This document shows, one piece after another, positions 1 to 64,000 of a stretch of 64,000 nucleotides of DNA. The notes beneath the pieces are model-generated. The model was not told the origin of the DNA. It did no database searches and was given only the letters and a program-made list of their open reading frames with translations. The stretch is from NCBI RefSeq assembly GCF_002300555.2, contig NZ_NTHN02000020.1, positions 1 through 64,000 on the forward strand, read 5' to 3'. The stretch comes from Alloyangia mangrovi. GTDB taxonomy: Bacteria; Pseudomonadota; Alphaproteobacteria; Rhodobacterales; Rhodobacteraceae. Position 1 is the stretch's first letter. Every line of letters starts with the position of its first letter. The translations under genes and the position numbers were made by a program.

Positions 1-112
1 CGTGGCTCGGGCCATGCGCCGGCTCGGAGGTGAAGCTGGTCTCGCCAGCCACCCACGAACCCGCGATCAGGTGCTTGCCGTGCGGGGTGAAGATCGGGGT
101 CGCGCCGTCCAT
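1..112 (-). CDS. Aldehyde dehydrogenase, N-terminal fragment (2-oxoglutarate semialdehyde dehydrogenase type)
   Basis: Only the first 37 codons lie in the window; the gene continues past the left edge. The start is ATG at 112 and the readable N-terminus is MDGATPIFTPHGKHLIAGSW, followed by VAGE and EPAHGPSH. The GKHLIAG-W-VAGE pattern is typical of the NADP-dependent 2,5-dioxovalerate (alpha-ketoglutaric semialdehyde) dehydrogenases. That enzyme would complete the pathway of the two upstream genes by oxidising the semialdehyde to 2-oxoglutarate. It follows the DHDPS-like gene by 64 bp on the same strand. The family call rests on a short stretch plus context. Confidence 0.6.
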   Translation of the reverse strand, partial: MDGATPIFTPHGKHLIAGSWVAGETSFTSEPAHGPSH

Positions 113-176
113 GGGGAAAGGTCCTTTCGGGGGCAGGGGAGGTTTCGGGGTCGCCGGTCGGCGCCCCACGGGTGGA

Positions 177-1073
177 TCAGATCAGGCCGTTGGTCTTGAG
201 GAAGACCTGCAGCTTGTCCTGTTGCGCCGGGGTCAGCGGCCAGGCCGAGGGCGGGCGCGTGGCGCCGCAGTCGAGCCCGGTGGCCTGCAGCGCAGCCTTC
301 ACGCCGGTCACATTGGTGCCGTTCAGCTCTTCGGCGCGGATGTCTTCGAAGGCCTGCATCTCGCCGATCAGCCGGTTGGCCTCGACGTAGTCCGACGCCT
401 CGAGCGCGGCATGGATCGCCAGCGAGCGCTCGGGCCAGACGTTGATCAGCCCCGAGGTGAAGCCGCGCGCGCCCACCGCGTAGAAGGTCGGTGCCCAGAC
501 CTCGGCAAGACCGCCGACCCAGGTGATGGACGGATCGCAGGCGGCCTTGGCGGCGGCGAGCTTCTGTGGGTTCGGGGTGGCCCATTTCACGCCCTTCACC
601 CCCGGCACGGCACAGAGGTCGGCGATCGCGCCGGTGCCGATCGCGTCGTTGCGCAGGTAGAGCATCATCGGCAGCCCGCCCGACGCGTCGGCGATGGCCT
701 TGACGTAGTCGACCGTACCGCGCGGCGCGACGAAGGGGTCGGGCGGCTGGTGGATCATCAGCGCGGTGGCGCCGGCCTCGGCGCTGGCCTTGGCCAAGGC
801 GCAGGCATCGCGGATGCCGCGGCCGATGCCGGCCAGCACTGGCGCGCGGCCGTCGACCATGGCGCAGACCTCGCGGGCCATGACGCAGGCCTCGTCGGTG
901 GTCAGCGCGTAGAACTCGCCGGTGTTGCCATTGACCACGGGCATGTGCAGCCCGGCACCAAGCGCACGGTCGATGATCGGCGAGAGCTTGGCCGGGGCAA
1001 TCTCGCCCGCCTCGTCATAGGGGGTGACGAGGATGCCGGAAATGCCGGCGAGGGCGGTGTCGAGATCGAGCAT
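177..1073 (-). CDS. DHDPS/NAL-family dehydratase or aldolase, probably 2-keto-3-deoxypentonate dehydratase
   Basis: A 298-residue TIM-barrel protein of the dihydrodipicolinate synthase family. The fingerprints are GILVTPYDEAG near residue 13, the NGNTGEFYALT loop at 48-58, a tyrosine in MLYLRND (Tyr139) and the Schiff-base lysine candidate in GVKWATPNP (Lys163). The start chosen is ATG at 1073, behind a clear AAAGGA site; an ATG 48 bases further upstream has no such site. Beside a pentonate dehydratase and a semialdehyde dehydrogenase, the likely reaction is dehydration of 2-keto-3-deoxy-L-arabinonate (or the xylonate isomer) to 2-oxoglutarate semialdehyde, as in the non-phosphorylating Weimberg-type route. 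A 5-keto-4-deoxyglucarate dehydratase role is the main alternative. Cytoplasmic. Confidence 0.8.
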   Translation of the reverse strand: MLDLDTALAGISGILVTPYDEAGEIAPAKLSPIIDRALGAGLHMPVVNGNTGEFYALTTDEACVMAREVCAMVDGRAPVLAGIGRGIRDACALAKASAEAGATALMIHQPPDPFVAPRGTVDYVKAIADASGGLPMMLYLRNDAIGTGAIADLCAVPGVKGVKWATPNPQKLAAAKAACDPSITWVGGLAEVWAPTFYAVGARGFTSGLINVWPERSLAIHAALEASDYVEANRLIGEMQAFEDIRAEELNGTNVTGVKAALQATGLDCGATRPPSAWPLTPAQQDKLQVFLKTNGLI

Positions 1074-1101
1074 GTCGGTCCTTTCTCGGAAACTGTCGGG
1101 T

Positions 1102-2844
1102 TCAGAAAATGTCGGGCTCACCGGCGGCGCGGCCGAAGTCGCGCTCGAGGTAGTCGAAGTCGCAGCCCTTGTCGGCCTGTGTCACGTGGCGCGAGAACAT
1201 GTAGCCCCAGCCCCGCTCGAAGCGCGGCTCCGGCGGCGTCCATGCGGCCTTGCGGCGGGCGATTTCCTCGTCGTCCACCAGCATGTCGAGGCTGCGGTTC
1301 GGCAAGTCGAGCCGCACGATGTCGCCGGTCTTGAGCAGCGCCAGCGGCCCGCCGACAAAGCTCTCGGGGGCCACATGCAGCACGCAGGCGCCGTAGGAGG
1401 TGCCCGACATGCGCGCGTCGGAGATCCGCAGCATGTCACGGTGACCCTGCTTGATCAGCGCCTTGGGGATCGGCAGCATGCCCCACTCGGGGAACCCCGG
1501 ACCGCCGAGCGGCCCGGCGTTGCGCAACACCATGACGTGGTCGGGGGTGACCTCGAGGTTTTCGTCATCCACCGCCGCCTTCATCTCGGGGTAGCTGTCG
1601 AAGACCAGCGCCGGCCCCTCGTGCACGTGGTACTTGGGATCGCAGGCGGCGGGCTTGATCACCGCGCCGTCGGGGCAGAGGTTGCCGCGCAGCAGCGCCA
1701 GCGAGCCCTCGTGGTAGACCGGGTTCGACAGCGGGCGGATCACGTCGTCATTGTAGACCTCGGCGGTGGCGATCTCTTCGCCGAGCGTGCGGCCGGTGAC
1801 GGTGACGCAGGAGAGATCGAGCATCTCGTCCATCTGTTTCATCAGCGCGCGCAGGCCCCCGGCGTAGTAGAAGTCCTCCATCAGGTAGTCCTTGCCCGAG
1901 GGGCGGACGTTGGCGATCAGCGGGGTGATCCGACCGAGCGCGTCGAGATGGTCGAGCGTCAGGTCGACCCCGGCGCGGCGGGCCATGGCGATGAGGTGGA
2001 CGACGGCATTGGTCGAGCAGCCGGTGGCCATGGCGACCTTCGCGGCGTTCTGCACCGCGGCGGGGGTGATGATCTGCTCGGGGGTCATGTCCTCCCAGAC
2101 CATCTCGACCACGCGGCGGCCGCAGTCGGCGCCCATGCGCTGGTGGCCGGAATCCGAGGCGGGGATCGACGAGGCGCCGGTCAGGCTGAGCCCCATGGCA
2201 TCGGTGATCGCGGTCATCGTCGAGGCGGTGCCCATGGTCATGCAGGTGCCGGCCGAGCGGGCGATGCCACCCTGCAGGCCGAGCCATTCCTCGTCGGTGA
2301 TATTGCCGGCGCGGCGCTCGTCCCAGTACTTCCAGGCATCCGAACCCGAGCCGAGGATCTTGCCCGCGTAATTGCCACGCAGCATCGGCCCGGCGGGCAG
2401 GAAGATGAAGGGCACGCCTGCCGAGATGGCGCCCATGACGAGCCCCGGCGTGGTCTTGTCGCAGCCGCCCATCAGCACCACGCCGTCGAGCGGGTGGGCG
2501 CGGATCTGCTCTTCGGTCTCCATCGCCAGCATGTTGCGGTAGAGCATCGAGGTCGGCTTGGTGAAGCTCTCGTCCACCGACAGCGCGGGCATCTCGACCG
2601 GCAGGCCGCCCGCCTGCAGCACGCCGCGTTTCACGTCCTTCACGCGCTCGGGGAAATGGCTGTGGCAGGAGTTCAGCTCTGACCAGGTGTTGAGGATGCC
2701 GATGATTGGCTTGTCGCGGAAATCCTCCTCGGCATAGCCGAGCTGCATCATCCGCGAGCGATGCCCGAAGCTGCGCAGGTCATCAGGCGCAAACCAGCGC
2801 GCGGAGCGCAGCTGTTCCGGTGTCTTGCGGTGCTTGTGCGACAT
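1102..2844 (-). CDS. IlvD/Edd-family dehydratase, probably L-arabinonate (pentonate) dehydratase
   Basis: A 580-residue [2Fe-2S] sugar-acid dehydratase. Three cysteines expected to bind the cluster are visible: Cys60 (ELNSCHSHF), Cys128 (MGGCDKTTPG, followed by Lys130) and Cys201 (GTCMTMGTAS). This spacing matches the pentonate dehydratases of the family; dihydroxyacid and phosphogluconate dehydratases are the remote relatives. It would convert L-arabinonate (or D-xylonate or D-fuconate) to the 2-keto-3-deoxy acid used by the next gene, which begins 28 bases after its stop. The start at 2844 has a GGAGGAGA site; upstream ATGs do not. Its promoter region carries a perfect LacI-type palindrome at 2881-2896. 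Confidence 0.85.
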   Translation of the reverse strand: MSHKHRKTPEQLRSARWFAPDDLRSFGHRSRMMQLGYAEEDFRDKPIIGILNTWSELNSCHSHFPERVKDVKRGVLQAGGLPVEMPALSVDESFTKPTSMLYRNMLAMETEEQIRAHPLDGVVLMGGCDKTTPGLVMGAISAGVPFIFLPAGPMLRGNYAGKILGSGSDAWKYWDERRAGNITDEEWLGLQGGIARSAGTCMTMGTASTMTAITDAMGLSLTGASSIPASDSGHQRMGADCGRRVVEMVWEDMTPEQIITPAAVQNAAKVAMATGCSTNAVVHLIAMARRAGVDLTLDHLDALGRITPLIANVRPSGKDYLMEDFYYAGGLRALMKQMDEMLDLSCVTVTGRTLGEEIATAEVYNDDVIRPLSNPVYHEGSLALLRGNLCPDGAVIKPAACDPKYHVHEGPALVFDSYPEMKAAVDDENLEVTPDHVMVLRNAGPLGGPGFPEWGMLPIPKALIKQGHRDMLRISDARMSGTSYGACVLHVAPESFVGGPLALLKTGDIVRLDLPNRSLDMLVDDEEIARRKAAWTPPEPRFERGWGYMFSRHVTQADKGCDFDYLERDFGRAAGEPDIF

Positions 2845-2880
2845 GATTCTCCTCCGTCTCATCGCGGTCTCTTGCTGTGG

Positions 2881-2896
2881 GTGTATGCGCATACAC
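2881..2896. promoter_or_regulatory. LacI-family operator O1 (perfect palindrome)
   Basis: The 16-base sequence GTGTATGCGCATACAC is its own reverse complement. Its central CG-containing core is typical of LacI-family operators. It lies 37 bases upstream of the dehydratase start codon, where it could block that promoter. A second, imperfect copy lies at 2991-3004. The LacI regulator at 6178-7224 is the obvious candidate ligand; binding is inferred. Confidence 0.75.
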
Positions 2897-2956
2897 AATC
2901 AAGCGTCAAGCAATTGAAGGTGAATCCTGCGTGAAATCCTCGACTGGAGGAAATCC

Positions 2957-2962
2957 TTGACA
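2957..2962 (+). promoter_or_regulatory. Possible -35 box of the tctC promoter
   Basis: A consensus TTGACA sits 29 bases upstream of the second LacI-type operator and 132 bases upstream of the tctC start. The matching -10 region around 2980-2986 is poor, so this is a tentative promoter. Operator 2 would overlap the predicted transcription start, which suits repression. Confidence 0.35.
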
Positions 2963-2990
2963 GGAGGCGCGCGGATGTGGTCTTCAACAA

Positions 2991-3004
2991 TGTATGCGCT
3001 TACA
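2991..3004. promoter_or_regulatory. LacI-family operator O2 (near-palindrome)
   Basis: TGTATGCGCTTACA is palindromic except for one base pair and matches 12 of 14 bases of the O1 core. The two centres are about 109 bp apart, roughly ten helical turns. One repressor could therefore loop between them and control both the catabolic genes (minus strand) and the transporter (plus strand). Confidence 0.7.
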
Positions 3005-3093
3005 TAGCGTATGGCCACGCAAGTCGGGCGCGAGACAGGAGACCGCCCGGCCACGAGATAGCCGGCCGCAAAGCGGCCCATCGGGAGGAAACG

Positions 3094-4143
3094 ATGAAAT
3101 TTACCCGCAGAACCCTTCTTGCCGCAGCGTCCGCCGCGGCCATGCTCGCAGCCCCGCTGGCGGCAGAGGCGCAGAACCTGCCGCGCAACATGCGCATGGT
3201 GATCGGCTCGAAGTCGACCGGCGGCGACACCTACCAGAACTCGGCCATCGTCGCCGAGGCGCTGTCCGAGAAGCTGGGCATCAACATCAAGGTCGACGCC
3301 GTCGGCGCATCCGAGGCCTTCAAGGCGCTCGGCCGCGACAAGCGCGGCACCACCATCATGATCTTCCATGACCAGAGCTACCTCGGCAACCTCTACGGGG
3401 TGTCCGGATACGACGATCCCTTCGCCAACTACGCGGTTGGCCCGACCGTGGCGATCAACCCGGGCAACGCCTACCTGGTGCCCGCCGACAGCCCCTATCA
3501 GACGATGGAAGACATCCTCGCGGCGGCCGAGGCCGGCACCCGCGTGCGGGTCGCCATCCAGCCGGGCGGCGTGTCGGAGATCGGCTTCTCGGCGCTGAAA
3601 AACGCCGCCAAGCTGCGCGCGCCGGGCTCGGAAGAGAACATCGTCGCGGTCAACACCGGCTCGCAGTCCGACAAGAACCAGGCGATGTGGGATGATCTGG
3701 CCGACGTGATCAACGGCTCGATCCAGGCCAACGAGCAGTTCACCCAGCTCGACCCCTCGGACGAGAAGGCGATGCGCTTCGTCTGGATCACCGCGCGCCC
3801 CGGCACGCTCGAACAGGCTCCCGAGGCGGGAATGGGCGGCACCACCCGCGACGACATGCTCAGCTATGCCAGCCCCGAGACCTCGGTGCCGGTGAGCGAC
3901 AGCGAGGACTTCACCTTCGACAAGGAATTCTTCTTCCTGTTCAATAAGGACATGGATCCGGAGGTGATCGACGCCATCGACGGCGCGCTGGCCGAGATCT
4001 TCGAGGAAGGGCAGATCCAGGAGCGCCAGAAAGCGGCCTTCTTCATCCCCAACTACCTGTCGACCGAGGACGCGCGGGCGCATCTGACCCAGAAGCGCGA
4101 CACCTACAAGACGGTGATCGAGGACATCGCGTCCGGCTCCTGA
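3094..4143 (+). CDS. tctC: Tripartite tricarboxylate transporter substrate-binding protein (TctC-like)
   Basis: A 349-residue periplasmic binding protein with an N-terminal signal peptide (MKFTRRTLLAAASAAAMLAA, cleavage likely after AEAQ). It heads a tctC-tctB-tctA set, the defining arrangement of the TTT family. The body resembles the Bug/TctC fold (RMVIGSKSTGG near the N-terminus, VAIQPGGVSEIGF in the middle), although the sequence is divergent. The start at 3094 is preceded by GGGAGGA. Known TTT ligands are carboxylates such as citrate and aromatic or dicarboxylic acids. The adjacent pentonate genes suggest a sugar acid here, which is inference. Probably controlled by the LacI operators upstream. 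Confidence 0.8.
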   Translation: MKFTRRTLLAAASAAAMLAAPLAAEAQNLPRNMRMVIGSKSTGGDTYQNSAIVAEALSEKLGINIKVDAVGASEAFKALGRDKRGTTIMIFHDQSYLGNLYGVSGYDDPFANYAVGPTVAINPGNAYLVPADSPYQTMEDILAAAEAGTRVRVAIQPGGVSEIGFSALKNAAKLRAPGSEENIVAVNTGSQSDKNQAMWDDLADVINGSIQANEQFTQLDPSDEKAMRFVWITARPGTLEQAPEAGMGGTTRDDMLSYASPETSVPVSDSEDFTFDKEFFFLFNKDMDPEVIDAIDGALAEIFEEGQIQERQKAAFFIPNYLSTEDARAHLTQKRDTYKTVIEDIASGS

Positions 4144-4220
4144 TAGCCCTGTGACCCAAGGACCGGCCGGGACGCCCTCGGCCGGCGCCGCAGACTTTCG
4201 CACCCCATAGGGAGGACCCA

Positions 4221-4640
4221 ATGGGCGACCTGACCCGTGTGACCATCGACTTCGACACGTCGCACCTGATTTTCCCCACGCTCATCGCCATCCTTCTCGG
4301 CCTGCTCGGGCTGGCGATCGTGATCCGCGACCGCGCGCGCATCGCCGCCGCTGGCGGCACCTGGTGCCGCACCTGGTCAGCCATGGACAAGCCGCGCTTC
4401 CTCGGCGCGCTGGCACTGACGCTGCTCTACTTCTCGCTGATGGTCCCCGTGGGCGACATCTGGCCCAATACCGGCATGGGCTTCCTGCTGTGCTCGATCC
4501 CCTACCTGCTCGCGACCGGCCTGCTGTTCATGCACGAGCGCGGGATCCGGCAGGTGCTGCCGCTGCTCATCGTCGCGCTGGTCGGGCCGACCTTCGTGTG
4601 GTGGCTCTTCACCTATCCGCTCTTCCTGACCCTGCCCTGA
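4221..4640 (+). CDS. tctB: TTT transporter small membrane subunit (TctB-like)
   Basis: A 139-residue hydrophobic protein with about four predicted membrane spans (residues roughly 12-32, 55-77, 84-100 and 109-135). Its size, span number and position between the binding protein and the large TctA subunit identify it as TctB; the sequence alone is weakly conserved in this family. The start ATG at 4221 follows an AGGGAGGA site. It ends 10 bases before tctA, so the two are probably translated from one mRNA. Confidence 0.8.
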   Translation: MGDLTRVTIDFDTSHLIFPTLIAILLGLLGLAIVIRDRARIAAAGGTWCRTWSAMDKPRFLGALALTLLYFSLMVPVGDIWPNTGMGFLLCSIPYLLATGLLFMHERGIRQVLPLLIVALVGPTFVWWLFTYPLFLTLP

Positions 4641-4650
4641 GGAAGCCGTC

Positions 4651-6147
4651 ATGTTCGAGATCATCACTCCTCTTTTCATCTCGCTGATCGTCGGCGGCAC
4701 GCTGATCGGCATCATCTTCGGCGCCATTCCCGGCATGACCGCGACCATGGCCGTCGCCGTCTGCCTGCCGCTGACCTACTCGCTCGGCCTCGACAACGGG
4801 CTGGCGCTGCTGCTCGGGCTTTACGTCGGCGGTATCTCGGGCGGGCTGGTGCCCGCCATCCTGCTTGGCATCCCGGGCACGCCAAGTTCGATCACCACCA
4901 CATTTGACGGCTATCCCATGGCCCAGAGGGGCGAGGGCGAGAAGGCGCTGCGCATCGGCATCGTCTCGTCGCTGGTCGGCGGTCTCATCTCGCTGCTGGT
5001 GCTCGATCTCTTCGCGCCGACGCTGGCGGATTTCGCCATCAAGTTCTCCTACGTCGAGAAATTCCTGATCATCTTCTTCGCGCTCACTGTCATGGCGGCG
5101 CTCTCGTCGGACATGCTCTTGGGCATCTTCTCGGGGGTTCTGGGGATCTTCGTCAGCCTGATCGGCACCTATGACATTTCGCGCGGGGGCAATGGTGAAC
5201 TGCGGCTGGTGCCGCCGGGGACCGAATACTGGTTGGAGAGTGGATTCTCGCTGCTGCCGGTGCTGATCGGCCTCTTCGGCCTCGCGGCGATCCTCGAGCA
5301 GGCCGAGATCGGCGTGCCCAAGGGGCACTCGGCGAGCGAGGTCAAGGTCGGTAAGCACACGCGCTTCTCCTTCGGGGTGTTCAAGGGTGAGAGCTTCAAC
5401 CTGCTGCGCTCCTCGCTGATCGGCACCTTCGTCGGCATCCTGCCCGGCGTCGGCGGCTCGGCGGCCTCGATCATCAGCTACACCAACGCCAAGACCTTCT
5501 CGAAGCGCCCGGAGAACTTCGGCAAGGGTGAGCCGGCGGGGATCATCGCCTCGGAGTCGGGCAACAACGGGCTGACCGGCGGCGCGCTGGTGCCGCTGCT
5601 GTCGCTCGGCATCCCGGGAGATTCGACGACCGCGCTGCTGATCGGCGCCTTCACCCTCCAGGGCATCCAGGTCGGCCCGCTCTTCATCGGCAACAACCCG
5701 GGCACCTGGGACGCGATGATCATCGCCATGCTGATCGCCAATATCGCGATGTTCGCCATGATGTATTTCGCCATCCGCTACTTCGCGCTGGTGGTGACCA
5801 TCCCCAAGCACATCCTCTTCCCGGTGATCCTGATGATGTGCGTGATCGGCGCCTACACGATCAACTATGGCATCATGTTCGACGTCTGGACGCTGCTGAT
5901 CTTCGGGGTGCTGGGCTGGCTGTTCACCAAGCTGAGGCTCGAGGTCGCGCCCTTCATCATCGGCTTCATCCTCGGGCCGTCGGCGGAGATCTACTTCATC
6001 AAGAGCCTCGAGAGCTTCGGCGACGTGACGATCTTCTTCACCAAGAGCTGGATCGCGGTGATCCTCTGGGTGCTGATCATCGGCTCGGTGGCAGGGGCGG
6101 TGCTCATGGCGAAAAAGAACCGGCAGGTCGCGGAAGAGCCCGTCTGA
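4651..6147 (+). CDS. tctA: TTT transporter large membrane subunit (TctA-like)
   Basis: A 498-residue polytopic inner-membrane protein. It carries the TctA signatures GAIPGMTATMAVA near the N-terminus, GGISGGLVPAILLGIPGTP around residues 53-71, and the mirrored GILPGVGGSAAS with LVPLLSLGIPGDS in the second half, reflecting the internal duplication of the family. It is the transport channel, normally driven by a proton or sodium gradient. The ORF ends just before the LacI-family gene, which suggests one transcript. Confidence 0.92.
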   Translation: MFEIITPLFISLIVGGTLIGIIFGAIPGMTATMAVAVCLPLTYSLGLDNGLALLLGLYVGGISGGLVPAILLGIPGTPSSITTTFDGYPMAQRGEGEKALRIGIVSSLVGGLISLLVLDLFAPTLADFAIKFSYVEKFLIIFFALTVMAALSSDMLLGIFSGVLGIFVSLIGTYDISRGGNGELRLVPPGTEYWLESGFSLLPVLIGLFGLAAILEQAEIGVPKGHSASEVKVGKHTRFSFGVFKGESFNLLRSSLIGTFVGILPGVGGSAASIISYTNAKTFSKRPENFGKGEPAGIIASESGNNGLTGGALVPLLSLGIPGDSTTALLIGAFTLQGIQVGPLFIGNNPGTWDAMIIAMLIANIAMFAMMYFAIRYFALVVTIPKHILFPVILMMCVIGAYTINYGIMFDVWTLLIFGVLGWLFTKLRLEVAPFIIGFILGPSAEIYFIKSLESFGDVTIFFTKSWIAVILWVLIIGSVAGAVLMAKKNRQVAEEPV

Positions 6148-6177
6148 GGCTTGCGCCCGGCACCGGCTGGATCAAAG

Positions 6178-7224
6178 ATGCGCGCGATGAATGACGATCA
6201 AGCGAAAAAGCCGCGGGCGGCCCGGAAAGGGCAGGGCCGCGGCGTCACCATGGAGACGGTGGGACGGCTGGCTGGCGTCAGTCAGGTGACGGTGTCGCGC
6301 GCGCTGTCGGATCCCTCCAAGGTCTCCCCCGCGACGCTGGCCAAGATCCAGGAGGCGATCGCCCAGACCGGCTTCGTGCCGAACGCGCTGGCCGGGGCGC
6401 TGGCTTCCAGCAAGTCGATGCTGATCTCGGCGCTGGTGCCCTCGATCACCAACATTGTCTATTCCTCGATGGTGAAGGCCTTCTCCGAGGAGATGCGCGG
6501 GGCAGGTTACCAGATCCTGCTCTCCGAGACGGGCTTCGGCCCCGAGGACGAGGAAAAGCTCATCGCGGCGCACCTGTCGCGGCGGCCAGACGCGATGTTC
6601 CTGACCGGCATCCACCACAGCGCGCAGGCGCGCCGGATGCTGCTCGGAGCCGAGATCCCGGTGGCCGAGGTCTGGGACATCACCGACAGCCCCATCGATT
6701 TCTGCGTCGGCTTCAATCATGCCGAGACCGGCCGGGCCGCCGCTGAATATGCCCGGCGCAAGGGCTATCCGCAGGCGGGCGTGGTCTCGGCCGGGGACGA
6801 GCGCGCCCGGCGGCGCAGCGAGGCCTTTGCCCGCGAGTGGGAGCGCATCGGCGGCGCGCCGGTCGCGAAGATGCTGTTCGATGCGCAAGCTTCGCTGGCC
6901 AACGGCCGCGCCGGGCTGCGCGGGCTGCTGGCGCAGGGCTTCACCGGCGGCGTGGTGCATTGCTCGTCGGATCTGCTGGCGCATGGTGTGCTGATCGAGG
7001 CGCGGGCCCAGGGGCTCGACGTGCCAGGGCAGATCGCGGTGATCGGCTTCGGCGATCAGGATTTCGCCGCTACGGTCGAGCCCGGCATCACCACGGTGCG
7101 GGTCGACATGGCGGCCTTTGGCCGTGCCGCCGCGCAGGCCATGCTGGCACGGCTGCAAGGCGCGGGCGACGGCCCCTCGGTCATCGACCTCGGCTTCGAG
7201 ATCGTCGAGCGCCAATCGGCGTGA
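6178..7224 (+). CDS. LacI-family transcriptional regulator
   Basis: A protein of about 348 residues with a classical LacI DNA-binding head: VTMETVGRLAGVSQVTVSRA, then VSPATLAKIQEAIAQTGFVP and a hinge helix around PNALAGALAS. A periplasmic-binding-protein-like effector domain follows. Start choice is uncertain: ATG at 6178 has a GGA six bases upstream, ATG at 6187 is also possible, and TTG at 6151 lies just behind the tctA stop. As the only LacI gene in the window, it is the likely binder of the palindromes at 2881-2896 and 2991-3004. The effector is probably a pathway sugar acid (inference). Confidence 0.9.
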   Translation: MRAMNDDQAKKPRAARKGQGRGVTMETVGRLAGVSQVTVSRALSDPSKVSPATLAKIQEAIAQTGFVPNALAGALASSKSMLISALVPSITNIVYSSMVKAFSEEMRGAGYQILLSETGFGPEDEEKLIAAHLSRRPDAMFLTGIHHSAQARRMLLGAEIPVAEVWDITDSPIDFCVGFNHAETGRAAAEYARRKGYPQAGVVSAGDERARRRSEAFAREWERIGGAPVAKMLFDAQASLANGRAGLRGLLAQGFTGGVVHCSSDLLAHGVLIEARAQGLDVPGQIAVIGFGDQDFAATVEPGITTVRVDMAAFGRAAAQAMLARLQGAGDGPSVIDLGFEIVERQSA

Positions 7225-7243
7225 CCGGGGCCGCCCGTGGCGC

Positions 7244-7678
7244 TCAGCCCGCCTCGCTCATCGCAGCTGGGCCGGCTTCGACCGCCTCGGCGCTCATCCA
7301 CATGGGCTCCCAGATGTGCCCGTCGGGGTCGGCAAAGCTGCGCCCGTACATGAAGCCGTGATCCTGCGCCGGGCAGGGGTCGGCGGTGCCGCCGGCCGCG
7401 ACAGCGGCCTCGGTGATCGCATCGACCGCCGCCCGGTCCTTGCGGCTGATGCAAAGCAGAACCTGCGCCTCGGTGGCCGGGTCGACCCGGCGTCGGTCGG
7501 TGAAGTTGGACCAGAAGCCGTGGGTCAGCAGCATCACCCGGATCTCTTCCGAGAGCACCATGCTGGCGGCAAGCTCATTGCTGAACTTGGCATCCCTGGT
7601 GAAGCCGATCGCCTCGTAAAAGGCGACGGACCGGTCCAGGTCGGCCACCGGCAGGTTGATGAAGATCATCTGTGACAT
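7244..7678 (-). CDS. VOC-family (glyoxalase/bleomycin-resistance-like) protein
   Basis: A 144-residue protein with the VOC beta-alpha-beta-beta-beta module pattern. It opens with MIFINLPVADLDRSVAFYEA, and FADPDGHIWEPMWM near the C-terminus is a typical metal-site strand. The group includes lactoylglutathione lyase-like and extradiol dioxygenase-like enzymes as well as resistance proteins, so no substrate can be given. It is divergent from the HxlR regulator at 7770, with a 91-base shared promoter region, so it may be that regulator's target. Confidence 0.8.
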   Translation of the reverse strand: MSQMIFINLPVADLDRSVAFYEAIGFTRDAKFSNELAASMVLSEEIRVMLLTHGFWSNFTDRRRVDPATEAQVLLCISRKDRAAVDAITEAAVAAGGTADPCPAQDHGFMYGRSFADPDGHIWEPMWMSAEAVEAGPAAMSEAG

Positions 7679-7728
7679 CGCGTGTCCTCCCGAGTCGCGT
7701 GTTTCCTGTGGACAGGCTACGCCCTAGG

Positions 7729-7766
7729 AGTTACAAAAAGCAACTATTAAGTCACCTAATGTAACT
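7729..7766. promoter_or_regulatory. Inverted half-sites in the VOC/HxlR divergent promoter
   Basis: AGTTACA at 7729-7735 and TGTAACT at 7760-7766 form an inverted pair. Between them lie the weaker related half-sites GCAACT and AAGTCAC. GTAAC-type half-sites are common for HxlR-family regulators. The cluster overlaps the likely promoters of both divergent genes and ends 4 bases before the HxlR start codon. Confidence 0.5.
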
Positions 7767-7769
7767 CAG

Positions 7770-8420
7770 TTGGCGAAATCCCCCCATGGGCGCTGGTACG
7801 GCGATGCCTGCGGCTCCGCCTTCGGGCTCGAGTTGCTTGGGGAACGCTGGGCGCTGCTGGTGGTGCGCGAGCTGATGCTCGGGCCGCGCCGCTTCAGCGA
7901 TCTCCGCGCCAGCCTGCCGGGGATCAGCGCCAAGGTGCTGACCGAACGTCTTGCCGGGCTTGAAGCGAACGCGGTGATCGCCCGCGAGACCGCCCCCGAG
8001 CCCTCGCCGGCGCAGCTTTACGGGCTGACGGACTGGGGCTACGCCGCCGAGCCGGTCCTGCAGGCGCTTGGCCGCTGGGCCGCCGCCTCGCCGATGCACG
8101 ACCCGACGCTTCCGCTCTCGCCGGTTTCCTTCATGCTCTCGCTGCGGACCATGCTCGATCCGGTCGCGGCGCGGGAAATGGAGGTTGTGGCGGCCTTCGC
8201 CATCGGCAGCGCGCGCTTCACCGCCCGGCTTGCGCAGGGCACGATGCCGGTGACGCGTGGGGAGCCCCCGTCGCCCGACCTCTACTTCGAAGCTGCCTCG
8301 GCGCCGCAACTTGCCGCAGTTTTCTACGGCGAGACGCCGCCCGAGAAGGCTGGAGTGCGCGCCGAGGGCGATCCGGCGATGATGCGGGCCTTCATCGATC
8401 TGTTCACGCTGCCGCGTTAG
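7770..8420 (+). CDS. HxlR-family winged-helix regulator with C-terminal extension
   Basis: A 216-residue protein read from a TTG start. The N-terminal 90 residues hold the HxlR domain: a cysteine at position 13 (GDACGSAFGLELLGERW), then LVVRELMLGPRRFSDLRASL and ISAKVLTERLAGLEA, then the wing. The remaining 120 residues form an SCP2-like or ligand-binding extension seen in longer family members. The single N-terminal cysteine is often the redox or aldehyde sensor in this family. It probably regulates itself and the VOC gene through the half-sites at 7729-7766. Confidence 0.85.
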   Translation: MAKSPHGRWYGDACGSAFGLELLGERWALLVVRELMLGPRRFSDLRASLPGISAKVLTERLAGLEANAVIARETAPEPSPAQLYGLTDWGYAAEPVLQALGRWAAASPMHDPTLPLSPVSFMLSLRTMLDPVAAREMEVVAAFAIGSARFTARLAQGTMPVTRGEPPSPDLYFEAASAPQLAAVFYGETPPEKAGVRAEGDPAMMRAFIDLFTLPR

Positions 8421-8547
8421 CGCCCGCCCGGCTGGGTGCTGCGATCGGGCTGCACCTTCGGCTTCCGACGCGGTGTCGCGGTGGATCAAGGGTCGACTTT
8501 CCGGGCCATTCCCAAGATACCGGGGCTGCGAAACAAGGACATGACCG

Positions 8548-9093
8548 ATGGATGACTCTGCGCGCCCCGCGACCCAGCTGACCGCCTTCCTCGAGGGGCA
8601 GAAATTCGGATGCGTCCTGGCGGATCCGTTCCGGGATCGCCCGGCGGAGAGCCTCGGCGGGGGCGCCTTCGAGGACCTCTGCGCGCTGCCGGTCGCCGAG
8701 CACATGGAAGACCGCGCGCATTGCTATCTCTGGGTGCCCAACGCGCTGTTGCCCGAGGGGATGAAGCTGCTGCAATCCTGGGGCTTCAAGTACACCAGCA
8801 ACATCGTCTGGCAGAAGTCCTCGGATCTGCAGGGCGAAGAAGGGCCGGAGATCTTCACCGATGCCACCGCGCTTCTGCTCTTCGGCATCCGGGGCAAGAA
8901 CGTGCGGACCTTGGCGCCGGCGCGCAGCACGGTGAACTTCATCCAGCCCGGCGAGGGCGGCGATCCTGCCCTGGCGCTGAAGCCCGACGCGCAATACGGT
9001 CTCATCGAGCGCTGCAGCTGGGGGCCGTTCCTCGAACTCTTCGGCCGCGGCAGCCGCGAGGGCTGGACGGTCTGGAGCGCGGACGCGGCCTGA
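8548..9093 (+). CDS. MT-A70-like protein with a degenerate methyltransferase motif
   Basis: A 181-residue protein that follows the MT-A70 adenine N6-methyltransferase pattern over most of its length: CVLADP near residue 26, CYLWVPNALLPEGMKLLQSW, GFKYTSNIVWQK, LFGIRGKNVRT, LKPDAQYGLIER and a C-terminal LELFGRGSREGW. The catalytic DPPW is replaced by DPFR, and the region after it is shortened. The usual HE before the second strand is also absent (TDATALLLFG). It may be a non-catalytic paralogue or partner, or a decaying gene. The start at 8548 has AAGGA ten bases upstream. No restriction or phage genes are nearby. Confidence 0.6.
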   Translation: MDDSARPATQLTAFLEGQKFGCVLADPFRDRPAESLGGGAFEDLCALPVAEHMEDRAHCYLWVPNALLPEGMKLLQSWGFKYTSNIVWQKSSDLQGEEGPEIFTDATALLLFGIRGKNVRTLAPARSTVNFIQPGEGGDPALALKPDAQYGLIERCSWGPFLELFGRGSREGWTVWSADAA

Positions 9094-9109
9094 GGCGAGG
9101 GGCCTGCCG

Positions 9110-10012
9110 TCAGCCGCGGCAGGCGGTCCAGATGAGGTCGCGCAGCCAGCGGTGCATCGCCGAGGCATTGGTATGCGCGGCCCAGACCAGCGAGACATCG
9201 AAAGCCCCCGGGAAGGGGCAGTCGGTCACCCTGAGATCCTCGAAATTCCCCTCGCCGAGCCGCCGCGGGATGGTGGCCACAAGATCCGAGCCCGAGATCA
9301 GCGTGCCCAGGCCGGCGGGGCTCGGCGTCGTGATGGTCGGCAGGAGCCTGTGTCCCGCCGCTTCCAGCTCGCGCAGGTAGGCCGACTGCCAACCCGCGCC
9401 GTAGTCGATCAGCACGTGGTTCAGCGACAGGTAGGTGTCGGCGTCGAGCCTCGCCCCGGCGAGCGGATGCGCTGCATCCATCAGGCAGGCGTATTCCTCG
9501 GAATAGAGGCGACGCGAATGGAAGCCCGACTCGGCGCGGGCAAAGGGGCCAATCAGCACGTCGGCCTCGCGCCGCAGCAACCGAAGGTGCCCGTCGCCCA
9601 GCGAGCTGATCACCTTTACCGTCATCCCCGGTGCGTGCCGCCGGATCGCGCTGACGATGCCGGGGATCATCAGCATGCGCTCGTAGTAGTTGCAGGCGAT
9701 GGTCACGTTCTGCGTCGCCTGCCCGGGCTCGAAGGCGTCGGGCTGCAGCATCTCGTCGAGCATCCCGAGCATCTGCAGCGACCGGGCAAGGATATCCTCG
9801 CAGCGCTCGGTGGCCACCTGTCGCCCGCCCTCGCGCACGAACAGCGGATCTTGGAAGCAGGCGCGCAGCTTGGCGATCGTGTAGCTGACCGCGGATTGGT
9901 TGACGTTCAGTTTCTCGGCGGCGGCGGTGAAGGAGCCGAGCTCATGCACCACGCGCAGCAGGTTCAGCGCGGCGAAATCGATGCTGGCCGGGTTCGGCGG
10001 GGGCGGCGGCAT
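9110..10012 (-). CDS. LysR-family transcriptional regulator
   Basis: A 300-residue protein with the N-terminal LysR helix-turn-helix (LRVVHELGSFTAAAEKLNVN, then QSAVSYTIAKLRACFQDPLF) and a C-terminal type 2 periplasmic-binding-like sensor domain (VTIACNYYERM through GLGTLISGSDLVATIPRRL). It is transcribed away from the P450 operon across a short region holding a 17-base palindrome at 10039-10055. That is the usual LysR layout for activating a divergent catabolic operon. The effector is probably the P450 substrate (inference). Confidence 0.92.
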   Translation of the reverse strand: MPPPPPNPASIDFAALNLLRVVHELGSFTAAAEKLNVNQSAVSYTIAKLRACFQDPLFVREGGRQVATERCEDILARSLQMLGMLDEMLQPDAFEPGQATQNVTIACNYYERMLMIPGIVSAIRRHAPGMTVKVISSLGDGHLRLLRREADVLIGPFARAESGFHSRRLYSEEYACLMDAAHPLAGARLDADTYLSLNHVLIDYGAGWQSAYLRELEAAGHRLLPTITTPSPAGLGTLISGSDLVATIPRRLGEGNFEDLRVTDCPFPGAFDVSLVWAAHTNASAMHRWLRDLIWTACRG

Positions 10013-10038
10013 GGGCTTTCCTTCAACTGCGGATTGAG

Positions 10039-10055
10039 CATCAAATTATTTGATG
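10039..10055. promoter_or_regulatory. Probable LysR operator
   Basis: CATCAAATTATTTGATG is a perfect inverted repeat of seven-base arms around TTA. It contains an AT-rich T-N11-A box as expected for LysR regulators. It lies 27 bases from the lysR start codon and about 80 bases upstream of the P450 start, in the divergent promoter. It is the strongest palindrome in this intergenic stretch. Confidence 0.7.
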
Positions 10056-10136
10056 GGAGTTAATCATTCCATCGCATTGATCGGCAAGCCCCACTTCTTC
10101 TATTCAGCTTCCGGAGGAGAGCTTTGGGAGGAGTTC

Positions 10137-11312
10137 ATGGCACTAGCACCGCTCGACGAGTCGATCACCCTCGATCAACTGAGTTCGGATCCCTATCCGA
10201 TCTACCGAAGGCTTCGGGCCGAAAGCCCCGTGCTGCGGGTCGCGGCGACCGGCCGCACGCTGCTGACCAAGGCTGCGCTGACCAAGGCGGTGAAGGAAAA
10301 TCCCGAGCTCTTCAGCAGCGACGATCCGCACACGCCGATGAAGCCGGCCTTCCGGGCGCATACGTTGATGCGCAAGGACGGCCAGGCCCACTTCGTAGAG
10401 CGCAAGGCGATCTCCAAGGCGCTGACGCCGAAGATGATCAAGACCGACTGGGGCCCGCTCTACGAGCAGCTGGCCGAAGAGTACGTCGCGCGCCTGCCGC
10501 GCGGCGAGACGGTCGATCTCTTCTCCGAGCTCTGCGGGCCGCTGGCGGCGCGCATTCTCGCGCATATCCTCGGCATCCCCGAGGCCAATGACGAGCAGAT
10601 GCAGCGCTGGTCGCAGGTGCTGATCGACGGGGCCGGAAACTTCGGCTGGAAGCCCGAGCTCTTTGCCGCTTCCGATGCGGCGAATGACGAGATGGATGCG
10701 CTGTTTGCCGCGCTCGAGCCCAAGCGCCGCGCCGAGCCGGACGGCTCGGCCTATTCGGTCATGCTCAACGCCGACGACCCGATCCCGATGAGCCAGATCT
10801 ATTCCAACATCAAGATCGCCATCGGCGGCGGCATCAACGAGCCGCGGGACGCGTTGGCGACCATCGTATACGGGCTGCTGACCAACCCCGACCAACTCGC
10901 CGAGGTGCGCGCGCAGGAGGCCTGGGACAAGGCCTTCGAGGAGGGTATCCGCTGGGTCGCGCCGATCCAGGTCAGCTCGCGCCGGGCGCTCGAGGACACC
11001 GAGTTGGGTGGCTGCGACATCCTCAAGGGTGACACGGTGATGACCGTCCAGGCCTCGGCCAACCGCGACGAGGAGATCTACGAGGACGGCGAGAATTTCT
11101 TCGTCTTCCGTGACAAGAACCCGCATCAGGCATTCGGCAACGGCCCGCACCATTGCGCCGGCGCGCATGTGGCGCGGCGGACGGTGGGCAAGATCATCCT
11201 GCCCATGCTGTTCGACCGCTTCCCGAACATGACGCTGCCGGACCCGGAGGCGGTGATCTGGAAGGGCTTCGGCTTCCGCGGCCCGATCAACTTGCCGGTG
11301 GTGCTGAACTGA
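10137..11312 (+). CDS. Cytochrome P450
   Basis: A 391-residue soluble bacterial P450. The heme-binding loop is FGNGPHHCAGAHVAR with the axial Cys340, and the ExxR motif is in EEGIRW (Glu269-Arg272). The I-helix reads IAIGGGINEPRD at 227-238, so the usual acid-threonine pair that protonates bound oxygen is replaced by residues including Asn234 and Glu235. The start at 10137 has GGGAGGAG upstream; a reading frame from 10050 runs through the operator and is rejected. Electrons should come from the ferredoxin and FAD reductase encoded next. The TRAP genes downstream suggest an imported carboxylate-type substrate, identity unknown. Confidence 0.93.
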   Translation: MALAPLDESITLDQLSSDPYPIYRRLRAESPVLRVAATGRTLLTKAALTKAVKENPELFSSDDPHTPMKPAFRAHTLMRKDGQAHFVERKAISKALTPKMIKTDWGPLYEQLAEEYVARLPRGETVDLFSELCGPLAARILAHILGIPEANDEQMQRWSQVLIDGAGNFGWKPELFAASDAANDEMDALFAALEPKRRAEPDGSAYSVMLNADDPIPMSQIYSNIKIAIGGGINEPRDALATIVYGLLTNPDQLAEVRAQEAWDKAFEEGIRWVAPIQVSSRRALEDTELGGCDILKGDTVMTVQASANRDEEIYEDGENFFVFRDKNPHQAFGNGPHHCAGAHVARRTVGKIILPMLFDRFPNMTLPDPEAVIWKGFGFRGPINLPVVLN

Positions 11313-11346
11313 GCCCGGCCAGGCGCAAATCCAGGAGGAGAGACAG

Positions 11347-11670
11347 ATGATCAAGGTGACCTACGTCGCACAAGACGGAACCGCGACCACCATCGAGGCC
11401 GAAGAGGGCACCAGCGTCATGCAGGCGGCGGTGTCGAACGACCTCGACGGGATTGTCGGCGAATGCGGCGGTTCGATGATGTGCGCGACCTGCCACTGCT
11501 ACGTCGACGAGGCCTGGGCAGAGCGCACCGGGGAACGTTCGTCGGACGAGGAGGAGATGCTCGAGGGTGCCGCGGACGAAGTGACCGAACGCTCGCGCCT
11601 GTCGTGCCAGATCAGGCTGCAGCCCGGGCTCGACGGGCTGGTGGTGCACCTGCCCGAGGAACAGCTTTGA
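11347..11670 (+). CDS. [2Fe-2S] ferredoxin, putidaredoxin/adrenodoxin type
   Basis: A 107-residue ferredoxin with the vertebrate-type cluster pattern C-x5-C-x2-C-x37-C: Cys40, Cys46, Cys49 and Cys87 (GECGGSMMCATCHCY and LSCQIR). It carries electrons from the reductase encoded next to the P450 encoded just upstream, making a class I system. An AGGAGAGA site precedes the ATG, and its stop codon overlaps the reductase start as TTGA. Confidence 0.95.
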   Translation: MIKVTYVAQDGTATTIEAEEGTSVMQAAVSNDLDGIVGECGGSMMCATCHCYVDEAWAERTGERSSDEEEMLEGAADEVTERSRLSCQIRLQPGLDGLVVHLPEEQL

Positions 11671-12844
11671 GCCAGCCGGGGGTCCTGATCCTCGGGGCCG
11701 GGCAGGGCGGTCTGCAGGCCGCGATCAGCCTGCGCCAGGCAGGCTACGCCGGGGCGGTGACGCTGGTCGGTGCCGAGCCGGGGCTGCCCTATCAGCGCCC
11801 GCCGCTGTCCAAGGCCTACCTGCTCGAGGGCGATGCCGACGCGCTCGCGCTGCGGCCCGAGAGCTTCTTTACCTCGAAGCAGGTGCGCTACCTGCCGCAG
11901 ACCCGCGCCGAGGAGATCGACCGCACCGCGCGCGAGGTACGGGTGAGCGGGCCGGACGGCGCTCGGCGCCTGCCCTATGAACACCTGATCCTCGCCACCG
12001 GGACGCGCAACCTGCGCCCGCCGATCGCGGGGCTGGAGCGCGCGCTGGATCTGCGCACGCTGGCGGATGCGGCGGCGCTGCGCATGGTGCTCGCCTATCC
12101 GCAGCGCATCGCGGTCATCGGCGGCGGGTTCATCGGGCTCGAGTTCGCCGCGGTCGCGCGCAAGCTCGGCCATGAGGTCAGCGTGATCGAGGCTGCGCCG
12201 CGACTGATGGGTCGCGCGGTCTCTTCGGCCATGTCGGAGCATTTCGCGCGCTGGCACCGGGCGCAGGGCGTGGGCTTGCACCTCGGCCAGCCCGCCATCG
12301 CCGTGGATGCCGAAGGCGTGACGCTGGCCGATGGCGCGCATGTGGCGGCGGAGTTCGTGCTGCTGGCCGCCGGGGTGCGCCCCAACAGCGAACTGGCCGA
12401 GGCGGCAGGGCTGGTCATCTCCAACGGGGTGATGGTGGACGCGGGGCTGCGCACGTCGGATCCGGCAATCTTCGCGCTCGGTGATGTCGCCTGTTTCCCC
12501 GATCCACGCACCGGCGCGCCGGTGCGGCTCGAGAGCGTGCAGGCGGCCACGGATCATGCCCGGCTCATCGCCGCGCGCATTGCCAAGGGAGAGACCGCGG
12601 ACTACGCCGCGCTGCCCTGGTTCTGGTCGACCAGGGCGATCAGAAATTGCAGATCGCCGGCTACGCCGGTCCGGGGGCGACAGAGGAGGTCGTCTCCGAG
12701 GGGGTCGTTGCCCGGTTCGACGCGCGCGGCCTTGCCGCGGTCGAGACCGTCAACAACGCGCGGGTGCACATGAAGGCGCGGCGGTTGCTGGCCTCGGGCG
12801 CGGCGGCGGACCTTTCGGTGCTGGAAGAGGTCATCGCCGCCTGA
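11667..12844 (+). CDS. FAD-dependent ferredoxin reductase (rhodocoxin/putidaredoxin reductase type), frameshifted
   Basis: It begins at TTG 11667, overlapping the ferredoxin stop. An N-terminal FAD Rossmann motif (ILGAGQGGLQAA), PYQRPPLSK, a central NAD motif (IAVIGGGFIGLEFA) and FALGDVACFPDP identify the pyridine-nucleotide ferredoxin reductases of P450 systems. After LPWFW the frame breaks. The C-terminal part (LQIAGYAGPGATEEVV to the end) continues in the next frame, and restoring one base between 12628 and 12629 gives the expected WSDQGDQKLQIAGY. The repaired length is about 392 residues, normal for the family. As written, the product loses its last 70 or so residues, which form part of the C-terminal domain. 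Confidence 0.85.
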
Positions 12845-12943
12845 GGGCGGCGGTCACGGTTTGCCGCCTGACCGGCGGCGGGGTGCACCGGCTTTGGACG
12901 GGCAGGGCACCTGAAAGACAAAGGTTCAAACGGGAGGAGAACC

Positions 12944-13924
12944 ATGAAGATCGCATCAGTCACCTTGGGAGCGGCCTTTGCCGTCACCCTGGCAGCCACC
13001 GCTGGCGCGCAGGAGCTGAAATACGCCAACTGGGCACCGCCGTTCCACACCATCACCGAGGCGCAGATCGAGCCGCTGGCCAAGGCCATCGACGAGGGCA
13101 CCTCGGGCGCGGTGACCCTGCGCGCCTTCCACGGCGGCGAGCTGGGCGCGGGCCCCGCGGACCAATACGTGCGCATCGTGCAGGGCACGGCGGACATGGG
13201 CTGGGGTCTGCCGGGCTACACCTCGTCGCAGTTCCCCAAGACGCTGATCCTCGAACTGCCCGGCGCGCTGCCGCTGGACCAGCCGGGCTATGCCGCGCTC
13301 TGGCGCGCCTACGAGGGTGAGCTGAAGTCCGAGTTCCCGATGACCGAGGCCATCGCCCTCTGGGGCGCCGAGCCGAACATCCTGATGATGAAGGACAAGC
13401 AGGTCACCAGCCCGGGCGACCTCAAGGGTCTCAAGATCCGCGTCGCAGGCTCGATCGCCGCCGAGGCCATGGAAGCGCTTGGCGCGACACCGGTGCAGCT
13501 GCCGATGACGCAGGTCTACAACGGCCTGCAGACCGGGCTGATCGACGGGCTGGTCAGCGGCGCCTCGGTGCTGTCGGACTTCAAGCTCAGCGAGGTCGTC
13601 TCGAGCGTCACCACCGGGCCGAACCTCGGGCGGCTGACCTTCTACACGGTGATGAACAAGCCGGTCTACGACGGGCTCTCGGGGGAGGCCAAGGCGGCGC
13701 TCGACGCGGTCAAGGGCGAGGCGATCTCCAAGCAGACCGAGGAGGCCTGGGTGGCCACCGCGGCCGAGGCGCTCGACGCCGCGCGGGCCTCGAGCGAGAT
13801 CACCGTCAACGATCTCGACGCGGCGCAGAGCAAGGCCTTCGACGATGCGCTGGCGCAGGTGACCGACGCCTATGTCGCCGAGGTCGGCGGCGCGGCGGCA
13901 CTGGCCGCGATGCGGGGCGAGTGA
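12944..13924 (+). CDS. dctP: TRAP transporter substrate-binding protein, DctP family
   Basis: A 326-residue periplasmic binding protein with a cleavable signal (MKIASVTLGAAFAVTLAA, cleavage near AGAQE). It has the DctP hallmarks IRVAGSIAAEAMEALGATPV and QVYNGLQTGLIDGLVS, the segment that normally holds the carboxylate-binding arginine. It sits 99 bases behind the P450 reductase and directly ahead of the DctQ and DctM subunits. The operon position suggests it captures the P450 substrate or product. Confidence 0.92.
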   Translation: MKIASVTLGAAFAVTLAATAGAQELKYANWAPPFHTITEAQIEPLAKAIDEGTSGAVTLRAFHGGELGAGPADQYVRIVQGTADMGWGLPGYTSSQFPKTLILELPGALPLDQPGYAALWRAYEGELKSEFPMTEAIALWGAEPNILMMKDKQVTSPGDLKGLKIRVAGSIAAEAMEALGATPVQLPMTQVYNGLQTGLIDGLVSGASVLSDFKLSEVVSSVTTGPNLGRLTFYTVMNKPVYDGLSGEAKAALDAVKGEAISKQTEEAWVATAAEALDAARASSEITVNDLDAAQSKAFDDALAQVTDAYVAEVGGAAALAAMRGE

Positions 13925-14436
13925 TGCGCGCCATGCTGCAAAAGACCGCGGACGGGCTGATCAGCCTGTCCGCGTTTCTCGGCACGCTGGGGCTGCTCTT
14001 CGTGGTCGGGGTGATCGTGGTCGACGTGATCGGCCGCAACTTCGGCATGCCGCTCTACGGCGCGCAGGATCTGGTCATCATGACCATGGTGATCATCGTC
14101 TTCGGTGGCATGGCGCTTTGCGCACGCGATGACGGGCATATCGTCGTCGACATCTTCGAGCCGCATTTCTCGCCGCGGTTGAACCGGGCGATCGACGTGG
14201 GGGCAGGGCTGCTCGGGGCGGTGATCTTCGTGCTCATCGCCTACACGGTCTTCAAGAGCGCGCAGCTGAGCCAGATGCTGAATCTCTCCACCAACCTGCT
14301 GCGCCTGCCGACGGCGTGGTTCCAATACGCGCTCTGCGCGCTCTCGCTGGTGGCGGCGCTGGCGCTGATGATGCGGGCGGCCTGCTCGGCGCTGGGGATC
14401 CGCCCCGCACCCGCTTCGGGACAGGAGACACCATGA
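13924..14436 (+). CDS. dctQ: TRAP transporter small membrane subunit, DctQ family
   Basis: A 170-residue protein with four predicted membrane spans, of the size and topology of DctQ. It contains the family-like pattern DVIGRNFGMPLYGAQDLVIM followed by CARDDGHIVVDIF. Its ATG overlaps the dctP stop (TGATG) and its stop overlaps the dctM start (ATGA), indicating translational coupling of all three TRAP subunits. A GTG at 13921 is an alternative start. Confidence 0.9.
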   Translation: MRAMLQKTADGLISLSAFLGTLGLLFVVGVIVVDVIGRNFGMPLYGAQDLVIMTMVIIVFGGMALCARDDGHIVVDIFEPHFSPRLNRAIDVGAGLLGAVIFVLIAYTVFKSAQLSQMLNLSTNLLRLPTAWFQYALCALSLVAALALMMRAACSALGIRPAPASGQETP

Positions 14437-15731
14437 GCCCCGTCCTTGTCGGCAGCACCGGTTTCGTGCTGCTTCTGGTGCTGCTCCTGCTGCGCATCCC
14501 GGTGGCCTTTGCCATGTTCACCATCGGCTTTGCCGGCATCTGGCTGCTCAACGGCCTGCAGGCGGCGACGGGCCTTCTGTCGTCGGAGACCTTCGCGCTT
14601 GCCTCCAACTCCGAGCTGATCGTGGTGCCGCTGTTCATCCTGATGGGCAATGTGGCGAGCGTGACGGGGATGAGCCGACGGCTCTACGAGGCCGCCTATG
14701 CCACCATCGGGCAGGTGCGCGGCGGGCTGGCGGCGGCGACGGTGATCGGCTGCGGCGGATTTGCCGCGCTCTCGGGCTCGTCGGTCGCCTCGGCGCTGAC
14801 CATGGGCCGCACGGCGCTGGCCGAGATGGACCGCTTCAACTACGACCCGCGCCTGTCGACCGGCGTGGTCGCCGCCGGCGGCACGCTGGGCATTCTGATC
14901 CCGCCCTCGACCGGCTTCGTGATCTACGCGATCCTGACCGAACAGAGCATCGGGCGGCTGTTCATGGCGGGCATCCTGCCGGGCATCCTGCTGCTGACGC
15001 TCTTCCTGCTGACCGTCCTGCTGCTTTGCACGCTGAAACCGGCGCTGGGGCCAAAGGGGCCGTCCACCACCCTTGCCGAGAAACGCCGGGCCTTCCTCGG
15101 CGCGATCCCGATCCTCGTGGTGATCCTGCTGACCATCGGCGGCATCTACACCGGCATCTTCTCGCCCACCGAGGCGGCGGGGGTCGGCGCGGCGCTGGTC
15201 ATCGGCATCGGCGCGCTGAGCGGCACGCTCGACCTGCGCAGCTTCTGGCAGGCGGCGCAAAGCAGCGTGGTCACCACCGCCTCGGTCATGCTGATCCTGA
15301 TCGCGGCGCATCTGATCAACCCGTTCATCGCGCTGAGCCACCTGCCGGCCGAGGTGAGCCGGATGCTCGTCTCCTTTGACCTCGGGGCCTATGGCACGCT
15401 GGTGCTGATCCTCGCGATCTACCTCGTGCTGGGCTGCTTCCTCGAAGGGCTGGCCATGCTGGTGCTGACCTTGCCGATCTTCATGCCGGTGGTGCTGTCG
15501 CTGGGCATCGATCCGATCTGGTTCGGCGTGCTGGTGGTGCTGACGCTCGAGATGGGGCTGATCTCGCCGCCGGTGGGGATCAATGTCTTCATCGTGAAAT
15601 CGGTGGCCAAGAACGTACCATTGGTCGAGATCTTCTGGGGGGTGATCCCTTTCTGGCTGGCGATGCTGGTGACGCTCGGCCTGCTTGTGGCGATCCCGCA
15701 GTTGTCGCTCTGGCTGCCGGGGATGATGTAG
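14433..15731 (+). CDS. dctM: TRAP transporter large membrane subunit, DctM family
   Basis: A 432-residue polytopic protein. DctM signatures include ELIVVPLFILMGN, GFAALSGSSVASALTMGR, GTLGILIPPSTGFVIYAIL and SPTEAAGVGAA. This subunit forms the sodium-driven transport pathway. The real start is ATG 14433, overlapping the dctQ stop; a longer in-frame reading upstream has no support. Downstream is a GC-rich hairpin at 15742-15769. Confidence 0.93.
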   Translation: MSPVLVGSTGFVLLLVLLLLRIPVAFAMFTIGFAGIWLLNGLQAATGLLSSETFALASNSELIVVPLFILMGNVASVTGMSRRLYEAAYATIGQVRGGLAAATVIGCGGFAALSGSSVASALTMGRTALAEMDRFNYDPRLSTGVVAAGGTLGILIPPSTGFVIYAILTEQSIGRLFMAGILPGILLLTLFLLTVLLLCTLKPALGPKGPSTTLAEKRRAFLGAIPILVVILLTIGGIYTGIFSPTEAAGVGAALVIGIGALSGTLDLRSFWQAAQSSVVTTASVMLILIAAHLINPFIALSHLPAEVSRMLVSFDLGAYGTLVLILAIYLVLGCFLEGLAMLVLTLPIFMPVVLSLGIDPIWFGVLVVLTLEMGLISPPVGINVFIVKSVAKNVPLVEIFWGVIPFWLAMLVTLGLLVAIPQLSLWLPGMM

Positions 15732-15741
15732 GCGCCGCACG

Positions 15742-15769
15742 GTCGATGCCCCCGCGAGGGAGCATCGAC
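15742..15769. terminator. GC-rich hairpin after the P450/TRAP operon
   Basis: GTCGATGC at 15742-15749 pairs perfectly with GCATCGAC at 15762-15769, with further pairing of C and G runs inside. It is flanked by GGCGCC on both sides. It lies 11 bases after the dctM stop. There is no T-tract directly after it, so termination strength is uncertain. Confidence 0.5.
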
Positions 15770-15976
15770 GGCGCCGACCCGCCCCGGGTTGCCCGATCGG
15801 GGAGCAGTTCTCCGCCGGTGCGCCGGAGGAGGCCCGCGCACACGGCAAGTTTTCCCTGCATCGGCGTTGATCGTGCTATTCTGGTCTCGTTTTTTTTCGC
15901 GCCAGCCTTGGCCGCACACAGTGATCTTTTAGCACCGTGTCAGGAATTTCGGCATCGCGACAAAGGAGAATGGCTC

Positions 15977-17524
15977 ATGGTTGCTGGCCGGCACGATGGC
16001 GTGCCGATCCCCGCCGGGCCGACTCGCGGCAGCACGCAGCCCCGGCCCCATTCGTGCGCTCCGCGCCGGCGGCTGGTCTGCCTTGCGCTTGCCATGCTGC
16101 TGGGGTCCGTGTCGCTTGCGGCGCAGCCGGTATGGGCGCAGACGCCATCCTCAGAGACGGAGCCGCCGGGGGCGACCGACAGCCAGACCGTGCTGAGGGT
16201 CGCGGGCCCGCAGGAGCTGCGCGCCGCGCTGGCGCGGGCGCGTGGGGGTGAGGTCATCGCGCTGGCGCCCGGCGACTACGGCACCCTTGGGCTGCGCGGG
16301 GCGGCGGCGTCCTTCGACCGTCCGGTCACGCTCAGGTCCGCCGATCCCGACGACCGGGCCCGCTTCGAGCGGATCGCGCTGCGCGGCGCCCGCAATCTCG
16401 TCCTCGAGCAACTCGACTTCCATCACCAGCCCGAGGCGGGCGAGGGCAAACTGATGGCCATGCTGGAGGTGCGCGGCTCCGGCGATGACCCTGCGCGCGG
16501 GATCACGGTGCGGGGCTGCCGCTTTGCCGGTGCGCCTGTCGCGGACGGCATCGGGGCCGATCCGCGCGACGCGGTGGCGGTGGCACGGCAGCAGGGGCTC
16601 GTCACCGGCAACTACGCGGGTATGGGGATCCGCATGCAGAACGCCGAGGACGTCACGGTGACCGGCAACGAGGTCACCGGTGTCTACCGCGGCTTTTCCC
16701 TCGAGAGGGTGGCGGGGCTCGAGGTCTCGGGCAATCTCGTGCACGACGTCCGCTCGGACGGGATGACCTTCGGCCAGCTCGAGCACGCGCGCATCGAGCG
16801 CAACATCGTACGGGACCTGCACCCATGGCGCCACGCCGAGGCGGAGCACCGGGGCGATCATCCCGACCTCATGCAGTTCTGGACGACCAATTCCGACGCG
16901 GCGACCCGCGACGTGGTCATCCGCGGCAACCTGCTGGTGCAGCGCGCAGTGGGTGAGAACGACAGGGCGCAGGGCATTTTCATGCGAAATTCCAAGGCCG
17001 AGGCGGATGATGCGTCGGAGGAGTTCTTCTTCCGGGACTTGGTGATCGAGGACAATGTGATCCTCTCCGCCCATATCAACGCGCTGGTGGTGGGCGAGAG
17101 CATCGGGCTTTCCGTGAGCGGCAACCTGCTGCTGCAGGAGCCGGGCGCAGGGCCGGACAAGGTCGCGACGCCGATCCTGTCGATTGCCCGGCGGTCCTCG
17201 GGGGTGCGGGTCGGCGACAACCTGCTGCCCGACCTGTCGCGGAACTATGCCACAGTGCAGGGCTACGCTTCCCTGGCCGAGGGCGCGGCGCTCGGCTGGG
17301 AGGTGCGCGGCAACAGGTTCACCCGCCGCGATCGGGAGGCTGGCACGGTGCTGTCCGAGGAGGGCGCCATGCTCTTCCGCTATGACCGAACCCTCGCAGA
17401 GATCGAGGCCGCGATGGGGCAGCGCCCTGCCGACGGGACAAGCGCGCCGGGGCGCGAGATCGCGCTGCCCAAGACGCCATGTAAGCCGGAAGAAGACCGG
17501 GAGGGCGTCGCCCAATGCCTCTGA
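15977..17524 (+). CDS. Secreted right-handed parallel beta-helix protein
   Basis: A 515-residue protein with a long N-terminal region and a signal-like hydrophobic stretch (LVCLALAMLLGSVSLAAQ, cleavage near VWAQT). The mature part shows repeated beta-helix coils of the VTVTGNEVTG, LEVSGNLVHD and VVIRGNLLV type. LALAPGDYGTL-like and PVTLRS openings are typical of polysaccharide lyases and C5-epimerases of this fold. It is the first gene of the polysaccharide locus and overlaps the export gene by 10 bases. It may process or trim the polymer in the periplasm; activity cannot be assigned. The start at 15977 has an AAGGAG site. Confidence 0.8.
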   Translation: MVAGRHDGVPIPAGPTRGSTQPRPHSCAPRRRLVCLALAMLLGSVSLAAQPVWAQTPSSETEPPGATDSQTVLRVAGPQELRAALARARGGEVIALAPGDYGTLGLRGAAASFDRPVTLRSADPDDRARFERIALRGARNLVLEQLDFHHQPEAGEGKLMAMLEVRGSGDDPARGITVRGCRFAGAPVADGIGADPRDAVAVARQQGLVTGNYAGMGIRMQNAEDVTVTGNEVTGVYRGFSLERVAGLEVSGNLVHDVRSDGMTFGQLEHARIERNIVRDLHPWRHAEAEHRGDHPDLMQFWTTNSDAATRDVVIRGNLLVQRAVGENDRAQGIFMRNSKAEADDASEEFFFRDLVIEDNVILSAHINALVVGESIGLSVSGNLLLQEPGAGPDKVATPILSIARRSSGVRVGDNLLPDLSRNYATVQGYASLAEGAALGWEVRGNRFTRRDREAGTVLSEEGAMLFRYDRTLAEIEAAMGQRPADGTSAPGREIALPKTPCKPEEDREGVAQCL

Positions 17525-18732
17525 CCGCCCGTCTCTGGCCGCTGCTCGCGGCGCTGGTCCTGCCGTTGCCCGCGCGGGCCGAGGGCTACGTGCTGCAGCC
17601 GGGCGACCGCGTCGACATCCGGGTTGCCGGGCTGCCCAATCTCGACCGCGACCTGAGGATCGGCGAGGACGGCACCATCTCGCTGCCGCTGATCGGCCGG
17701 GTCACGCTGCGCGGCCAGACGGTCGGCGCCGCCGAGCAGGACGTGGCCCGGCGCTTTGGCGAGGTCGCCTTTCGCCAGCGCAATCTCGACGGGCGCGAGA
17801 CGCTGTTTCCCATCTCGCCCAGCGAGGTCAGCCTGTCGGTCACCGAGTTTCGCCCGGTCTACGTCTCGGGCGACGTGAAGGCGCCGGGGGCCTTCGCCTT
17901 CACGCCCGGGCTGACGGTGCGGCGGGCACTGACGCTCTCGGGCGGGGTCGGCCAGGACCTTGGCTACGCGCGCGACCCGATGGCACAGATTGCGCAAGTG
18001 CAGGGCAATATCGATGCCTTCGGGGCCGAGCTGGCGGCGCTCGATGTGCGCGTGCGGCGCTACCAGGCCGAGCTCGATCCCGGCGATGACGCGGCGATCA
18101 CCGCCGCGCCCGGCACCGAGACCGTCGAAGAGGTCGAGACCCAGCGGCTTGTCGCCGGGGTCGCGGGCACGCAGAGCAAGCGCGCCTACCTGCTTGAGGC
18201 GCGCGAGGCGGTCTCCCACCAGATCGGCGTCCTGCGCCAGCAGCTCGACGCCGAGCTCGAGGGCGAGCAGGCCGACCAGCAGGAATACGACCGCATCCGT
18301 ACCCTGCGCGAGCGCGGCCTCGTCGAGGTCGACCGGGTCACCGAGACCCGGCGCTCCCTGCTCGCGTCGGCCACCCGTCGGCTCGACACCGCCAGCGATC
18401 TCGCCGCCGCCGAAAAGGATCTCGCCCGGATCAACTTCGACCTCGGCGATTTCGAAGACGAGGCCCGCCGCGACGCGCTGGAGCTGCTGAGCGATGCGCT
18501 GGTGGACCGCGAGACGACACGCGCCCAGCTCACGGCCGCCCGCCAGCAGCTCTTGCTGCTGAGCGCCGACTATGCGGACGCGCTGGAGAAAGGCGTGGTG
18601 AGCATCACCCTGCGCCGCGGCGCAGGGGTGGAGGAAGAGACATTCGAGCTTGGCGGCGAAGAGGACATGGCGCTTCTTCCAGGCGATCTCGTCGAAGTGC
18701 GGCTCAGCGCTGCCCCCCTGCCCGGCCAGTAG
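17515..18732 (+). CDS. Polysaccharide export protein (Wza/OPX family) with coiled-coil insertion
   Basis: A 405-residue protein with a signal peptide (LWPLLAALVLPLPARA). The poly-export domain starts at YVLQPGDRVDIRVAGLPNLD, and an SLBB domain follows (PVYVSGDVKAPGAFAF, LTVRRALTLSGGVG). Residues about 165-350 are strongly helical and rich in Glu, Arg and Leu, consistent with a long periplasmic coiled coil as in PssN/ExoF-like proteins. No lipobox cysteine is visible. It should connect the inner-membrane co-polymerase to the outer membrane. It overlaps the beta-helix gene. Confidence 0.88.
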   Translation: MPLTARLWPLLAALVLPLPARAEGYVLQPGDRVDIRVAGLPNLDRDLRIGEDGTISLPLIGRVTLRGQTVGAAEQDVARRFGEVAFRQRNLDGRETLFPISPSEVSLSVTEFRPVYVSGDVKAPGAFAFTPGLTVRRALTLSGGVGQDLGYARDPMAQIAQVQGNIDAFGAELAALDVRVRRYQAELDPGDDAAITAAPGTETVEEVETQRLVAGVAGTQSKRAYLLEAREAVSHQIGVLRQQLDAELEGEQADQQEYDRIRTLRERGLVEVDRVTETRRSLLASATRRLDTASDLAAAEKDLARINFDLGDFEDEARRDALELLSDALVDRETTRAQLTAARQQLLLLSADYADALEKGVVSITLRRGAGVEEETFELGGEEDMALLPGDLVEVRLSAAPLPGQ

Positions 18733-18942
18733 CACGGGCAGGGAGCGCGGGCGGCCGCACCTTGTGACGCCGGGCGGTGCGCGGCGCTTGTGTGTGCGAA
18801 AGTTTACTCTGTTTCCCGAGTTCTGACGTGACGTGCGACCCGCGGGCGCCTCGGCCGCCCGCTTCGGTCCCGGAAGAATGAAGTGGCAACAAGCCCGGCG
18901 CGCGGCCCGAGGGGGCTGGCGCGCGGGCGCTGGGGAGAGGCA

Positions 18943-20187
18943 ATGAACGCCCTGACTCCGAACTCCGTACCGAGGGTCCGCTCGGCGACGCTCCATCAGG
19001 TGATGGCGTCGGACACCTGTGCCGGATGCGGTGCCTGCGCCATTCTGGCGGGCGGCGCCGTGCAGATGGCGATGACCCCGCCCGGCTACCTGCGTCCGGT
19101 GCAGCAGGCCGAGCTCTCGCCGCAGCAGGAGCGCGCCATCCGGCTGGTCTGCCCCGGGCGGCATCTGGCGCTCGCGTCAGAGGGGCGCGAGGAGCACCTG
19201 CTCTGGGGCCCTTATGTCGCCCTGCGCACCGGCCATGCGACGGATTCGGCGCTCCGCCGCAATGGCTCCTCGGGCGGCGTGCTGTCGGGGCTGCTGGTGC
19301 ATCTGCTCGAGAGCGGCGCGGTGGACGAGGTGGTGCAGACCGCGGCCTCGCTGGCGGAGCCGACGGGCACGCGTGGGGTGCACAGCACCCACCGTGACGA
19401 GGTCTTCGCTGCGGCAGGCTCGCGCTATGCGCCCTCGGCGCCGCTGCTCGAGCTCGAGCGGGCACTTGAGAGTGGTCGCCGGATCGCCTTTGTCGGCAAG
19501 CCCTGCGACGTGGCCACCCTGCGCCAGATGGCCAAACTCGACCCGCGGATCGACCGGCAGGTGCGGATCACGCTGTCGTTTTTCTGTGCTGGCATCCCCA
19601 GTGCCGCGGGCGCGCGCGAGGTGCTCGGGAAGATGGGGGTCGATCCAAGCCAGCTCGCCGCCTTCCGCTACCGCGGCGATGGCTGGCCGGGGTTCGCCAC
19701 CGCGACGCAGAAGGATGGCAGCGAGGTGCGGATGAGCTACCGCGACAGCTGGGGCGCGATATTGTCGCGCCACGTGCAGAAGCGCTGCAAGCTTTGCCCG
19801 GACGGGATCGGCAGCTTTGCCGATCTCGTCTGCGCCGACGCCTGGCACACCGACGCCGAAGGCTATCCCAGCTTCGAGGAGGGCGAGGGCACCAGCCTCG
19901 TGATCGCCCGCACCGAGCTCGGCGCGCGCTGCCTGCAGGAGGCCGAGGCGCAGGGCGCGGTTCGCACGCAGCCCTTCGACATAAGGACGCTCGAGCCGAT
20001 GCAGCCCGGGCAGGTCCGCAAGCGGCGGTTCCTGCTGGCCCGGCTGATGGCGATGCGGGCGCTGCTGAAATGGGCGCCCAGCTACGACGGCTTCTTCCTC
20101 GCCCGGAACGCCCGGCAGGCCGGCTTCAGGCAGAATCTGCGGCAGTTCTCGGGGATGCTCATCCGTGAACTGGGACTGAAATCATGA
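18943..20187 (+). CDS. FrhB-like iron-sulfur protein (coenzyme F420 hydrogenase beta-subunit family) in glycan locus
   Basis: A 414-residue protein with an N-terminal cysteine cluster (CAGCGACAILAGG), the FrhB core motif NGSSGGVLSGLLVHLLE, VGKPCDVATLRQM, SFFCAGIPSA and a second cluster CKLCPD with DLVCADAW. Homologues of this family occur in bacterial polysaccharide clusters, often together with a pyruvyl transferase, as here (28619-29878). F420 itself is unlikely in this group of bacteria, so the redox partner and reaction are unknown. The start at 18943 has GGGGAGAGG. A 210-base gap precedes it. Confidence 0.8.
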   Translation: MNALTPNSVPRVRSATLHQVMASDTCAGCGACAILAGGAVQMAMTPPGYLRPVQQAELSPQQERAIRLVCPGRHLALASEGREEHLLWGPYVALRTGHATDSALRRNGSSGGVLSGLLVHLLESGAVDEVVQTAASLAEPTGTRGVHSTHRDEVFAAAGSRYAPSAPLLELERALESGRRIAFVGKPCDVATLRQMAKLDPRIDRQVRITLSFFCAGIPSAAGAREVLGKMGVDPSQLAAFRYRGDGWPGFATATQKDGSEVRMSYRDSWGAILSRHVQKRCKLCPDGIGSFADLVCADAWHTDAEGYPSFEEGEGTSLVIARTELGARCLQEAEAQGAVRTQPFDIRTLEPMQPGQVRKRRFLLARLMAMRALLKWAPSYDGFFLARNARQAGFRQNLRQFSGMLIRELGLKS

Positions 20188-20272
20188 CCCGGGACGCCAA
20201 GCCCCCCTGTGCCGCGCGGGCGGCGCGGGAGACCCCTCGGAAATGCCCGTCGCGGCGGGACTGGAGGCAGCG

Positions 20273-22105
20273 ATGACCGACCGTGGAAAGATCGACACCG
20301 GGCTGACGCTCTCGGCGCTGGATATCCTGCAGGCGGTGAAGAAGAAGAGCCTGGTCAGCCTGTTCGCCGGGCTCGTCGTGGGCGGGGTCGCATACCTCGT
20401 GCTGCTGCCGATGCCGCCGATCTACAGCGCCACCTCCATCGTGTGGTTCGACGAGCGCGAGGAACGGCTGCTGACCTCCGACTCCGCCTTCTCGGCGCTG
20501 GCCGACGACACCAAGGTGACATGGGTCAACGAGGTGGCGCCGATCGTGAAGGAGGCGGCGATCATCCAGTCGGTGCCAGTGCTGACGCGGGTGGTGAACG
20601 ATCTCGACCTGGTGCAGCAGCCCGAGACGCTCCGCTCCAATCGGGTGCTCCTCAAGGAAACGTTGAAGGACCGCATCAAGGCGGTGCTGCCCGCCGCGCT
20701 CTTTGCGGGCAATGATGAGGACATTCCCGTCACGCCGTCCGGAGGCACGGCGGCGGACACGCCGCTCGAGGTGATCCAGCAACTCGCGGCGGTGATCAAG
20801 ACCAACACCAACGAGCTTACCCAGCTCATCTCGATCACCGTCTCCTCGCCCGATCCGCAGGCCGCCGCGCGGATCGCCAACCACCTGCCCGAAGCCTTCC
20901 TGCTCGAGCACAATGGCCGGGTCAACGCGGCCAGCGCCGAGATGGTCGGCTGGCTCGAAGCGCAGCTGCAGGGCATCCGGACGCGGATCCAGTCCGAGGA
21001 GACCGACCTCAGCAGCAATGCCGTCGCGCTGCGGCAGATGACCCACGATGCGGACGTGGGGCTCTACCGCGACCTGCTCAAGCGCCGCAACGAGGTGCAG
21101 CAGTTGCAGAACATCCAGTCGCACCCTATCCGCGTGGTCAGCAGGGCGACCGTGCCGACCGAGCCCGCCGCCGCAGGTCCGGTTCGGTTCGCGCTGGCCG
21201 CGCTTGTCGCCACCTTCATCGCCGCGTCGCTCGTTTTCGCGCTGCGCGAGCTGCTGAACAAGAAGCTGCGCTATCCGCGGCAGTTCGACGAGCTCGGGCT
21301 GCACGTGCTGGCGGCGGCGCCGGACCGGGGCAGGAGCCGGCCGCTCTTCGACGAGTCGATCCGCCGGTTGCTGTCACTGGTGGTGGTGGACCTGCGCAGG
21401 GGCCCTGTGGCGATCGGCTTCACCTCGGGGGCGGCGCAAGAGGGCAAGACGCTGGTCGCCCGGGAGTTCGCACGGGCGGCGGCGCGCAGCGGGCTGCGCA
21501 CCGTGCTCATCGAGGCGGACCTGAGGCATCCCCAGTCACGCGCCACCGCCGCCCCCGAGCAGCCCGGTCTCGCGGACCTTCTGGCCTCGGGGCGCGGCCC
21601 GGACGCCTATTTCGTCGAGGAGCGCGGCGAGGGCGCGCAGCCGCTCTACATCCTGCCGAGCGTCGAGGCCTCGCGGTCCCCGACCGAGATGCTGGCCTCG
21701 CTGCACATGACGCAGCTGTTGACCCGGCTGCGCGAGACCTTCGATCTGGTGGTCTGCGACATGCCGCCGGTCTGCATGACCGCCGACGCCGAGGCGCTGG
21801 CGCCGCAGCTCGACGGCACCGTGCTGGTGGTGCGCCACGGCCATGCCGGGCTGGCGCGGACGAAGTCCGCCGTGGCGCTGCTCGAGCGGGGCGGGGACCA
21901 TCTGATCGGGGCCTTCGTCAACGATTGCCCGCCGCAGTTCCTGTCCGAGCTCTACGGGCGCGGGCCGCTCGACTACGGCGTCACCCCGGGGCGCGACGCG
22001 GCGCCGGCCGAGGGCGGCGCAGCGCAGGAGGGACGGCGTGTCAACGCGGGATCGAAGATCAAGCTGCTGCCGCTGAACCGGGACATGCGCTCCGATGTCG
22101 GTTGA
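20273..22105 (+). CDS. Polysaccharide co-polymerase / BY-kinase-like chain-length protein (Wzc/GumC type)
   Basis: A 610-residue protein with two membrane spans (about 28-48 and 305-325) bracketing a periplasmic coiled-coil domain, then a cytoplasmic P-loop ATPase. Walker A is TSGAAQEGKT (384-393), Walker A' is VLIEADLRHP (411-420) and Walker B is VVCDMPPV. The C-terminal tail has few tyrosines (LYGRG, LDYG), so autokinase activity is less certain than in classical Wzc. It should control chain length together with the OPX protein and the polymerase. The start at 20273 has GGAGG upstream. Confidence 0.88.
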   Translation: MTDRGKIDTGLTLSALDILQAVKKKSLVSLFAGLVVGGVAYLVLLPMPPIYSATSIVWFDEREERLLTSDSAFSALADDTKVTWVNEVAPIVKEAAIIQSVPVLTRVVNDLDLVQQPETLRSNRVLLKETLKDRIKAVLPAALFAGNDEDIPVTPSGGTAADTPLEVIQQLAAVIKTNTNELTQLISITVSSPDPQAAARIANHLPEAFLLEHNGRVNAASAEMVGWLEAQLQGIRTRIQSEETDLSSNAVALRQMTHDADVGLYRDLLKRRNEVQQLQNIQSHPIRVVSRATVPTEPAAAGPVRFALAALVATFIAASLVFALRELLNKKLRYPRQFDELGLHVLAAAPDRGRSRPLFDESIRRLLSLVVVDLRRGPVAIGFTSGAAQEGKTLVAREFARAAARSGLRTVLIEADLRHPQSRATAAPEQPGLADLLASGRGPDAYFVEERGEGAQPLYILPSVEASRSPTEMLASLHMTQLLTRLRETFDLVVCDMPPVCMTADAEALAPQLDGTVLVVRHGHAGLARTKSAVALLERGGDHLIGAFVNDCPPQFLSELYGRGPLDYGVTPGRDAAPAEGGAAQEGRRVNAGSKIKLLPLNRDMRSDVG

Positions 22106-23420
22106 GGCGCTCAAGGGCGGGCCGAGGCGCCGCGCCGAAGGGCGGATGGCCGCGGCCGCCGTGCCTAGGATCCTGCCGCTTTCGGTGAGCCTCTTCCTAG
22201 TGTCGCTTTTCGTCGCCTTCCAGATCAGCCTTGGGCCGCTGAAGCTCTCGGCCTCGCGCAGCCTGCTCCTGGTGCTGCTGGTGCCCTTGACGCTGCGGCT
22301 GCTGCGCGGCAGGGCGGGGCGGCTGCTGGTCTCCGATGTGGCGATGGTCGCCTTCTGTGTCTGGGTCTTCCTGAGCATGGTGGTGCGCCACGGGCTTGCG
22401 GAGGCCATCGAGTTCGGCGGCATCAACACGATCGAGACGCTGGGCGCCTATTTCCTCGGGCGCTGCATGATCCGCGATGCCGAGAGCTTTGCCGCGATGG
22501 TCCGGGTGATGTTCGGCATCGTGCTTTTCCTGACGCCCTTTGCCCTGCTCGAAACGGTGACCGGCTACAACCTCCTGCTGCACCTGACAAATGCGATCCT
22601 GCCCTCGCAACCCGAGGTGCCGCCGCTGCGCCGGCTCGGTCTCGAGCGGGTGCAGGCGACGCTCGATCACCCGATCCATTTCGGCATCTGCATCGGCGCC
22701 TTCGTCGCGCTGACTTTCCGGGTGCTGGGTTACGGCCAGCCAGCCTTGCTGCGCTACGGGCGGGCCGGGCTGGTGGGGGTCGTCGCCTTCCTGTCGCTGT
22801 CATCCGGGGCGCTCATCGCGATGGTGCTTCAGGTCGCGCTCTTTGCCTGGGGCGCCATCGCCAAGCCGCTTCGCGACCGCTGGCTGCTGCTGGCGCTCAT
22901 CGCGGGCGGTCTCGTGGTCTTCGAGCTGTCGACCGGCTTCTTCCTCAACCTCGTCATAAACAAGATTGCCTTCAACCCGGACACGGCCTTCAACCGGGTC
23001 CGGATCTTCGGCTTCGCACTCGCGAATATCCGCGCGGCACCGCTGTTCGGCATTGGACTCAACGACTGGGCCAACCTGCCGGGCATGTCCGACAGCATCG
23101 ACATGTTCTGGATGCTGGTGGCGCTGCGGCACGGCATTCCCGCGGGGCTCCTGATGCTCATTGGCTTTCTCTGGCTGCCACTGACCCTGACGCGCCGCGA
23201 GATCATGGACCCGCGGGTGCGGGCCTACCGCGAGAGCTATGTCGTCACGTTCACCGCGCTCTTCCTTGCGCTCTGGACGGTGCACGTCTGGCGCGAGGCC
23301 TATGCCCTCGTGATCTTCCTGTTGGGCAGCGGGTCCTGGATGCTCGAGCCCGACTCCCCGACGAGCGACAAGCCCAAGACTATGCCACCCGTGACCTTTT
23401 CCCGAAGTTTCCCGTGCTGA
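22095..23420 (+). CDS. O-antigen ligase/polymerase-like membrane protein (Wzy candidate)
   Basis: A 441-residue polytopic protein with about ten hydrophobic spans and the large periplasmic loop of Wzy/WaaL proteins. RVQATLDHPIHFGICIG and PLFGIGLNDW match the conserved DHP and G-G regions of the Wzy_C family. It overlaps the co-polymerase gene by 11 bases, a common wzc-wzy arrangement. It would polymerise lipid-linked repeat units on the periplasmic face. Confidence 0.82.
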   Translation: MSVEALKGGPRRRAEGRMAAAAVPRILPLSVSLFLVSLFVAFQISLGPLKLSASRSLLLVLLVPLTLRLLRGRAGRLLVSDVAMVAFCVWVFLSMVVRHGLAEAIEFGGINTIETLGAYFLGRCMIRDAESFAAMVRVMFGIVLFLTPFALLETVTGYNLLLHLTNAILPSQPEVPPLRRLGLERVQATLDHPIHFGICIGAFVALTFRVLGYGQPALLRYGRAGLVGVVAFLSLSSGALIAMVLQVALFAWGAIAKPLRDRWLLLALIAGGLVVFELSTGFFLNLVINKIAFNPDTAFNRVRIFGFALANIRAAPLFGIGLNDWANLPGMSDSIDMFWMLVALRHGIPAGLLMLIGFLWLPLTLTRREIMDPRVRAYRESYVVTFTALFLALWTVHVWREAYALVIFLLGSGSWMLEPDSPTSDKPKTMPPVTFSRSFPC

Positions 23421-23478
23421 CCACAATGCCGTCTTCCTCCCGGTCCGCCTGACCCCCATGCTTTCGATTGGAGTGCCC

Positions 23479-24567
23479 ATGTCACACCTCCCCGCAGCCC
23501 GGACGGCAGAGGCCATCGCCCAGGACCCACCTCGGCAGGAGGCGGGCAGCGGGCGGACCATGGCGGCTGGTCCAAGGCCGCTGCGCCTGTGGTCCGCCGC
23601 CGAAGCAGCACGCCTCGGCCCACCCGAGGTGTCGATCCTCATCGTGAGCTACAACACCCGCGCGCTGACGCTGAAGGCGATCGAGACTCTGCTCGACGCG
23701 GGCGGTGACGTTTTGGCCGAGGTCATCGTCTACGACAACGCCTCGCACGACGGCTCGGCCGAGGCGATCCGCGAGAAATTTCCCCGGATCCACACCGTTG
23801 CCTCGTCCGAGAACCTCGGCTTCGCCAAGGCCAACAACCTGGCGAGCAGGCTCGCCCACGCCGGGATGCTGCTTCTGCTCAACCCCGACACCGAGACCTA
23901 TGACAACGCGGTGGCGAACCTGCTGGCCTTTGCCCGCCGCAACCCGCAGGGCGGGATCTACGGCGGCCGGACGGTCTTTCCCGACGGCTCGCTCAACCCG
24001 GGCTCCTGCTGCAACCGGATCTCGATCCACAGCCAGCTCTGCCGCGCGCTCTACCTCGACAAGCTCTTCCCACGCAGCGGCTTCTTCAACGCCGAGGCGA
24101 TCGGCAACTGGAAGCGCGACAGCGAGCGGCGTGTGGATGTCGTCGTCGGCTGCTTCCTGATGATCCCCAAGGCGCTCTGGGACAGGCTGGGCGGCTTCGA
24201 TCTCAAATACTTCATGTACGGCGAAGAGGCGGACCTGTGCCATCGCGCGCGGGCGCTCGGTTACACGCCCATGGTGACCCCCGAGGCGACGATCATGCAC
24301 CTTGTCGGCGCCTCCACGAACGTGCGCGCCGAGAAGATCCTCCTCGTCGGGCAGGCCCGTGCTACACTGATCCGCGAGCATTGGGCGCCCTGGAGCGTGC
24401 CAATAGGTCTTTTCCTTCTGTGGCTTTGGTCCGCGGTGCGGTTTTTCTTCTACAGGTTGCAGGCCCTGGTTCTGGGCAGGCCGGATCTTCCGGGGCGACT
24501 CACCTGGGATCGGGTTTGGCGCGAGCGCAATCTTTGGTTGAAGGGGTATGGGGAAATTCAGGATTAG
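23479..24567 (+). CDS. Glycosyltransferase family 2 (rhamnosyltransferase-like)
   Basis: A 362-residue GT-A enzyme. The core reads VSILIVSYNTRALTLKAIET, then VIVYDNASHDGSAE and NLGFAKANNL, a metal-binding LLLNPDTE, GGFDLKYFMYGEEADLCHRA with the catalytic-region acidic residues, and a hydrophobic segment near the C-terminus that may anchor it. The Gly-Phe-Ala-Lys-Ala-Asn pattern is typical of the rhamnosyl-type branch. The start at 23479 has GGAG 6 bases upstream; ATG 23458 is an alternative without a site. It would add a sugar to the lipid-linked repeat unit. Confidence 0.88.
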   Translation: MSHLPAARTAEAIAQDPPRQEAGSGRTMAAGPRPLRLWSAAEAARLGPPEVSILIVSYNTRALTLKAIETLLDAGGDVLAEVIVYDNASHDGSAEAIREKFPRIHTVASSENLGFAKANNLASRLAHAGMLLLLNPDTETYDNAVANLLAFARRNPQGGIYGGRTVFPDGSLNPGSCCNRISIHSQLCRALYLDKLFPRSGFFNAEAIGNWKRDSERRVDVVVGCFLMIPKALWDRLGGFDLKYFMYGEEADLCHRARALGYTPMVTPEATIMHLVGASTNVRAEKILLVGQARATLIREHWAPWSVPIGLFLLWLWSAVRFFFYRLQALVLGRPDLPGRLTWDRVWRERNLWLKGYGEIQD

Positions 24568-24595
24568 ATAGATTCATTCTTGGGGGCGACGTTTC

Positions 24596-25229
24596 ATGTC
24601 GAAGAAGAATGCGATGTCCCGCTTTCGCAGGTTCCTGAGGCTGCTCGGCTCGGTGATCGACCCGCGCGCCTACCTGCACATGGTCAAGGTGATGAATTTC
24701 TACAACTACAGCCATGTCACGCCGTTGCGCCGCGTCCACCGGGGCAGGGGGGGTGACCATCTCGCCCACGGCATGGTTCTCCGAGCCGGAGCGGATACGG
24801 CTTGGCGACGGCGTGCATGTCAACGGCGGCTGCATTCTCTGGGCCGGGCCCTCGACCGGATCGATCATCGTGGGCGAGAACGCGCTCTTCGGTCCGAACG
24901 TCATGGTCACGGCGGCGAGCTACCGGTTCAACGACGGCCAGCCGGTGACCGATCAGGATATGGAAGAGCACGATGTCCTCATCGGGCGCGACGTCTGGCT
25001 GGGCAGCGGGGTGACGGTGCTGGCGGGATCAGAGATCGGCGATGGCTGCGTGGTCGGCGCGGGCAGCGTGGTGCGGGGCCGCTTTCCGCCCTTCTCGATC
25101 ATCGCGGGTGCCCCGGCGCGGGTGGTCGGGCAACGCAGGCCGCCGTGGCCCCAGAAGTTGGCGGATCTGAAGGTCATCGAGGACAGCCCGGAGCCCCGCG
25201 TGGCGCCCGACGAAAGGAGCACGGGATGA
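24596..25229 (+). CDS. Left-handed beta-helix acetyltransferase (WcaF/NodL type), frameshifted in a G7 run
   Basis: The N-terminal part (MSKKNAMSRFRRFLRLLGSV through LRRVHRG) reads in one frame and the hexapeptide-repeat part (GVTISPTAWFSEPERIRLGD onward, with VLIGRDVWLGSGVTVLAGSE and FSIIAGAPARVVG) in another. The break is at a run of seven G at 24747-24753; with six G the protein reads RVHRGRGVTISPTAWF without interruption, about 210 residues. The family O-acetylates sugars with acetyl-CoA. Its stop overlaps the next glycosyltransferase start (ATGA), so the gene is intact in operon terms and the shift is probably a sequencing error. Confidence 0.82.
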
Positions 25230-26113
25230 GCCTGGCCATCAGCCCGGCCGCGGCGGTCATCATCCCCCATTACGACGACCGGGCCCGCCTCGCGCGCTGC
25301 CTCGAGGCGCTGGAGCGCAACCCGCGGCCCCTGCCCGTGGAGGTTCTGGTGGTCGACAACGGCTCGAGCGAGAGCCTCGAGGGGCTGGCCGCGCGCCACC
25401 CGGAGGTCCGCTTTCTCACAGAGCCCGGGCGCGGCGCGGCCACCGCGCGCAACCGCGGCGTCGCCGAGAGCCGCGCGCCGCGGCTCTTCTTTCTCGATGC
25501 CGACTGTGTGCCTGCCGAGGACTGGGTGTCTGTGGCCTTCCGGCGCCTGGAGACGGCGCAGATCGTCGGCGGGGCCGTGCGGATCTTCGACGAAACCCCG
25601 CCGCCGCGCAGCGGTGCGCAGGCCTTCGAGTCCGTCTTCGCCTTCCAGCAAGAAGACTACGTTCGGCGCCACGGTTTTGCCGTGACTGCCAACCTGTTGA
25701 CCTGGCGCGACATCTACGAGGACACCGGACCGCTGATCCATGGGCTCGCCGAGGACAAGGACTGGTGCCATCGCGCGCGCGCCAAGGGCTACCGGATCGA
25801 CTATGCGCCCGATCTCGTCGTCGCCCACCCCAGCCGCTCCGACTGGCCGGCGCTGCGCAGGAAGTGGTTGCGGCTCACCCGCGAGAGCTATGCCCTTGCC
25901 CATCCGGCACCGGGCGGAAGGCTGCCCTGGGTCGCCCGCGCGGCGGTGGTCACGCTTTCGCCCTTCGGACATCTGCCCAAGGTGCTGCTGTCGCCGCGGC
26001 TCGGCTCGGCGGCGGAGCGGGGGCGGGCGGCCTCGACCCTGTTCCGGCTGCGCTTCGCCCGCGCCGGCTGGATGCTGCGGCAAGCGATGGGGAGGCCCCT
26101 TGATGAAGCTTGA
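25226..26113 (+). CDS. Glycosyltransferase family 2
   Basis: A 295-residue GT-A enzyme: AAVIIPHYDDRARLARCLEA, EVLVVDNGSSE, GRGAATARNRGVAE, FLDADCVP (metal-binding), then GLAEDKDWCHRARAKGYRI near the acceptor site. The C-terminal third is basic and mildly hydrophobic, suggesting peripheral membrane contact. It is translationally coupled to the acetyltransferase through an ATGA overlap. Sugar specificity cannot be read from sequence. Confidence 0.88.
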   Translation: MSLAISPAAAVIIPHYDDRARLARCLEALERNPRPLPVEVLVVDNGSSESLEGLAARHPEVRFLTEPGRGAATARNRGVAESRAPRLFFLDADCVPAEDWVSVAFRRLETAQIVGGAVRIFDETPPPRSGAQAFESVFAFQQEDYVRRHGFAVTANLLTWRDIYEDTGPLIHGLAEDKDWCHRARAKGYRIDYAPDLVVAHPSRSDWPALRRKWLRLTRESYALAHPAPGGRLPWVARAAVVTLSPFGHLPKVLLSPRLGSAAERGRAASTLFRLRFARAGWMLRQAMGRPLDEA

Positions 26114-26161
26114 ACGGAGAGCGCAGCCGCCTTGCCGCGCGCCTGTCACCGGAGAGCCGCG

Positions 26162-27610
26162 ATGATCCGCAGCGGCCTCTTCATCTTCCTCGGCAACGCG
26201 CTCGGCGCGCTGTTCCTCTTCGTGCGCAACGTCTTCCTCGCCAGGCTGCTGCCGCTCGAGGACTACGGCGTGGCGATGACCTTCGCGATCATCGTGGCGG
26301 TGCTGGAGCTGGCCTCGAACATGGCTGGCGACCGGATGCTGGTGCAGGCCGAAGACGGCGACGATCCGCGGCTCGAGAACACGATGCACCTGCTCGAGAT
26401 CGTCCGGGGCATGGGGCTGGCGCTGCTGCTCTTCGTGCTGGCGCCGCCGCTGGCGGACTTCTTCCAGGCTCCGGAGGCGCTGCCGGCTTTCAAGACGCTG
26501 GCGCTGGTGCCGATGATCCGCGGCTTCCGGCACCTCGATATCTTCCGCGTGCAGCGGAGGCGGGATTTCCGCGGCATCGTCATGACGCCGCTGCTCGCGC
26601 AGCTGATCGCCTGTCTCGCCGTGGTGCCGCTGGCCTACTGGCTGCAGGACCACCGGGCGATGATGCTGTCGATCCTGATCCAGCATGCGCTGATGGTGCT
26701 GCTGTCGCACGTCTATGCCGAGCGCCGCTACGGCGCGGTCTTCGACCGGGACCTGGTGCTGCGCATCGTCAGCTTCGGCCTGCCGCTGATGATCAACGGG
26801 GCGCTGATGTTCGTGGTGATGAACGGCGATCGGTTGATCGTCGCGAACCGGATGGGGCCAGCCGACCTGGGCTGGTTCAGCGCCGCCTTGACGCTGGCGC
26901 TGACCCCGACGCTGATCATCGGCAAGACCCTGCAGACGCTGATGCTGCCGCTGCTCTCGCGGCGGCGAAACGCGGGCGCCGGCTTCCAGGAGGTGGTGCA
27001 GGTCTCGCTGCAGCTCTCGCTGCTGGCCGGACTGGCCTTTGCGGTCCTGATGTCCATCATCGGTCCGTGGCTCTTCGTCACCCTTTTCGGCACGAAGTTC
27101 GCCGCCGCCGTCGACATTCTGGTGCTGCTCTGCATCGCTCAGGGAATGCGCGTCGCGCGCTCCGGTCCCTCGACCATTGCGGTGGCGACAGGCCAGACCA
27201 GCAATCCGATGCTCGCCAGCCTGGTGCGGGTCAGCGTGCTGCCGCTCGCGCTGGCGGCGGCGGTCTGGCTCGAGGCGGATCTGCAGCAGATCGTGCTCAT
27301 CTCGATCGTCGGCGAGGTCATGTCTTACCTCACCTCGATCGCGTTGGTGCGGCACCGCGTCGGCCTGAGGGCCGGGGTGATGACCTGGCCTCTCGCCCTG
27401 GCCGGGGCGAGTTTCGCCCTGCTGGTCCTGATCACCGGGATCTCGCCGATCCCCGCGGATCCGCGCCACATCTTCAGTCTCCGGAGCCTGCTGCTGCTCG
27501 TCGCCCTGCTGTGCAGCGCGATGACCATGCAGGACGCGCTGCGCTTCCTGTCGTTGCGGCTGAAGCGGAGCGCCGCCCCAAGCGCAAAGAAGGGCCCTGC
27601 GAATGGATAG
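26162..27610 (+). CDS. Polysaccharide flippase (Wzx/MOP superfamily)
   Basis: A 482-residue membrane protein with about 12-14 hydrophobic segments and the MOP-type opening GLFIFLGNALGALFLFVRNV, then LARLLPLEDYGVAMTFAI, as in RfbX/Wzx exporters. INGALMFVVMNGDRLIVANR is a further conserved family-like segment. It would flip undecaprenyl-linked repeat units to the periplasm for the Wzy protein. The start at 26162 follows GGAGAG; its 3' end overlaps the sulfotransferase start. Confidence 0.85.
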   Translation: MIRSGLFIFLGNALGALFLFVRNVFLARLLPLEDYGVAMTFAIIVAVLELASNMAGDRMLVQAEDGDDPRLENTMHLLEIVRGMGLALLLFVLAPPLADFFQAPEALPAFKTLALVPMIRGFRHLDIFRVQRRRDFRGIVMTPLLAQLIACLAVVPLAYWLQDHRAMMLSILIQHALMVLLSHVYAERRYGAVFDRDLVLRIVSFGLPLMINGALMFVVMNGDRLIVANRMGPADLGWFSAALTLALTPTLIIGKTLQTLMLPLLSRRRNAGAGFQEVVQVSLQLSLLAGLAFAVLMSIIGPWLFVTLFGTKFAAAVDILVLLCIAQGMRVARSGPSTIAVATGQTSNPMLASLVRVSVLPLALAAAVWLEADLQQIVLISIVGEVMSYLTSIALVRHRVGLRAGVMTWPLALAGASFALLVLITGISPIPADPRHIFSLRSLLLLVALLCSAMTMQDALRFLSLRLKRSAAPSAKKGPANG

Positions 27611-28622
27611 TGTCCGGGCGGAACGGCCGCTCCTCATCCACATCGGCTACCACAAGACCGGGACGACCTGGTTCCAGCGAAGGCTCTTCGTGCCGGAGAA
27701 CGGTTATTTCCAGCTCCTCGATCACCAAGAGATTTTCGAAACGCTGGTCAGGCCCTACCCGCTGGCCTTCGACCCCGAAGAGGTCGCCGCGCGCATCGCC
27801 GGCCCGCTCGCGCGGTTGCCTGAGGGCTGCGTGCCGATGCTCTCTTCCGAGATCCTGTCGGGCAATCCGTTCTTTGGCGCGCGCGACTGCCTGCTCTGCG
27901 CCGAGCGGCTGAAGACCTGTTTCCCGACTGCGCGGATCCTCATCACCATCCGCGAGCAGATTGCCGCCATCGTCTCGACCTACATGCAATATCTGCGTCG
28001 CGCGGGGACGCTGTCGCCGCAGGACTTCTACGACGCCCGGGTCGAGCCGGGCTACGGCGCCTTCGACCACAGGCACTTCCAGTACGACCGGCTGGTGGCG
28101 GAATACCGGCGGCTCTTCGGGGCGGGCGACGTGCTGGTGGTCACCAACGAGGCGCTGGCGACGGACGCCATGGCCGTGGCGACCGAGGTGGCGACCTTCA
28201 GCGGCGCCGCCCTTCCGCGACAGGTCAGCAGCACGCGGGTCGGCGCCAGCGCGCCCGAGGCGGCGGTCGGCGCGCTGCGCCTGGTGAACCGGTTGCGCGG
28301 CGGGCCGGCCTCGACGGCGACGCTGGTGGATCTGGGTGCGGCCGGACATTGGCTGCACCGGGGCACCGCGAAACTCTTCCAATTGCCGCCGCTGCGGCGC
28401 TACGCGGCGGGCCACCGCCCGGTGCTCGACGCTGCACGCATCCGCTACGCGGGGGCCTTTGCCGAAAGCAACCGGCGCCTGGTTGAAATGATCGGGCCGA
28501 CGCCGGGCCTGTCGAGCTACGAGGGTGTCTCGATGACCTTGTTGGACGCCGTCTCGGCGCCGGACCCGTCGCGCCAGGGCAGGACGCCCGCGGCCGCCGC
28601 GCTGGAGACCCGCCGGTCATGA
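27603..28622 (+). CDS. Sulfotransferase-family protein
   Basis: A 339-residue protein whose N-terminus carries the 5'-phosphosulfate-binding loop of PAPS sulfotransferases (LIHIGYHKTGTTWFQ, residues about 10-24). The 3'-phosphate-binding segment ARILITIREQIAAIVSTYMQ fits the usual R-x-P-x-x-x-x-x-S-x-Y pattern only in part: the proline is replaced by glutamate-glutamine. It overlaps the flippase by 8 bases and the pyruvyl transferase by 4. It probably sulfates a sugar of the polymer in the cytoplasm. Confidence 0.82.
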   Translation: MDSVRAERPLLIHIGYHKTGTTWFQRRLFVPENGYFQLLDHQEIFETLVRPYPLAFDPEEVAARIAGPLARLPEGCVPMLSSEILSGNPFFGARDCLLCAERLKTCFPTARILITIREQIAAIVSTYMQYLRRAGTLSPQDFYDARVEPGYGAFDHRHFQYDRLVAEYRRLFGAGDVLVVTNEALATDAMAVATEVATFSGAALPRQVSSTRVGASAPEAAVGALRLVNRLRGGPASTATLVDLGAAGHWLHRGTAKLFQLPPLRRYAAGHRPVLDAARIRYAGAFAESNRRLVEMIGPTPGLSSYEGVSMTLLDAVSAPDPSRQGRTPAAAALETRRS

Positions 28623-29878
28623 CGCGCATCAGCCCAATGCCGCGGGACCCGAGCAGGGCGCTGGTCATCGGCCTGCTAGGACACACGGTCACCTCGTCGA
28701 ACCTCGGGATCGGCGCGCTGACCCTTTCCGACATCCGCATTCTCGAGGAGGTGGCAGCGACGCTCGGACGGGATATCCGCTTCGAGCTGACCGCCTGGCA
28801 CGAGCCGCACCCGGTCTACATCGAGCGACCGAACCTGCGCTATCACCCGCTGTCCCGCGGGTTCATCCTGCGCCCCGAGGGACTGCGGGCGATGGCCCGA
28901 CGCTGCGATCTGGTGCTCGACATCTGCGGCGGCGACAGCTTCACCGACATCTATGGCCCCAAGCGCTTCGTCATGCAGCTTGCGGCGCAGGCGGCGGTGA
29001 CCAGCACCGGCACCCCGCTCGGCTTCGCGCCCCAGACCATTGGCCCGTTCAACCGCCCCTGGGTGCGGCGCGGCGCGGGCTGGATCATGCGCCGCGCGGC
29101 GTTTGTCTGCGCGCGCGATGCCCTGTCCTCGGACTACGTGCGGAGCCTGAAGGATGACCGCATCACCCTGTTCGAGGCCACGGATGTCGCCTTTCACCTG
29201 CCCTACGCGCCGCGCCCCAAGGCGCATGAGGCCGACGGCAAGACCCATGTCGGGATCAACGTCTCGGGCCTGCTTTTCGCGGGCGGCTACACCGGCAAGA
29301 ACGAGTTCGGACTGAAGATGGACTACCCGACGCTGTTGCGGCGCCTGATCCGGCATTTCTCGGAACGCGGTGACTGCGTCGTGCATCTCATCGGCCATGT
29401 GATCATCGACAGCCCCTCGGGCGCCGGAGAGGACGACCAGCGCGCCTGCGAGCAGCTCGGCGTGGAATTCCCGGGGGTGATCGTCGAGCCGCCGTCGCCG
29501 GGACCAAGCGAGGCAAAGAGGCTGATCTCGGCCATGGACTATGTTTTCGGCGCGCGGATGCATGCCTGCATCGCCGCCTTTTCCTCGGGCGTGCCGGTGC
29601 TGCCGATGGCCTACAGCCGCAAGTTCATCGGGTTGTTCGGCACACTTGGCTACGGGCATGTCGCCGATTGCCGCGCGGCAAGCAGTGCCGAGGTCGAGGC
29701 GCAGATCCTCGAGGGATTCGAGGCGCGGGACAAACTTGCCGCGCAGATCGAGGGTGCCAACCAGGAGGCCATGCGCCGCCTCGATCTCTACCGGAGCTTC
29801 CTGGCGGGCGTTCTCTCCGCGCAAGCGCCGCGCACCGGCGCCTCGGAGCGTGCGACCAACCGGGATATCCAGCCGTAA
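28619..29878 (+). CDS. Polysaccharide pyruvyl transferase (CsaB family)
   Basis: A 419-residue GT-B-like protein of the pyruvyl transferase family: LVIGLLGHTVTSSNLGIGAL at the N-terminus, DLVLDICGGDSFTDIYG, LGFAPQTIGPF and the C-terminal DYVFGARMHACIAAFSSGVP with VLPMAYSRKF. The G-R-x-H-x-x-x-x-A pattern is the family hallmark. It would transfer a ketal-linked pyruvate from phosphoenolpyruvate, giving the polymer negative charge. ATGA overlap with the sulfotransferase; last gene of this plus-strand run. Confidence 0.88.
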   Translation: MTRISPMPRDPSRALVIGLLGHTVTSSNLGIGALTLSDIRILEEVAATLGRDIRFELTAWHEPHPVYIERPNLRYHPLSRGFILRPEGLRAMARRCDLVLDICGGDSFTDIYGPKRFVMQLAAQAAVTSTGTPLGFAPQTIGPFNRPWVRRGAGWIMRRAAFVCARDALSSDYVRSLKDDRITLFEATDVAFHLPYAPRPKAHEADGKTHVGINVSGLLFAGGYTGKNEFGLKMDYPTLLRRLIRHFSERGDCVVHLIGHVIIDSPSGAGEDDQRACEQLGVEFPGVIVEPPSPGPSEAKRLISAMDYVFGARMHACIAAFSSGVPVLPMAYSRKFIGLFGTLGYGHVADCRAASSAEVEAQILEGFEARDKLAAQIEGANQEAMRRLDLYRSFLAGVLSAQAPRTGASERATNRDIQP

Positions 29879-30295
29879 CGTTTCGGTGATTTTCCCGGGC
29901 CGGAGGGCGCGCACCGCAATTGTCCTTCGCCCGCCCACCGAATTGGCCTTTCCCGACAAGGCAATGCGTCCAGCAACCGCCATGAGCGAAATCCCGCAGG
30001 TGACACGACCTAGACGTGCAAATTGGCGCGCCATGAATTAATTATAGGGAGTCGGCGCCTCCGGGACCTCCAACAACCTTTCTGCGGCCCGCCGATGTAA
30101 ATTTCATGCATATACGGTGCTTCGTCAACGTGATGACGAAGGGCAGGAGCCGCGCTCTGCGCAAGGCATATTGCCCGGACCCTGTGAAATGTCGTGTGAA
30201 AAATTTCCATAGCGATCTTTGCTTTTCATCCTGGAATCGATGATTTCCGGCGCGTGATCCGCGTCTTAATTGGAAATCCTTTTGGGGGATCCAAT
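29879..30295. other. 417-base AT-richer gap upstream of the priming glycosyltransferase
   Basis: No convincing gene. Base composition drops clearly below the flanks, especially 30030-30130 and 30180-30295. An inverted repeat with 8-base arms, CTTCGTCA (30120-30127) and TGACGAAG (30134-30141), has a 6-base loop; it could be an operator or a weak hairpin. The stretch probably holds the promoter of the gene at 30296. Short minus-strand reading frames here lack coding character. Confidence 0.5.
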
Positions 30296-31009
30296 ATGAA
30301 AATTAGAAGATTTGGTATCCCGTTTGACTGGTTGACCCTTCTCCAGAATGGGCCATTGGAGCTCGACCCGGTCTTCGGTGCCCGGGACGGGAGCCTCGGA
30401 CACAAGTTCTACCGCAAGGCCGGCAAGCGGGTCTTGGACCTGACGTTGGTCTTGCTCTCTGCCCCGGTGACCCTTGTCCTGCTTCTGCCGCTTGCGCTTC
30501 TGGTTGCGACGGACCGCAGCAACCCCTTTTTCAGCCAGATCCGGCTTGGGCGGGGAGGGCGGCATTTCCGAATGTGGAAGTTGCGGTCGATGGTGCCGAA
30601 CGCGGAAGAGCTGCTCCAGGCGCACCTCGCGGCCTGTCCCGAAGCGCGCGAGGAGTGGGAGCGCGACCAGAAATTGAAGCAGGACCCGCGGATCACCAGG
30701 CTCGGTCACTTCCTGCGCCGGTCCTCGCTCGACGAGTTGCCGCAGTTCTGGAATGTCTTCCTTGGCGACATGAGCGTGGTCGGCCCGCGTCCGATGCTGG
30801 AAACCCAGCGTGCGCTTTACCCCGGCATTGACTATTTCGAGCTTCGGCCCGGCATCACCGGGCTCTGGCAGATCGAGGCGCGCAACCAGAGTTCCTTTGC
30901 CGACCGTGCCCGTTTCGACACTGGCTACAACACCGGCCTGTCGCTGAAGACGGACCTGCGCATCATGCTGGCGACGGTCTTCGTTGTCTGTTCCGGCACC
31001 GGACACTGA
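30296..31009 (+). CDS. Undecaprenyl-phosphate sugar-1-phosphate transferase (priming glycosyltransferase, PglC/WcaJ catalytic-domain type)
   Basis: A 237-residue bacterial sugar transferase with a single N-terminal membrane helix (VLDLTLVLLSAPVTLVLLLP). The catalytic core includes FRMWKLRSMVPNAEELL, RITRLGHFLRRSSLDELPQ, NVFLGDMSVVGPRPM and LRPGITGLWQIEARN. It lacks the multi-span N-terminal half of WcaJ/WbaP, so it is the small type. It would load the first sugar phosphate onto the lipid carrier. The start at 30296 (after GGGGGAT) is preferred over 30254. The downstream DctP-like genes are unrelated. Confidence 0.9.
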   Translation: MKIRRFGIPFDWLTLLQNGPLELDPVFGARDGSLGHKFYRKAGKRVLDLTLVLLSAPVTLVLLLPLALLVATDRSNPFFSQIRLGRGGRHFRMWKLRSMVPNAEELLQAHLAACPEAREEWERDQKLKQDPRITRLGHFLRRSSLDELPQFWNVFLGDMSVVGPRPMLETQRALYPGIDYFELRPGITGLWQIEARNQSSFADRARFDTGYNTGLSLKTDLRIMLATVFVVCSGTGH

Positions 31010-31114
31010 GGAAAAGGTCGTCTCTTTGCCTGAGGTGCCGTGTCGCCCCGGGAAAGGCGCATACGCCGGTCGACGCGGGTGCCGCGCCCTCGCCCCCCCG
31101 CGAGCCCTTCGTGG

Positions 31115-31312
31115 CTAGGTCCGCGATGCCGGCTGCCGGTAGAAGAGCACCATCACGGCGGCGACGAGCGGCCAGACCAGGCAAAGCGCGTAGCCGAGCA
31201 CCGCGTAGAGCGCGGACCGGTGGCCGTGACGCCTGCGTTCGCGGTGGGTGAGGGTCAGCGCGACGAGGACGGTCACCAGATAAGCCAACAGAAGGATGTT
31301 CAGAAAGTTCAT
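31115..31312 (-). CDS. Small two-span membrane protein, unknown
   Basis: A 65-residue protein read from ATG 31312 with GGAG upstream. Two hydrophobic segments (NILLLAYLVTVLVALTL and LYAVLGYALCLVWPLVAAVM) are joined by a basic loop (HRERRRHGHR). I do not recognise the family. It sits inside the polysaccharide locus but on the opposite strand. A longer start at 31366 would add 18 residues. It may be a minor accessory protein. Confidence 0.5.
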   Translation of the reverse strand: MNFLNILLLAYLVTVLVALTLTHRERRRHGHRSALYAVLGYALCLVWPLVAAVMVLFYRQPASRT

Positions 31313-31707
31313 CACGGGCTCCAGCCTTGTCGAAATGCCCGGCAACTGCGGGACCGTACTGGCCAAGTGGGGAACTTGCCGTAGCCTAGCATAATATTAA
31401 GCACAGTGTCGCAGTGATCGGCGAGAAATTAAGGCTCGCTCGGCAAGAAATGGCGTATCAGGTAAAATGCGAGGATAGTTGCGATACCATTTGGTGCCAA
31501 GATTCGAATCTTGGCGCGATGTTCGTGCGAATCTATATGATATATTTGGGCGAATAATTTGGTGTCATTGGATAATGAGTCAGCGCTATCTAGAATGTTA
31601 CTGTTTGGTTTACACTGCATGCTATGGAGGGCGTACTCGAGGGGTGCGGCATGTAATTGAGGCGCGGCTCTGCAAGAATTTCAAAATTTGCTGAATTGGC
31701 AATTTAC
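31313..31707. other. 395-base AT-rich gap with a 20-base perfect palindrome
   Basis: No convincing gene; a 63-codon minus-strand frame at 31429-31620 has no ribosome site or family resemblance. The region is far richer in A and T than its flanks. At 31496-31515 lies GCCAAGATTCGAATCTTGGC, which is exactly its own reverse complement. A promoter for the acetyltransferase at 31708 is expected here. Confidence 0.5.
31496..31515. repeat. Perfect 20-base palindrome
   Basis: GCCAAGATTCGAATCTTGGC has ten-base arms with no spacer. As DNA it could be a dimeric operator; as RNA it would make a tight hairpin. No T-tract follows on either strand, so it does not look like a terminator. The TTCGAAT centre resembles a tRNA T-loop, but the stem base pairs do not fit a tRNA. 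Confidence 0.7.
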
Positions 31708-32215
31708 ATGGTGGATCAAAGCGTTCCGAAAATGCAAAAGGCGCGCCGGCGGGGACTCAACCGGCTCGCGCCGCTGCGCAATCTGCTGGTGTCGCTGCGC
31801 CGCGCCTATCTCGTGCACGTCTGGAAGATGGATCTTGATCCGAGCTGCCAGTTCTCGCTGTCGGCCAAGTTCGACCGGACCTTTCCGATCGGCGTGCATG
31901 TCGGCAGGGACACTTACGTCGCCTTCGAGGCGCGGATCCTGACCCATGACATGACGCGCGGGCTCTACCTGCACACGCGAGTGGGCCGGAATTGCTTTGT
32001 CGGCGGGCGGGCGCTGATCCTGCCGGGTGTCGAGATCGGCGACAACAGCGTGGTGGCGGCAGGTGCGGTGGTGACGAAATCCGTCCCCCCCGGGAAGCAT
32101 CGTCGCGGGCAACCCGGCACAGATCGTCCGCTCGGGAATCGAGGTGGGGCGGTTCGGACGGTTCGCCTCCGCCGACGAGACCGAAAGCCGGCTCGCGGCG
32201 GCCGGCGAGACCTGA
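31708..32215 (+). CDS. Left-handed beta-helix acetyltransferase, frameshifted in a C7 run
   Basis: A roughly 168-residue hexapeptide-repeat protein: [60 protein letters not shown], then the frame breaks in a run of seven C at 32085-32091. With six C it continues [20 protein letters not shown], the universal end of this family. It would O-acetylate a sugar of the polymer. The start is uncertain: ATG 31708 or ATG 31732, neither with a strong site. The repaired stop overlaps the next start (TGATG). Confidence 0.8.
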
Positions 32216-32970
32216 TGTTGCAGTCGGGGCCCGGGAACGCTCTGCTCATGATCCTTCTCACCCTCGGTCTCATTCTGGGCGGCGGCATGGTGCTGGCCTG
32301 CTGGGCAGGCGTCGAGCTGCGCTCCGCGCCCCGGCTCGGGGACCGGCCCTTCTCCGTCGCCCTGCCCGAGGGTCGGGCGATCAGGCTCACGATCCTCGGC
32401 ACCAGTCTGACCGAGGGAGAGCTCTGGCCGGGCGAGGTGGCGGGCCGTGTGGGCGCCTGCATCGGCCATCCCGTGGCACTCACGGTCGTCGCGAAAAGCG
32501 GCGCCGGGTCGGATTGGGGGATGACGCAGGTGGCGCGGGTCGCGGCAGAGAAACCCGACCTTCTGCTTGTCGAGTTCGCGATCAACGATGCGGATGTGAC
32601 CGAGGGGGTGTCGCTCGGGCGCTCGGCGGAGGCGCATGTTGCGCTTATCCATGCGTTGCGAAGCGCCGCGCCTGGTACGGAGATCGCGCTGATGACGATG
32701 AGCCCGGCGCAGGGGCTGCGCGGCCTGGTCCGGCCGCGGCTGCGCGCCCACTACCTGCAATATCGGACCCTGGCCAAGGAGATGGGGCTGGGGCTGATCG
32801 ATCTTTACCCGAGGTGGCTGGCCCTGCCGCCCTCTGCACGCGGCCTATCGAGGGACGGCCTGCATCCTGACCGGGACACGGCGGCACATCTCATTGCCCC
32901 GGTGATCACCGAGGCTGTGGCGCAAGCCCTCACAGGGACCGGCTGCAGCGAGGCTCAGCGCAGGTCCTGA
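32215..32970 (+). CDS. SGNH/GDSL-family hydrolase, membrane-anchored or secreted
   Basis: A 251-residue protein with an N-terminal hydrophobic helix ([20 protein letters not shown]) and the SGNH blocks: block I is [10 protein letters not shown] (GTS in place of GDS, catalytic serine kept), block III is EFAINDADV, and block V is [12 protein letters not shown] with Asp and His. It is probably an esterase acting on acetyl or other ester groups of the polymer, in line with the acetyltransferase just upstream. Its last 16 bases overlap the convergent pssE-like gene. Confidence 0.82.
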
Positions 32971-33440
32971 ATAAAGCTGTGAAGCCGCTCGATCAGCGCC
33001 TGATGCGCCGGGCTGGGGGCGCTGTCTTCGCCGGCAGACTCAAGCCCGGCCGCCAACAGGAGCCGTTCGAGCTCGCCCTGTTCGAAGGCGACGTGCACGC
33101 CGCGCAGGCCCTTCACGTGGCGGACCGTCGCCATCTGGTGGTCGTTGCGGTGCTCACCGAGCGCGGCGCGCCGGGGAAACAGGATCAGCGGCTTTCCGAA
33201 GCGCCGCGCCGAAAGGATCGAGCCGATTCCGGCGTGCGAGACCACGACCCGCGCTTCACCGAAGAGCGCGCTGAACTCCTGCGGTGCGAGCGTCCGGCGC
33301 GCGTCGAGATTGGCCCAATGTCCCGTGAGCGAGGCGCCGACCTGGGCGATCACCGGCTCGCCGAGCCGCGGGGCGATCGCGTCCAGTGCATCGATCAGCC
33401 GCGGGAAGGGCAGCTGGGTGCCGACGGTTGCGAAGATCAC
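32955..33440 (-). CDS. pssE: PssE-like glycosyltransferase catalytic subunit (GT28 C-terminal / Alg13 type)
   Basis: A 161-residue protein starting at GTG 33440, which overlaps the pssD stop (GTGA). [20 protein letters not shown] at the N-terminus and [20 protein letters not shown], then [18 protein letters not shown], are diagnostic of the Alg13/PssE/EpsF half of split GT28 enzymes. With PssD it forms a two-piece beta-glycosyltransferase; in rhizobia the pair adds glucuronic acid. The end overlaps the SGNH gene by 16 bases tail to tail. Confidence 0.88.
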
Positions 33441-33886
33441 AGGATGGACCCGGCGTATTCGACCTGCGCCTCCCGGGCCACGTGTTCCCACTGGCTTAGC
33501 CGCAGGTGCGCGACATGGCGGGCGAGCCGCCCGGAGGTGGACAGGCAGTCGGCGTTGGCGACGCTGTCGATCCACACCCCCTTGGCGCCGACCAGACGCC
33601 CGGCGACAAGGGCAATGAGCCCCGGCAGCGCCCCGGTGGTGACAACGACGTCGGGGCGCTCACGCAGCACGATGCGGCAAACCGCGGCAAAGCAGCGGAC
33701 CGCCGCGCGCGGGGTGCTTTGGCTGCAGTCGGGGATGATCGCGGCGGGCAGGGCGCCGAAATCGTCCGGCAAGCCCTGCAGCGTGGTGAGAAAGAAGACG
33801 TTCTCGCCGTCGAAGGCGTGGCGGATCCGCTGAAGCTGTTGCCAATGCCCTCCCGCCGAGGCAACCGCGAGGATCTTTTTCGACAA
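33437..33886 (-). CDS. pssD: PssD-like glycosyltransferase membrane-anchor subunit (Alg14 type)
   Basis: A 149-residue protein from TTG 33886, chosen because AAGGAG lies seven bases upstream; longer in-frame readings lack support. KILAVASAGGHWQQLQRIRH, DVVVTTGALPGLIALVAGRL and LRLSQWEHVAREAQVEYAGS match the Alg14/PssD family, including the conserved SAGGH and TTGA motifs. It anchors the PssE half at the membrane and contributes to the acceptor site. Translationally coupled to pssE. Confidence 0.87.
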   Translation of the reverse strand: MSKKILAVASAGGHWQQLQRIRHAFDGENVFFLTTLQGLPDDFGALPAAIIPDCSQSTPRAAVRCFAAVCRIVLRERPDVVVTTGALPGLIALVAGRLVGAKGVWIDSVANADCLSTSGRLARHVAHLRLSQWEHVAREAQVEYAGSIL

Positions 33887-34087
33887 TTCCAATCTCCTTC
33901 TCGAAAATGCCGAGCGGCGGCCGGGGCCGGGCGTCGATCTTCTGAAATCTGATACTGGAATGAACAGACCTGGGCGCGGGCAGAGGGAGGCGGTTTGCCT
34001 GGGCGCCGGCGCGAGGTCGATCAAGGATACACCAGGACGGCAGTCGACTTAAGCGGTTTCACATGCGGCGCGGCGCTCCGCCGCCGG

Positions 34088-34360
34088 TCAGACCCGCGCG
34101 CCCTTGTGGCGGATGGCGCAGCCAACCAGCCCGGCGAGAAGGCCGATGATCGTCGAGACGCTGTATTCCAGCGTGGTGATCGGCACATGCGCGGAATGGT
34201 GCCCGCCGAGAACCAGCGGCGAGAGCACCCCGATCGCGCCGCCGAGGATCATCGCGACGATCCAGTTGCGCGTCGTCATGCCGAGCGCGACACCCAGGAT
34301 GCCGGGCAGCCCGAGGATGCTGCCCCCGATGGTGCCGAGAAGATCAAGCAGGCTCAGCAT
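34088..34360 (-). CDS. Small hydrophobic membrane protein, unknown
   Basis: A 90-residue protein with about three membrane spans and many glycines (LLDLLGTIGGSILGLPGILG, WIVAMILGGAIGVLSPLVLG, YSVSTIIGLLAGLVGCAI). The start at 34360 has GGGAGA upstream. I do not recognise it, though its pattern recalls small GlsB/YeaQ-type or transport-associated proteins. It lies 63 bases after napC on the same strand, so it may be read through from the nap operon. Confidence 0.6.
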   Translation of the reverse strand: MLSLLDLLGTIGGSILGLPGILGVALGMTTRNWIVAMILGGAIGVLSPLVLGGHHSAHVPITTLEYSVSTIIGLLAGLVGCAIRHKGARV

Positions 34361-34423
34361 GGTCGTGTCTCCCTAGTTTGCTGGCGCGGCGGGCTGTAGC
34401 GGCCCGCGCCGGCGCCTTTTGGA

Positions 34424-35138
34424 TCAATCGGCGGAAATGCCCAGGTAGGACTTGATCGAAGCGACATCGACACCGCCCGAGCCGTCCTGCAGCTTGCTCT
34501 GCGCGAGGGTCTCGACGACGTGCTGGTACTCCTCGAGATAGCCCGGCGCGAGGTCATGCGCGATGCCCTGGTGGCAGTCGATGCAGGTCATGTTCTCGTC
34601 GACCGCGCGCTGGTGGTTCTGTGCGGCCCGGGTCTCCTGGATGGTGAAATCCATGTACTCGAAGGCATGGCAGTTGCGGCATTCGCGGCTGTCGGTGGCC
34701 TTCATCTTCTTCCACACCGCCGCGGCCATCTCGAGCCTCCGGTGCTCGTATTTCTCCGAAGTATTTATGGTGCCCATCACCTCGTGGTAGACGTCCTTCA
34801 CCGCCATGACCTTGGCCTTCATCTTGTACTGCCACTCGTGCGGGACGTGGCAGTCCGAACAGATCGCCCGCACCCCGGAGTGATTGTTGTAATGGACGGT
34901 CTGGCGGTACTCGCCGAGGTTGGTCTCCATCGAGTGGCAGGAGGTGCAGAACTCCTCGGTGTTGGTCAGCTCCAGCGACCAGTGGAAGCCGCCCCAGAAG
35001 AGGATGCCCCCCCAGAAAGCCCGCGATCAGCAGGAAGCCGGCGCTGAATAGGCCGGTGGGGCTCCAGAAAGCGTCCCAGATGCGCAGCAGGATGTTGCGT
35101 CGGCCGGGCTTGTCCCCGTGCATGTTTTTGTCCGGCAT
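34424..35138 (-). CDS. napC: NapC, tetraheme c-type quinol dehydrogenase, frameshifted in a C7 run
   Basis: NapC passes electrons from quinol to NapB/NapA. The N-terminal anchor (LLRIWDAFWSPTGLFSAGFL) and the rest are in different frames. The break is a seven-base C run (plus strand 35007-35013); with six the protein reads FLGGILFWGGFHWSLELTN followed by EEFCTSCHSME. The four heme sites CTSCH, CSDCH, CRNCH and CIDCH are then all present, and the length is about 237 residues. The start at 35138 has GGGAGA. Last recognisable nap gene of the operon. Confidence 0.88.
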
Positions 35139-35165
35139 GTCGTCTCTCCCGGTTGGGTCGTTGCG

Positions 35166-35609
35166 TCAGCGCGAGATGCTGGAGGCTTCGAAGTCGTTGC
35201 CGACAAGCGCCGGCGCATCCGCCTGCGGAACGTGGCACTGGGTACAGAACCAGCGGGTGCCGGCCACCGTGTCGAGCTGGTTGCCGTTGCGGTCGAGGTA
35301 ATGGGTCATCGACAGCGTCGGGGCGCCGCGGTCGCCGGCGTTGGTCCAGTCGTGGCAACTCAGGCACTGGTTGGTGCGCAGGTCGATCTGGTACTGGGTC
35401 ATGGAATGGGGGATCGTCGGCGGCTGCTGGCGATAGTTGCGCACCTCGCGGCCCAGCTGCTGCGGGTAGACCTCGGGCGGCTCGAGCTCCTGGTCGACGG
35501 CCGCGCCGCGCAGGGAGTGGATGCCTCCAGTCGTCTGGGCCACGACCAGCCCCGCGACCAGCAGGGGCGAGGCGAAGGCGGCGATCTTCGCGATGACCGT
35601 CAGTTTCAT
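35166..35609 (-). CDS. napB: NapB, diheme c-type cytochrome subunit of periplasmic nitrate reductase
   Basis: A 147-residue periplasmic protein with a signal peptide (MKLTVIAKIAAFASPLLVAG, then LVVAQT). Two heme-attachment sites CLSCH and CTQCH are visible. NapB signatures include PPTIPHSM and WFCTQCHVPQ. It receives electrons from NapC and reduces NapA. The start at 35609 is preceded by AAGGAGAG; longer in-frame readings upstream run through napH and are rejected. Confidence 0.93.
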   Translation of the reverse strand: MKLTVIAKIAAFASPLLVAGLVVAQTTGGIHSLRGAAVDQELEPPEVYPQQLGREVRNYRQQPPTIPHSMTQYQIDLRTNQCLSCHDWTNAGDRGAPTLSMTHYLDRNGNQLDTVAGTRWFCTQCHVPQADAPALVGNDFEASSISR

Positions 35610-35646
35610 GGGCGCTCTCCTTAGTTGTCTCGCAGGGGAAATCCCC

Positions 35647-36552
35647 TCAGGCGGCGGTTGTCCCGGAGCGTTCCGGCGGTGGCAGGGCTTCGACGTGCTG
35701 GTCGAAGCGGTGGGTGAACTCGAAGACGTTGACCGAGCAGACATCGACGCAGCGGCCACAGTTGGTGCAATCGGGCGAGAGGATCAGCGGCGTCTCGCCG
35801 TCCTTGCCTCGCAGTGCCGGGGCGATGACGTGGTTCTCGGGGCAGACCGCGAAGCAATCCATGCAGTCGTCGCAGGCGGCGCGCCGCGGTGCGCTGACCC
35901 GCAGCAGGCTGTATGTGCCCAGCAGGCCATAGAAGGCGCCGACCGGGCAGAGATGCCCGCACCATCCCCGGCGCGAGACCAGCAGATCGAAGAGGAAGAC
36001 CAGCGCCACCAGCGCCCAGGCAAAGCCCATGCCGAAGACCAGCCCGCGGTGCAGCATGGTGATCGGGTTGACCACCTCCCAGGCGATGGTGCCGGTCAGC
36101 GCCGAGACGATCAGCACCATGGCCAGCAGCCAGAGCCTTGTATGACGCTTGGGCTGCCAGCCCTTCTGCAGGCCGAGCGTCTCGTGCAGCCAATGCGCGG
36201 CGTCGGTCACCGGATTGATCGGGCAGACCCAGGAGCAATAGACCCGCCCGCCGATCAGCGCGTAGGCGGCGAGCACGATCAGCGCGCCGATGAGGGCGGT
36301 GAGCTCGGGCCAGTGCCCGGCGACAAGGCTCTGCGCCAGCACCAGCGGGTCGGTCAGCGGCAGGACGCCGAAGGTCCGCGAGCCGGCCAGCGTGCCGGCC
36401 ACCCACCAGAGACCTAACCACGGCCCGAGCAGGAAAAGCCCCAGGAAGAAGGCCTGGGACAGCCGCCGCAGGACGAGGAAACGGTGCGCGGGCCACCACC
36501 CCTTGAGGCGGGTCGCCTCCTCGCCGACCGGGAGTTTCATCGTCTCCTTCAT
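35647..36552 (-). CDS. napH: NapH, membrane iron-sulfur quinol-oxidising subunit
   Basis: A 301-residue protein with four membrane helices, two cytoplasmic CxxxCP motifs ([10 protein letters not shown] and [10 protein letters not shown]) and two 4Fe-4S motifs near the C-terminus ([13 protein letters not shown] and [13 protein letters not shown]), all characteristic of NapH. With NapG it forms a second route of electrons from quinol to NapC. ATG 36552 overlaps the napG stop and has GGAG upstream; ATG 36540 is less likely. Confidence 0.93.
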
Positions 36553-37364
36553 TCGCCCGCTCCTGGCAGCGTGAAGCTGGGCTCGAAGCCACCCGGCGCG
36601 GCAAGGTTGTCGGTGCCCGGCCCGGGCAGGCGGTCGGGCAGGTCGATCACCCCTTCGACCAGCGGGCCGCCGTGTTCCTCCATTTCCTCCCAGCCCTTGC
36701 GGTAGTGCTCGGCCGGCGCGCCGCGCGCGAGGCGCAGCGGCAGCACCTTGATCGCCGCCTCGGGCAGCACGCAGCTCTTCTCGCACTTGCCGCAGCCGGT
36801 GCAGTGCTCGGCGTGCACCGTGGGGGCGAAGATTGCGTGATGCCCCGAGCGCTCGTTGTGCGACAGCTCGAGGGTGATCGCCGCGTCGATCACCGGGCAG
36901 ACCCGGTAGCAGACGTCGCAGCGCAGCCCGAGGAAGTTGAGGCAGTTCTCCTGGTCGACCAGGACGGCGGTGCCCATGCGGGCGTCGTCGATATTGGTGA
37001 GCGCCGGGTCGAGCGCGCCGGTGGGGCAGGCGGTGACGCAGGGGATGTCGTCGCACATCTCGCAGGGCACGTCGCGGGCGGTGAAGAAGGGCGTACCGGT
37101 GGCGGGGCCGTCGGCGCCCAGCTCCGCAAGTGCCAGCGTGTCATAGGGGCAGTCCCGAACGCAGAGCCCGCAGCGGATGCAGGCACCGAGGAAATCGGTT
37201 TCGGGCAGGGCGCCGGGCGGGCGCAGCGCCTCGGCCGGGAGCGCCCGTGCATCCCGCGCCAGCCAGACCAATGCGCCGCCCGCCAGTGCGCAGCCACCCG
37301 CCATCCGCGCGGTGTCCATCAGGAACCTGCGGCGTTGCGGCGACAGCGGCGTGGCGGCGGGCAT
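36549..37364 (-). CDS. napG: NapG, periplasmic ferredoxin-type protein
   Basis: A 271-residue protein with a twin-arginine signal ([20 protein letters not shown]) and four 4Fe-4S clusters of cysteines: [35 protein letters not shown], and [11 protein letters not shown]. This is the standard NapG pattern, and it partners NapH. The start at 37364 has GAGGAGG. Its stop overlaps the napH start. Confidence 0.92.
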
Positions 37365-37416
37365 GACGGACCTCCTCTGGCGTCTCCCGTGGCGTGATGC
37401 GGGGCCCGGGCGGGAC

Positions 37417-39909
37417 TCAGACGCGCTCGACCTTGCAGGCGCACTTCTTGAAGTCGGTCTGCTTCGAGAGCGGGCAGGTGGCGTCTAGCGTCAGCTTGTT
37501 GATCAGCTGCCCCTCGTCGAACCAAGGCACGAAGACCAGTCCCTTGGGCGGCTTGTTGCGACCGCGGGTCTCCAGCCGGCTCAGCATCTCGCCGCGGCGG
37601 GTGGAGATACTGATCTCCTGGCCGCGCCGGAGTCCGCGGGCCTCGGCGTCCTCGGGGTGCATGAAGACGACCGCCGCCGGAAAGGCCCGGTGCAGTTCGG
37701 GCACCCGCCGGGTCATCGAGCCGGAGTGCCAATGTTCGAGCACGCGCCCGGTGGAGAGCCAGAGATCATATTCCTCGTCGGGCGCCTCCGGCGGGGCCTC
37801 GTAGGGCGCGAAGATGATCTTGGCCTTGCCGTCCGGGTAGCCGTAGAAAGAGACCTCGGAGCCCTCGGGCACATAGGGATCGTAGCCCTCGCGGAAGCGG
37901 TAGAGCGTCTCCTGGCCATCTACCACGGGCCAGCGGAGCCCGCGCGCCTGGTGGTATTGCTCGAAGGGCGCGAGATCGTGGCCGTGGCCGCGTCCGAACA
38001 TGGCGTATTCCTCGAACAGGCCTTTCTGGACGTAGAAGCCGAAATGCTCGGCCTCGACATTGTCGAAACCCTCCGCGGTTTCTTCGGTCGGGTATTGGTT
38101 CACCTGGCCGTTCTCATAGAGCACCTCGTAGAGGGTCTTGCCGGCCAGCTCGGGTATCTTCGCGACCAGCTCTTCGCCCCAGGCCTCCTCGACGGTGAAG
38201 CGCTTGGCGAATTCCATCAGCTGCCACAGGTCCGACTTGGCCTCTCCCGGCGCCATCACCTGTTGGTGCCAGAACTGCGTGCGGCGCTCGGCATTGCCAT
38301 AGGCACCCTCTTTCTCGACCCACATGGCGGCGGGCAGGATGAGGTCCGCCGACATGGCGGTGACGGTCGGGTAGGCATCCGAAACGGTCACGAAGTTCTG
38401 GGAATTGCGATAGCCCGGCCAGCCTTCCTCGTTGATATTGGCGGCGGCCTGCATGTTGTTGTTGCACTGCACCCAGTAGGCGTTGAGCGTGCCGTCCTTC
38501 AGCGCGCGGTTCTGCGCCACGGCGTGCAGGCCGGGCTTGTCGGGAATGGTGCCCTCGGGGAGCTTCCAGATCTCCTCGGCATGGGCGCGGTGCTCGGGGT
38601 TCGTGACCACCATGTCGGCGGGCAGGCGATGCGAGAAGGTGCCCACCTCGCGCGCGGTGCCGCAGGCCGAGGGCTGGCCGGTCAGCGAGAATGGCGAGTT
38701 GCCCGGCTCGGAAATCTTCCCGGTCAGCAGGTGGACGTTGTAGACCAGCCCGTTCACCCAGGACCCGCGCGTGTGCTGGTTGAATCCCATGGTCCAGAGC
38801 GACATGACCTTGCGGTCAGGGTCGGCGTATTGCTCGGCCAGACGCTCGAGCTGATGCGCCGGAACGCCGGACATCTCGGCGACCTTCTCCAGCGTGTAGT
38901 CCGCGACCGCAGCGGCGTATTCGTCGAAATCGATGGGCGTCAGCTCGCCGGAGTCGGGGTTGGCCGCGGCCTGCTGCAGCGGGTTGGTGTCGCGCAGCCC
39001 GTAGCCGATGTCGGTGGCGGTCTTGGTGATGTTGACGTGCTTTTCCAGGAAGTCCCAGTTCACCGCATCGTTCTGGATGATGTAATTGGCGATGTAGTTG
39101 AGGATCGCGAGGTCCGTCTGCGGGGTGAAGACCATGCCGTTGTCCGCGAGCTCGAAGCTGCGGTGCTCGAAGGTCGACAGCACGTGCACCTGCGCGCCGG
39201 GCTTGGTCAGCCGGGTGTCGGTCAGCCGCGACCAGAGGATCGGGTGCATCTCGGCCATGTTCGAGCCCCAGAGCACGAAGGTGTCGGCCTGCTCGAAGTC
39301 GTCGTAGCAGCCCATCGGCTCGTCGATGCCGAAGGCGCGCATGAAGCCGACCACCGCCGAGGCCATGCAGTGCCGGGCGTTGGGGTCGATGTTGTTCGAC
39401 CGGAAGCCCGCCTTCATCAGCTTGGAGGCAGCATAGCCCTCCCAGACCGTCCATTGCCCCGAGCCGAACATGCCGACCGAGGTCGGCCCATTGGCGGCCA
39501 GCGCCGCCTTCCACTTCTCGGCCATGACGTCGAAGGCCTCGTCCCAGCTTACCGGCTCGAACTCGCCGTTCTTGTCGTATTTCCCGCCCGACTTGCGCAG
39601 CATCGGCGTGGTCAGCCGGTCGGTGCCGTACATGATCTTGGACAGGAAATAGCCCTTGATGCAGTTGAGGCCGCGGTTCACCGGCGCCTCGGGGTCGCCT
39701 TGGGTGGCAACGACGCGGCCTTCCTTGGTGCCCACCAGCACCGAGCAGCCGGTGCCGCAGAACCGGCAAGGGGCCTTGTCCCAGCGGATGTCGGAGTTTC
39801 CGGGGGTCTGGGCCAGCGCGGCGGGAGCGAGCGAGATGCCCGCCGCGGCGGCGGTGCTGGCGGCGGCGGTGGCCTTGAGGAAAGTCCTGCGCGAGTCCGA
39901 GATGGTCAT
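37417..39909 (-). CDS. napA: NapA, periplasmic nitrate reductase catalytic subunit
   Basis: An 830-residue molybdopterin (bis-MGD) enzyme. A twin-arginine signal ([13 protein letters not shown]) is followed by a 4Fe-4S site at Cys48, Cys51, Cys55 and Cys83 (CRFCGTGC and NCIKGYF). The molybdenum-ligating cysteine is Cys181 in NARHCMASA. The length is the usual one for alphaproteobacterial NapA. It reduces nitrate to nitrite in the periplasm, for redox balancing or denitrification. It is preceded by napD (3-base gap). Confidence 0.97.
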
Positions 39910-39912
39910 GGG

Positions 39913-40185
39913 TCAGGTCTCCGGATGGGGGGCGGCGGGGGATGGGCGGTGCGGGAGTTCTTCGAAATGGTGGTAGTTGATGGTCAGCGAGATCACGCCG
40001 CGGATCTGGTGCAGCGACATGATGATGTCCGAGGCAAAGGCCGCGTCGGTGTCCTCGACCACGACCACCAGACGGCCATCCTCGGTTGCTGCATGCACCT
40101 CGACGCCTTTGAGTGCTTCCATCTGCGCGCGGGCCGCGGGCAGCGCATCGCGACGGACATGGACAAGGCAGCCGCAGATGTTCAT
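39913..40185 (-). CDS. napD: NapD, NapA maturation chaperone
   Basis: A 90-residue ferredoxin-fold protein (MNICGCLVHVRRDALPAARA, then GVEVHAATEDGRLVVVVED). NapD binds the Tat signal of NapA and delays export until the cofactor is inserted. ATG 40185 overlaps the napF stop (ATGA) and the gene ends 3 bases before napA. Confidence 0.9.
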   Translation of the reverse strand: MNICGCLVHVRRDALPAARAQMEALKGVEVHAATEDGRLVVVVEDTDAAFASDIIMSLHQIRGVISLTINYHHFEELPHRPSPAAPHPET

Positions 40186-40700
40186 GCCCTGCCCTCCGCG
40201 GCGGGTGCGGGCTGCTCGAAGGTCACCGCTCCGGCGGGGCAGGTGGCGGCGCAGTCGCCGCAGCCGGTGCATTGCGCGCTGTCGAGCACCGGCGCGGCCC
40301 GGCCGCCGGTCATCAGGCGGAAGCGGATGGCGCGGGGCTCGCAGGCGTCCTCGCAGGAGCGGCAGGAGATGCCGCCCAGAGAGAGGCAACTGTCGGTGAT
40401 GATGGCGCGCCAGGGCCAGTCGGGCACGGCTTGGGCGCTCAGCGCGCCGGTGTCGCAAGCCTCGGCGCAGGCGCCGCAGAAGGTGCAGGCGCCCTTCGAG
40501 AAATCGACGACCGGAGTCGACCGCCCCGCGGGCCCCTCATGGCGGATGATGATCGCTTCGGGACAGGCACTGGCGCAGGCGCCACACCCATTGCAGAGCT
40601 GCGAAAACCCGGTCTGCGCGCCGGGAGGTCTCATCAACGGGGCGGCGGGGCGGGACACTTGCCCCCGCAGGAAGTCGCGTCTGCTGTGCTGGGTCGTCAT
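40182..40700 (-). CDS. napF: NapF, cytoplasmic iron-sulfur protein
   Basis: A 172-residue protein with several 4Fe-4S motifs: CNGCGACASACPE, CTFCGACAEACD, CRSCEDACEP and CTGCGDCAATCP. NapF is a NapA maturation factor. It is the first gene of napFDAGHBC; no napE is seen between it and the upstream TRAP gene. The promoter should lie in 40701-40900. Confidence 0.92.
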   Translation of the reverse strand: MTTQHSRRDFLRGQVSRPAAPLMRPPGAQTGFSQLCNGCGACASACPEAIIIRHEGPAGRSTPVVDFSKGACTFCGACAEACDTGALSAQAVPDWPWRAIITDSCLSLGGISCRSCEDACEPRAIRFRLMTGGRAAPVLDSAQCTGCGDCAATCPAGAVTFEQPAPAAEGRA

Positions 40701-40746
40701 GGACGTCCTGGCCTTCCGATGTCTCCGCGATCAATCCTGCGGATGC

Positions 40747-40785
40747 TTTATATGAGTCACAGACTGCCACAGGTTGTCCCGACAA
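40747..40785 (-). promoter_or_regulatory. Possible nap promoter with TTGTC-GACAA inverted repeat
   Basis: On the minus strand, TATAAA (plus strand 40747-40752) is a good -10 candidate about 50 bases from the napF start. The perfect inverted repeat TTGTCCCGACAA lies at 40774-40785, just above the expected -35. A full FNR box (TTGAT-N4-ATCAA) is not present; only a lone TTGAT occurs near 40725-40730. Tentative. Confidence 0.35.
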
Positions 40786-40903
40786 GGAAGCTTCGCGCTG
40801 TAGGGGCAGGAATATCGCCGGAAATCCGCCTGTGGCGCGGCGGTGCCCGGGTGTGTCGGTCGGAGGCGTCCGGCACCCTCGGCGCGGCTCATGTTCGGAA
40901 TAG

Positions 40904-40931
40904 AAAAAGCCGGAGGCTTGTGGCCCCCGGC
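40904..40931 (-). terminator. Rho-independent terminator of the dctQMP operon
   Basis: On the minus strand the arms GCCGGGGGC and GCCTCCGGC (plus strand 40923-40931 and 40909-40917) form a 9-bp stem with one G-T pair and a 5-base loop, followed by TTTTT (40908-40904). It lies 28 bases after the dctP stop. The structure is typical and separates the TRAP operon from nap. Confidence 0.85.
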
Positions 40932-40958
40932 AGAATGCAGCGCAGCGCGCGTCCTTGC

Positions 40959-41930
40959 TCAGTCGGCGAAGAGCTCGCGCAGCTTCGCGCCGTGCTCGGG
41001 GCTGGTCGCGAGGATCGGCTTCCAGCCGGACTCCTGCGCAAGAGCGCCGAACTCGGTGGCCGCATCGGCGTCGAGGTCGATCATCTCGATCCCCGCCTCG
41101 ATCTGCTTCGCCTTCTCGGCCTCGGCAAGGTCCTGCACCAGCGAGGAGGAGGATTCGGTTTCGATCATCAGCCCCTCGAGGAAGGCCTGCTGCTCTTCCG
41201 ACAGCGACTCCCAGGTCTTGAGGCTGAGATAAAGGCCGGTCTCGACCTGGTAGAAGCCGGGGTTCACCCGGGCGCCGGTCTTGTCCTGCCAGCCAAGGTC
41301 GAAGACGCCGATCGAGGGCCAGCCGTAGCCGTCGATCACGCCGCGCTCGAGGGCGGTGTAGACCTCGCCCGGGGCGGTCTGCATCGGCGTGGCGCCGAGG
41401 TCCTTGAAGAACGCCTGGTACACGGGGACCGAGCGCAGTTTCAGCCCGTCGAGCTTGCCGCCTTCGGGCGCTTCGTTGAGGTAGATGTGGTAGTTGATGC
41501 CCTGCGTCAGGCGGCCGAGCCAGTGGATCCGGGCCTTGTCCTCGTGCAACTGGTTCATCAGCGCGTAGCCGCCGTTCTCGCGCAGCTCCGACATCGGGCG
41601 GGTGGCGAGGGTCATGGCGACGCCCTCGGGCACGAGGCTGGCGTGGAACACGGCGGTGGTGTTGGCGATGTCGACGATGCCATTGCGCAGCGCGTTGCCG
41701 ATCTCGAAGGGGGGCATGGCCTCGGGCCCGCCGATCACTTCGATCTTCAGAACGCCTTCACCCTTTGCGTTCACCTTCGAGACGAAGTCCTCGAAGGGCT
41801 TGGCGAAGGTCGTGCCGGGCTGGAAGGCGGTGATGGCGCGCAGCGTGGTCTCTGCCGCGGCGAGCGGGCCGCCGAGCGCGAGGGCTGCCACCACGGCCAT
41901 GCCTGCCGTCTTGAGGGAGCGGATTTTCAT
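40959..41930 (-). CDS. dctP: TRAP transporter substrate-binding protein, DctP family (second system)
   Basis: A 323-residue periplasmic protein with a signal peptide (MAVVAALALGGPLAAAET). GLKLRSVPVYQAFFKDLGAT and PGEVYTALERGVIDGYGW are the DctP ligand-binding segments. It is the last gene of a dctQ-dctM-dctP set on the minus strand, and is only distantly similar to the DctP at 12.9 kb. The neighbouring aryl-CoA ligase suggests an aromatic or related carboxylate as ligand (inference). Confidence 0.92.
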   Translation of the reverse strand: MKIRSLKTAGMAVVAALALGGPLAAAETTLRAITAFQPGTTFAKPFEDFVSKVNAKGEGVLKIEVIGGPEAMPPFEIGNALRNGIVDIANTTAVFHASLVPEGVAMTLATRPMSELRENGGYALMNQLHEDKARIHWLGRLTQGINYHIYLNEAPEGGKLDGLKLRSVPVYQAFFKDLGATPMQTAPGEVYTALERGVIDGYGWPSIGVFDLGWQDKTGARVNPGFYQVETGLYLSLKTWESLSEEQQAFLEGLMIETESSSSLVQDLAEAEKAKQIEAGIEMIDLDADAATEFGALAQESGWKPILATSPEHGAKLRELFAD

Positions 41931-41969
41931 TGTTGTTCTCCGGACTGTTGGACTTGGGAAAGGGGCCTG

Positions 41970-43283
41970 TCAGCGCACCAGCGCGGGCAGGAAAAGCGTG
42001 AGCTGCGGCACCATCAGCATCAGGATCAGCACGCCGATCTCGATCAGGATGAAGGGGGCAGCCGCCTTGTAGATGCTGACCAGCGGCACCGAGCGGCTCG
42101 CGCCCTGCATGACCATCAGCAGGATGCCGAAAGGCGGGGTCAGCATGCCGAGCTCGATCGCCACCAGCATCATAAGCCCCAGCCAGACGACCTCGATCCC
42201 TGCCGCATGGGCGAGCGGCATGAAGATCGGCAGGGTGATCATCATCATCGAGATCTGGTCGATGAAGCAGCCCAGCACGAGCAGGATCAGCAGCATGCAG
42301 ACGATCAGCGTCATCGGAGTGGGGTCGACCGCGTTGATCAACTGCAGCATCCCCGAGGTGGCGCCGGAGAACGACAGGATCTGCGAGAAGGTTGTCGAGG
42401 CGACGATGATGAAGAGGATCGATACCGAGACCTTTGCGGTCTCGGTCATCGCCTTGGTCAGCGCCGCCCAGCTCAGCTTGCGGTAGAGGGCGGTGGCGAT
42501 GAGCGCGGCAAAGGCACCAAGTCCCGCGGCCTCGGTCGGGGTGGCGATGCCGGCCAGCATGCTGCCGATCACCGCGATGAAGATGCCGAAGAGCGGCAGC
42601 ACGTCGCGCAGGAAGGGGACGATCCGCTCGGCCAGCGTGTAGGCGCTGGCGCTGGTGTCGCGCGGTGCGCTCTGCGGGCGGAAGTGGCCGGTCAGGATGA
42701 CGAAGAGCAGGAAGAGCGCGGCCATCAGCAGCCCCGGCACCAGCCCGCCGATCAGCAGCTGGGTGATCGAGATGCCCGAGAGCGAGCCGAGCATGACCGC
42801 CAGCGTCGATGGCGGGATCAGCACGGCGATGCCGCCCACCGCCATGACCGGGCCGAGCGCCAGCGTCGTCGAATAGCCCCGGCGCAGCATCTCCTGCGAG
42901 AGCGTGCCGCCGAGCAGCGCGGTGTTGGCGATCGACGAACCCGAGAGCGCTGCAAAGGCGGTGCCGCCGACCACCGACACGCAGCCGAGCCGGGCAGGAA
43001 GCCGGTGCAGCAGCCGCTCGATCGCCTCGATTGCCTTGTAGGCAAGGCCGCAGTGGAACAGCAGCTCGCCCATCAGCACGAAGAGCGGGATCGGCACGAG
43101 CGAGAAGGAATTGACCGACATGGAGGCGTTTCGCACCAGCTGCTCGATGCCCGCGCCGCTGCCGAGGAACAGCCAGGCGCCGATCAGATTGGCGCCGAGG
43201 AAGGCGAGGGCGACCGGGGTGCCGATCGCAAAGAGCACCGCCAGCACGCCGCCGAGCAGCGCGATGATCTCGAGCCAGCTCAT
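41970..43283 (-). CDS. dctM: TRAP transporter large membrane subunit, DctM family (second system)
   Basis: A 437-residue polytopic protein with DctM signatures FSLVPIPLFVLMGELLFHCG, GGTAFAALSGSSIANTALLG, AVLIPPSTLAVMLGSLS, and ATPTEAAGLGAFAAL. The real start is ATG 43283, overlapping the dctQ stop. It provides the sodium-coupled path for the ligand captured by DctP. Confidence 0.93.
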   Translation of the reverse strand: MSWLEIIALLGGVLAVLFAIGTPVALAFLGANLIGAWLFLGSGAGIEQLVRNASMSVNSFSLVPIPLFVLMGELLFHCGLAYKAIEAIERLLHRLPARLGCVSVVGGTAFAALSGSSIANTALLGGTLSQEMLRRGYSTTLALGPVMAVGGIAVLIPPSTLAVMLGSLSGISITQLLIGGLVPGLLMAALFLLFVILTGHFRPQSAPRDTSASAYTLAERIVPFLRDVLPLFGIFIAVIGSMLAGIATPTEAAGLGAFAALIATALYRKLSWAALTKAMTETAKVSVSILFIIVASTTFSQILSFSGATSGMLQLINAVDPTPMTLIVCMLLILLVLGCFIDQISMMMITLPIFMPLAHAAGIEVVWLGLMMLVAIELGMLTPPFGILLMVMQGASRSVPLVSIYKAAAPFILIEIGVLILMLMVPQLTLFLPALVR

Positions 43284-43759
43284 ATCCGGGCCTCCCCGGT
43301 GACGATCCGGGTCAGGAACTCGGCCGTGCAAAGGCCGAAGCAGAGCACCATGGGGGTCATGAGGTACCACTCGGGGAAGATGAGGTTCTTGAAGACCAGC
43401 GAGCCGAGCGCGTAGCTGTCGAAGGTCACGCGCACCGCGACGACCAGCAGGATCGCCGAGATCACGCCGCCGAAGAGGTTCGAGGCCTTGATCAGCCAGC
43501 GGGCCTTCGCCTCGCTGACGGTGCGCAGCAGCACGTCGACGTTCACATGGCCATGATTGTGCAGCACCCAGGGCGCGCCGGTGAAGGTCGAGATGGTCAG
43601 CAGGTACTCGGTCAGCTCGTTGAGCCAGGACCAGCGGACGAGGCCGGTGTTCCTCAGGACGACATCGCCCACCACGAGGACGCTCAGGAGGGCAAGCGAG
43701 GTGGCGGAGATGCCGCCGCAGAGTTTCATCACCCAGGTCAGGCTTCGTGCCCGTGACAT
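43280..43759 (-). CDS. dctQ: TRAP transporter small membrane subunit, DctQ family (second system)
   Basis: A 159-residue protein with four membrane spans (SATSLALLSVLVVGDVVLRN, LLTISTFTGAPWVLHNHGHV, FGGVISAILLVVAVRVTF, YLMTPMVLCFGLCTAEFLTR). The HGHVNVDVL segment is typical of DctQ. It is the first gene of the operon, with an AT-rich inverted repeat just upstream at 43793-43820. Confidence 0.9.
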   Translation of the reverse strand: MSRARSLTWVMKLCGGISATSLALLSVLVVGDVVLRNTGLVRWSWLNELTEYLLTISTFTGAPWVLHNHGHVNVDVLLRTVSEAKARWLIKASNLFGGVISAILLVVAVRVTFDSYALGSLVFKNLIFPEWYLMTPMVLCFGLCTAEFLTRIVTGEARI

Positions 43760-43792
43760 CGCATGCGCTCCTTAGTTCCGGCCATTCGTAAA

Positions 43793-43820
43793 ACATTTAC
43801 TTTAGACATAAATTAAATGT
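43793..43820. promoter_or_regulatory. AT-rich inverted repeat upstream of the dctQMP operon
   Basis: ACATTTA (43793-43799) and TAAATGT (43814-43820) form an inverted pair with a 14-base spacer, itself containing ACAT-type half-sites. It lies 34-61 bases upstream of the dctQ start, in a strongly AT-rich patch. A MarR- or GntR-type regulator could bind here; the window has two MarR genes. Confidence 0.45.
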
Positions 43821-43976
43821 CAACTTAAGAGGCGTGCGCGTACTGGTGGAAGTTGTGCAAATATCGCAGATTATTAGCCATTTGAGGTGTCGAATGGCGC
43901 CCCGTCGCAGCCCTTGTAAAATTCATAGCTAAAATAAAATATTGCTGCCCTCCTCCCCGCGATGACACAAGGGAGC

Positions 43977-44006
43977 CACCCGGCGCCTCGGGTTGTGCGC
44001 CGGGTG
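43977..44006. terminator. GC-rich hairpin after the aryl-CoA ligase
   Basis: CACCCGGCGC (43977-43986) pairs perfectly with GCGCCGGGTG (43997-44006) around a 10-base loop. It lies 37-66 bases downstream of the ligase stop on the minus strand. No clear T-tract follows, so efficiency is uncertain. Confidence 0.55.
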
Positions 44007-44042
44007 ATCAGCCGTTGTGAGGTGCGCCCCGCGGCGCGCCGG

Positions 44043-45680
44043 TCAGGCGCCCGCGGGGGCCGGCGCGGCGTCCTTGAGGCGGAAGCGCTGGATTTTGCCG
44101 CTCTCGGTCTTCGGCAGCGCCTCGGTGAAGATCACCGAGCGCGGGTACTTGTAGGGCGCGATGGTTGCCTTCACGAAGTCCTGCAGCGCCTTGGCGGTGG
44201 CCGCATCGGCGGGGACGCCCTCGCGCAGCACCACATGGGCCTGAACGATGATGCCGCGGTCGGCGTCGGGGGCGCCGATGACGCCGCATTCGATCACGTC
44301 CGGATGCGCCAGCAGCGCCGCTTCCACCTCGGGGCCGGCGATATTGTAACCCGAGGAGACGATCATGTCGTCCGAGCGCGCGGCGAAGTGGAAATAGCCC
44401 TCCTCGTCCTGCACGAAAGTGTCGCCGGGAAGATTCCAGCCGCCCTTGACGAACTTGGTCTGCCGGTCGTCGGCGAGGTAGCGGCAGCCCACCGGGCCGC
44501 GCACTGCGAGGTGGCCGGGCGTGCCGCGCGGCACCTCGTTCATCTCGTCGTCGACGATCTTCGCCTCGTAGCCGGTCAGCGGCTTGCCGGTGCAGCCGGG
44601 CTTGGCGTCGCCGAAGCGGTTGGAGATGTAGATGTGCAGCATCTCGGTGCCGCCGATGCCGTCGAGGATCGGCTTGCCGGTCTTCTGCTCCCAGGCCTCG
44701 AACACCGGCGCAGGCAGGGTCTCGCCCGCCGAGACGGCGCAGCGCAGGCTCGACAGGTCCGCACCCTCGTCCATCGCCAGCATCATGGCGCGGTACGCGG
44801 TGGGGGCGGTGAAGCAGATGGTGGCGCGGTGCTGCTCGATGATGCGGATGAGATCGGGCGGTGCGGCCTTCTCCAGCAGCACGGCGCTGGCGCCGAAGCG
44901 CAGCGGGAAGATCGCCAGCCCGCCGAGGCCGAAGGTGAAGGCCAGCGGCGGCGAGCCGACGAAGATGTCCTCGGGCTGCACCTCCAGCACCTCGCGGGCG
45001 TAGCCGTCGGCGATCATCAGCAGGTCGCGGTGGAAATGCATGGTCGCCTTGGGCACCCCTGTCGAGCCCGAGGTGAAGCCGAGCAGCGCCACGTCATCGC
45101 GCCCGGTCTCGACCCAGCAGGGCCCCGAGGGCTTGGCGGCGGCGGCGCGGTCGAGCTCGGCCTCAAGCCCGGAGCTGCCGTCAAAGCCGACGATGCGTTT
45201 CAGGAACTGGCTCTCGGGCAGGCAGGCCTCCAGCTCGTCGAGCATCCGCGTGTCGCAGAGCGCCAGCGAGACCTCTGCCTTGTCGAGGTGCTGCATCAGC
45301 TCCTTCTTGCGCAGCAGCGGCATGGTGTTGACCACCACCGCGCCGGCCTTGGTGGCGCCAAGCCAGCAGGCGACGAGCGCGGGGGTGTTGGCGCTGCGGA
45401 TCAGGATGCGGTTGCCGGGCTTCACGCCGTAGTCCTCGATCAGGACGCGGGCGATGCGGCTGGTCCAGTCGGCAAGCTCGGCATAGGTGCGGCTGCGGCC
45501 CTGGCCGACCAATGCGACACGGTCCCCGAAGCCCCTCTCGACCATCCGATCGGTCAGCTCGACCGCGGCGTTGATGTGGTCGGGATAGGGGAAATTCTCC
45601 AGCAGGAAGACCGGTTGGAGCTCGGCCGCCGGAAGATTGTCGCGGCTGAAGCTGTCGGTGTGAGCGCTGGGGCCAAGCAT
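44043..45680 (-). CDS. Benzoate/2-aminobenzoate-type aryl-CoA ligase (AMP-forming)
   Basis: A 545-residue acyl-adenylate-forming enzyme. The AMP loop is LLGFTSGSTGVPKATMHF, followed by the family motifs DGIGGTEMLHIYISN, DMIVSSGYNIAGPEVEAAL and a C-terminal catalytic lysine in LPKTESGKIQRF. The overall pattern, including FPYPDHINAAVELTDRMVER near the N-terminus, is that of benzoate-CoA and 2-aminobenzoate-CoA ligases. The known reaction is aryl acid + ATP + CoA to aryl-CoA + AMP + PPi. Thioesterases and RidA at 62-63 kb and an isatin-hydrolase-like gene at 59 kb favour anthranilate, which is inference. Confidence 0.85.
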   Translation of the reverse strand: MLGPSAHTDSFSRDNLPAAELQPVFLLENFPYPDHINAAVELTDRMVERGFGDRVALVGQGRSRTYAELADWTSRIARVLIEDYGVKPGNRILIRSANTPALVACWLGATKAGAVVVNTMPLLRKKELMQHLDKAEVSLALCDTRMLDELEACLPESQFLKRIVGFDGSSGLEAELDRAAAAKPSGPCWVETGRDDVALLGFTSGSTGVPKATMHFHRDLLMIADGYAREVLEVQPEDIFVGSPPLAFTFGLGGLAIFPLRFGASAVLLEKAAPPDLIRIIEQHRATICFTAPTAYRAMMLAMDEGADLSSLRCAVSAGETLPAPVFEAWEQKTGKPILDGIGGTEMLHIYISNRFGDAKPGCTGKPLTGYEAKIVDDEMNEVPRGTPGHLAVRGPVGCRYLADDRQTKFVKGGWNLPGDTFVQDEEGYFHFAARSDDMIVSSGYNIAGPEVEAALLAHPDVIECGVIGAPDADRGIIVQAHVVLREGVPADAATAKALQDFVKATIAPYKYPRSVIFTEALPKTESGKIQRFRLKDAAPAPAGA

Positions 45681-45892
45681 GAAGTCCTCCTGGGTGCCGG
45701 TCTTGGACCCATCACGCTACGGGCGCGATTTTATTTCAAGTATAAAGTTTAATCCTGGATCAGAATTTTTCGTACCGGGCAAAATCATTCTAATTTTGCG
45801 CCATAATGTTGGGGTCTTAGGCAAGTCGCGCGAAGCAGACGCTGGGTAAACTGCTTCACGCATCAATTTTTCAAGCCGCGATCCCGTCGACC

Positions 45893-46747
45893 TCAGCTCA
45901 ACCAGTCGGGGTCGAGCTCGGGCAGGGGGATCGCCGTGAGCAGCGTTCGGGTGACGTCCGAGGCCGGAGCGCGGAAGACCGCATCGACCGAGCCCTGTTC
46001 GACGATCTCGCCACGGTTGAGCACGATCACGCGGTCGCAGAGGTGGCGGATCACCGAGAGGTCATGGCTGATGAAGGCAATGGTCAGCCCCATCTCGCGG
46101 GCAAGCTGCTTGAGCAGCAAGAGCACCTGCGCCTGACTCGAGACGTCGAGCCCCGAGACGATCTCGTCGGCAAGAATGAACCGCGGCTTCAGCGCGATGG
46201 CCCGAGCGATGCCGACCCGCTGGCGCTGGCCGCCCGACAGCTCGTGCGGGTAGCGCTCGGCAAAGGCGGCGGGCAGGCCGACCTTGCCGAGCGCGGCGAT
46301 CGCGTCGGCCCTGGTGCCGCCGAGCCCGTAGCGCTTCATCGGCTGGGCGATGATCCGCCAGACCTTGTGCCGCGGGTTGAGCGAGGACATGGGGTCCTGG
46401 AAGATCATCTGCAGGTCGCGCCGGAGCGGCCGCAGCGCCGACTCGTCCAGATGGCCGATGTCCCGCCCCTCGTAGAGCACGCTGCCCGAGTCCGGCTCCA
46501 GCAGCCGCACCAGCACCCGGCCGGCGGTGGATTTGCCCGAGCCGCTCTCGCCGACGATGCCGGTGATCTGGCCCGCCGGGATGTCGAAGCTGAGACCTTT
46601 GAGCACCTCATTGCGCGGCGCGGCGCCGAGCAGGGGTTTGCGCGCGAGGTCGGGGAAGGAGAGGCGCAGGTCGCGGACCGAAAACAGGCTGGGGGCGGGC
46701 GCCACGGCCTCGCTTGCGGTCGTGCGGGTCTGGGTCTGAGCGGTCAT
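45893..46747 (-). CDS. Peptide/opine-type ABC transporter ATPase (DppF/OppF-like)
   Basis: A 284-residue ATPase: Walker A GESGSGKSTAG, Q-loop QMIFQDPMSSLNPR, signature LSGGQRQRVGIARAI, Walker B RFILADEIVSGLD (Asp-Glu) and the H-loop ISHDLSVIRH. The C-terminal extension is the oligopeptide-transporter tail. It is the last gene of the ABC set, with its ATG overlapping the stop of the first ATPase. It energises the importer with the partner ATPase. Confidence 0.92.
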   Translation of the reverse strand: MTAQTQTRTTASEAVAPAPSLFSVRDLRLSFPDLARKPLLGAAPRNEVLKGLSFDIPAGQITGIVGESGSGKSTAGRVLVRLLEPDSGSVLYEGRDIGHLDESALRPLRRDLQMIFQDPMSSLNPRHKVWRIIAQPMKRYGLGGTRADAIAALGKVGLPAAFAERYPHELSGGQRQRVGIARAIALKPRFILADEIVSGLDVSSQAQVLLLLKQLAREMGLTIAFISHDLSVIRHLCDRVIVLNRGEIVEQGSVDAVFRAPASDVTRTLLTAIPLPELDPDWLS

Positions 46748-47640
46748 CGCGCGGCTCCTTGGTGCCGGGCGTCGTCCCGGGCGATGGCACCCTGCAGCTC
46801 GGCGATCAGCGTCTGCGGCACCGGCGAGAAGGGCCGGTCGAGATCCGCGTAGCTCGGCGTCGCCGCGATCAGGGCGCGGGTGTAGGGATGCGCGGGGTCG
46901 GTGAAGATGCGCTCGGTCGGCGCGTCCTCCATCACCTTGCCGGCAAAGAGCACGGTGACCTTCTGGCTGATCTTGGCGACCACGCCCATGTCGTGGGTGA
47001 CGAAAAGAACCGCCGTGCCGGTCTCCTGCTGCAGCTCGCGGATCAGCCGCAGGATCTGCTTCTGCACCGTCACGTCGAGCGCCGTGGTCGGCTCGTCCGC
47101 GACGATGAGCCGGGGCGAAGGGGCAAAGGCCGCGGCGATGAGCACGCGCTGCCGCATCCCGCCCGAAAGCTCGTGGGGGTAGCTCTCCATCACCCGCTTC
47201 GGATCGCGGATGTGCACCCGGTCCAGCAGCGCCAGCGCGGTGTCGCGGGCCTTCGCCCGGCTCCAGCCGTGGATCCGCACCAGCGGGTCGGTGATCTGCG
47301 GGCCGATCCGCCGCGCCGGGTTCAGCGCGGTGAGCGGGTCCTGCGGGATGAGCGCGGCGCTCTGCGCCACGGTCTTGCGCCGGGTCCAGGGGGTCATCGC
47401 GCCCAGGTGCTGCCCCTCGAGCAGGATCTCGCCCCCGGTCACCCGCAGGTTCTGCGGCAGGATGCCGAGCACCGCCTTGCCGATCATCGACTTGCCGGCA
47501 CCGCTCTCGCCGACGAGGGCACGCACCTCGCCGGGGCGCAGGCTCAGCGAGACGTCGCGCAGCAGGCGGTGGCCGTTGGGGAGCGCGATGCCGAGCTGCA
47601 TCACGTCGAGCGTGTTGGGATGGGTGTGCGAGCCTGTCAT
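46744..47640 (-). CDS. Peptide/opine-type ABC transporter ATPase (DppD/OppD-like)
   Basis: A 298-residue ATPase from ATG 47640, which overlaps the stop of the upstream permease. Walker A is GESGAGKSMIG, Q-loop ALIPQDPLTALNPA, signature LSGGMRQRVLIAAA, Walker B RLIVADEPTTALD and H-loop VTHDMGVVAK. HPYTRALIAATP is the family's C-terminal cysteine-free oligopeptide extension. A longer in-frame reading upstream crosses the permease and is rejected. Confidence 0.92.
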   Translation of the reverse strand: MTGSHTHPNTLDVMQLGIALPNGHRLLRDVSLSLRPGEVRALVGESGAGKSMIGKAVLGILPQNLRVTGGEILLEGQHLGAMTPWTRRKTVAQSAALIPQDPLTALNPARRIGPQITDPLVRIHGWSRAKARDTALALLDRVHIRDPKRVMESYPHELSGGMRQRVLIAAAFAPSPRLIVADEPTTALDVTVQKQILRLIRELQQETGTAVLFVTHDMGVVAKISQKVTVLFAGKVMEDAPTERIFTDPAHPYTRALIAATPSYADLDRPFSPVPQTLIAELQGAIARDDARHQGAAR

Positions 47641-48500
47641 TGGAGCACCGGATCGAAGCGTTGTTTGAGACCCTCGCCGAGGGTCGAGAAGCTCAGCACC
47701 GTCAGGAAGAGCGCGATCAGCGGGAAGAGCAGCACCCACCAGGCGAAGTGGATGGCGTTGCGCCCCTCGGCGATCATCGAGCCCCAGGTCGGATCGTCCG
47801 AGGAGATCGACAGGTTCACGAAACTGAGGATCGCCTCGACGATCACCGCGATGCCCATCTCGAGCATCAGCAGGGCGATGATGGAGGGCAGCACGTTGGG
47901 AAGGATCTCGCTGATCAGCGTGGTGAGGCGCCGGGCGCCGCCGATGCGGGCGCTGTCGACGTAGTCCATGCGCGCCTGCACCATTGTCTCGGCGCGGATC
48001 ACCCGGGCAAACCGTGTCCAGTCGATCAGAGCGATCGCGGCAATGACCGAGGTGAGTCCCGTGCCTATGACCGCCACCAGCAGCACCGCGAAGAGCACCG
48101 GCGGGAAGGCCATCCAGATGTCGACGAGTCGCGAGATCACCCGGTCCCACCAGCCGCCGAAATAGCCCGCGACCAGACCGAGCGCCGCGCCGAAGAGACA
48201 GGTGGCGGTGGCGGCGACGAGGCTGACGAAAAGCGCGATGCGCGCGCCGTGGATCATCCGCGACAGCACGTCCCGGCCAAGGCTGTCGGTGCCCAGCCAG
48301 TAGCCGGGCTCGCTGCCGTCCATGAACGCGGGAGGCAGCCGCTCGAGCATAAGATCCTGCATCAGCGGATCCTGCGGCGCGACCAGCGGGGCGAAAATCG
48401 CGGCGAGCGCCACGGCGCCCAGCCAGAGCAGTGGCAGCCAGAGCCGGAGGTTGAGCCTGCGGGCGCGGCGGCGCGGCGCGGCGGCGGTGATGTCAGCCAT
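47637..48500 (-). CDS. Peptide/opine-type ABC transporter permease (DppC-like)
   Basis: A 287-residue inner-membrane protein with about six spans. It has the family opening APLVAPQDPLMQDLMLERLP followed by YWLGTDSLGRDVLSRMIHGA, characteristic of DppC/OppC permeases, and the EAA-like coupling segment VDSARIGGARRLTTLISEIL. It overlaps the DppB-like gene by 8 bases and the next ATPase by 4. Confidence 0.93.
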   Translation of the reverse strand: MADITAAAPRRRARRLNLRLWLPLLWLGAVALAAIFAPLVAPQDPLMQDLMLERLPPAFMDGSEPGYWLGTDSLGRDVLSRMIHGARIALFVSLVAATATCLFGAALGLVAGYFGGWWDRVISRLVDIWMAFPPVLFAVLLVAVIGTGLTSVIAAIALIDWTRFARVIRAETMVQARMDYVDSARIGGARRLTTLISEILPNVLPSIIALLMLEMGIAVIVEAILSFVNLSISSDDPTWGSMIAEGRNAIHFAWWVLLFPLIALFLTVLSFSTLGEGLKQRFDPVLQ

Positions 48501-49501
48501 GGCGGAGCCTCGGGTTCAGCAGCGTGTACGACAGGTCGACAAGCAGGTTGATGACGATGAAGAGCGCCGCGAAGAGCAGCACGATGCCCTGGATCAGCGG
48601 CAGGTCGCGGTTGATCACCGCGTCGATCGCCATGTTCCCGAGCCCCTCGTAGGAAAAGATGCGCTCGACGATCACCGTGCCGCCGATGAGGAAGGTGAAC
48701 TGCACCCCGACAAGGGTGAGCGTCGGCAAGAGCGCGTTGCGCAGCGCCTCGCGCAGGATCACCGAGGTCTCGGAAAAGCCTCGGACGCGGGCAAGCGTGG
48801 TGTAATCCTGCAGCAGCACCTCCTTGAGGTTCTGCTTCAGCAGCTGCGCGATCATCGCCGCGAGCGGCAGGGCCAGCGCCAGCGCGGGCATCAGCATGTG
48901 CGACAGGGTCGATTGGACGACATCGAAGCGCCCTCGCACGATCCCCTCGAACGTGTAGAAGTTGGACGTGAAATCGACGTCGATCTGCGGATCGATCCGG
49001 CCCGAGATCGACAGCACCGGCCAGAGCACCCCGAAGAGCAGCACGAAGACCAGCCCCCAGAGGAAGTCCGGCACCGAGAGCACCGCGCCGCTGGTCAGGT
49101 CGAGCCCGACCTCGGTGGCGGTGCCGCGGCGGCGCGCGCCGATCACCGCGATGGCGACCCCGAGCGCGACTGCGATGGCCAGCGCCATCACCGACAACTC
49201 CAGCGTGGCGGGCAGACGCGAGAGCACCAGCTCGTCGACCGGGCGGCGCAGGGTGATCGAGGTGCCGAAATCGCCCTGCAGCACGCCGCCGAGCCAGATG
49301 ACGAACTGCTCGGGCAGGCTCTTGTCGAAGCCGTAGAGGGCCTCGAGCGTGGCGATGTCGGCCTCGGTCGCGCCGGGGGGGCAGCATCATCGCGATGGGG
49401 TTGCCGGGCGCCACGCGCACCAGCACGAAAACCACGACGGCCACGCCGAAGAGCGTGACAGCGGTGGTCAGAAGGCGGATCAGGATCGTCTTCAGCAGCA
49501 T
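48493..49501 (-). CDS. Peptide/opine-type ABC transporter permease (DppB-like), frameshifted in a G7 run
   Basis: The first 42 residues (MLLKTILIRLLTTAVTLFGV through NPIAMMLPP) and the rest (FVIWLGGVLQGDFGTSITLR onward, with EALRNALLPTLTLVGVQFTF) lie in different frames. The break is a seven-base run at 49375-49381 on the plus strand (G7). With six, the reading continues MMLPPGATEADIATLEALYG as in normal DppB proteins, about 335 residues. Six membrane spans and the DppB EAA loop (LARVRGFSETSVILREAL) are present. Likely a sequencing artefact. Confidence 0.87.
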
Positions 49502-49573
49502 GGGGTCAGGGCCCTCCAATGCGCCCGAGCCGAGGTTAAGCTCGGCCCGGGCGGTCTTGCGCGATGCGGGGGA

Positions 49574-51112
49574 TCAGGCCTTGGAGATCGCCTGCGGCAG
49601 CAGGTCGCCCGAGGTATAGGGCGTCACCGCGACCGCGCTGCGGAACACCACCGGCATTACGTATTGCAGCAGCGGGATGACGTAGCCTTCCTCGGCGATG
49701 TAGCGCGAGACGTCCTTGTAGCCGGCGATGCGCTTGTCCTCGTCGGGCTCGCCGAAGAGCGGACCGATCTTCTCGACCAGGTCGGCGCTGTCCCAGACCG
49801 CGTGCGGAGAGGGGCCGAACATGGCAAACCCGGTCGAGGTTGAGGGATCGCCGATCGAGTTGCCCCAGTTGTAGAAGGCCGCAGGGGCAAGCGTGTCGGC
49901 GGCGCGCAGCTCGTAGTGCTTGGCGATCTCGTAGACCTCGATCTCGGCCTCGATGCCGACCTTGCGCCACATGCCGACGATCGCCTGGATCATCTCGTAG
50001 TCCTTGGGCTTGAAGCCGCGCGTCGTCTGGATGGTGAATTTCACCGGGGTGTCGGTGGAGTAGCCCGAGGCTGCCAGCAGCTCCTTGGATTTCTCGGGAT
50101 CGTAGTCGACCGTGATGCTCTCGTCATAGGCGGCATAACCCGGCACCTCGAGCGTCGAGAGCGGCACGCCGTAGCCGCGCAGAAGGCGATCGATGATCAG
50201 TTGCTTGTCGATGGCGTGATGGGCGGCAAGCCGCACGTTCTTGTCGAGCATCACGTCGATATCGTTGAGGAAGATCATGCCGATGTCGGTGATCGGCACG
50301 GCTTCGCCCTCGAGCCCGTCCTTGGCGATCAGCCGGTCGTATTCTTCGTAGGGGATGTTCGAGGTGACGTCGGAGTTGCCGGACTCGATCTCGGCCACGC
50401 GCGAGGCGGCGTCGGTGACGAACTTGATGGTCACGGTCTCGAAGGCAGGCTTTTCGCCCCAGTAGCCGGGGTAGGCCTTGAGCCGCACGTAGGCGCCCTG
50501 CTCGAAGGCATCGACCATGTAGGGGCCGGTCCCGATAGGGGCCTTCTCGAAGCCCTCGGCGCCGACCTTCTCGTAGTAGGCCTTGGGCAGCACGAAGGCC
50601 GTCAGGAAGGCCATCCACTTGAACAGCGCCGGCTCGAATTCCTTGACGTCGGCGGTGATGACGTTGCCGTCGACGCTGAAGTTGCCGATCTTGCCCCAGA
50701 CGAACTGCATGGGGTTGCCGGTTGCGGGATCGCCCGCGCGGGCCAGCGACCAGACGATGTCCTCGGGGGTCAGCGCGTCGCCATTGTGCCAGGTGACGCC
50801 CTCGCGGACGGTCATGGTGATCTGCGACTTGTCCTCGCTGAAGCCCCAGTCGGTCAGCAGCCCGGGGCCGAACGACAGGTCGGGAGCCTGCGCGATGTAG
50901 CGGTCGAAGACCGCGAGGTAGACCGACTGCAGCGCCGGGTTCACCGCGGCGGGGCCGGTGGTCGGATCCCAGCTCTGCACGGGCAGGTTGTAGGCGATGG
51001 TCAGGCTGTCGGCACCCTCTGCGAGCACGCTGCTGCCGGTCGCCAAAAGCGCCGTGAGCGCAGCCGAGGCGCCCATGAAGCCGCGCCGGGATAGAGGTAG
51101 GCTGGAGGTCAT
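49574..51112 (-). CDS. ABC transporter substrate-binding protein, SBP family 5 (peptide/nickel/opine type)
   Basis: A 512-residue periplasmic protein with a twin-arginine-like signal (LSRRGFMGASAALTALLATG). SBP_5 features include DWGFSEDKSQITMTVREGVT, WHNGDALTPEDIVWSL, APIGTGPYMV and AIDKQLIIDRLLRGYG. The family binds peptides but also opines, sugars and aromatic conjugates. In this operon an indolic or amino-acid-derived ligand is possible. The start at 51112 has GGAGA upstream; 51184 is rejected. Confidence 0.9.
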   Translation of the reverse strand: MTSSLPLSRRGFMGASAALTALLATGSSVLAEGADSLTIAYNLPVQSWDPTTGPAAVNPALQSVYLAVFDRYIAQAPDLSFGPGLLTDWGFSEDKSQITMTVREGVTWHNGDALTPEDIVWSLARAGDPATGNPMQFVWGKIGNFSVDGNVITADVKEFEPALFKWMAFLTAFVLPKAYYEKVGAEGFEKAPIGTGPYMVDAFEQGAYVRLKAYPGYWGEKPAFETVTIKFVTDAASRVAEIESGNSDVTSNIPYEEYDRLIAKDGLEGEAVPITDIGMIFLNDIDVMLDKNVRLAAHHAIDKQLIIDRLLRGYGVPLSTLEVPGYAAYDESITVDYDPEKSKELLAASGYSTDTPVKFTIQTTRGFKPKDYEMIQAIVGMWRKVGIEAEIEVYEIAKHYELRAADTLAPAAFYNWGNSIGDPSTSTGFAMFGPSPHAVWDSADLVEKIGPLFGEPDEDKRIAGYKDVSRYIAEEGYVIPLLQYVMPVVFRSAVAVTPYTSGDLLPQAISKA

Positions 51113-51194
51113 CTTTCTGTCTCCTGTTGGTCTATGTGGCCCGGTTTGCCTGGGCTCTTCGGTGGATTTGGATTCGGTCTTCAAAAGTCTGTAC

Positions 51195-51208
51195 TTAAAG
51201 AATTAAAG
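51195..51208. repeat. TTAAAG direct repeat upstream of the ABC binding protein
   Basis: TTAAAG occurs twice (51195-51200 and 51203-51208), separated by two bases, in a short AT-rich spacer between the FAD oxidoreductase and the ABC binding-protein gene. It could be part of an internal promoter or a regulator half-site pair. Related ACTTTA/TTAAAG words occur near 43800 and 62442. Weak evidence. Confidence 0.3.
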
Positions 51209-51233
51209 CGCATTTCGGCGCCTCTGGCATGGG

Positions 51234-52781
51234 CTACTTGAGGCCCTGCGCCGCAAAGAAGCCCGATCCCGCGCCGGTTCCGGCACCGGGCCAGCAGGCT
51301 GCCCCGATCATGTGCAGATTGGCGATGGGCGTGCGCCCGTCGGCAAAGCCGCGTACCGGGCGGAAAAGGAAGTTCTGCGTCAGGTGGTGCGAGCCGCAGA
51401 TCTGGTCGCCGCCGACGAGATTGGGATTGCCGGCCTCGAGATCGAGCGGCGAGACGGCGGTCTTTGCGAGGATGGTCTGGCGGAATCCGGGGGCCTGTTC
51501 CTCGATCAGATCGAGGATGCGCTCGGTCATCGGTGCCTTCGCATCTTCCCAATTTCTCTGGACAATCTCTGCCTTGGCATCGCCCCTGATGGCGGCGGGA
51601 ACGACTCGGGCCTGGACCCAGAGCGTGTGCTTGCCCTCCGGCGCGCGGCTCGGATCGAACAGCGTCGGCTGACCCACCACCAGCAGCGGCGTCGCGGGCA
51701 GTTGCCCGGCCAGCGCCTCGGCATAGGTCTTGGCGGCAACCTCGACCGAGCGGCCCACGTGGACATAGGCGTAGCGCTTCAGCGCCTCGGCGGCCCAGGG
51801 TACCGGCGCGTCGAGCGCGAGGTGCAGCATCATCGTGCCGGGGGCGTGGCGGAAGCTCTCGAGCCCGCGGTCGAAGCGCGCATCGCCCGAGCCATCGCCG
51901 AGCATCCGGCGCAGGTGTTTCGGGGCAAGACCGGCAAGAATGGTTGAAGCCTCAATCGTTTTACCGCACGCGATCACACCGGTGACGCGGCCGTTCGCAT
52001 GCAGGATCTGCTCGACCTCGACGTCGCATTCGACCGAGCCGCCATGCGCCTCGATCATGCTGACGAGCGCGCGGGTGGCGACCTCCGCGCCGCCCTTGCC
52101 GATCACCATGCCCATCGCCTGACCGGCCATCGCCTCGAGGTAGGGGAAGATCGCCCCGCCCGCGATGTCGGGGGCAAAATCGAGATGCATGCCCCAGGAG
52201 GCCAGCGCCGTGCGCAGGCGGGGGTCCTCGAAAGTCTCCTCCAGCCAGCTGCGCGGCGAGGTCATGAGAAAGCGCGCCATGTCGAGGCTACGGGCCGTGC
52301 CGAGCTTGCGCCAGCTCTGCCAGAGAAACCGGGCCAGCGGACCGCGGCGCATCGGCGTGCCGAGCAGCCCGCCGAGCACGCCGGCGCGCTCGGGGAACTC
52401 GGCCATCAGCGCGCGCCAGGTCACCTTGTCCGCCTCGGAGGCGAAGCCCGCCAGCGTCTCCTCGACGTCGGTGGAGATGCCGACATGGTCGCCGGGTTCC
52501 AGCGCCTGCGCGAAGGGGTGCGAGACCGGCACGAACTCCAGGCCGTGCCGGGCCATCTCGGCGCCGTGCCGGGCCATGAAGGCCGAGCCGGCGAACATCG
52601 ACAGGTTCATCGCCGCGACGTCGTGGCGGAAGCCGGGCAGGGTGAGCTCCTCGGTGCGCACCGCGCCGCCCGGGGTGGGGCCGCGTTCGAGCACCCGCAC
52701 CGGCTTGCCGCGCGCCGCGAGATCCGCGGCGGCGACCAGCCCGTTTATCCCGGCGCCGATAATGAGGATGGGACCCGGCAT
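51234..52781 (-). CDS. Phytoene-desaturase-like FAD/NAD(P) oxidoreductase A
   Basis: A 515-residue flavoprotein. The FAD-binding fingerprint is ILIIGAGINGLVAAADLAAR, then VLERGPTPGGAVRTEE, and the C-terminal FAD region is LHMIGAACWPGAGTGAGSGF. It belongs to the CrtI/amine oxidase-like superfamily, but no carotenoid genes are near. It starts 5 bases after iorB. It is paralogous to the product of 57000-58573: both share the VVGGD.. / LEGYN or LEAGNPNLVGGD segment and the HPGPG / WPGAGTGAG end. Substrate unknown; indolic ring or side-chain oxidation is a guess from context. Confidence 0.82.
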   Translation of the reverse strand: MPGPILIIGAGINGLVAAADLAARGKPVRVLERGPTPGGAVRTEELTLPGFRHDVAAMNLSMFAGSAFMARHGAEMARHGLEFVPVSHPFAQALEPGDHVGISTDVEETLAGFASEADKVTWRALMAEFPERAGVLGGLLGTPMRRGPLARFLWQSWRKLGTARSLDMARFLMTSPRSWLEETFEDPRLRTALASWGMHLDFAPDIAGGAIFPYLEAMAGQAMGMVIGKGGAEVATRALVSMIEAHGGSVECDVEVEQILHANGRVTGVIACGKTIEASTILAGLAPKHLRRMLGDGSGDARFDRGLESFRHAPGTMMLHLALDAPVPWAAEALKRYAYVHVGRSVEVAAKTYAEALAGQLPATPLLVVGQPTLFDPSRAPEGKHTLWVQARVVPAAIRGDAKAEIVQRNWEDAKAPMTERILDLIEEQAPGFRQTILAKTAVSPLDLEAGNPNLVGGDQICGSHHLTQNFLFRPVRGFADGRTPIANLHMIGAACWPGAGTGAGSGFFAAQGLK

Positions 52782-52786
52782 GGCGC

Positions 52787-54337
52787 TCACGCCGCGAAGC
52801 TGCGGACGGTGGCGAGGGCGCCGTCGAGTTTCGTGCCCTCGACATCGTCGAGCGCGGCGGTGCGCAGGCGGCGCATCCAATCGGCAGCATCGGGGCGTCC
52901 GGCAAGCAGGTCGCGCGCGCCCATCACCTTGGCGAATTTCGACAATCCGCGGGCGTGGGTGTCGGAATATCCCTTGATCAGCCGGTAGTTGGCCAGCAAC
53001 TCCGTCGCCAGCGCGCGGTCACTCGCGGCGGTCTGCAGCACCGTGTCGAACCAGGCGGAGACGTGGCGCATCTCGCTGTCGTGGCGCAGCAGGCGGCGGC
53101 GCAGCGGCCGCAGCGACGACACAAGCCAGAGCAGCACAAACCCCGAGAGGCTGTCGGTGCGCACCCGGCGCCCCTTGTCGAAGTGGCGGCCGTACCAGGC
53201 CTCGAGCCCCTTGCGGGACTGCATCCAGCGGCCGAGTCCGCGCGGCATGGTCGTCGCCAATTCCTCGAAGCGCGGGTGGAAATACTCGGTGAGCATGAGG
53301 ATCTGATCGTCCTTCACCAGCACCTCGTCCTTGACCCGGGCAAAGCGGGCGGCGCGGGTCTTGATGTCGGCGACGCGCAGGATGTCATCGTAGCAGAGCG
53401 CGCGGGCGCAGTACTTGGCCGCGGCCTCGCTCATCGTGAAGGGGGCGGCATCGACGGCGACGGCCTTCTCGACCATGCCGAGATAGTCGGCGCCATAGGC
53501 CATGTCCTGGTAGTCGACGACCTTCTTCAGGCCGAGCGCGGCCATCTCGCGGACCTCGGCAGGCAGGGTGGCGAGCCGGGCCTCCAGCGCCGCCCATTGC
53601 GCGCGCAGCTTCTCGGGCACGTGCAGGACCGGCACCGGGGCCACTGCCTCGGCCTCGGGGGCCGGCGCAGGGCTCACTCCGGTGGCAATCTCGTAGGCGG
53701 CACCGAAGGCGCGCAGCGAGGCCTCAACCCCGCGGCCCGACTTGCGGATCACCTCCTCGTAGCTCTCGCGGGGGAAGGGCAGGGCGCCGGACCCCGCCAG
53801 CGCGCCGAGCAGCGACGACGAGATCACCGAGCCCGCCTGTTTCGCCACGGTCTCCATGTCGAAGGCGACGACATGGTCGGCGGCGATGCCCATGGCCTCG
53901 ATCACCTCGCGGCCGTTGGCGCGGCCATCGCCGGGAGCGATCTTCTCGGAGACGGCGGGGATGCGGTGGGTCGAGGCGATCATCGTGGTGCGGCCCGGCG
54001 TGACGAAGCCGCGCAGGATCGCCCGCCCGCCCTCCATCAGCTCCGAGGCCATGAGGATGTCGACATCGCCAATGGCAGGCGAGAGCGAGAACACCGGCAT
54101 CCGGCCGGTGTCGCGGCACATCTCGACGTAGTAGATCGTGGCGCCGGTGCGCTGCGCCACGCCCGCGACCGAGGTCGACTGCGCGCGGTAGCCGCTCGCT
54201 TCGGCCACGTCGACGATCCAGTTGGTCAGCACGCCGCCGCCCTGTCCGCCGACGGCGAGCGCCGCGAGGGTGATGATCTTCTCGCCGTCCGGTCCCGGGG
54301 AGCGGCGCGCGATGAGCGGTTTGGTCTGCATGTTCAT
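52787..54337 (-). CDS. iorB: Indolepyruvate ferredoxin oxidoreductase beta subunit with C-terminal extension (IorB, DUF6537-type)
   Basis: A 516-residue protein. Residues about 15-205 are the pyruvate:ferredoxin oxidoreductase gamma-type domain (ALAVGGQGGGVLTNWIVDVA, GVAQRTGATIYYVEM). The rest is the helical extension found in aerobic-bacteria IorB homologues (LKKVVDYQDMAYGADYLGMV, LTEYFHPRFEELATTMPRGL). With IorA it oxidatively decarboxylates aryl pyruvates to aryl-acetyl-CoA using ferredoxin. ATG 54337 is best spaced from GAGG; 54343 and 54331 are alternatives. It follows iorA closely. Confidence 0.88.
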   Translation of the reverse strand: MNMQTKPLIARRSPGPDGEKIITLAALAVGGQGGGVLTNWIVDVAEASGYRAQSTSVAGVAQRTGATIYYVEMCRDTGRMPVFSLSPAIGDVDILMASELMEGGRAILRGFVTPGRTTMIASTHRIPAVSEKIAPGDGRANGREVIEAMGIAADHVVAFDMETVAKQAGSVISSSLLGALAGSGALPFPRESYEEVIRKSGRGVEASLRAFGAAYEIATGVSPAPAPEAEAVAPVPVLHVPEKLRAQWAALEARLATLPAEVREMAALGLKKVVDYQDMAYGADYLGMVEKAVAVDAAPFTMSEAAAKYCARALCYDDILRVADIKTRAARFARVKDEVLVKDDQILMLTEYFHPRFEELATTMPRGLGRWMQSRKGLEAWYGRHFDKGRRVRTDSLSGFVLLWLVSSLRPLRRRLLRHDSEMRHVSAWFDTVLQTAASDRALATELLANYRLIKGYSDTHARGLSKFAKVMGARDLLAGRPDAADWMRRLRTAALDDVEGTKLDGALATVRSFAA

Positions 54338-54347
54338 GGGCATAGCC

Positions 54348-56492
54348 TCAGGCAAAGACGACGCGCTTGGCGTCGCGGCGGCGCTGCAGCCAGGAGATGA
54401 TCCTGCGGCTGCGCGCGGCGCGGCGCGTCTCGCGCTCGGTGGGATTGGTGACGATCTCGGCCTGGTAGAAGCTGGGGCAGAGCACGGCGGCATCGGCCAC
54501 CTCGCCGCAGTTGCCGCAGCCGACGCAGCTCTGGTCGATGGCGGCGACGGGATCGTCGCGCAGCGGATCGCCGGTGTCCTTGACCGAGAGCGACGGGCAG
54601 CCGGACAGACGCATACAGGCGTGATCGCCGGTGCAGACATCCTCGTCAACGCCGAAGCGGGGACGGACCACGCGCTTGCCCTCCTTGGCGGCCTTGGCCA
54701 GTTCGGGCTTCACACGGCGCTGCTTGTTGAGCATGCATTCCGACGAGGCAACGATGACCTTGGGGCCTTCCTCCTCGGTGGTCAGCGCCTCCTTGAGGGT
54801 GTCGCGCATCTTGGTCACGTCATAGGTGCGATCGATCTGGCGCACCCATTTCACCCCCATGCCCTTTACTGCGTCGACGATCGAATTCTGCGTCTGCTTG
54901 GTCTTGTTGACCGCGCGCGACGACAGGATGTCCTGCCCGCCGGTCGCCGAGGAATAGAAGTTGTCGACGATGACGATGACGTTGTCGGACTTGTTGAACA
55001 CCGCGTTGCCGACCGAGGAGGTCAGCCCGTTGTGCCAGAAGCCGCCGTCGCCGACGAAGGAGATCGCCCGGCGCCCCTTCTTGTTCTCGTTGTGGAAGGC
55101 GGCGGCAGAGGCCGGGCCGAGCCCGTAGCCCATGGTCGTCGCGCCGATGTCGAAGGGCGGCATGATCGAGAACAGGTGGCAGCCGATGTCCGACGAGATG
55201 TGGTGCGCGCCAAGCTCTTCCTCGACCAGCTTGGTGGCGGCGAAGATCGGGCGTTCGGGGCAGCCGGTGCAGAACCCCGGCGGGCGGGCCGGAAGGGTCT
55301 TCGACAGGTCGGGGATGGCGACGGGCTCCTCGTTGGTCGCCACCTTGGCAACCGGCAGGAGGTCGGGCGCATGTTCGGACAGGAAGGCGCCAAGCCCCTC
55401 GACCATGACCTGCCCGGTGTATTCGCCGCCCATCGGCAGCTTGCCCTTGCCCTCGAGCTTCACCGTCTTGCCCGACTGGTAGAGCATGTGGGCGACCTGC
55501 TGCTCGATGTAGTTGGGATGGCCTTCCTCGATGATCAGCACCGCGTCCTTGCCGGCGCAGAAGTCGAGGATCTGGCTATCGACCAGCGGGTAGACGCAGT
55601 TGAGCACCAGCATGTCGATCTCGGTGTCGCCGTAGAGATCGGCGAGGCCAAGCCGGTTCAGCGCCCGCACCACGGTGTTGTAGGTGCCGCCCTGCAGGAT
55701 CAGCCCGACCTTGCCAGCGGCGTTGCCGAAGCGTTCGTTGATGCCCTTCTCGACGATGAACGTCTCGGCGGCGGGCTTGCGCTTGGTGAGCTTCTCGGCC
55801 TCGTGGATATAGGTCGCCGGGGGCAGCACGATGCGGTCGAGCTTGCGCTTGGGGTTCTCCAGTGCCTCCGAGACGGTCATCTCGGGGCGCTTGTTGTCCG
55901 AGGCCTCGAAATGGCCGTGCACGTGGCACGAGCGGATCCCGACCTGCAGCATCACCGGGGTGTTCGACAGCTCCGACAGCTCGAAGCCGTCGCCCACCGC
56001 CTTGACGATCGAGGGCAGGTTGGGCCGCGGGTCGAGCATCCAGACCTGGCTCTTCATGGCAAAGGCGTAGGTGCGCTCCTGCATGATCGACGAGCCCTCG
56101 CCGTAATCCTCGCCGACGATGATCAGCGCGCCGCCGGTGACCCCGCCCGAGGCCAGGTTCGACAGCGCATCCGAGGCGACGTTGGTGCCGACCACCGACT
56201 TGAAGGTGACCGCGCCGCGGATCGGATAGTGCACCGAGGCGGCGAGCATGGCAGTCGCGGTGGCCTCCGAGGCCGAGGCCTCGAAATGCACGCCGAGCTC
56301 GCCAAGGATCTCCTGCGCGTCGGCCAGCACGTCCATCAGGTGCGAGATCGGCGAGCCCTGGTAGCCGCCGACATAGCCGACGCCATTCTCCAGCAGCGCC
56401 TTGGTGATCGCGAGGATGCCCTCGCCGGTGAAGGTCTCGCCCTCGCCCTGCTTCAGCTTCTGGACTTCCTTGGCAAAGGAACGCTCGGCCAT
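54348..56492 (-). CDS. iorA: Indolepyruvate ferredoxin oxidoreductase alpha subunit (IorA)
   Basis: A 714-residue thiamine-diphosphate enzyme. The N-terminal half has the pyrimidine-binding domain (GYQGSPISHLMDVLADAQEI), the middle is the TPP-binding domain (SFVGDGGFWHNGLTSSVGNA, VIVIVDNFYSSATGGQDIL), and the C-terminus carries ferredoxin-like cysteines (CTGDHACMRLSGCP and CVGCGNCGEVADAAVLCP). CTGCPERPIF precedes the TPP domain as in IorA. Known substrates are indolepyruvate and other aryl pyruvates. Last 60 residues rich in arginine. Confidence 0.92.
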   Translation of the reverse strand: MAERSFAKEVQKLKQGEGETFTGEGILAITKALLENGVGYVGGYQGSPISHLMDVLADAQEILGELGVHFEASASEATATAMLAASVHYPIRGAVTFKSVVGTNVASDALSNLASGGVTGGALIIVGEDYGEGSSIMQERTYAFAMKSQVWMLDPRPNLPSIVKAVGDGFELSELSNTPVMLQVGIRSCHVHGHFEASDNKRPEMTVSEALENPKRKLDRIVLPPATYIHEAEKLTKRKPAAETFIVEKGINERFGNAAGKVGLILQGGTYNTVVRALNRLGLADLYGDTEIDMLVLNCVYPLVDSQILDFCAGKDAVLIIEEGHPNYIEQQVAHMLYQSGKTVKLEGKGKLPMGGEYTGQVMVEGLGAFLSEHAPDLLPVAKVATNEEPVAIPDLSKTLPARPPGFCTGCPERPIFAATKLVEEELGAHHISSDIGCHLFSIMPPFDIGATTMGYGLGPASAAAFHNENKKGRRAISFVGDGGFWHNGLTSSVGNAVFNKSDNVIVIVDNFYSSATGGQDILSSRAVNKTKQTQNSIVDAVKGMGVKWVRQIDRTYDVTKMRDTLKEALTTEEEGPKVIVASSECMLNKQRRVKPELAKAAKEGKRVVRPRFGVDEDVCTGDHACMRLSGCPSLSVKDTGDPLRDDPVAAIDQSCVGCGNCGEVADAAVLCPSFYQAEIVTNPTERETRRAARSRRIISWLQRRRDAKRVVFA

Positions 56493-56556
56493 GGGTGGTC
56501 TCCTTGGGTGCCGGTCGCGGGCCGTTCAGAGGTGGGGCCCGTCCGGTCTTTTCGTG

Positions 56557-57003
56557 TCAGAAATCGTGGTGTCGGATGTCGTGCAGCACGCGCTGCAGCA
56601 GATCGTTCAGCGTTGCGCGCTCGCCTTCGTCGAGCACCTGCAGCATGCGGTCGCGCATCGCCTGCATCGCCGGCCAGGCGGTCTCGTAGGCGGCGCGGCC
56701 CGCGTCGGTGAGGCTGATCTTGCGGAACCGGCTGTCGCCGTCCTGCGCCTCGCGCCGGACCAGCCCGGCGCTCTCCATCGCATCGAGCGTGCGCGACAGG
56801 GTCGGCTGCTTGATGACGGTCAGCACCGAGAGCTCGGTGATCGTGTAGGGTCCGCTCTCTGCCAGCACCGCCAGCGCCCGCATTTGCGGCACCGAGACGC
56901 CGACCTCCTTGAGCGCGGTCTCCACGCTGCGGTTGTAGCGCGCGCCGATGCGGTTCAGCAGGTAGGGGGTGAAGGCCTCGAGGTCTTTGGGCGCGCCCGT
57001 CAT
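56557..57003 (-). CDS. MarR-family regulator embedded in the oxidoreductase operon
   Basis: A 148-residue winged-helix protein: LLNRIGARYNRSVETALKEV, then the HTH region PYTITELSVLTVIKQPTLSR and TLDAMESAGLVRREAQDGDS, with the MarR wing RFRKISLTDAGRAAYE. Its ATG at 57003 overlaps the stop of the preceding FAD oxidoreductase, so it is co-translated with pathway enzymes. It probably senses a pathway aromatic or CoA ester; operator unknown, with the TACAT repeats at 59441-59455 one candidate. Confidence 0.9.
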   Translation of the reverse strand: MTGAPKDLEAFTPYLLNRIGARYNRSVETALKEVGVSVPQMRALAVLAESGPYTITELSVLTVIKQPTLSRTLDAMESAGLVRREAQDGDSRFRKISLTDAGRAAYETAWPAMQAMRDRMLQVLDEGERATLNDLLQRVLHDIRHHDF

Positions 57004-58573
57004 GCGCCCAGCTCCTTCGCCACCAGGAAGCCCGAGCCACCCGACAGGCCCGGCCCGGGATGGGTCGAGGCGCCGATGTGGTAGAGCCCCTTGAGGTCGG
57101 TGCCGTGGCGGGTGCTGCCCGCGAAGGGCCGCCAGAGGAAGAACTGGTCGAGCGTGCAGGCGCCGCCGTAGGGATCGCCGCCGACGAGGTTCATGTTGTA
57201 GCCCTCGAGATCGGCGGGCGAGATCGCGCGGCGGGTGACCACGCTTTCCGAAAAGCCGTCGATGTGCCGCGCGAGGATGGCCTCGATACGGTCGGCATAG
57301 GCCTCGCGCAGGGCCTCGGTCCAGGTGCCGTCGGCGGGCACGTCGATCTCCCCGGCGGCATCGCCTTTCACGTGGCGCGGTGCCTCGGGCATCTGCAGCC
57401 AGAGCACGCTTTGCCCCTCGGGGGCGCGGCTCGGGTCGGCGGCGCAGGGCTGGCCGACGCAGATCGTCGGCACCTCGGGCAGCATGCCGCGCTCGGCCTC
57501 GTTGCCGGCCTTGGACACGCCGTCGAGCCCCGGCGTCAGATGCAGCAGCTGCACCTTCTCGAGCCCCCCCGGTCTTCCATTTCACCGGCCCGTTCAGCAG
57601 GTAGTGAAGCTGGAAATTGCCCTTGCCGTACTGATACTTGCGCAGATCATCCTTGCGCGCTGGCTCGGCAGCAAGCGTGCCGTAAAGCTGCTGCGGGGTG
57701 ACCGAGGCAAGCACCGTCCTTGCCGCAATCGTCTCGCCGTTGGCGAGGCGCAGGCCGGTGGCGCGATCCCCGTCACGGGTGATCTCGGCGACCTCGGCCG
57801 ACGTGCGGACGCTGCCGCCATGTTCCTCGATGATGGCAATCAGGCCGCGCACCATGTTGGAGGCGCCCCCCCTTGACCACCGGGGCCGAGGCGGCCTCGA
57901 GCGCAAAGCCGATCACCTTGCCCATCTGCCCCGAAAAGGCCGCTTCCGGCCCCAGCCCCGCGTGCAGGCACCAGGGCGCCCAGAGGGCCCGCGAGAGATC
58001 GCTTTCGAAGGCGCTTTCCAGCCAGGAGCGCATCGGCTGCAGCGCCCCGCCCATCACCGTGGCAAGGCCGCGCGGCTTGCGTTTCCAGGCCTCCTTGGCG
58101 AGCAGCTTGGCGGTCTGCTTTGACCAGGGATCGCCCCCCATCAGGCCAAAGAGCAGCCCCGCGTCGGCCCCGAACGCGTCGAGATCGCGCGCGAGCTGCG
58201 CGCCGTCACCGTCATGGGCGGCATCGAAGGCGGCGACGTTGGCGGCGCGGTCGGTGGTATAGGTCAGCGCGCGCCCGTCCGGCAGCAGCACGCCGGTCGG
58301 CGTGTCGGTGGCGCAGAATTCCACGCCGTGCCGCGCGAGATCGGCGCCGAGCGCGCCATGCGCCCCGCCGGTCACCCACAGAACGAAGGTGGTGGCGAGG
58401 GGGTCGTAGGTGACCCCCTCGGCCAATTCCTCGGAGCGCATGCAGCCGCCCGCGACCGCCTCGCGTTCGAACACGGCGACGCGCTTGCCCGACCGGGCGA
58501 GCAGGGCCGCCGCGGTCAGCGCGTTGATGCCGCTGCCGATGATGGCAACGTCGGGAGAGGTCGGGGCGGTCAT
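57000..58573 (-). CDS. Phytoene-desaturase-like FAD/NAD(P) oxidoreductase B, two homopolymer frameshifts
   Basis: The FAD fingerprint is VAIIGSGINALTAAALLARS followed by VFEREAVAGGCMRSEE. The reading frame breaks at C7 runs 57866-57872 and 57564-57570; with six C in each, the protein is continuous (VVKGGASNMVRGLIAIIEEH, then VKWKTGGLEKVQLLHLTPGL) and about 523 residues long. The C-terminus LYHIGASTHPGPGLSGGSGF completes the FAD domain. It is a paralogue of the enzyme at 51234-52781, with IorA/IorB between them. Two shifts of the same type in one gene argue for sequencing error. Confidence 0.8.
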
Positions 58574-58592
58574 CGGCAGGCGCTCCCTTGGC

Positions 58593-59384
58593 TCAGGCTG
58601 CGACCAGCGCCAGCGCGCGGATCGGCGAGCCGGTGCCCTTGACGATCTTCAGCGGCGCGGCGACGAGGATCGCGCCCTTGGCCGGCAGCTTGTCGAGGTT
58701 GGTCAGCGAGGCCAGCCCGTAGCGATTGTGCTTGTGCAGCAGGTTGTGCGCGGGGAAGGGGATCTCGAAGCCGCCCGCCGCGCCGGCGTCGGTGCCGATG
58801 CACTGGGTGCCCCAGCCGAGCGCCTTCTTCTCTTCCATCAGGTACTGGATGACCTCGGCGGTCGGGCCGGGGGTGTGCGGGCCTGCCTCATCGGCGTTAA
58901 GATAGGCGGCCTCGTCGGTGTTGAACCGGTCCCAGTCGGTGCGCATCAGCACCCATTCGCCTTCCTTGATCTCGCCGTGCTCGGCCTCCCAGGCCTTGAC
59001 GTGCTCGACGGTCAGCAGGAAATCGGCATCCTCGGCGGCCTCTTTCGAGCAGTCGATGACATTGGCGGGGGCGGCGAAATACTGCGGGTTGATCGTGTCG
59101 ACCGAGCCGTCGGCATAGTCCTTGCCGGTGATCCAGTGGTGCGGCGCATCGTAGTGGGTGCCCGAGTGCTCGCCGATCTTCAGCCAGTTCCACGCCCAGA
59201 ACGGACCGCGGTCGCCGTACTCGGAGATCTTGTGGATCTCGATCTTCGGCGTGTCGTCGGCGATTTCCGGCGGCAGCTTCAGCAGCGGCGTGTCGGGGCC
59301 GAGCGGGGCGGTGCAGTCGATCACCTTGATCGAGCCGTCGAGCAGGCCGCTGGCCAGCGTCGCGAGGGCGTCTTGGTTGGTCAT
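58593..59384 (-). CDS. Cyclase-family metal hydrolase, isatin hydrolase-like
   Basis: A 263-residue protein with the family's metal-binding motif GEHSGTHYDAPHHW (H-x-G-T-H-x-D-x-P-x-H) and IDCSKEAAEDADFLLT, FNTDEAAYLNADEAGPHTPG and CIGTDAGAAGGFEIPFPAHN. Length and the KIEIHKISEY and KGAILVAAPLKI segments fit isatin hydrolases better than the shorter kynurenine formamidases (about 210 residues). Isatin hydrolase opens the lactam of isatin to isatinate, a step in indole-3-acetate breakdown that leads to anthranilate. First gene of the long minus-strand operon. Confidence 0.72.
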   Translation of the reverse strand: MTNQDALATLASGLLDGSIKVIDCTAPLGPDTPLLKLPPEIADDTPKIEIHKISEYGDRGPFWAWNWLKIGEHSGTHYDAPHHWITGKDYADGSVDTINPQYFAAPANVIDCSKEAAEDADFLLTVEHVKAWEAEHGEIKEGEWVLMRTDWDRFNTDEAAYLNADEAGPHTPGPTAEVIQYLMEEKKALGWGTQCIGTDAGAAGGFEIPFPAHNLLHKHNRYGLASLTNLDKLPAKGAILVAAPLKIVKGTGSPIRALALVAA

Positions 59385-59743
59385 TCTGAAGGTCTCCCTG
59401 TGGTGGTCTCTGTGACTCGTTGGCCGGTCGTTCTTTGAGGTACATGCAAATACATATAATTTTTTTCTTCAAGAACGAAATTTATAATCCCGTCATTTTT
59501 CGGCCCTGATCGATCCTTCGCCGCGGCAGGACTATCGTGATCGCTGCGAATTTGAGCATACATTAGGCCAATACACGCAAGGGATGCGCTTCGCGGAGAT
59601 GGCTTGGACGACGATCGTTGCAGGGCGCACTGCCCTTCAGTCGCAGGTCTGGAAGAAACAACTTGAAGCCTAAAATAAATGGCACTAGCCTTCATCCCGA
59701 CGCGGCCACCATGCCGCACGGTCTGTCCAGGGAGAGAAGTCAG
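59385..59743. other. 359-base divergent promoter region
   Basis: No gene. AT-rich near 59440-59480 with a T-run. It contains the TACAT direct repeat at 59441-59455 close to the isatin-hydrolase-like start. The half nearer the cupin gene has ordinary composition, with AGGGC-N5-GCCCT near 59620-59640 as a weak inverted repeat. It should hold promoters for both divergent units. Confidence 0.5.
59441..59455. promoter_or_regulatory. TACAT direct repeat, one helical turn apart
   Basis: TACATGCAAATACAT: two TACAT words start exactly 10 bases apart, 57-71 bases upstream of the isatin-hydrolase-like start codon. This places two contacts on one DNA face. A regulator site for the MarR proteins is possible but not shown. 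Confidence 0.4.
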
Positions 59744-60172
59744 ATGACCCAGCAACGAGTCGTTCCCGTCGTCACGCGGTCCGCAGAACTCGACGAAGGC
59801 ACCCAGCAATCGGGCGATTGCGTCCGCAAGTCCGGTGTCAGCCCGCAGCACACGCCGGCCACCAAGATCTGGTTCGGCCGCGTCACCAACGAGCCGGGCC
59901 ACCGCTCGCCGCCGCACCACCACCAGGAATGCGAGACCGGCGGCTACGTGCTGAAGGGCCACGGCCGCATCTACTTCGGCGACGACTACAAGGAATACAT
60001 CGACATGTTCGAGGGCGACTTCGTCTTCGTCCCGCCGTTCATGCCGCATGTCGAGGTCAACATGAGCACCACCGAAGAGCTCGTCTGGCTGACCTGCCGC
60101 ACGCCGGACAACCTGGTGGAGAACCTCGAGGATGTGCCGGACGAGGCGCTCGAAGGTTACCGCCGCGCCTGA
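59744..60172 (+). CDS. Small cupin-domain protein
   Basis: A 142-residue single-domain cupin. Motif 1 is GHRSPPHHHQECETGGYVLK-G (His-rich metal site with Glu), and motif 2 is GDFVFVPPFMPHVEVN. Such cupins can be isomerases, decarboxylases or dioxygenases, or non-catalytic, so no reaction is assigned. The start at 59744 has GGGAGA. It is followed after 26 bases by an FAH-family gene and forms a three-gene plus-strand unit. Confidence 0.82.
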   Translation: MTQQRVVPVVTRSAELDEGTQQSGDCVRKSGVSPQHTPATKIWFGRVTNEPGHRSPPHHHQECETGGYVLKGHGRIYFGDDYKEYIDMFEGDFVFVPPFMPHVEVNMSTTEELVWLTCRTPDNLVENLEDVPDEALEGYRRA

Positions 60173-60198
60173 TCGGTGTGGCCTGAAAGGATCATCGC

Positions 60199-61041
60199 AT
60201 GAAACTTCTTCGCTACGGACCCGTCGGCGCCGAGCGCCCGGGACTTCTCGACGCGGACGGCATTATTCGTGACCTCAGCGGCATCGTCGCCGACATCGAC
60301 GGCGCGACGCTCTCGCCCGAGGGCCTCGCCCGCATCGCCGCGCTCGATCTCTCCACGCTGCCGCGCGTCGAGGGCACCCCGCGCATCGGCTCGGCCATCG
60401 CGCGCCCCGGCAAGTTCCTCTGCGTCGGCCTCAACTACGCCGACCACGCCCGCGAGACCGGCAAGGAGCCGCCCGCCGAGCCGGTGCTCTTCGGCAAAGC
60501 GACCACCGCGCTCTGCGGCCCCTATGACAACGTCGAAATCCCCCGCGGCTCGGACCGTACCGACTGGGAGATCGAGCTCGGCATCGTGATCGGCACCCGC
60601 GCCAAATACGTCTCCGAGGCCGAGGCGCTCGATCATGTCGCCGGCTATGCGCTGGTCAACGACGTCTCGGAGCGCCGCTTCCAGTCCGAGCGCGGCGGCC
60701 AGTGGATCAAGGGCAAGAGCCATGACACCTTCGGCCCGGTGGGCCCGTGGATGGTGACCAAGGACGAGATCGCCGACGTGCAGGACATCGACCTCTGGCT
60801 CGACGTCGACGGCGAGCGCCGCCAGACCGGCAACACCAAGACGATGATCTTCGGCGTCGCGCATCTCGTGCACTACATCTCGCAGTTCATGACGCTCGAA
60901 CCGGGTGACATCATCGCCACCGGCACCCCTCCGGGCGTCGGCCTGGGGATGAAGCCCCCGACCTTCCTCAAGGCCGGTCAGGTGGTCACCCTCGGCGCAA
61001 CCGGGCTTGGCGAGCAGCGCCAGCTGATGGTGCAGGCATGA
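60199..61041 (+). CDS. Fumarylacetoacetate hydrolase (FAH)-family protein
   Basis: A 280-residue protein: an N-terminal small domain, then the FAH core KFLCVGLNYADHARETGKEP, PVLFGKATTALCGPYDNVEI, DWEIELGIVIG (metal-binding Glu residues), SERRFQSERGGQWIKGKSHD, and GDIIATGTPPGVGLGMKPPT. Members hydrolyse C-C bonds in fumarylpyruvate or diketo-deoxy acids, or act as hydratases. The stop overlaps the SDR start, so the two products probably act in one pathway. Confidence 0.88.
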   Translation: MKLLRYGPVGAERPGLLDADGIIRDLSGIVADIDGATLSPEGLARIAALDLSTLPRVEGTPRIGSAIARPGKFLCVGLNYADHARETGKEPPAEPVLFGKATTALCGPYDNVEIPRGSDRTDWEIELGIVIGTRAKYVSEAEALDHVAGYALVNDVSERRFQSERGGQWIKGKSHDTFGPVGPWMVTKDEIADVQDIDLWLDVDGERRQTGNTKTMIFGVAHLVHYISQFMTLEPGDIIATGTPPGVGLGMKPPTFLKAGQVVTLGATGLGEQRQLMVQA

Positions 61042-61847
61042 GCATCGATTTCAACGGGCTGAAGTCCGCGCTGACCGACCTCTCGGGCAAGACCGCGATC
61101 GTCACCGGCGCGGCGCGCGGGCAGGGCGCGATCGAGGCCGAACTCCTGGCCACCGCCGGCGCATCGGTGCTGATCTGCGATGTGCTCGAAGCAGAGGGCG
61201 TCGCCCTTGCCGAGCGGATGACCTCCGAGGGTCTTGCGGTCCGCTTCAAGCGCCTCGACGTTACTTCCGAGGCGGAATGGGCCGAGGCTCTAGCGGAGGT
61301 CGAGGCGTGGACCGGGCGGCTCGACGTTCTGGTCAACAACGCCGGGATCATCAACCGCAAGATCATCCGCGACATGTCGGTCGAGGAATGGCGCAAGGTG
61401 CTCGACGTGAACGCCACCGGCGCCTTCATCGGGATCAAGCTCGCGGCGCCGATGATGGCCGCGACGGGGAGCGGTTCGATCGTCAACATCTCGTCGAACA
61501 GCGCCTTCTCGGGGCATTACGACCCGGCCTACACCTCGTCGAAATGGGCACTGCGGGGCCTGACGCGCACGGCAGCGATGGAATTCGCCGAGCAGGGCGT
61601 GCGCGTCAACGCGATCTGCCCGGGGCTGATCGTCACCGACCTCAACCGCGGCTCGCCACACCTCGGGCCGATGATCGGCATGACCCCGATGCAGCGCGCA
61701 GGCGAGGCGACCGAGGTGGCGCAACTGGTGCTCTTCCTTGCGTCGGAGGCCTCGGGCTTCATCACCGGCGAGGATTTCGTGATCGACGGCGGCTTCACCG
61801 CCGGCGCCGGCTACCGCCGCGTCGCCCGCGAGACCGGGCTGCTCTGA
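61038..61847 (+). CDS. Short-chain dehydrogenase/reductase
   Basis: A 269-residue classical SDR: cofactor loop TGAARGQG (residues about 22-29), VNNAGI, catalytic Ser in NISSNSAFSG, catalytic YTSSK (Y-x-x-x-K) and VNAICPGLI. The acidic residue after the second strand (CDVLEAE) suggests NAD. ATGA overlap with the FAH gene. It probably oxidises a hydroxy acid or sugar-derived intermediate. A strong terminator follows. Confidence 0.9.
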   Translation: MSIDFNGLKSALTDLSGKTAIVTGAARGQGAIEAELLATAGASVLICDVLEAEGVALAERMTSEGLAVRFKRLDVTSEAEWAEALAEVEAWTGRLDVLVNNAGIINRKIIRDMSVEEWRKVLDVNATGAFIGIKLAAPMMAATGSGSIVNISSNSAFSGHYDPAYTSSKWALRGLTRTAAMEFAEQGVRVNAICPGLIVTDLNRGSPHLGPMIGMTPMQRAGEATEVAQLVLFLASEASGFITGEDFVIDGGFTAGAGYRRVARETGLL

Positions 61848-61852
61848 CCAAG

Positions 61853-61866
61853 TTGTCAGCTGACAA
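61853..61866. repeat. Perfect 14-base palindrome TTGTCAGCTGACAA
   Basis: Self-complementary and placed between the SDR stop and the terminator, 3' of both flanking genes. It contains the TTGTC/GACAA words also seen upstream of napF (40774-40785). It may be an operator, or it may extend the terminator structure. Confidence 0.5.
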
Positions 61867-61871
61867 TCGAG

Positions 61872-61900
61872 AAGGCCCCCGCATCACCTGCGGGGGCCTT
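61872..61900. terminator. Strong bidirectional terminator
   Basis: AAGGCCCCCGC (61872-61882) and GCGGGGGCCTT (61890-61900) form a perfect 11-bp stem with a 7-base loop, followed by TT then CCC on the plus strand and preceded by GA-rich sequence. It separates the plus-strand SDR from the convergent MarR gene and would stop both transcripts. Confidence 0.9.
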
Positions 61901-61930
61901 TTCCCGTCCTTGCCGTGTCCGGCGCCCGGT

Positions 61931-62395
61931 TCAGTGCTTGTTGCGAATGTCGAGCATGATCGAGATGCCGCGTGCCGCGTCGGTCTCGGAGATCTCCGAG
62001 AACATGCCGTCGATCCAGCGCAGGTGCTCGGCGACCATCTCGTCCATCAGCGTGCGCCCGGCGGGGGTGATCAGCACGCGAAAGGCGCGGCGGTCACTTT
62101 CCATGGTCTGGCGCTCGGCCAGCCCGTCGGCGACCAGCCGGTCGACCACGCCGGTCACATTGCCGTTCGAGACCACAAGCTGCTGCGACAGCTCGCTCAT
62201 CTTCATCCCATCGGGCGCGGCGTGCAGCGCGGCCAGAACGTCGAAGCGGGGCAGGGTGGTGTCATAGCCCGACCGAAGGCGTTCGCGCAGGGTGCCCTCG
62301 ACGTGGCGCACGGCCTTGAGCATCTGCAGCCAGAGTCGCAGGCGCTGGCGGGCGAGGTGCTCATCGGTCACCTCGTGTTCGGTCGGTTGTTCCAT
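61931..62395 (-). CDS. MarR-family regulator (aromatic/CoA cluster)
   Basis: A 154-residue winged-helix protein: LRLWLQMLKAVRHVEGTLRE, MKMSELSQQLVVSNGNVTGV and DRLVADGLAERQTMESDRRA, then RVLITPAGRTLMDEM. Family members of this type often repress aromatic-acid or CoA-ester pathways and respond to the CoA ester. It is the last gene of the minus-strand set that extends beyond the window. ACTTTAAAG at 62441-62449 lies in its upstream spacer. Confidence 0.9.
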   Translation of the reverse strand: MEQPTEHEVTDEHLARQRLRLWLQMLKAVRHVEGTLRERLRSGYDTTLPRFDVLAALHAAPDGMKMSELSQQLVVSNGNVTGVVDRLVADGLAERQTMESDRRAFRVLITPAGRTLMDEMVAEHLRWIDGMFSEISETDAARGISIMLDIRNKH

Positions 62396-62527
62396 CAGTC
62401 ACTCTCGGCGGAAAATTGTGCCAAACCGTTTCAGGTCTCGACTTTAAAGGTTGCGTGTATTCCGGCAGGGCGCAATCGAAAAGCCATAAAGTGCCGTGGT
62501 CTGACGGGTCAGTGGCGCGGAAATGCT

Positions 62528-62920
62528 TCAGGCCGGAAGCTTGCGCGGCTTGCCCGCCTCGTCGATCGCCACCAGCAGCACGTCGGCGCTGAGGATCCGG
62601 CGGCAGGCGCCGTCGGGCTCGGCCCAGGCGGAGATGGCAAGGTTGAACGAACTGTTGCCGCGCCGGCTGAGATCGGCGTGCAGGGCGAACTCCTCACCAC
62701 CGTAGAGAGGCGCATGGAACTGCACCTCCTTGAGCGCCGCGATCACCACGTCGCCGCCCGAGATCTTCCGGCCGGCAAGCCCGGCGCCATGGTCGAGCTG
62801 CGACAGGATCCAGCCGCCGAAGACCGGGCCGCGGGCCGTGGTCTCGGATTGCGGCGCGACGGCGAGGATGCGCGGCGCGCTGCCCGGGCGCACCGCGAGG
62901 TCAGTCCCGGCGTCAGCCAT
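62528..62920 (-). CDS. Acyl-CoA thioesterase, hotdog fold (YciA/BFIT type)
   Basis: A 130-residue hotdog protein: GPVFGGWILSQLDHGAGLAG, VVIAALKEVQFHAPLYGGEE, SRRGNSSFNLAISAWAE, and LSADVLLVAIDEAGKPRKLP. The GGW-x-x-x-x-D pattern is typical of YciA-type thioesterases. It would release or hydrolyse acyl-CoA or aryl-CoA intermediates. Its start overlaps the ridA stop by 8 bases. Confidence 0.85.
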   Translation of the reverse strand: MADAGTDLAVRPGSAPRILAVAPQSETTARGPVFGGWILSQLDHGAGLAGRKISGGDVVIAALKEVQFHAPLYGGEEFALHADLSRRGNSSFNLAISAWAEPDGACRRILSADVLLVAIDEAGKPRKLPA

Positions 62921-63326
62921 GGGGGATGACCGCCGTCGCCTCGATCTCGACCTTCGCGGCGTCTTCCATCAGGGCGCAGACCTGGACCACGGCCATGGCC
63001 GGGAAGTGGCGGCCGATCACCTCGCGGTAGGCGGCGCCGAAGGCGCGCAGGTTGTCGAGGTATTCCTGCTTGTCGGTAATGTACCAGGTCAGGCGCACGA
63101 GATGCTCGGGGCGGGCACCCGCCTTGTCCAGCACGGCGACGATGTTCTCGAGCGTCTGGCGGAACTGGCCGACCATGTCGGCATGTTCCCATTCCTGCTG
63201 CGCGTTCCAGCCGACGAGCCCGCCGGTAAAGACCATCCGGCCTTCGGCCAGCATGCCGTTGGCATAGCCTTTGGCGGGCACCCAGCCGTCGGGCTGAAGG
63301 AACATGTGGGGTGTCAGTGCGGTCAT
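62913..63326 (-). CDS. RidA/YjgF/UK114-family protein
   Basis: A 137-residue trimer-forming protein: GWVPAKGYANGMLAEGRMVF, TGGLVGWNAQQEW, then LENIVAVLDKAGARPEHLVR and LTWYITDKQEYL, with EIEATAVIPHG at the end. The catalytic-type Arg of RidA (in xxRxxxxV) is represented by LVRLTWYI. RidA members deaminate reactive enamines and imines, which fits a pathway through amino-substituted rings such as 2-aminobenzoyl-CoA. The start at 63326 is preferred to 63359, which lies inside the upstream gene. Confidence 0.88.
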   Translation of the reverse strand: MTALTPHMFLQPDGWVPAKGYANGMLAEGRMVFTGGLVGWNAQQEWEHADMVGQFRQTLENIVAVLDKAGARPEHLVRLTWYITDKQEYLDNLRAFGAAYREVIGRHFPAMAVVQVCALMEDAAKVEIEATAVIPHG

Positions 63327-63339
63327 GCGTCGGTCTTTC

Positions 63340-63768
63340 TCAATCGGGGGTCTTGGCAATCAGGTAGAGGGTCATGGCATCGCGCATCTCGGCGGGCCAT
63401 GCGGCGGAGGTGCCCTGCGCGACATCGGCGTGGATCACCGTCGCCTGGCAGGTGAAGCGGCGTTCGTCGCCGCTGGTGCAGGTGATGGCGAAGCTGGCCG
63501 AAGACCGGCCGATCCGCTTCACCCCGAGCGACAGGTCGAGCCAGTCGCCAAGCCGCGAGGGCGCATGGAAGCGGCAGTCGATCTGCCCCATCGGGGTCGC
63601 CATGCCGCTGCCCGAGATCATCTGGTCCCAGCCCATGCCGACCGCATCCGCGAAGAAGCGTTCCTGCACGGCCGAGATCATCTCGAAATAGCGCGGGTAG
63701 AAGACGATCCCGGCTGGGTCGCAGTGGTTGAACTCCACCTGCCTGCGGATCGTGAAGATCTCGCTCAC
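63340..63768 (-). CDS. 4-hydroxybenzoyl-CoA thioesterase-like protein (hotdog fold)
   Basis: A 142-residue protein with the hallmark VEFNHCDPAGIVFYPRYFEM (Asp of the D-P-A-G-I-V-F-Y motif is the usual catalytic residue), then GQIDCRFHAPSRLGDWLDLS and VIHADVAQGTSAAW. The family hydrolyses aryl-CoA thioesters. Its start overlaps the stop of the SDR gene. This is the second thioesterase within 1.3 kb. Confidence 0.87.
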   Translation of the reverse strand: MSEIFTIRRQVEFNHCDPAGIVFYPRYFEMISAVQERFFADAVGMGWDQMISGSGMATPMGQIDCRFHAPSRLGDWLDLSLGVKRIGRSSASFAITCTSGDERRFTCQATVIHADVAQGTSAAWPAEMRDAMTLYLIAKTPD

Positions 63769-64000
63769 GTCTCGCCTCCGGAGATCGAGATCGCCTGGCC
63801 GGTGACCATGTCGGAGCCCTCGCCGCAGAGCCAGAGCGCGGCGCGCGCCACGTCCTCGGGCGGCACCAGCCGGTGCATCGGGTTGGTCGCCTCGAGCGAG
63901 GCGCGGGCTTCCTCGGTGGAACGGCCGGTCTTCTCGACGATATTTGCGATCGAGCGTTCGGTCATCTCGGTGTCGAGAAAGCCGGGGCAGAGCGCATTGA
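63765..64000 (-). CDS. Short-chain dehydrogenase/reductase, C-terminal fragment
   Basis: Only the C-terminal 77 codons are inside the window; the reading frame continues past the right edge. Visible are NALCPGFLDTEMTERS (the conserved segment after the catalytic site), MHRLVPPEDVARAALWLCGE, and VTGQAISISGGET, the usual SDR end. Likely a 3-hydroxyacyl-CoA-type dehydrogenase of the same CoA cluster. An apparent start at 63965 is internal. Confidence 0.85.
   Translation of the reverse strand, partial: NALCPGFLDTEMTERSIANIVEKTGRSTEEARASLEATNPMHRLVPPEDVARAALWLCGEGSDMVTGQAISISGGET

Follow-up and report, generated by a model that had tools for sequence, protein, structure and literature searches.

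Gene content and organization of the island

The window, i.e., the whole 64,000-nt stretch of Alloyangia mangrovi contig NZ_NTHN02000020.1 analysed here, ends in a gene island whose members listed in the preliminary description (45893-64000, plus a ligase at 44043-45680) were all recovered at the same coordinates. Its first block lies on the minus strand and comprises genes for an AMP-forming CoA ligase (AMP-binding; 44043..45680), a five-gene ABC importer (45893-51184) consisting of two permeases and two ATPases (45893..49501; assigned by Pfam, the permeases via A. pacifica orthologs) and a family 5 solute-binding protein (49574..51184; Pfam), FAD-dependent oxidoreductase 2 (51234..52790), IorB with POR and DUF6537 domains (52787..54349), IorA with a TPP_enzyme_C domain (54348..56492), a Pfam MarR regulator (56557..57033), the phytoene-desaturase-like FAD-dependent oxidoreductase 1 (57003..58573), and a predicted type B isatin hydrolase of the Pfam Cyclase family (58593..59384). 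A palindromic operator candidate (59441..59458, unstranded) is located 57-74 bp upstream of the hydrolase gene. On the plus strand follow a small single-domain cupin (59741..60172), an FAH-family hydrolase (60199..61041), and an SDR (61038..61847), all with putative lower-pathway roles. The minus strand then carries, by family assignment, a second MarR regulator (61931..62395), a PaaI/hotdog thioesterase (4HBT; 62528..62920), a RidA family protein (62913..63359), and a 4HBT_2 thioesterase (63340..63768), followed by an SDR (63765..64000) that is cut at the window end and runs to about contig position 64509. Beyond the window, the same contig encodes a fusion of the anthraniloyl-CoA monooxygenase/reductase (ACMR) type (64506-66791, minus), a thioesterase (67072-67491, plus), a flavin reductase (67574-68065, minus), a StyA-type indole-monooxygenase-like protein with a frame break (68067-69297, minus), an SDR (69334-70221, minus), and an AraC regulator (70182-71273, plus). 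The MarR gene within the IorAB operon and the divergent cupin-FAH-SDR trio (59741-61847) were absent from the preliminary description.

Plasmid NZ_CP022192.1 of A. pacifica is annotated with an identical arrangement of genes, and portions of the cluster recur in 80 named genome loci, indicating that the cluster is no chance grouping. These 80 loci were the nearest of 314 relatives, and the set is therefore skewed toward the window; within it, homologs of FAD oxidoreductases 1 and 2 were detected in 61/80 and 60/80 loci, respectively. Compared with the intact A. pacifica plasmid orthologs, five frame breaks were found: permease 1 and the StyA-like gene have one each, FAD oxidoreductase 1 has two, and the fifth lies near the start of the SDR at 63.8-64.5 kb. 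Both breaks in FAD oxidoreductase 1, whose plasmid ortholog is intact (523 aa), sit at or adjoin runs of seven G, suggesting that sequencing error is likely in this gene.

Isatin hydrolase and IorAB

The product of 58593-59384 matched PDB 4j0n, isatin hydrolase B of Roseibium (Labrenzia) aggregatum, over its full length (phmmer E = 2e-128). The published signature of isatin hydrolases consists of the Mn ligands H-x3-H-x-D, a GLAS or GLQC motif, and a WxW/FxW pocket (PMC6117287), and the window protein carries WAWNW at 63, HSGTHYD at 73, and GLAS at 223. The Mn site and GLAS, also common to the R. aggregatum enzyme, were kept in the window and in 80/80 named-genome homologs (the 80 nearest of 314), while Deinococcus homologs have GLTS and one homolog, from a genome without IorA (G744), has GLSS. 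By sequence, the protein thus belongs to the type B isatin hydrolases and would convert isatin to isatinate, and the preliminary assignment is upheld.

Both IorA and IorB scored under the NCBIfam cut-offs for indolepyruvate equivalogs (TIGR03336, 293.9 vs 650.9 bits; TIGR03334, 43.6 vs 205.8), and IorB passed NF006179, an IorB-like subfamily (654.9 bits, cut-off 348). The invariant cysteines of IorA lie in Fe-S-like motifs, with a Fer4_10 match of only 19.5 bits, below cut-off; its structure model was mediocre (pLDDT 70) and shows only a likeness to TPP enzymes. In the tree, IorA of the window's type (type 1) and a related type (type 2, 51-56%) formed distinct clades. Isatinate, the expected product of the hydrolase, is a 2-oxo acid, and 2-oxoacid oxidoreductases are the class to which IorAB belongs; IorAB probably acts on isatinate rather than indolepyruvate.

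Co-occurrence of IorA, isatin hydrolase, and ACMR

In a family sample of 238 genomes, type-1 IorA (here 66-72% to the window protein) was present in 46/46 genomes with the hydrolase vs 2/192 without it (Fisher p = 3e-47). A phylum sample of 398 genomes, three of them common to the family sample, gave 23/25 vs 2/373 for type 1 at 62-76%, with hydrolase and type-1 IorA together in 14/16 genera. Nine family genomes without a hydrolase-IorA pair within 20 kb all retain both genes, and some of these may be split by draft contigs. Among the 80 nearest of 314 loci, IorA was found in the DNA fetched around the hydrolase in 70/80 genomes and elsewhere in the other 10. No hydrolase was detected in the seven genomes with type-2 IorA only (0/7 at E up to 1e-60); at a looser cut-off of 1e-5, three of the seven showed a remote cyclase, 34-39% identical. 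The ACMR gene was also enriched in the family sample, occurring in 42/46 hydrolase genomes vs 40/192 others.

Stand-alone hydrolase-MarR-IorA-IorB units were found in Sulfitobacter indolifex and Paracoccus, and R. aggregatum IAM 12614 (L074) has, like the window, the hydrolase followed by an FAD oxidoreductase, MarR, IorA, and IorB; neither "operon" nor "gene cluster" occurs in the main text of PMC6117287. In two genomes (G733 and G798), an IorA-IorB-thioesterase-ACMR-bicupin-FAH tandem is set apart from an SDR-StyA-flavin reductase-hydrolase-FAD oxidoreductase group. In Deinococcus, a hydrolase homolog is coupled to a different TPP enzyme, which in D. psychrotolerans lies within an ACMR operon. 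The association has exceptions: three genomes (G515, G548, and G767) carry type-1 IorA but no close hydrolase, and no IorAB was found within 20 kb on each side of the hydrolase in a Labrenzia iad locus, in the 15-kb stretch of the Azospirillum thermophilum hydrolase locus, or in the 12-kb stretch of that of Neorhizobium.

Candidate operator and MarR regulators

The island also offers a candidate operator, with the consensus TATATGCA-NN-TGCATATA. Position 59441..59458 was the sole window site with up to three mismatches, where none was expected, and at the same stringency the palindrome preceded the hydrolase in 60/80 loci (the 80 nearest of 314) vs 0/1600 shuffles. Outside operons of the window's kind, it preceded 8/18 type-1 IorA genes at up to four mismatches (shuffles 1.4%) and was not found before the remaining 10/18; it preceded 0/8 type-2 IorA genes. 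In one locus (L118), it lies between ACMR and a divergent MarR-IorA-IorB unit, and no copy was found in the ACMR operon of the window. For the MarR protein at 56557-57033, eight of the ten best PDB matches (3cjn, 7kym, 3cdh, 7kua, 7kki, 7kfo, 7l19, and 7krh) appear in the auxin-locus MarR paper, where 3cjn serves solely as a search model, placing this protein by sequence among the kin of the auxin-locus MarRs (IadR/IacR). The in-operon MarR is probably a repressor that acts via the palindrome preceding the hydrolase.

Proposed pathway and alternatives

Taken together, the island of this marine-type bacterium is proposed, with a probability of roughly two in three, to encode a route by which indole and isatin are degraded aerobically to coenzyme-A intermediates, and in which IorAB forms anthraniloyl-CoA. 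As suggested by families and gene order, the StyA-type monooxygenase and flavin reductase would epoxidise indole, and an SDR and FAD oxidoreductase 1, the latter as a putative dioxindole-to-isatin dehydrogenase, would then oxidise the product to isatin. The hydrolase, by family membership, would open isatin to isatinate (2-aminophenylglyoxylate), and IorAB, as alpha (IorA) and beta (IorB) subunits of a TPP- and Fe-S-dependent isatinate:acceptor oxidoreductase, probably performs the conversion of the opened isatin, with isatinate and CoA giving anthraniloyl-CoA and CO2, a step to which co-occurrence, operons, and the shared operator point. The reaction is drawn by analogy with the anaerobic phenylglyoxylate oxidoreductase of Aromatoleum evansii, an enzyme of several subunits with NAD as acceptor, which converts an arylglyoxylate to an aroyl-CoA by oxidative decarboxylation, phenylglyoxylate giving benzoyl-CoA; IorAB is likened to it in the proposed chemistry. 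The ring would subsequently be hydroxylated and reduced by the ACMR-type fusion, and its product handled by RidA (a plausible enamine hydrolase), the thioesterases, the SDR, and the cupin/FAH trio.

The preliminary description had placed the start of the route at indole-3-pyruvate or indole-3-acetate (IAA), which was not borne out: the Labrenzia IadD query gave a best match of 32% over half its length in the genome, i.e., no ortholog, and an indole-monooxygenase-like pair was found instead. Given this pair just outside the window, the SDR beyond it, and the lack of an IadD ortholog in the genome, indole is better supported as the substrate than indolepyruvate or IAA. The region shares the StyA-type oxygenase, flavin reductase, and SDR with the iif/ind indole clusters of Acinetobacter and Cupriavidus, and differs in also holding the isatin hydrolase and IorAB; in the accessible part of a 2018 review, genes that produce or consume isatin are missing from iif, and whether isatin belongs to the indole pathway at all is questioned (PMC6221969). 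It is quite improbable that the island is instead an iad-like IAA locus with the FAD oxidoreductases and importer acting on IAA. Such loci (Variovorax, Achromobacter, and Bradyrhizobium) do share with the window the IorA/IorB homologs IadA/IadB and the isatin hydrolase IadI (L145), as well as a MarR repressor (the window MarR being kin of IadR/IacR), and accessible passages of PMC9613470 term IadA/IadB exclusive markers of iad-like loci. However, iadC, iadD, iadE (the IadCDE Rieske oxygenase), iadG, and iadH had no match along the entire contig (E up to 1e-6), and the island has the indole monooxygenase, two FAD oxidoreductases, the family 5 ABC importer, and ACMR. According to the available portion of a Bradyrhizobium study, iorA rose 30.7-fold and iorB 7.6-fold on 1 mM IAA (PMC3788728), an induction that counts among the support for the isatinate role.

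Two other fates of isatinate were considered. In one, decarboxylation or oxidation turns it into free anthranilate, which the ligase (44043-45680) then activates, with IorAB a mere neighbour for indolepyruvate use. The ligase, at 367 bits slightly below the TIGR02262 cut-off of 375, is 67-72% identical to ligases near ACMR in 18/19 fetched clusters from genomes without the hydrolase, and such a ligase is kept in 16/20 fetched ACMR clusters of hydrolase genomes. Moreover, one genome (G826, locus L148) has the hydrolase between ACMR and a window-type ligase, with IorA not found at E up to 1e-100, so that a ligase route probably exists in nature; and in a Variovorax deletion strain without iadA and, by gene order, without iadB, iadC-K2 alone restored anthranilate in the available parts of the reports (PMC12633357, PMC9613470), indicating that isatinate can reach anthranilate without IadAB. 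Nevertheless, this route is unlikely here, as it leaves unexplained the type-1 IorA in every hydrolase genome of the family, even unlinked, the operator common to some hydrolase and IorA genes, and the tandem arrangement of IorAB and ACMR in G733 and G798, in whose stretch no ligase homolog was found, and as IorA and IorB fall short of the indolepyruvate equivalogs. With IorAB better explained on isatinate, free anthranilate may lie off the main route, and the ligase would serve free anthranilate from other sources, e.g., kynurenine. A non-oxidative decarboxylation of isatinate by IorAB to 2-aminobenzaldehyde, followed by an aldehyde dehydrogenase and the ligase, is very unlikely. Benzoylformate decarboxylase acts in this way on phenylglyoxylate, and IorA is a TPP enzyme. 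In D. psychrotolerans, the hydrolase homolog occurs with a ligase and with a TPP enzyme of one chain that is related to benzaldehyde lyase, pyruvate oxidase, and acetolactate synthase, as judged from a PDB comparison with the D. sp. KNUC1210 protein. A C7H7NO compound was observed in Variovorax, but it built up in strains without iadA, according to accessible parts of PMC12633357; the Fe-S-like cysteines of IorA and the POR domain of IorB indicate oxidation with an electron acceptor, and the family assignments for the window cluster include no aldehyde dehydrogenase.

Significance and lower pathway

The cited auxin- and indole-degradation literature, in the portions available, assigns no gene to the step that takes isatinate to either anthranilate or anthraniloyl-CoA and no reaction to IadAB, and the island supplies an almost full set of genes together with a candidate enzyme for the step from isatinate to anthraniloyl-CoA. 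The broader proposition stands at even odds: that IorAB genes travelling with the isatin hydrolase in aerobic Pseudomonadota encode an undescribed CoA-acylating isatinate:acceptor oxidoreductase, that indole, isatin, and IAA degraders thereby form anthraniloyl-CoA directly, and that cupin/FAH proteins break the ring in the window's lineage, G733, and G798. If true, an enzyme family that currently takes its name from indolepyruvate would be reassigned, and free anthranilate would be bypassed and ATP spared.

For the lower pathway, the 2-aminobenzoyl-CoA monooxygenase/reductase predicted to lie past position 64000 was indeed encountered: the product of 64506-66791 scored 1217 bits against NF006101 (cut-off 1078; family label salicylyl-CoA 5-hydroxylase/oxidoreductase) and joins Pfam FAD_binding_3 to Oxidored_FMN, as expected of a fusion between an FAD monooxygenase and an old-yellow-enzyme domain. 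A CoA-thioester route is likewise supported. The region shares the ACMR fusion, SDR, MarR, thioesterase, and RidA with the classic aerobic 2-aminobenzoyl-CoA (abm) cluster, to whose CoA ligase its own ligase homolog is closely related; it differs in that this ligase is 19 kb off and a cupin-FAH-SDR set is present. Enoyl-CoA hydratase and acyl-CoA dehydrogenase had no match on the whole contig, in contrast to 19/19 and 18/19 comparison ACMR clusters from genomes without the hydrolase. If the proposal holds, the cupin/FAH branch rather than the classic beta-oxidation genes would break the ring in the window's lineage and in G733 and G798. Homologs of the cupin and of the FAH protein were each found in 17/80 loci (the 80 nearest of 314).

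Gene content and setting of the island

The window spans positions 1-64000 of a contig 86494 bases long and ends within a set of genes for which the preliminary description had proposed a catabolic island from indole or isatin to anthraniloyl-CoA. The existence of this island and most of its content held up, its central step is probably a different one, and the island is a variant of the known indole, indole-3-acetate (IAA) degradation (iad) and anthraniloyl-CoA pathways. From 59384 down to 45893, the minus strand carries genes for isatin hydrolase, FAD oxidoreductase 1, MarR, the 2-oxoacid oxidoreductase subunits IorA (54348-56492) and IorB (52787-54349), FAD oxidoreductase 2, a solute-binding protein, two permeases and two ATPases, and a CoA ligase gene (44043-45680) comes after these ABC importer genes. 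Genes encoding a cupin, a FAH hydrolase and an SDR point away from the isatin hydrolase promoter on the plus strand, and opposite this trio stand MarR, thioesterase, RidA, thioesterase and SDR genes, then the gene for a fusion of the anthraniloyl-CoA monooxygenase/reductase type (ACMR; FAD monooxygenase plus old-yellow enzyme) at contig 64506-66791. Further past the window, the contig encodes a thioesterase (67072-67491), a flavin reductase (67574-68065), a StyA-type monooxygenase (68067-69297), an SDR (69334-70221) and an AraC regulator (70182-71273).

Judged by isatin hydrolase, the nearest named relatives were Alloyangia pacifica strains (97-98.5% identical), and a 205-kb A. pacifica plasmid was annotated with identical gene order and intact genes. 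Compared with the A. pacifica orthologs, five frame breaks were observed within about 20 kb, two at 57003-58573 and the others at 48.5-49.5 kb, 63.8-64.5 kb and contig 68.1-69.3 kb; sequencing error is likely in FAD oxidoreductase 1, because both of its breaks lie at or beside runs of seven G. The ligase gene neighbours a TRAP transporter and NapF/NapD of a periplasmic nitrate reductase cluster (40182-43759), as it does in A. pacifica.

Isatin hydrolase and the probable starting substrate

The gene at 58593, labelled 'cyclase' and previously described as isatin-hydrolase-like, was confirmed as such by a full-length match to the crystallised isatin hydrolase B (E = 2e-128) and by the presence of the isatin hydrolase signature (PMC6117287), which consists of Mn ligands, a GLAS motif and an aromatic pocket. 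The isatin hydrolase locus of Roseibium aggregatum (L074) shares the operon core of the window, and the enzyme was found in 9 of 289 genomes of a class-wide sample, a search that covered the hydrolase. At another locus (L140, 5137-8331), a cyclase with a GLSS motif adjoins a molybdopterin oxidoreductase and is probably not an isatin hydrolase.

As to the upper pathway, the StyA ortholog of A. pacifica gave E = 6e-182 against PDB 7z4x, an indole monooxygenase, and E = 8e-38 against styrene monooxygenase. IAA had also been proposed as a start, which was not sustained: the genome search revealed no IadD ortholog, and the contig search for iad genes returned only MarR, ligase, SDR and hydrolase kin. 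Azospirillum thermophilum has the gene order AraC, SDR, StyA, flavin reductase, transporter, FAD oxidoreductase, hydrolase. Taken together, the StyA match, the lack of IadD and this gene order suggest that indole is most likely the starting substrate of the island, and isatin itself may be another, since four-gene units of hydrolase, MarR, IorA and IorB exist.

Co-occurrence of IorA and isatin hydrolase

The co-occurrence of IorA and isatin hydrolase was very strong. In the family sample (238 genomes of 237 genera; cut-offs of 1e-60 for isatin hydrolase, 1e-100 for IorA and 1e-150 for ACMR), type 1 IorA, 66-72% identical to that of the window, was present in 48 genomes (in two of which the gene is truncated at a contig end and was typed from its identity), and type 2 IorA (51-56%) in 11, four of which also had type 1. 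Each of the 46 genomes with isatin hydrolase carried type 1, compared with 2 of the 192 others, and none of the seven type-2-only genomes had an isatin hydrolase at 1e-60, with a remote cyclase (34-39%) in three of them at the looser 1e-5. The two type 1 genomes without hydrolase were G515 and G442; in the latter, the contig breaks off in the FAD oxidoreductase adjoining IorA, and no isatin hydrolase was detected elsewhere in the genome at 1e-5. Nine of the 46 lacked a hydrolase-IorA pair within 20 kb, some perhaps split by draft contigs, and all nine kept both genes. Similarly, type 1 IorA occurred in 23 of 25 phylum-sample genomes with hydrolase versus 2 of 373 without (398 genomes, three of the hydrolase genomes being shared with the family sample). 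In one of the two hydrolase genomes without IorA (G744), the homolog carries GLSS instead of the motif of isatin hydrolases, and the other (G826), with its hydrolase between ligase and ACMR, is a real exception to the pairing. Among the 80 named loci, which are the closest of 314 relatives, IorA lay within the fetched DNA of 70, including 58 of the 62 with at least 6 kb on both sides, and the remaining 10 genomes all had a type 1 IorA elsewhere.

When 64 of the 98 collected IorA proteins were placed in a tree, type 2 (eight rows) separated from type 1 with full support. Type 2 neighbours included thioesterases and scattered other genes. The type 2 IorAB loci (L100-L107) had no adjoining isatin hydrolase, and a thioesterase homolog adjoined in seven of the eight.

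Predicted substrate of IorAB

IorAB is a member of the 2-oxoacid oxidoreductases, and isatinate has the structure of a 2-oxo acid. IorAB is probably the isatinate enzyme, which would convert isatinate to anthraniloyl-CoA. A role of IorAB in the use of indolepyruvate was rejected as the main reading because both the NCBIfam equivalog cut-offs were missed and no aminotransferase is annotated within 12 kb of the hydrolase-MarR-IorA-IorB unit of Sulfitobacter indolifex. Absence of a ligase, considered as proof of a direct route from isatinate to the CoA ester, was dropped as an argument: of the 42 family genomes that have ACMR as well as the hydrolase, 20 had their ACMR stretch fetched, and the ligase occurred in 16 of these 20, and thus has no discriminating power. 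In Variovorax, iadC-K2 alone brings back anthranilate (PMC12633357), which counts against a requirement there for IadAB, the IorAB homologs of iad loci. The same source reports that C8H7NO3 and C7H7NO strongly build up only with the whole iadC-K2 set overexpressed; by our reading, these formulas fit isatinate and aminobenzaldehyde. In Bradyrhizobium on 1 mM IAA, iorA and iorB were up 30.7-fold and 7.6-fold (PMC3788728). PMC9613470 describes IadA and IadB as markers found exclusively in iad-like loci, and its relevant passages assign them no reaction; the iorAB of PMC6365646 is an unrelated molybdenum enzyme. Among the top-ranked, mostly openly accessible literature matches, no proposal of isatinate for IorAB was recognised.

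A structure model of IorA (35 sequences; pLDDT 70), compared with benzoylformate decarboxylase and other TPP enzymes (TM about 0.35, rmsd about 20 Å), supports a TPP fold only; searched against PDB sequences at E up to 0.001, neither IorA nor IorB gave a match. Positions that switch between the two types of IorA were weakly enriched in the TPP region 425-520, which was picked after viewing the list of these positions: it holds 11 of 30 switched versus 31 of 233 shared conserved positions at 95% conservation (p = 0.003), and 5 of 15 versus 27 of 167 at strict conservation (p = 0.15).

A conserved palindrome

Of the 80 named loci (L007-L086), 60 have a palindrome near TATATGCA-NN-TGCATATA in the 200 bases that precede the hydrolase (up to three mismatches), a count partly by construction as the consensus was derived from the same loci, and in none of 1600 shuffles at that tolerance. 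The window copy lies at 59441-59458. Allowing 900 bases upstream and four mismatches, it also preceded type 1 IorA in 8 of 18 loci outside the window's operon kind (shuffles, 1.4%), namely the separate loci L108-L111, L114, L117, L141 and L147, and type 2 IorA in none of eight. Four of the 18 have a hydrolase in their own locus (L091, L092, L097, L145), three are in genomes without a close hydrolase (L113, L141, L142) and two are cut by contig ends (L112, L115). In L118, the palindrome stands between divergent MarR-IorA-IorB and ACMR; it is absent from the window's own ACMR operon. The palindrome is probably an operator for MarR.

ACMR and the lower pathway

A 2-aminobenzoyl-CoA monooxygenase/reductase had been forecast beyond 64000, and the protein at contig 64506-66791 indeed passed NCBIfam NF006101, a family named for salicylyl-CoA (1217 bits, cut-off 1078); its domain fusion is the one described for 2-aminobenzoyl-CoA monooxygenase/reductase. 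A homolog of the 44043-45680 ligase lay within 18 of the 19 ACMR stretches fetched from the 40 family genomes with ACMR and without isatin hydrolase, which fits anthranilate.

An ACMR sharing 75-96% identity with the A. pacifica query occurred in 14 of the 80 named loci (L007-L015, L019, L020, L022, L030, L031). No hydratase or dehydrogenase was found in the fetched DNA of these 14, which is short on one ACMR side in several, and FAH, cupin and PaaI were present in 11; likewise, neither enoyl-CoA hydratase nor acyl-CoA dehydrogenase was found anywhere on the window contig. Both were present in all 20 ACMR stretches of other hydrolase genomes, implying that the cupin/FAH form, in which we infer that this branch cleaves the ring, is a variant found among close kin of the window. 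A CoA ester whose formula corresponds to a deaminated product is present in Arthrobacter cells on anthranilate (PMC3534580), which would suit a role for RidA.

Operon arrangements in other genomes

The cupin/FAH form recurs as a bicupin in two genomes, G733 and G798, where the pathway is split. One place has SDR-StyA-flavin reductase-isatin hydrolase-FAD oxidoreductase-transporter, and the other (L144 and L147, respectively) has IorA-IorB-thioesterase-ACMR-bicupin-FAH, the G733 stretch ending inside FAH and L147 adding a CN hydrolase. The hydrolase is thus found among the indole enzymes and IorAB beside the CoA enzyme, and the row containing IorAB suggests that the ring of 5-hydroxyanthranilate is cleaved in a gentisate-like manner.

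In Deinococcus psychrotolerans (L099), a single row of genes comprises ACMR, SDR, MarR, enoyl-CoA hydratase, acyl-CoA dehydrogenase, ligase, a hydrolase homolog, another TPP enzyme and RidA. In L099 and L093, the hydrolase homolog has a GLTS motif and a single-chain TPP enzyme comes next, in L099 within the anthraniloyl-CoA operon; isatin activity in D. psychrotolerans is less sure because of GLTS. A different TPP enzyme at the isatinate step together with a ligase, as in this species, is what a non-oxidative version would require.
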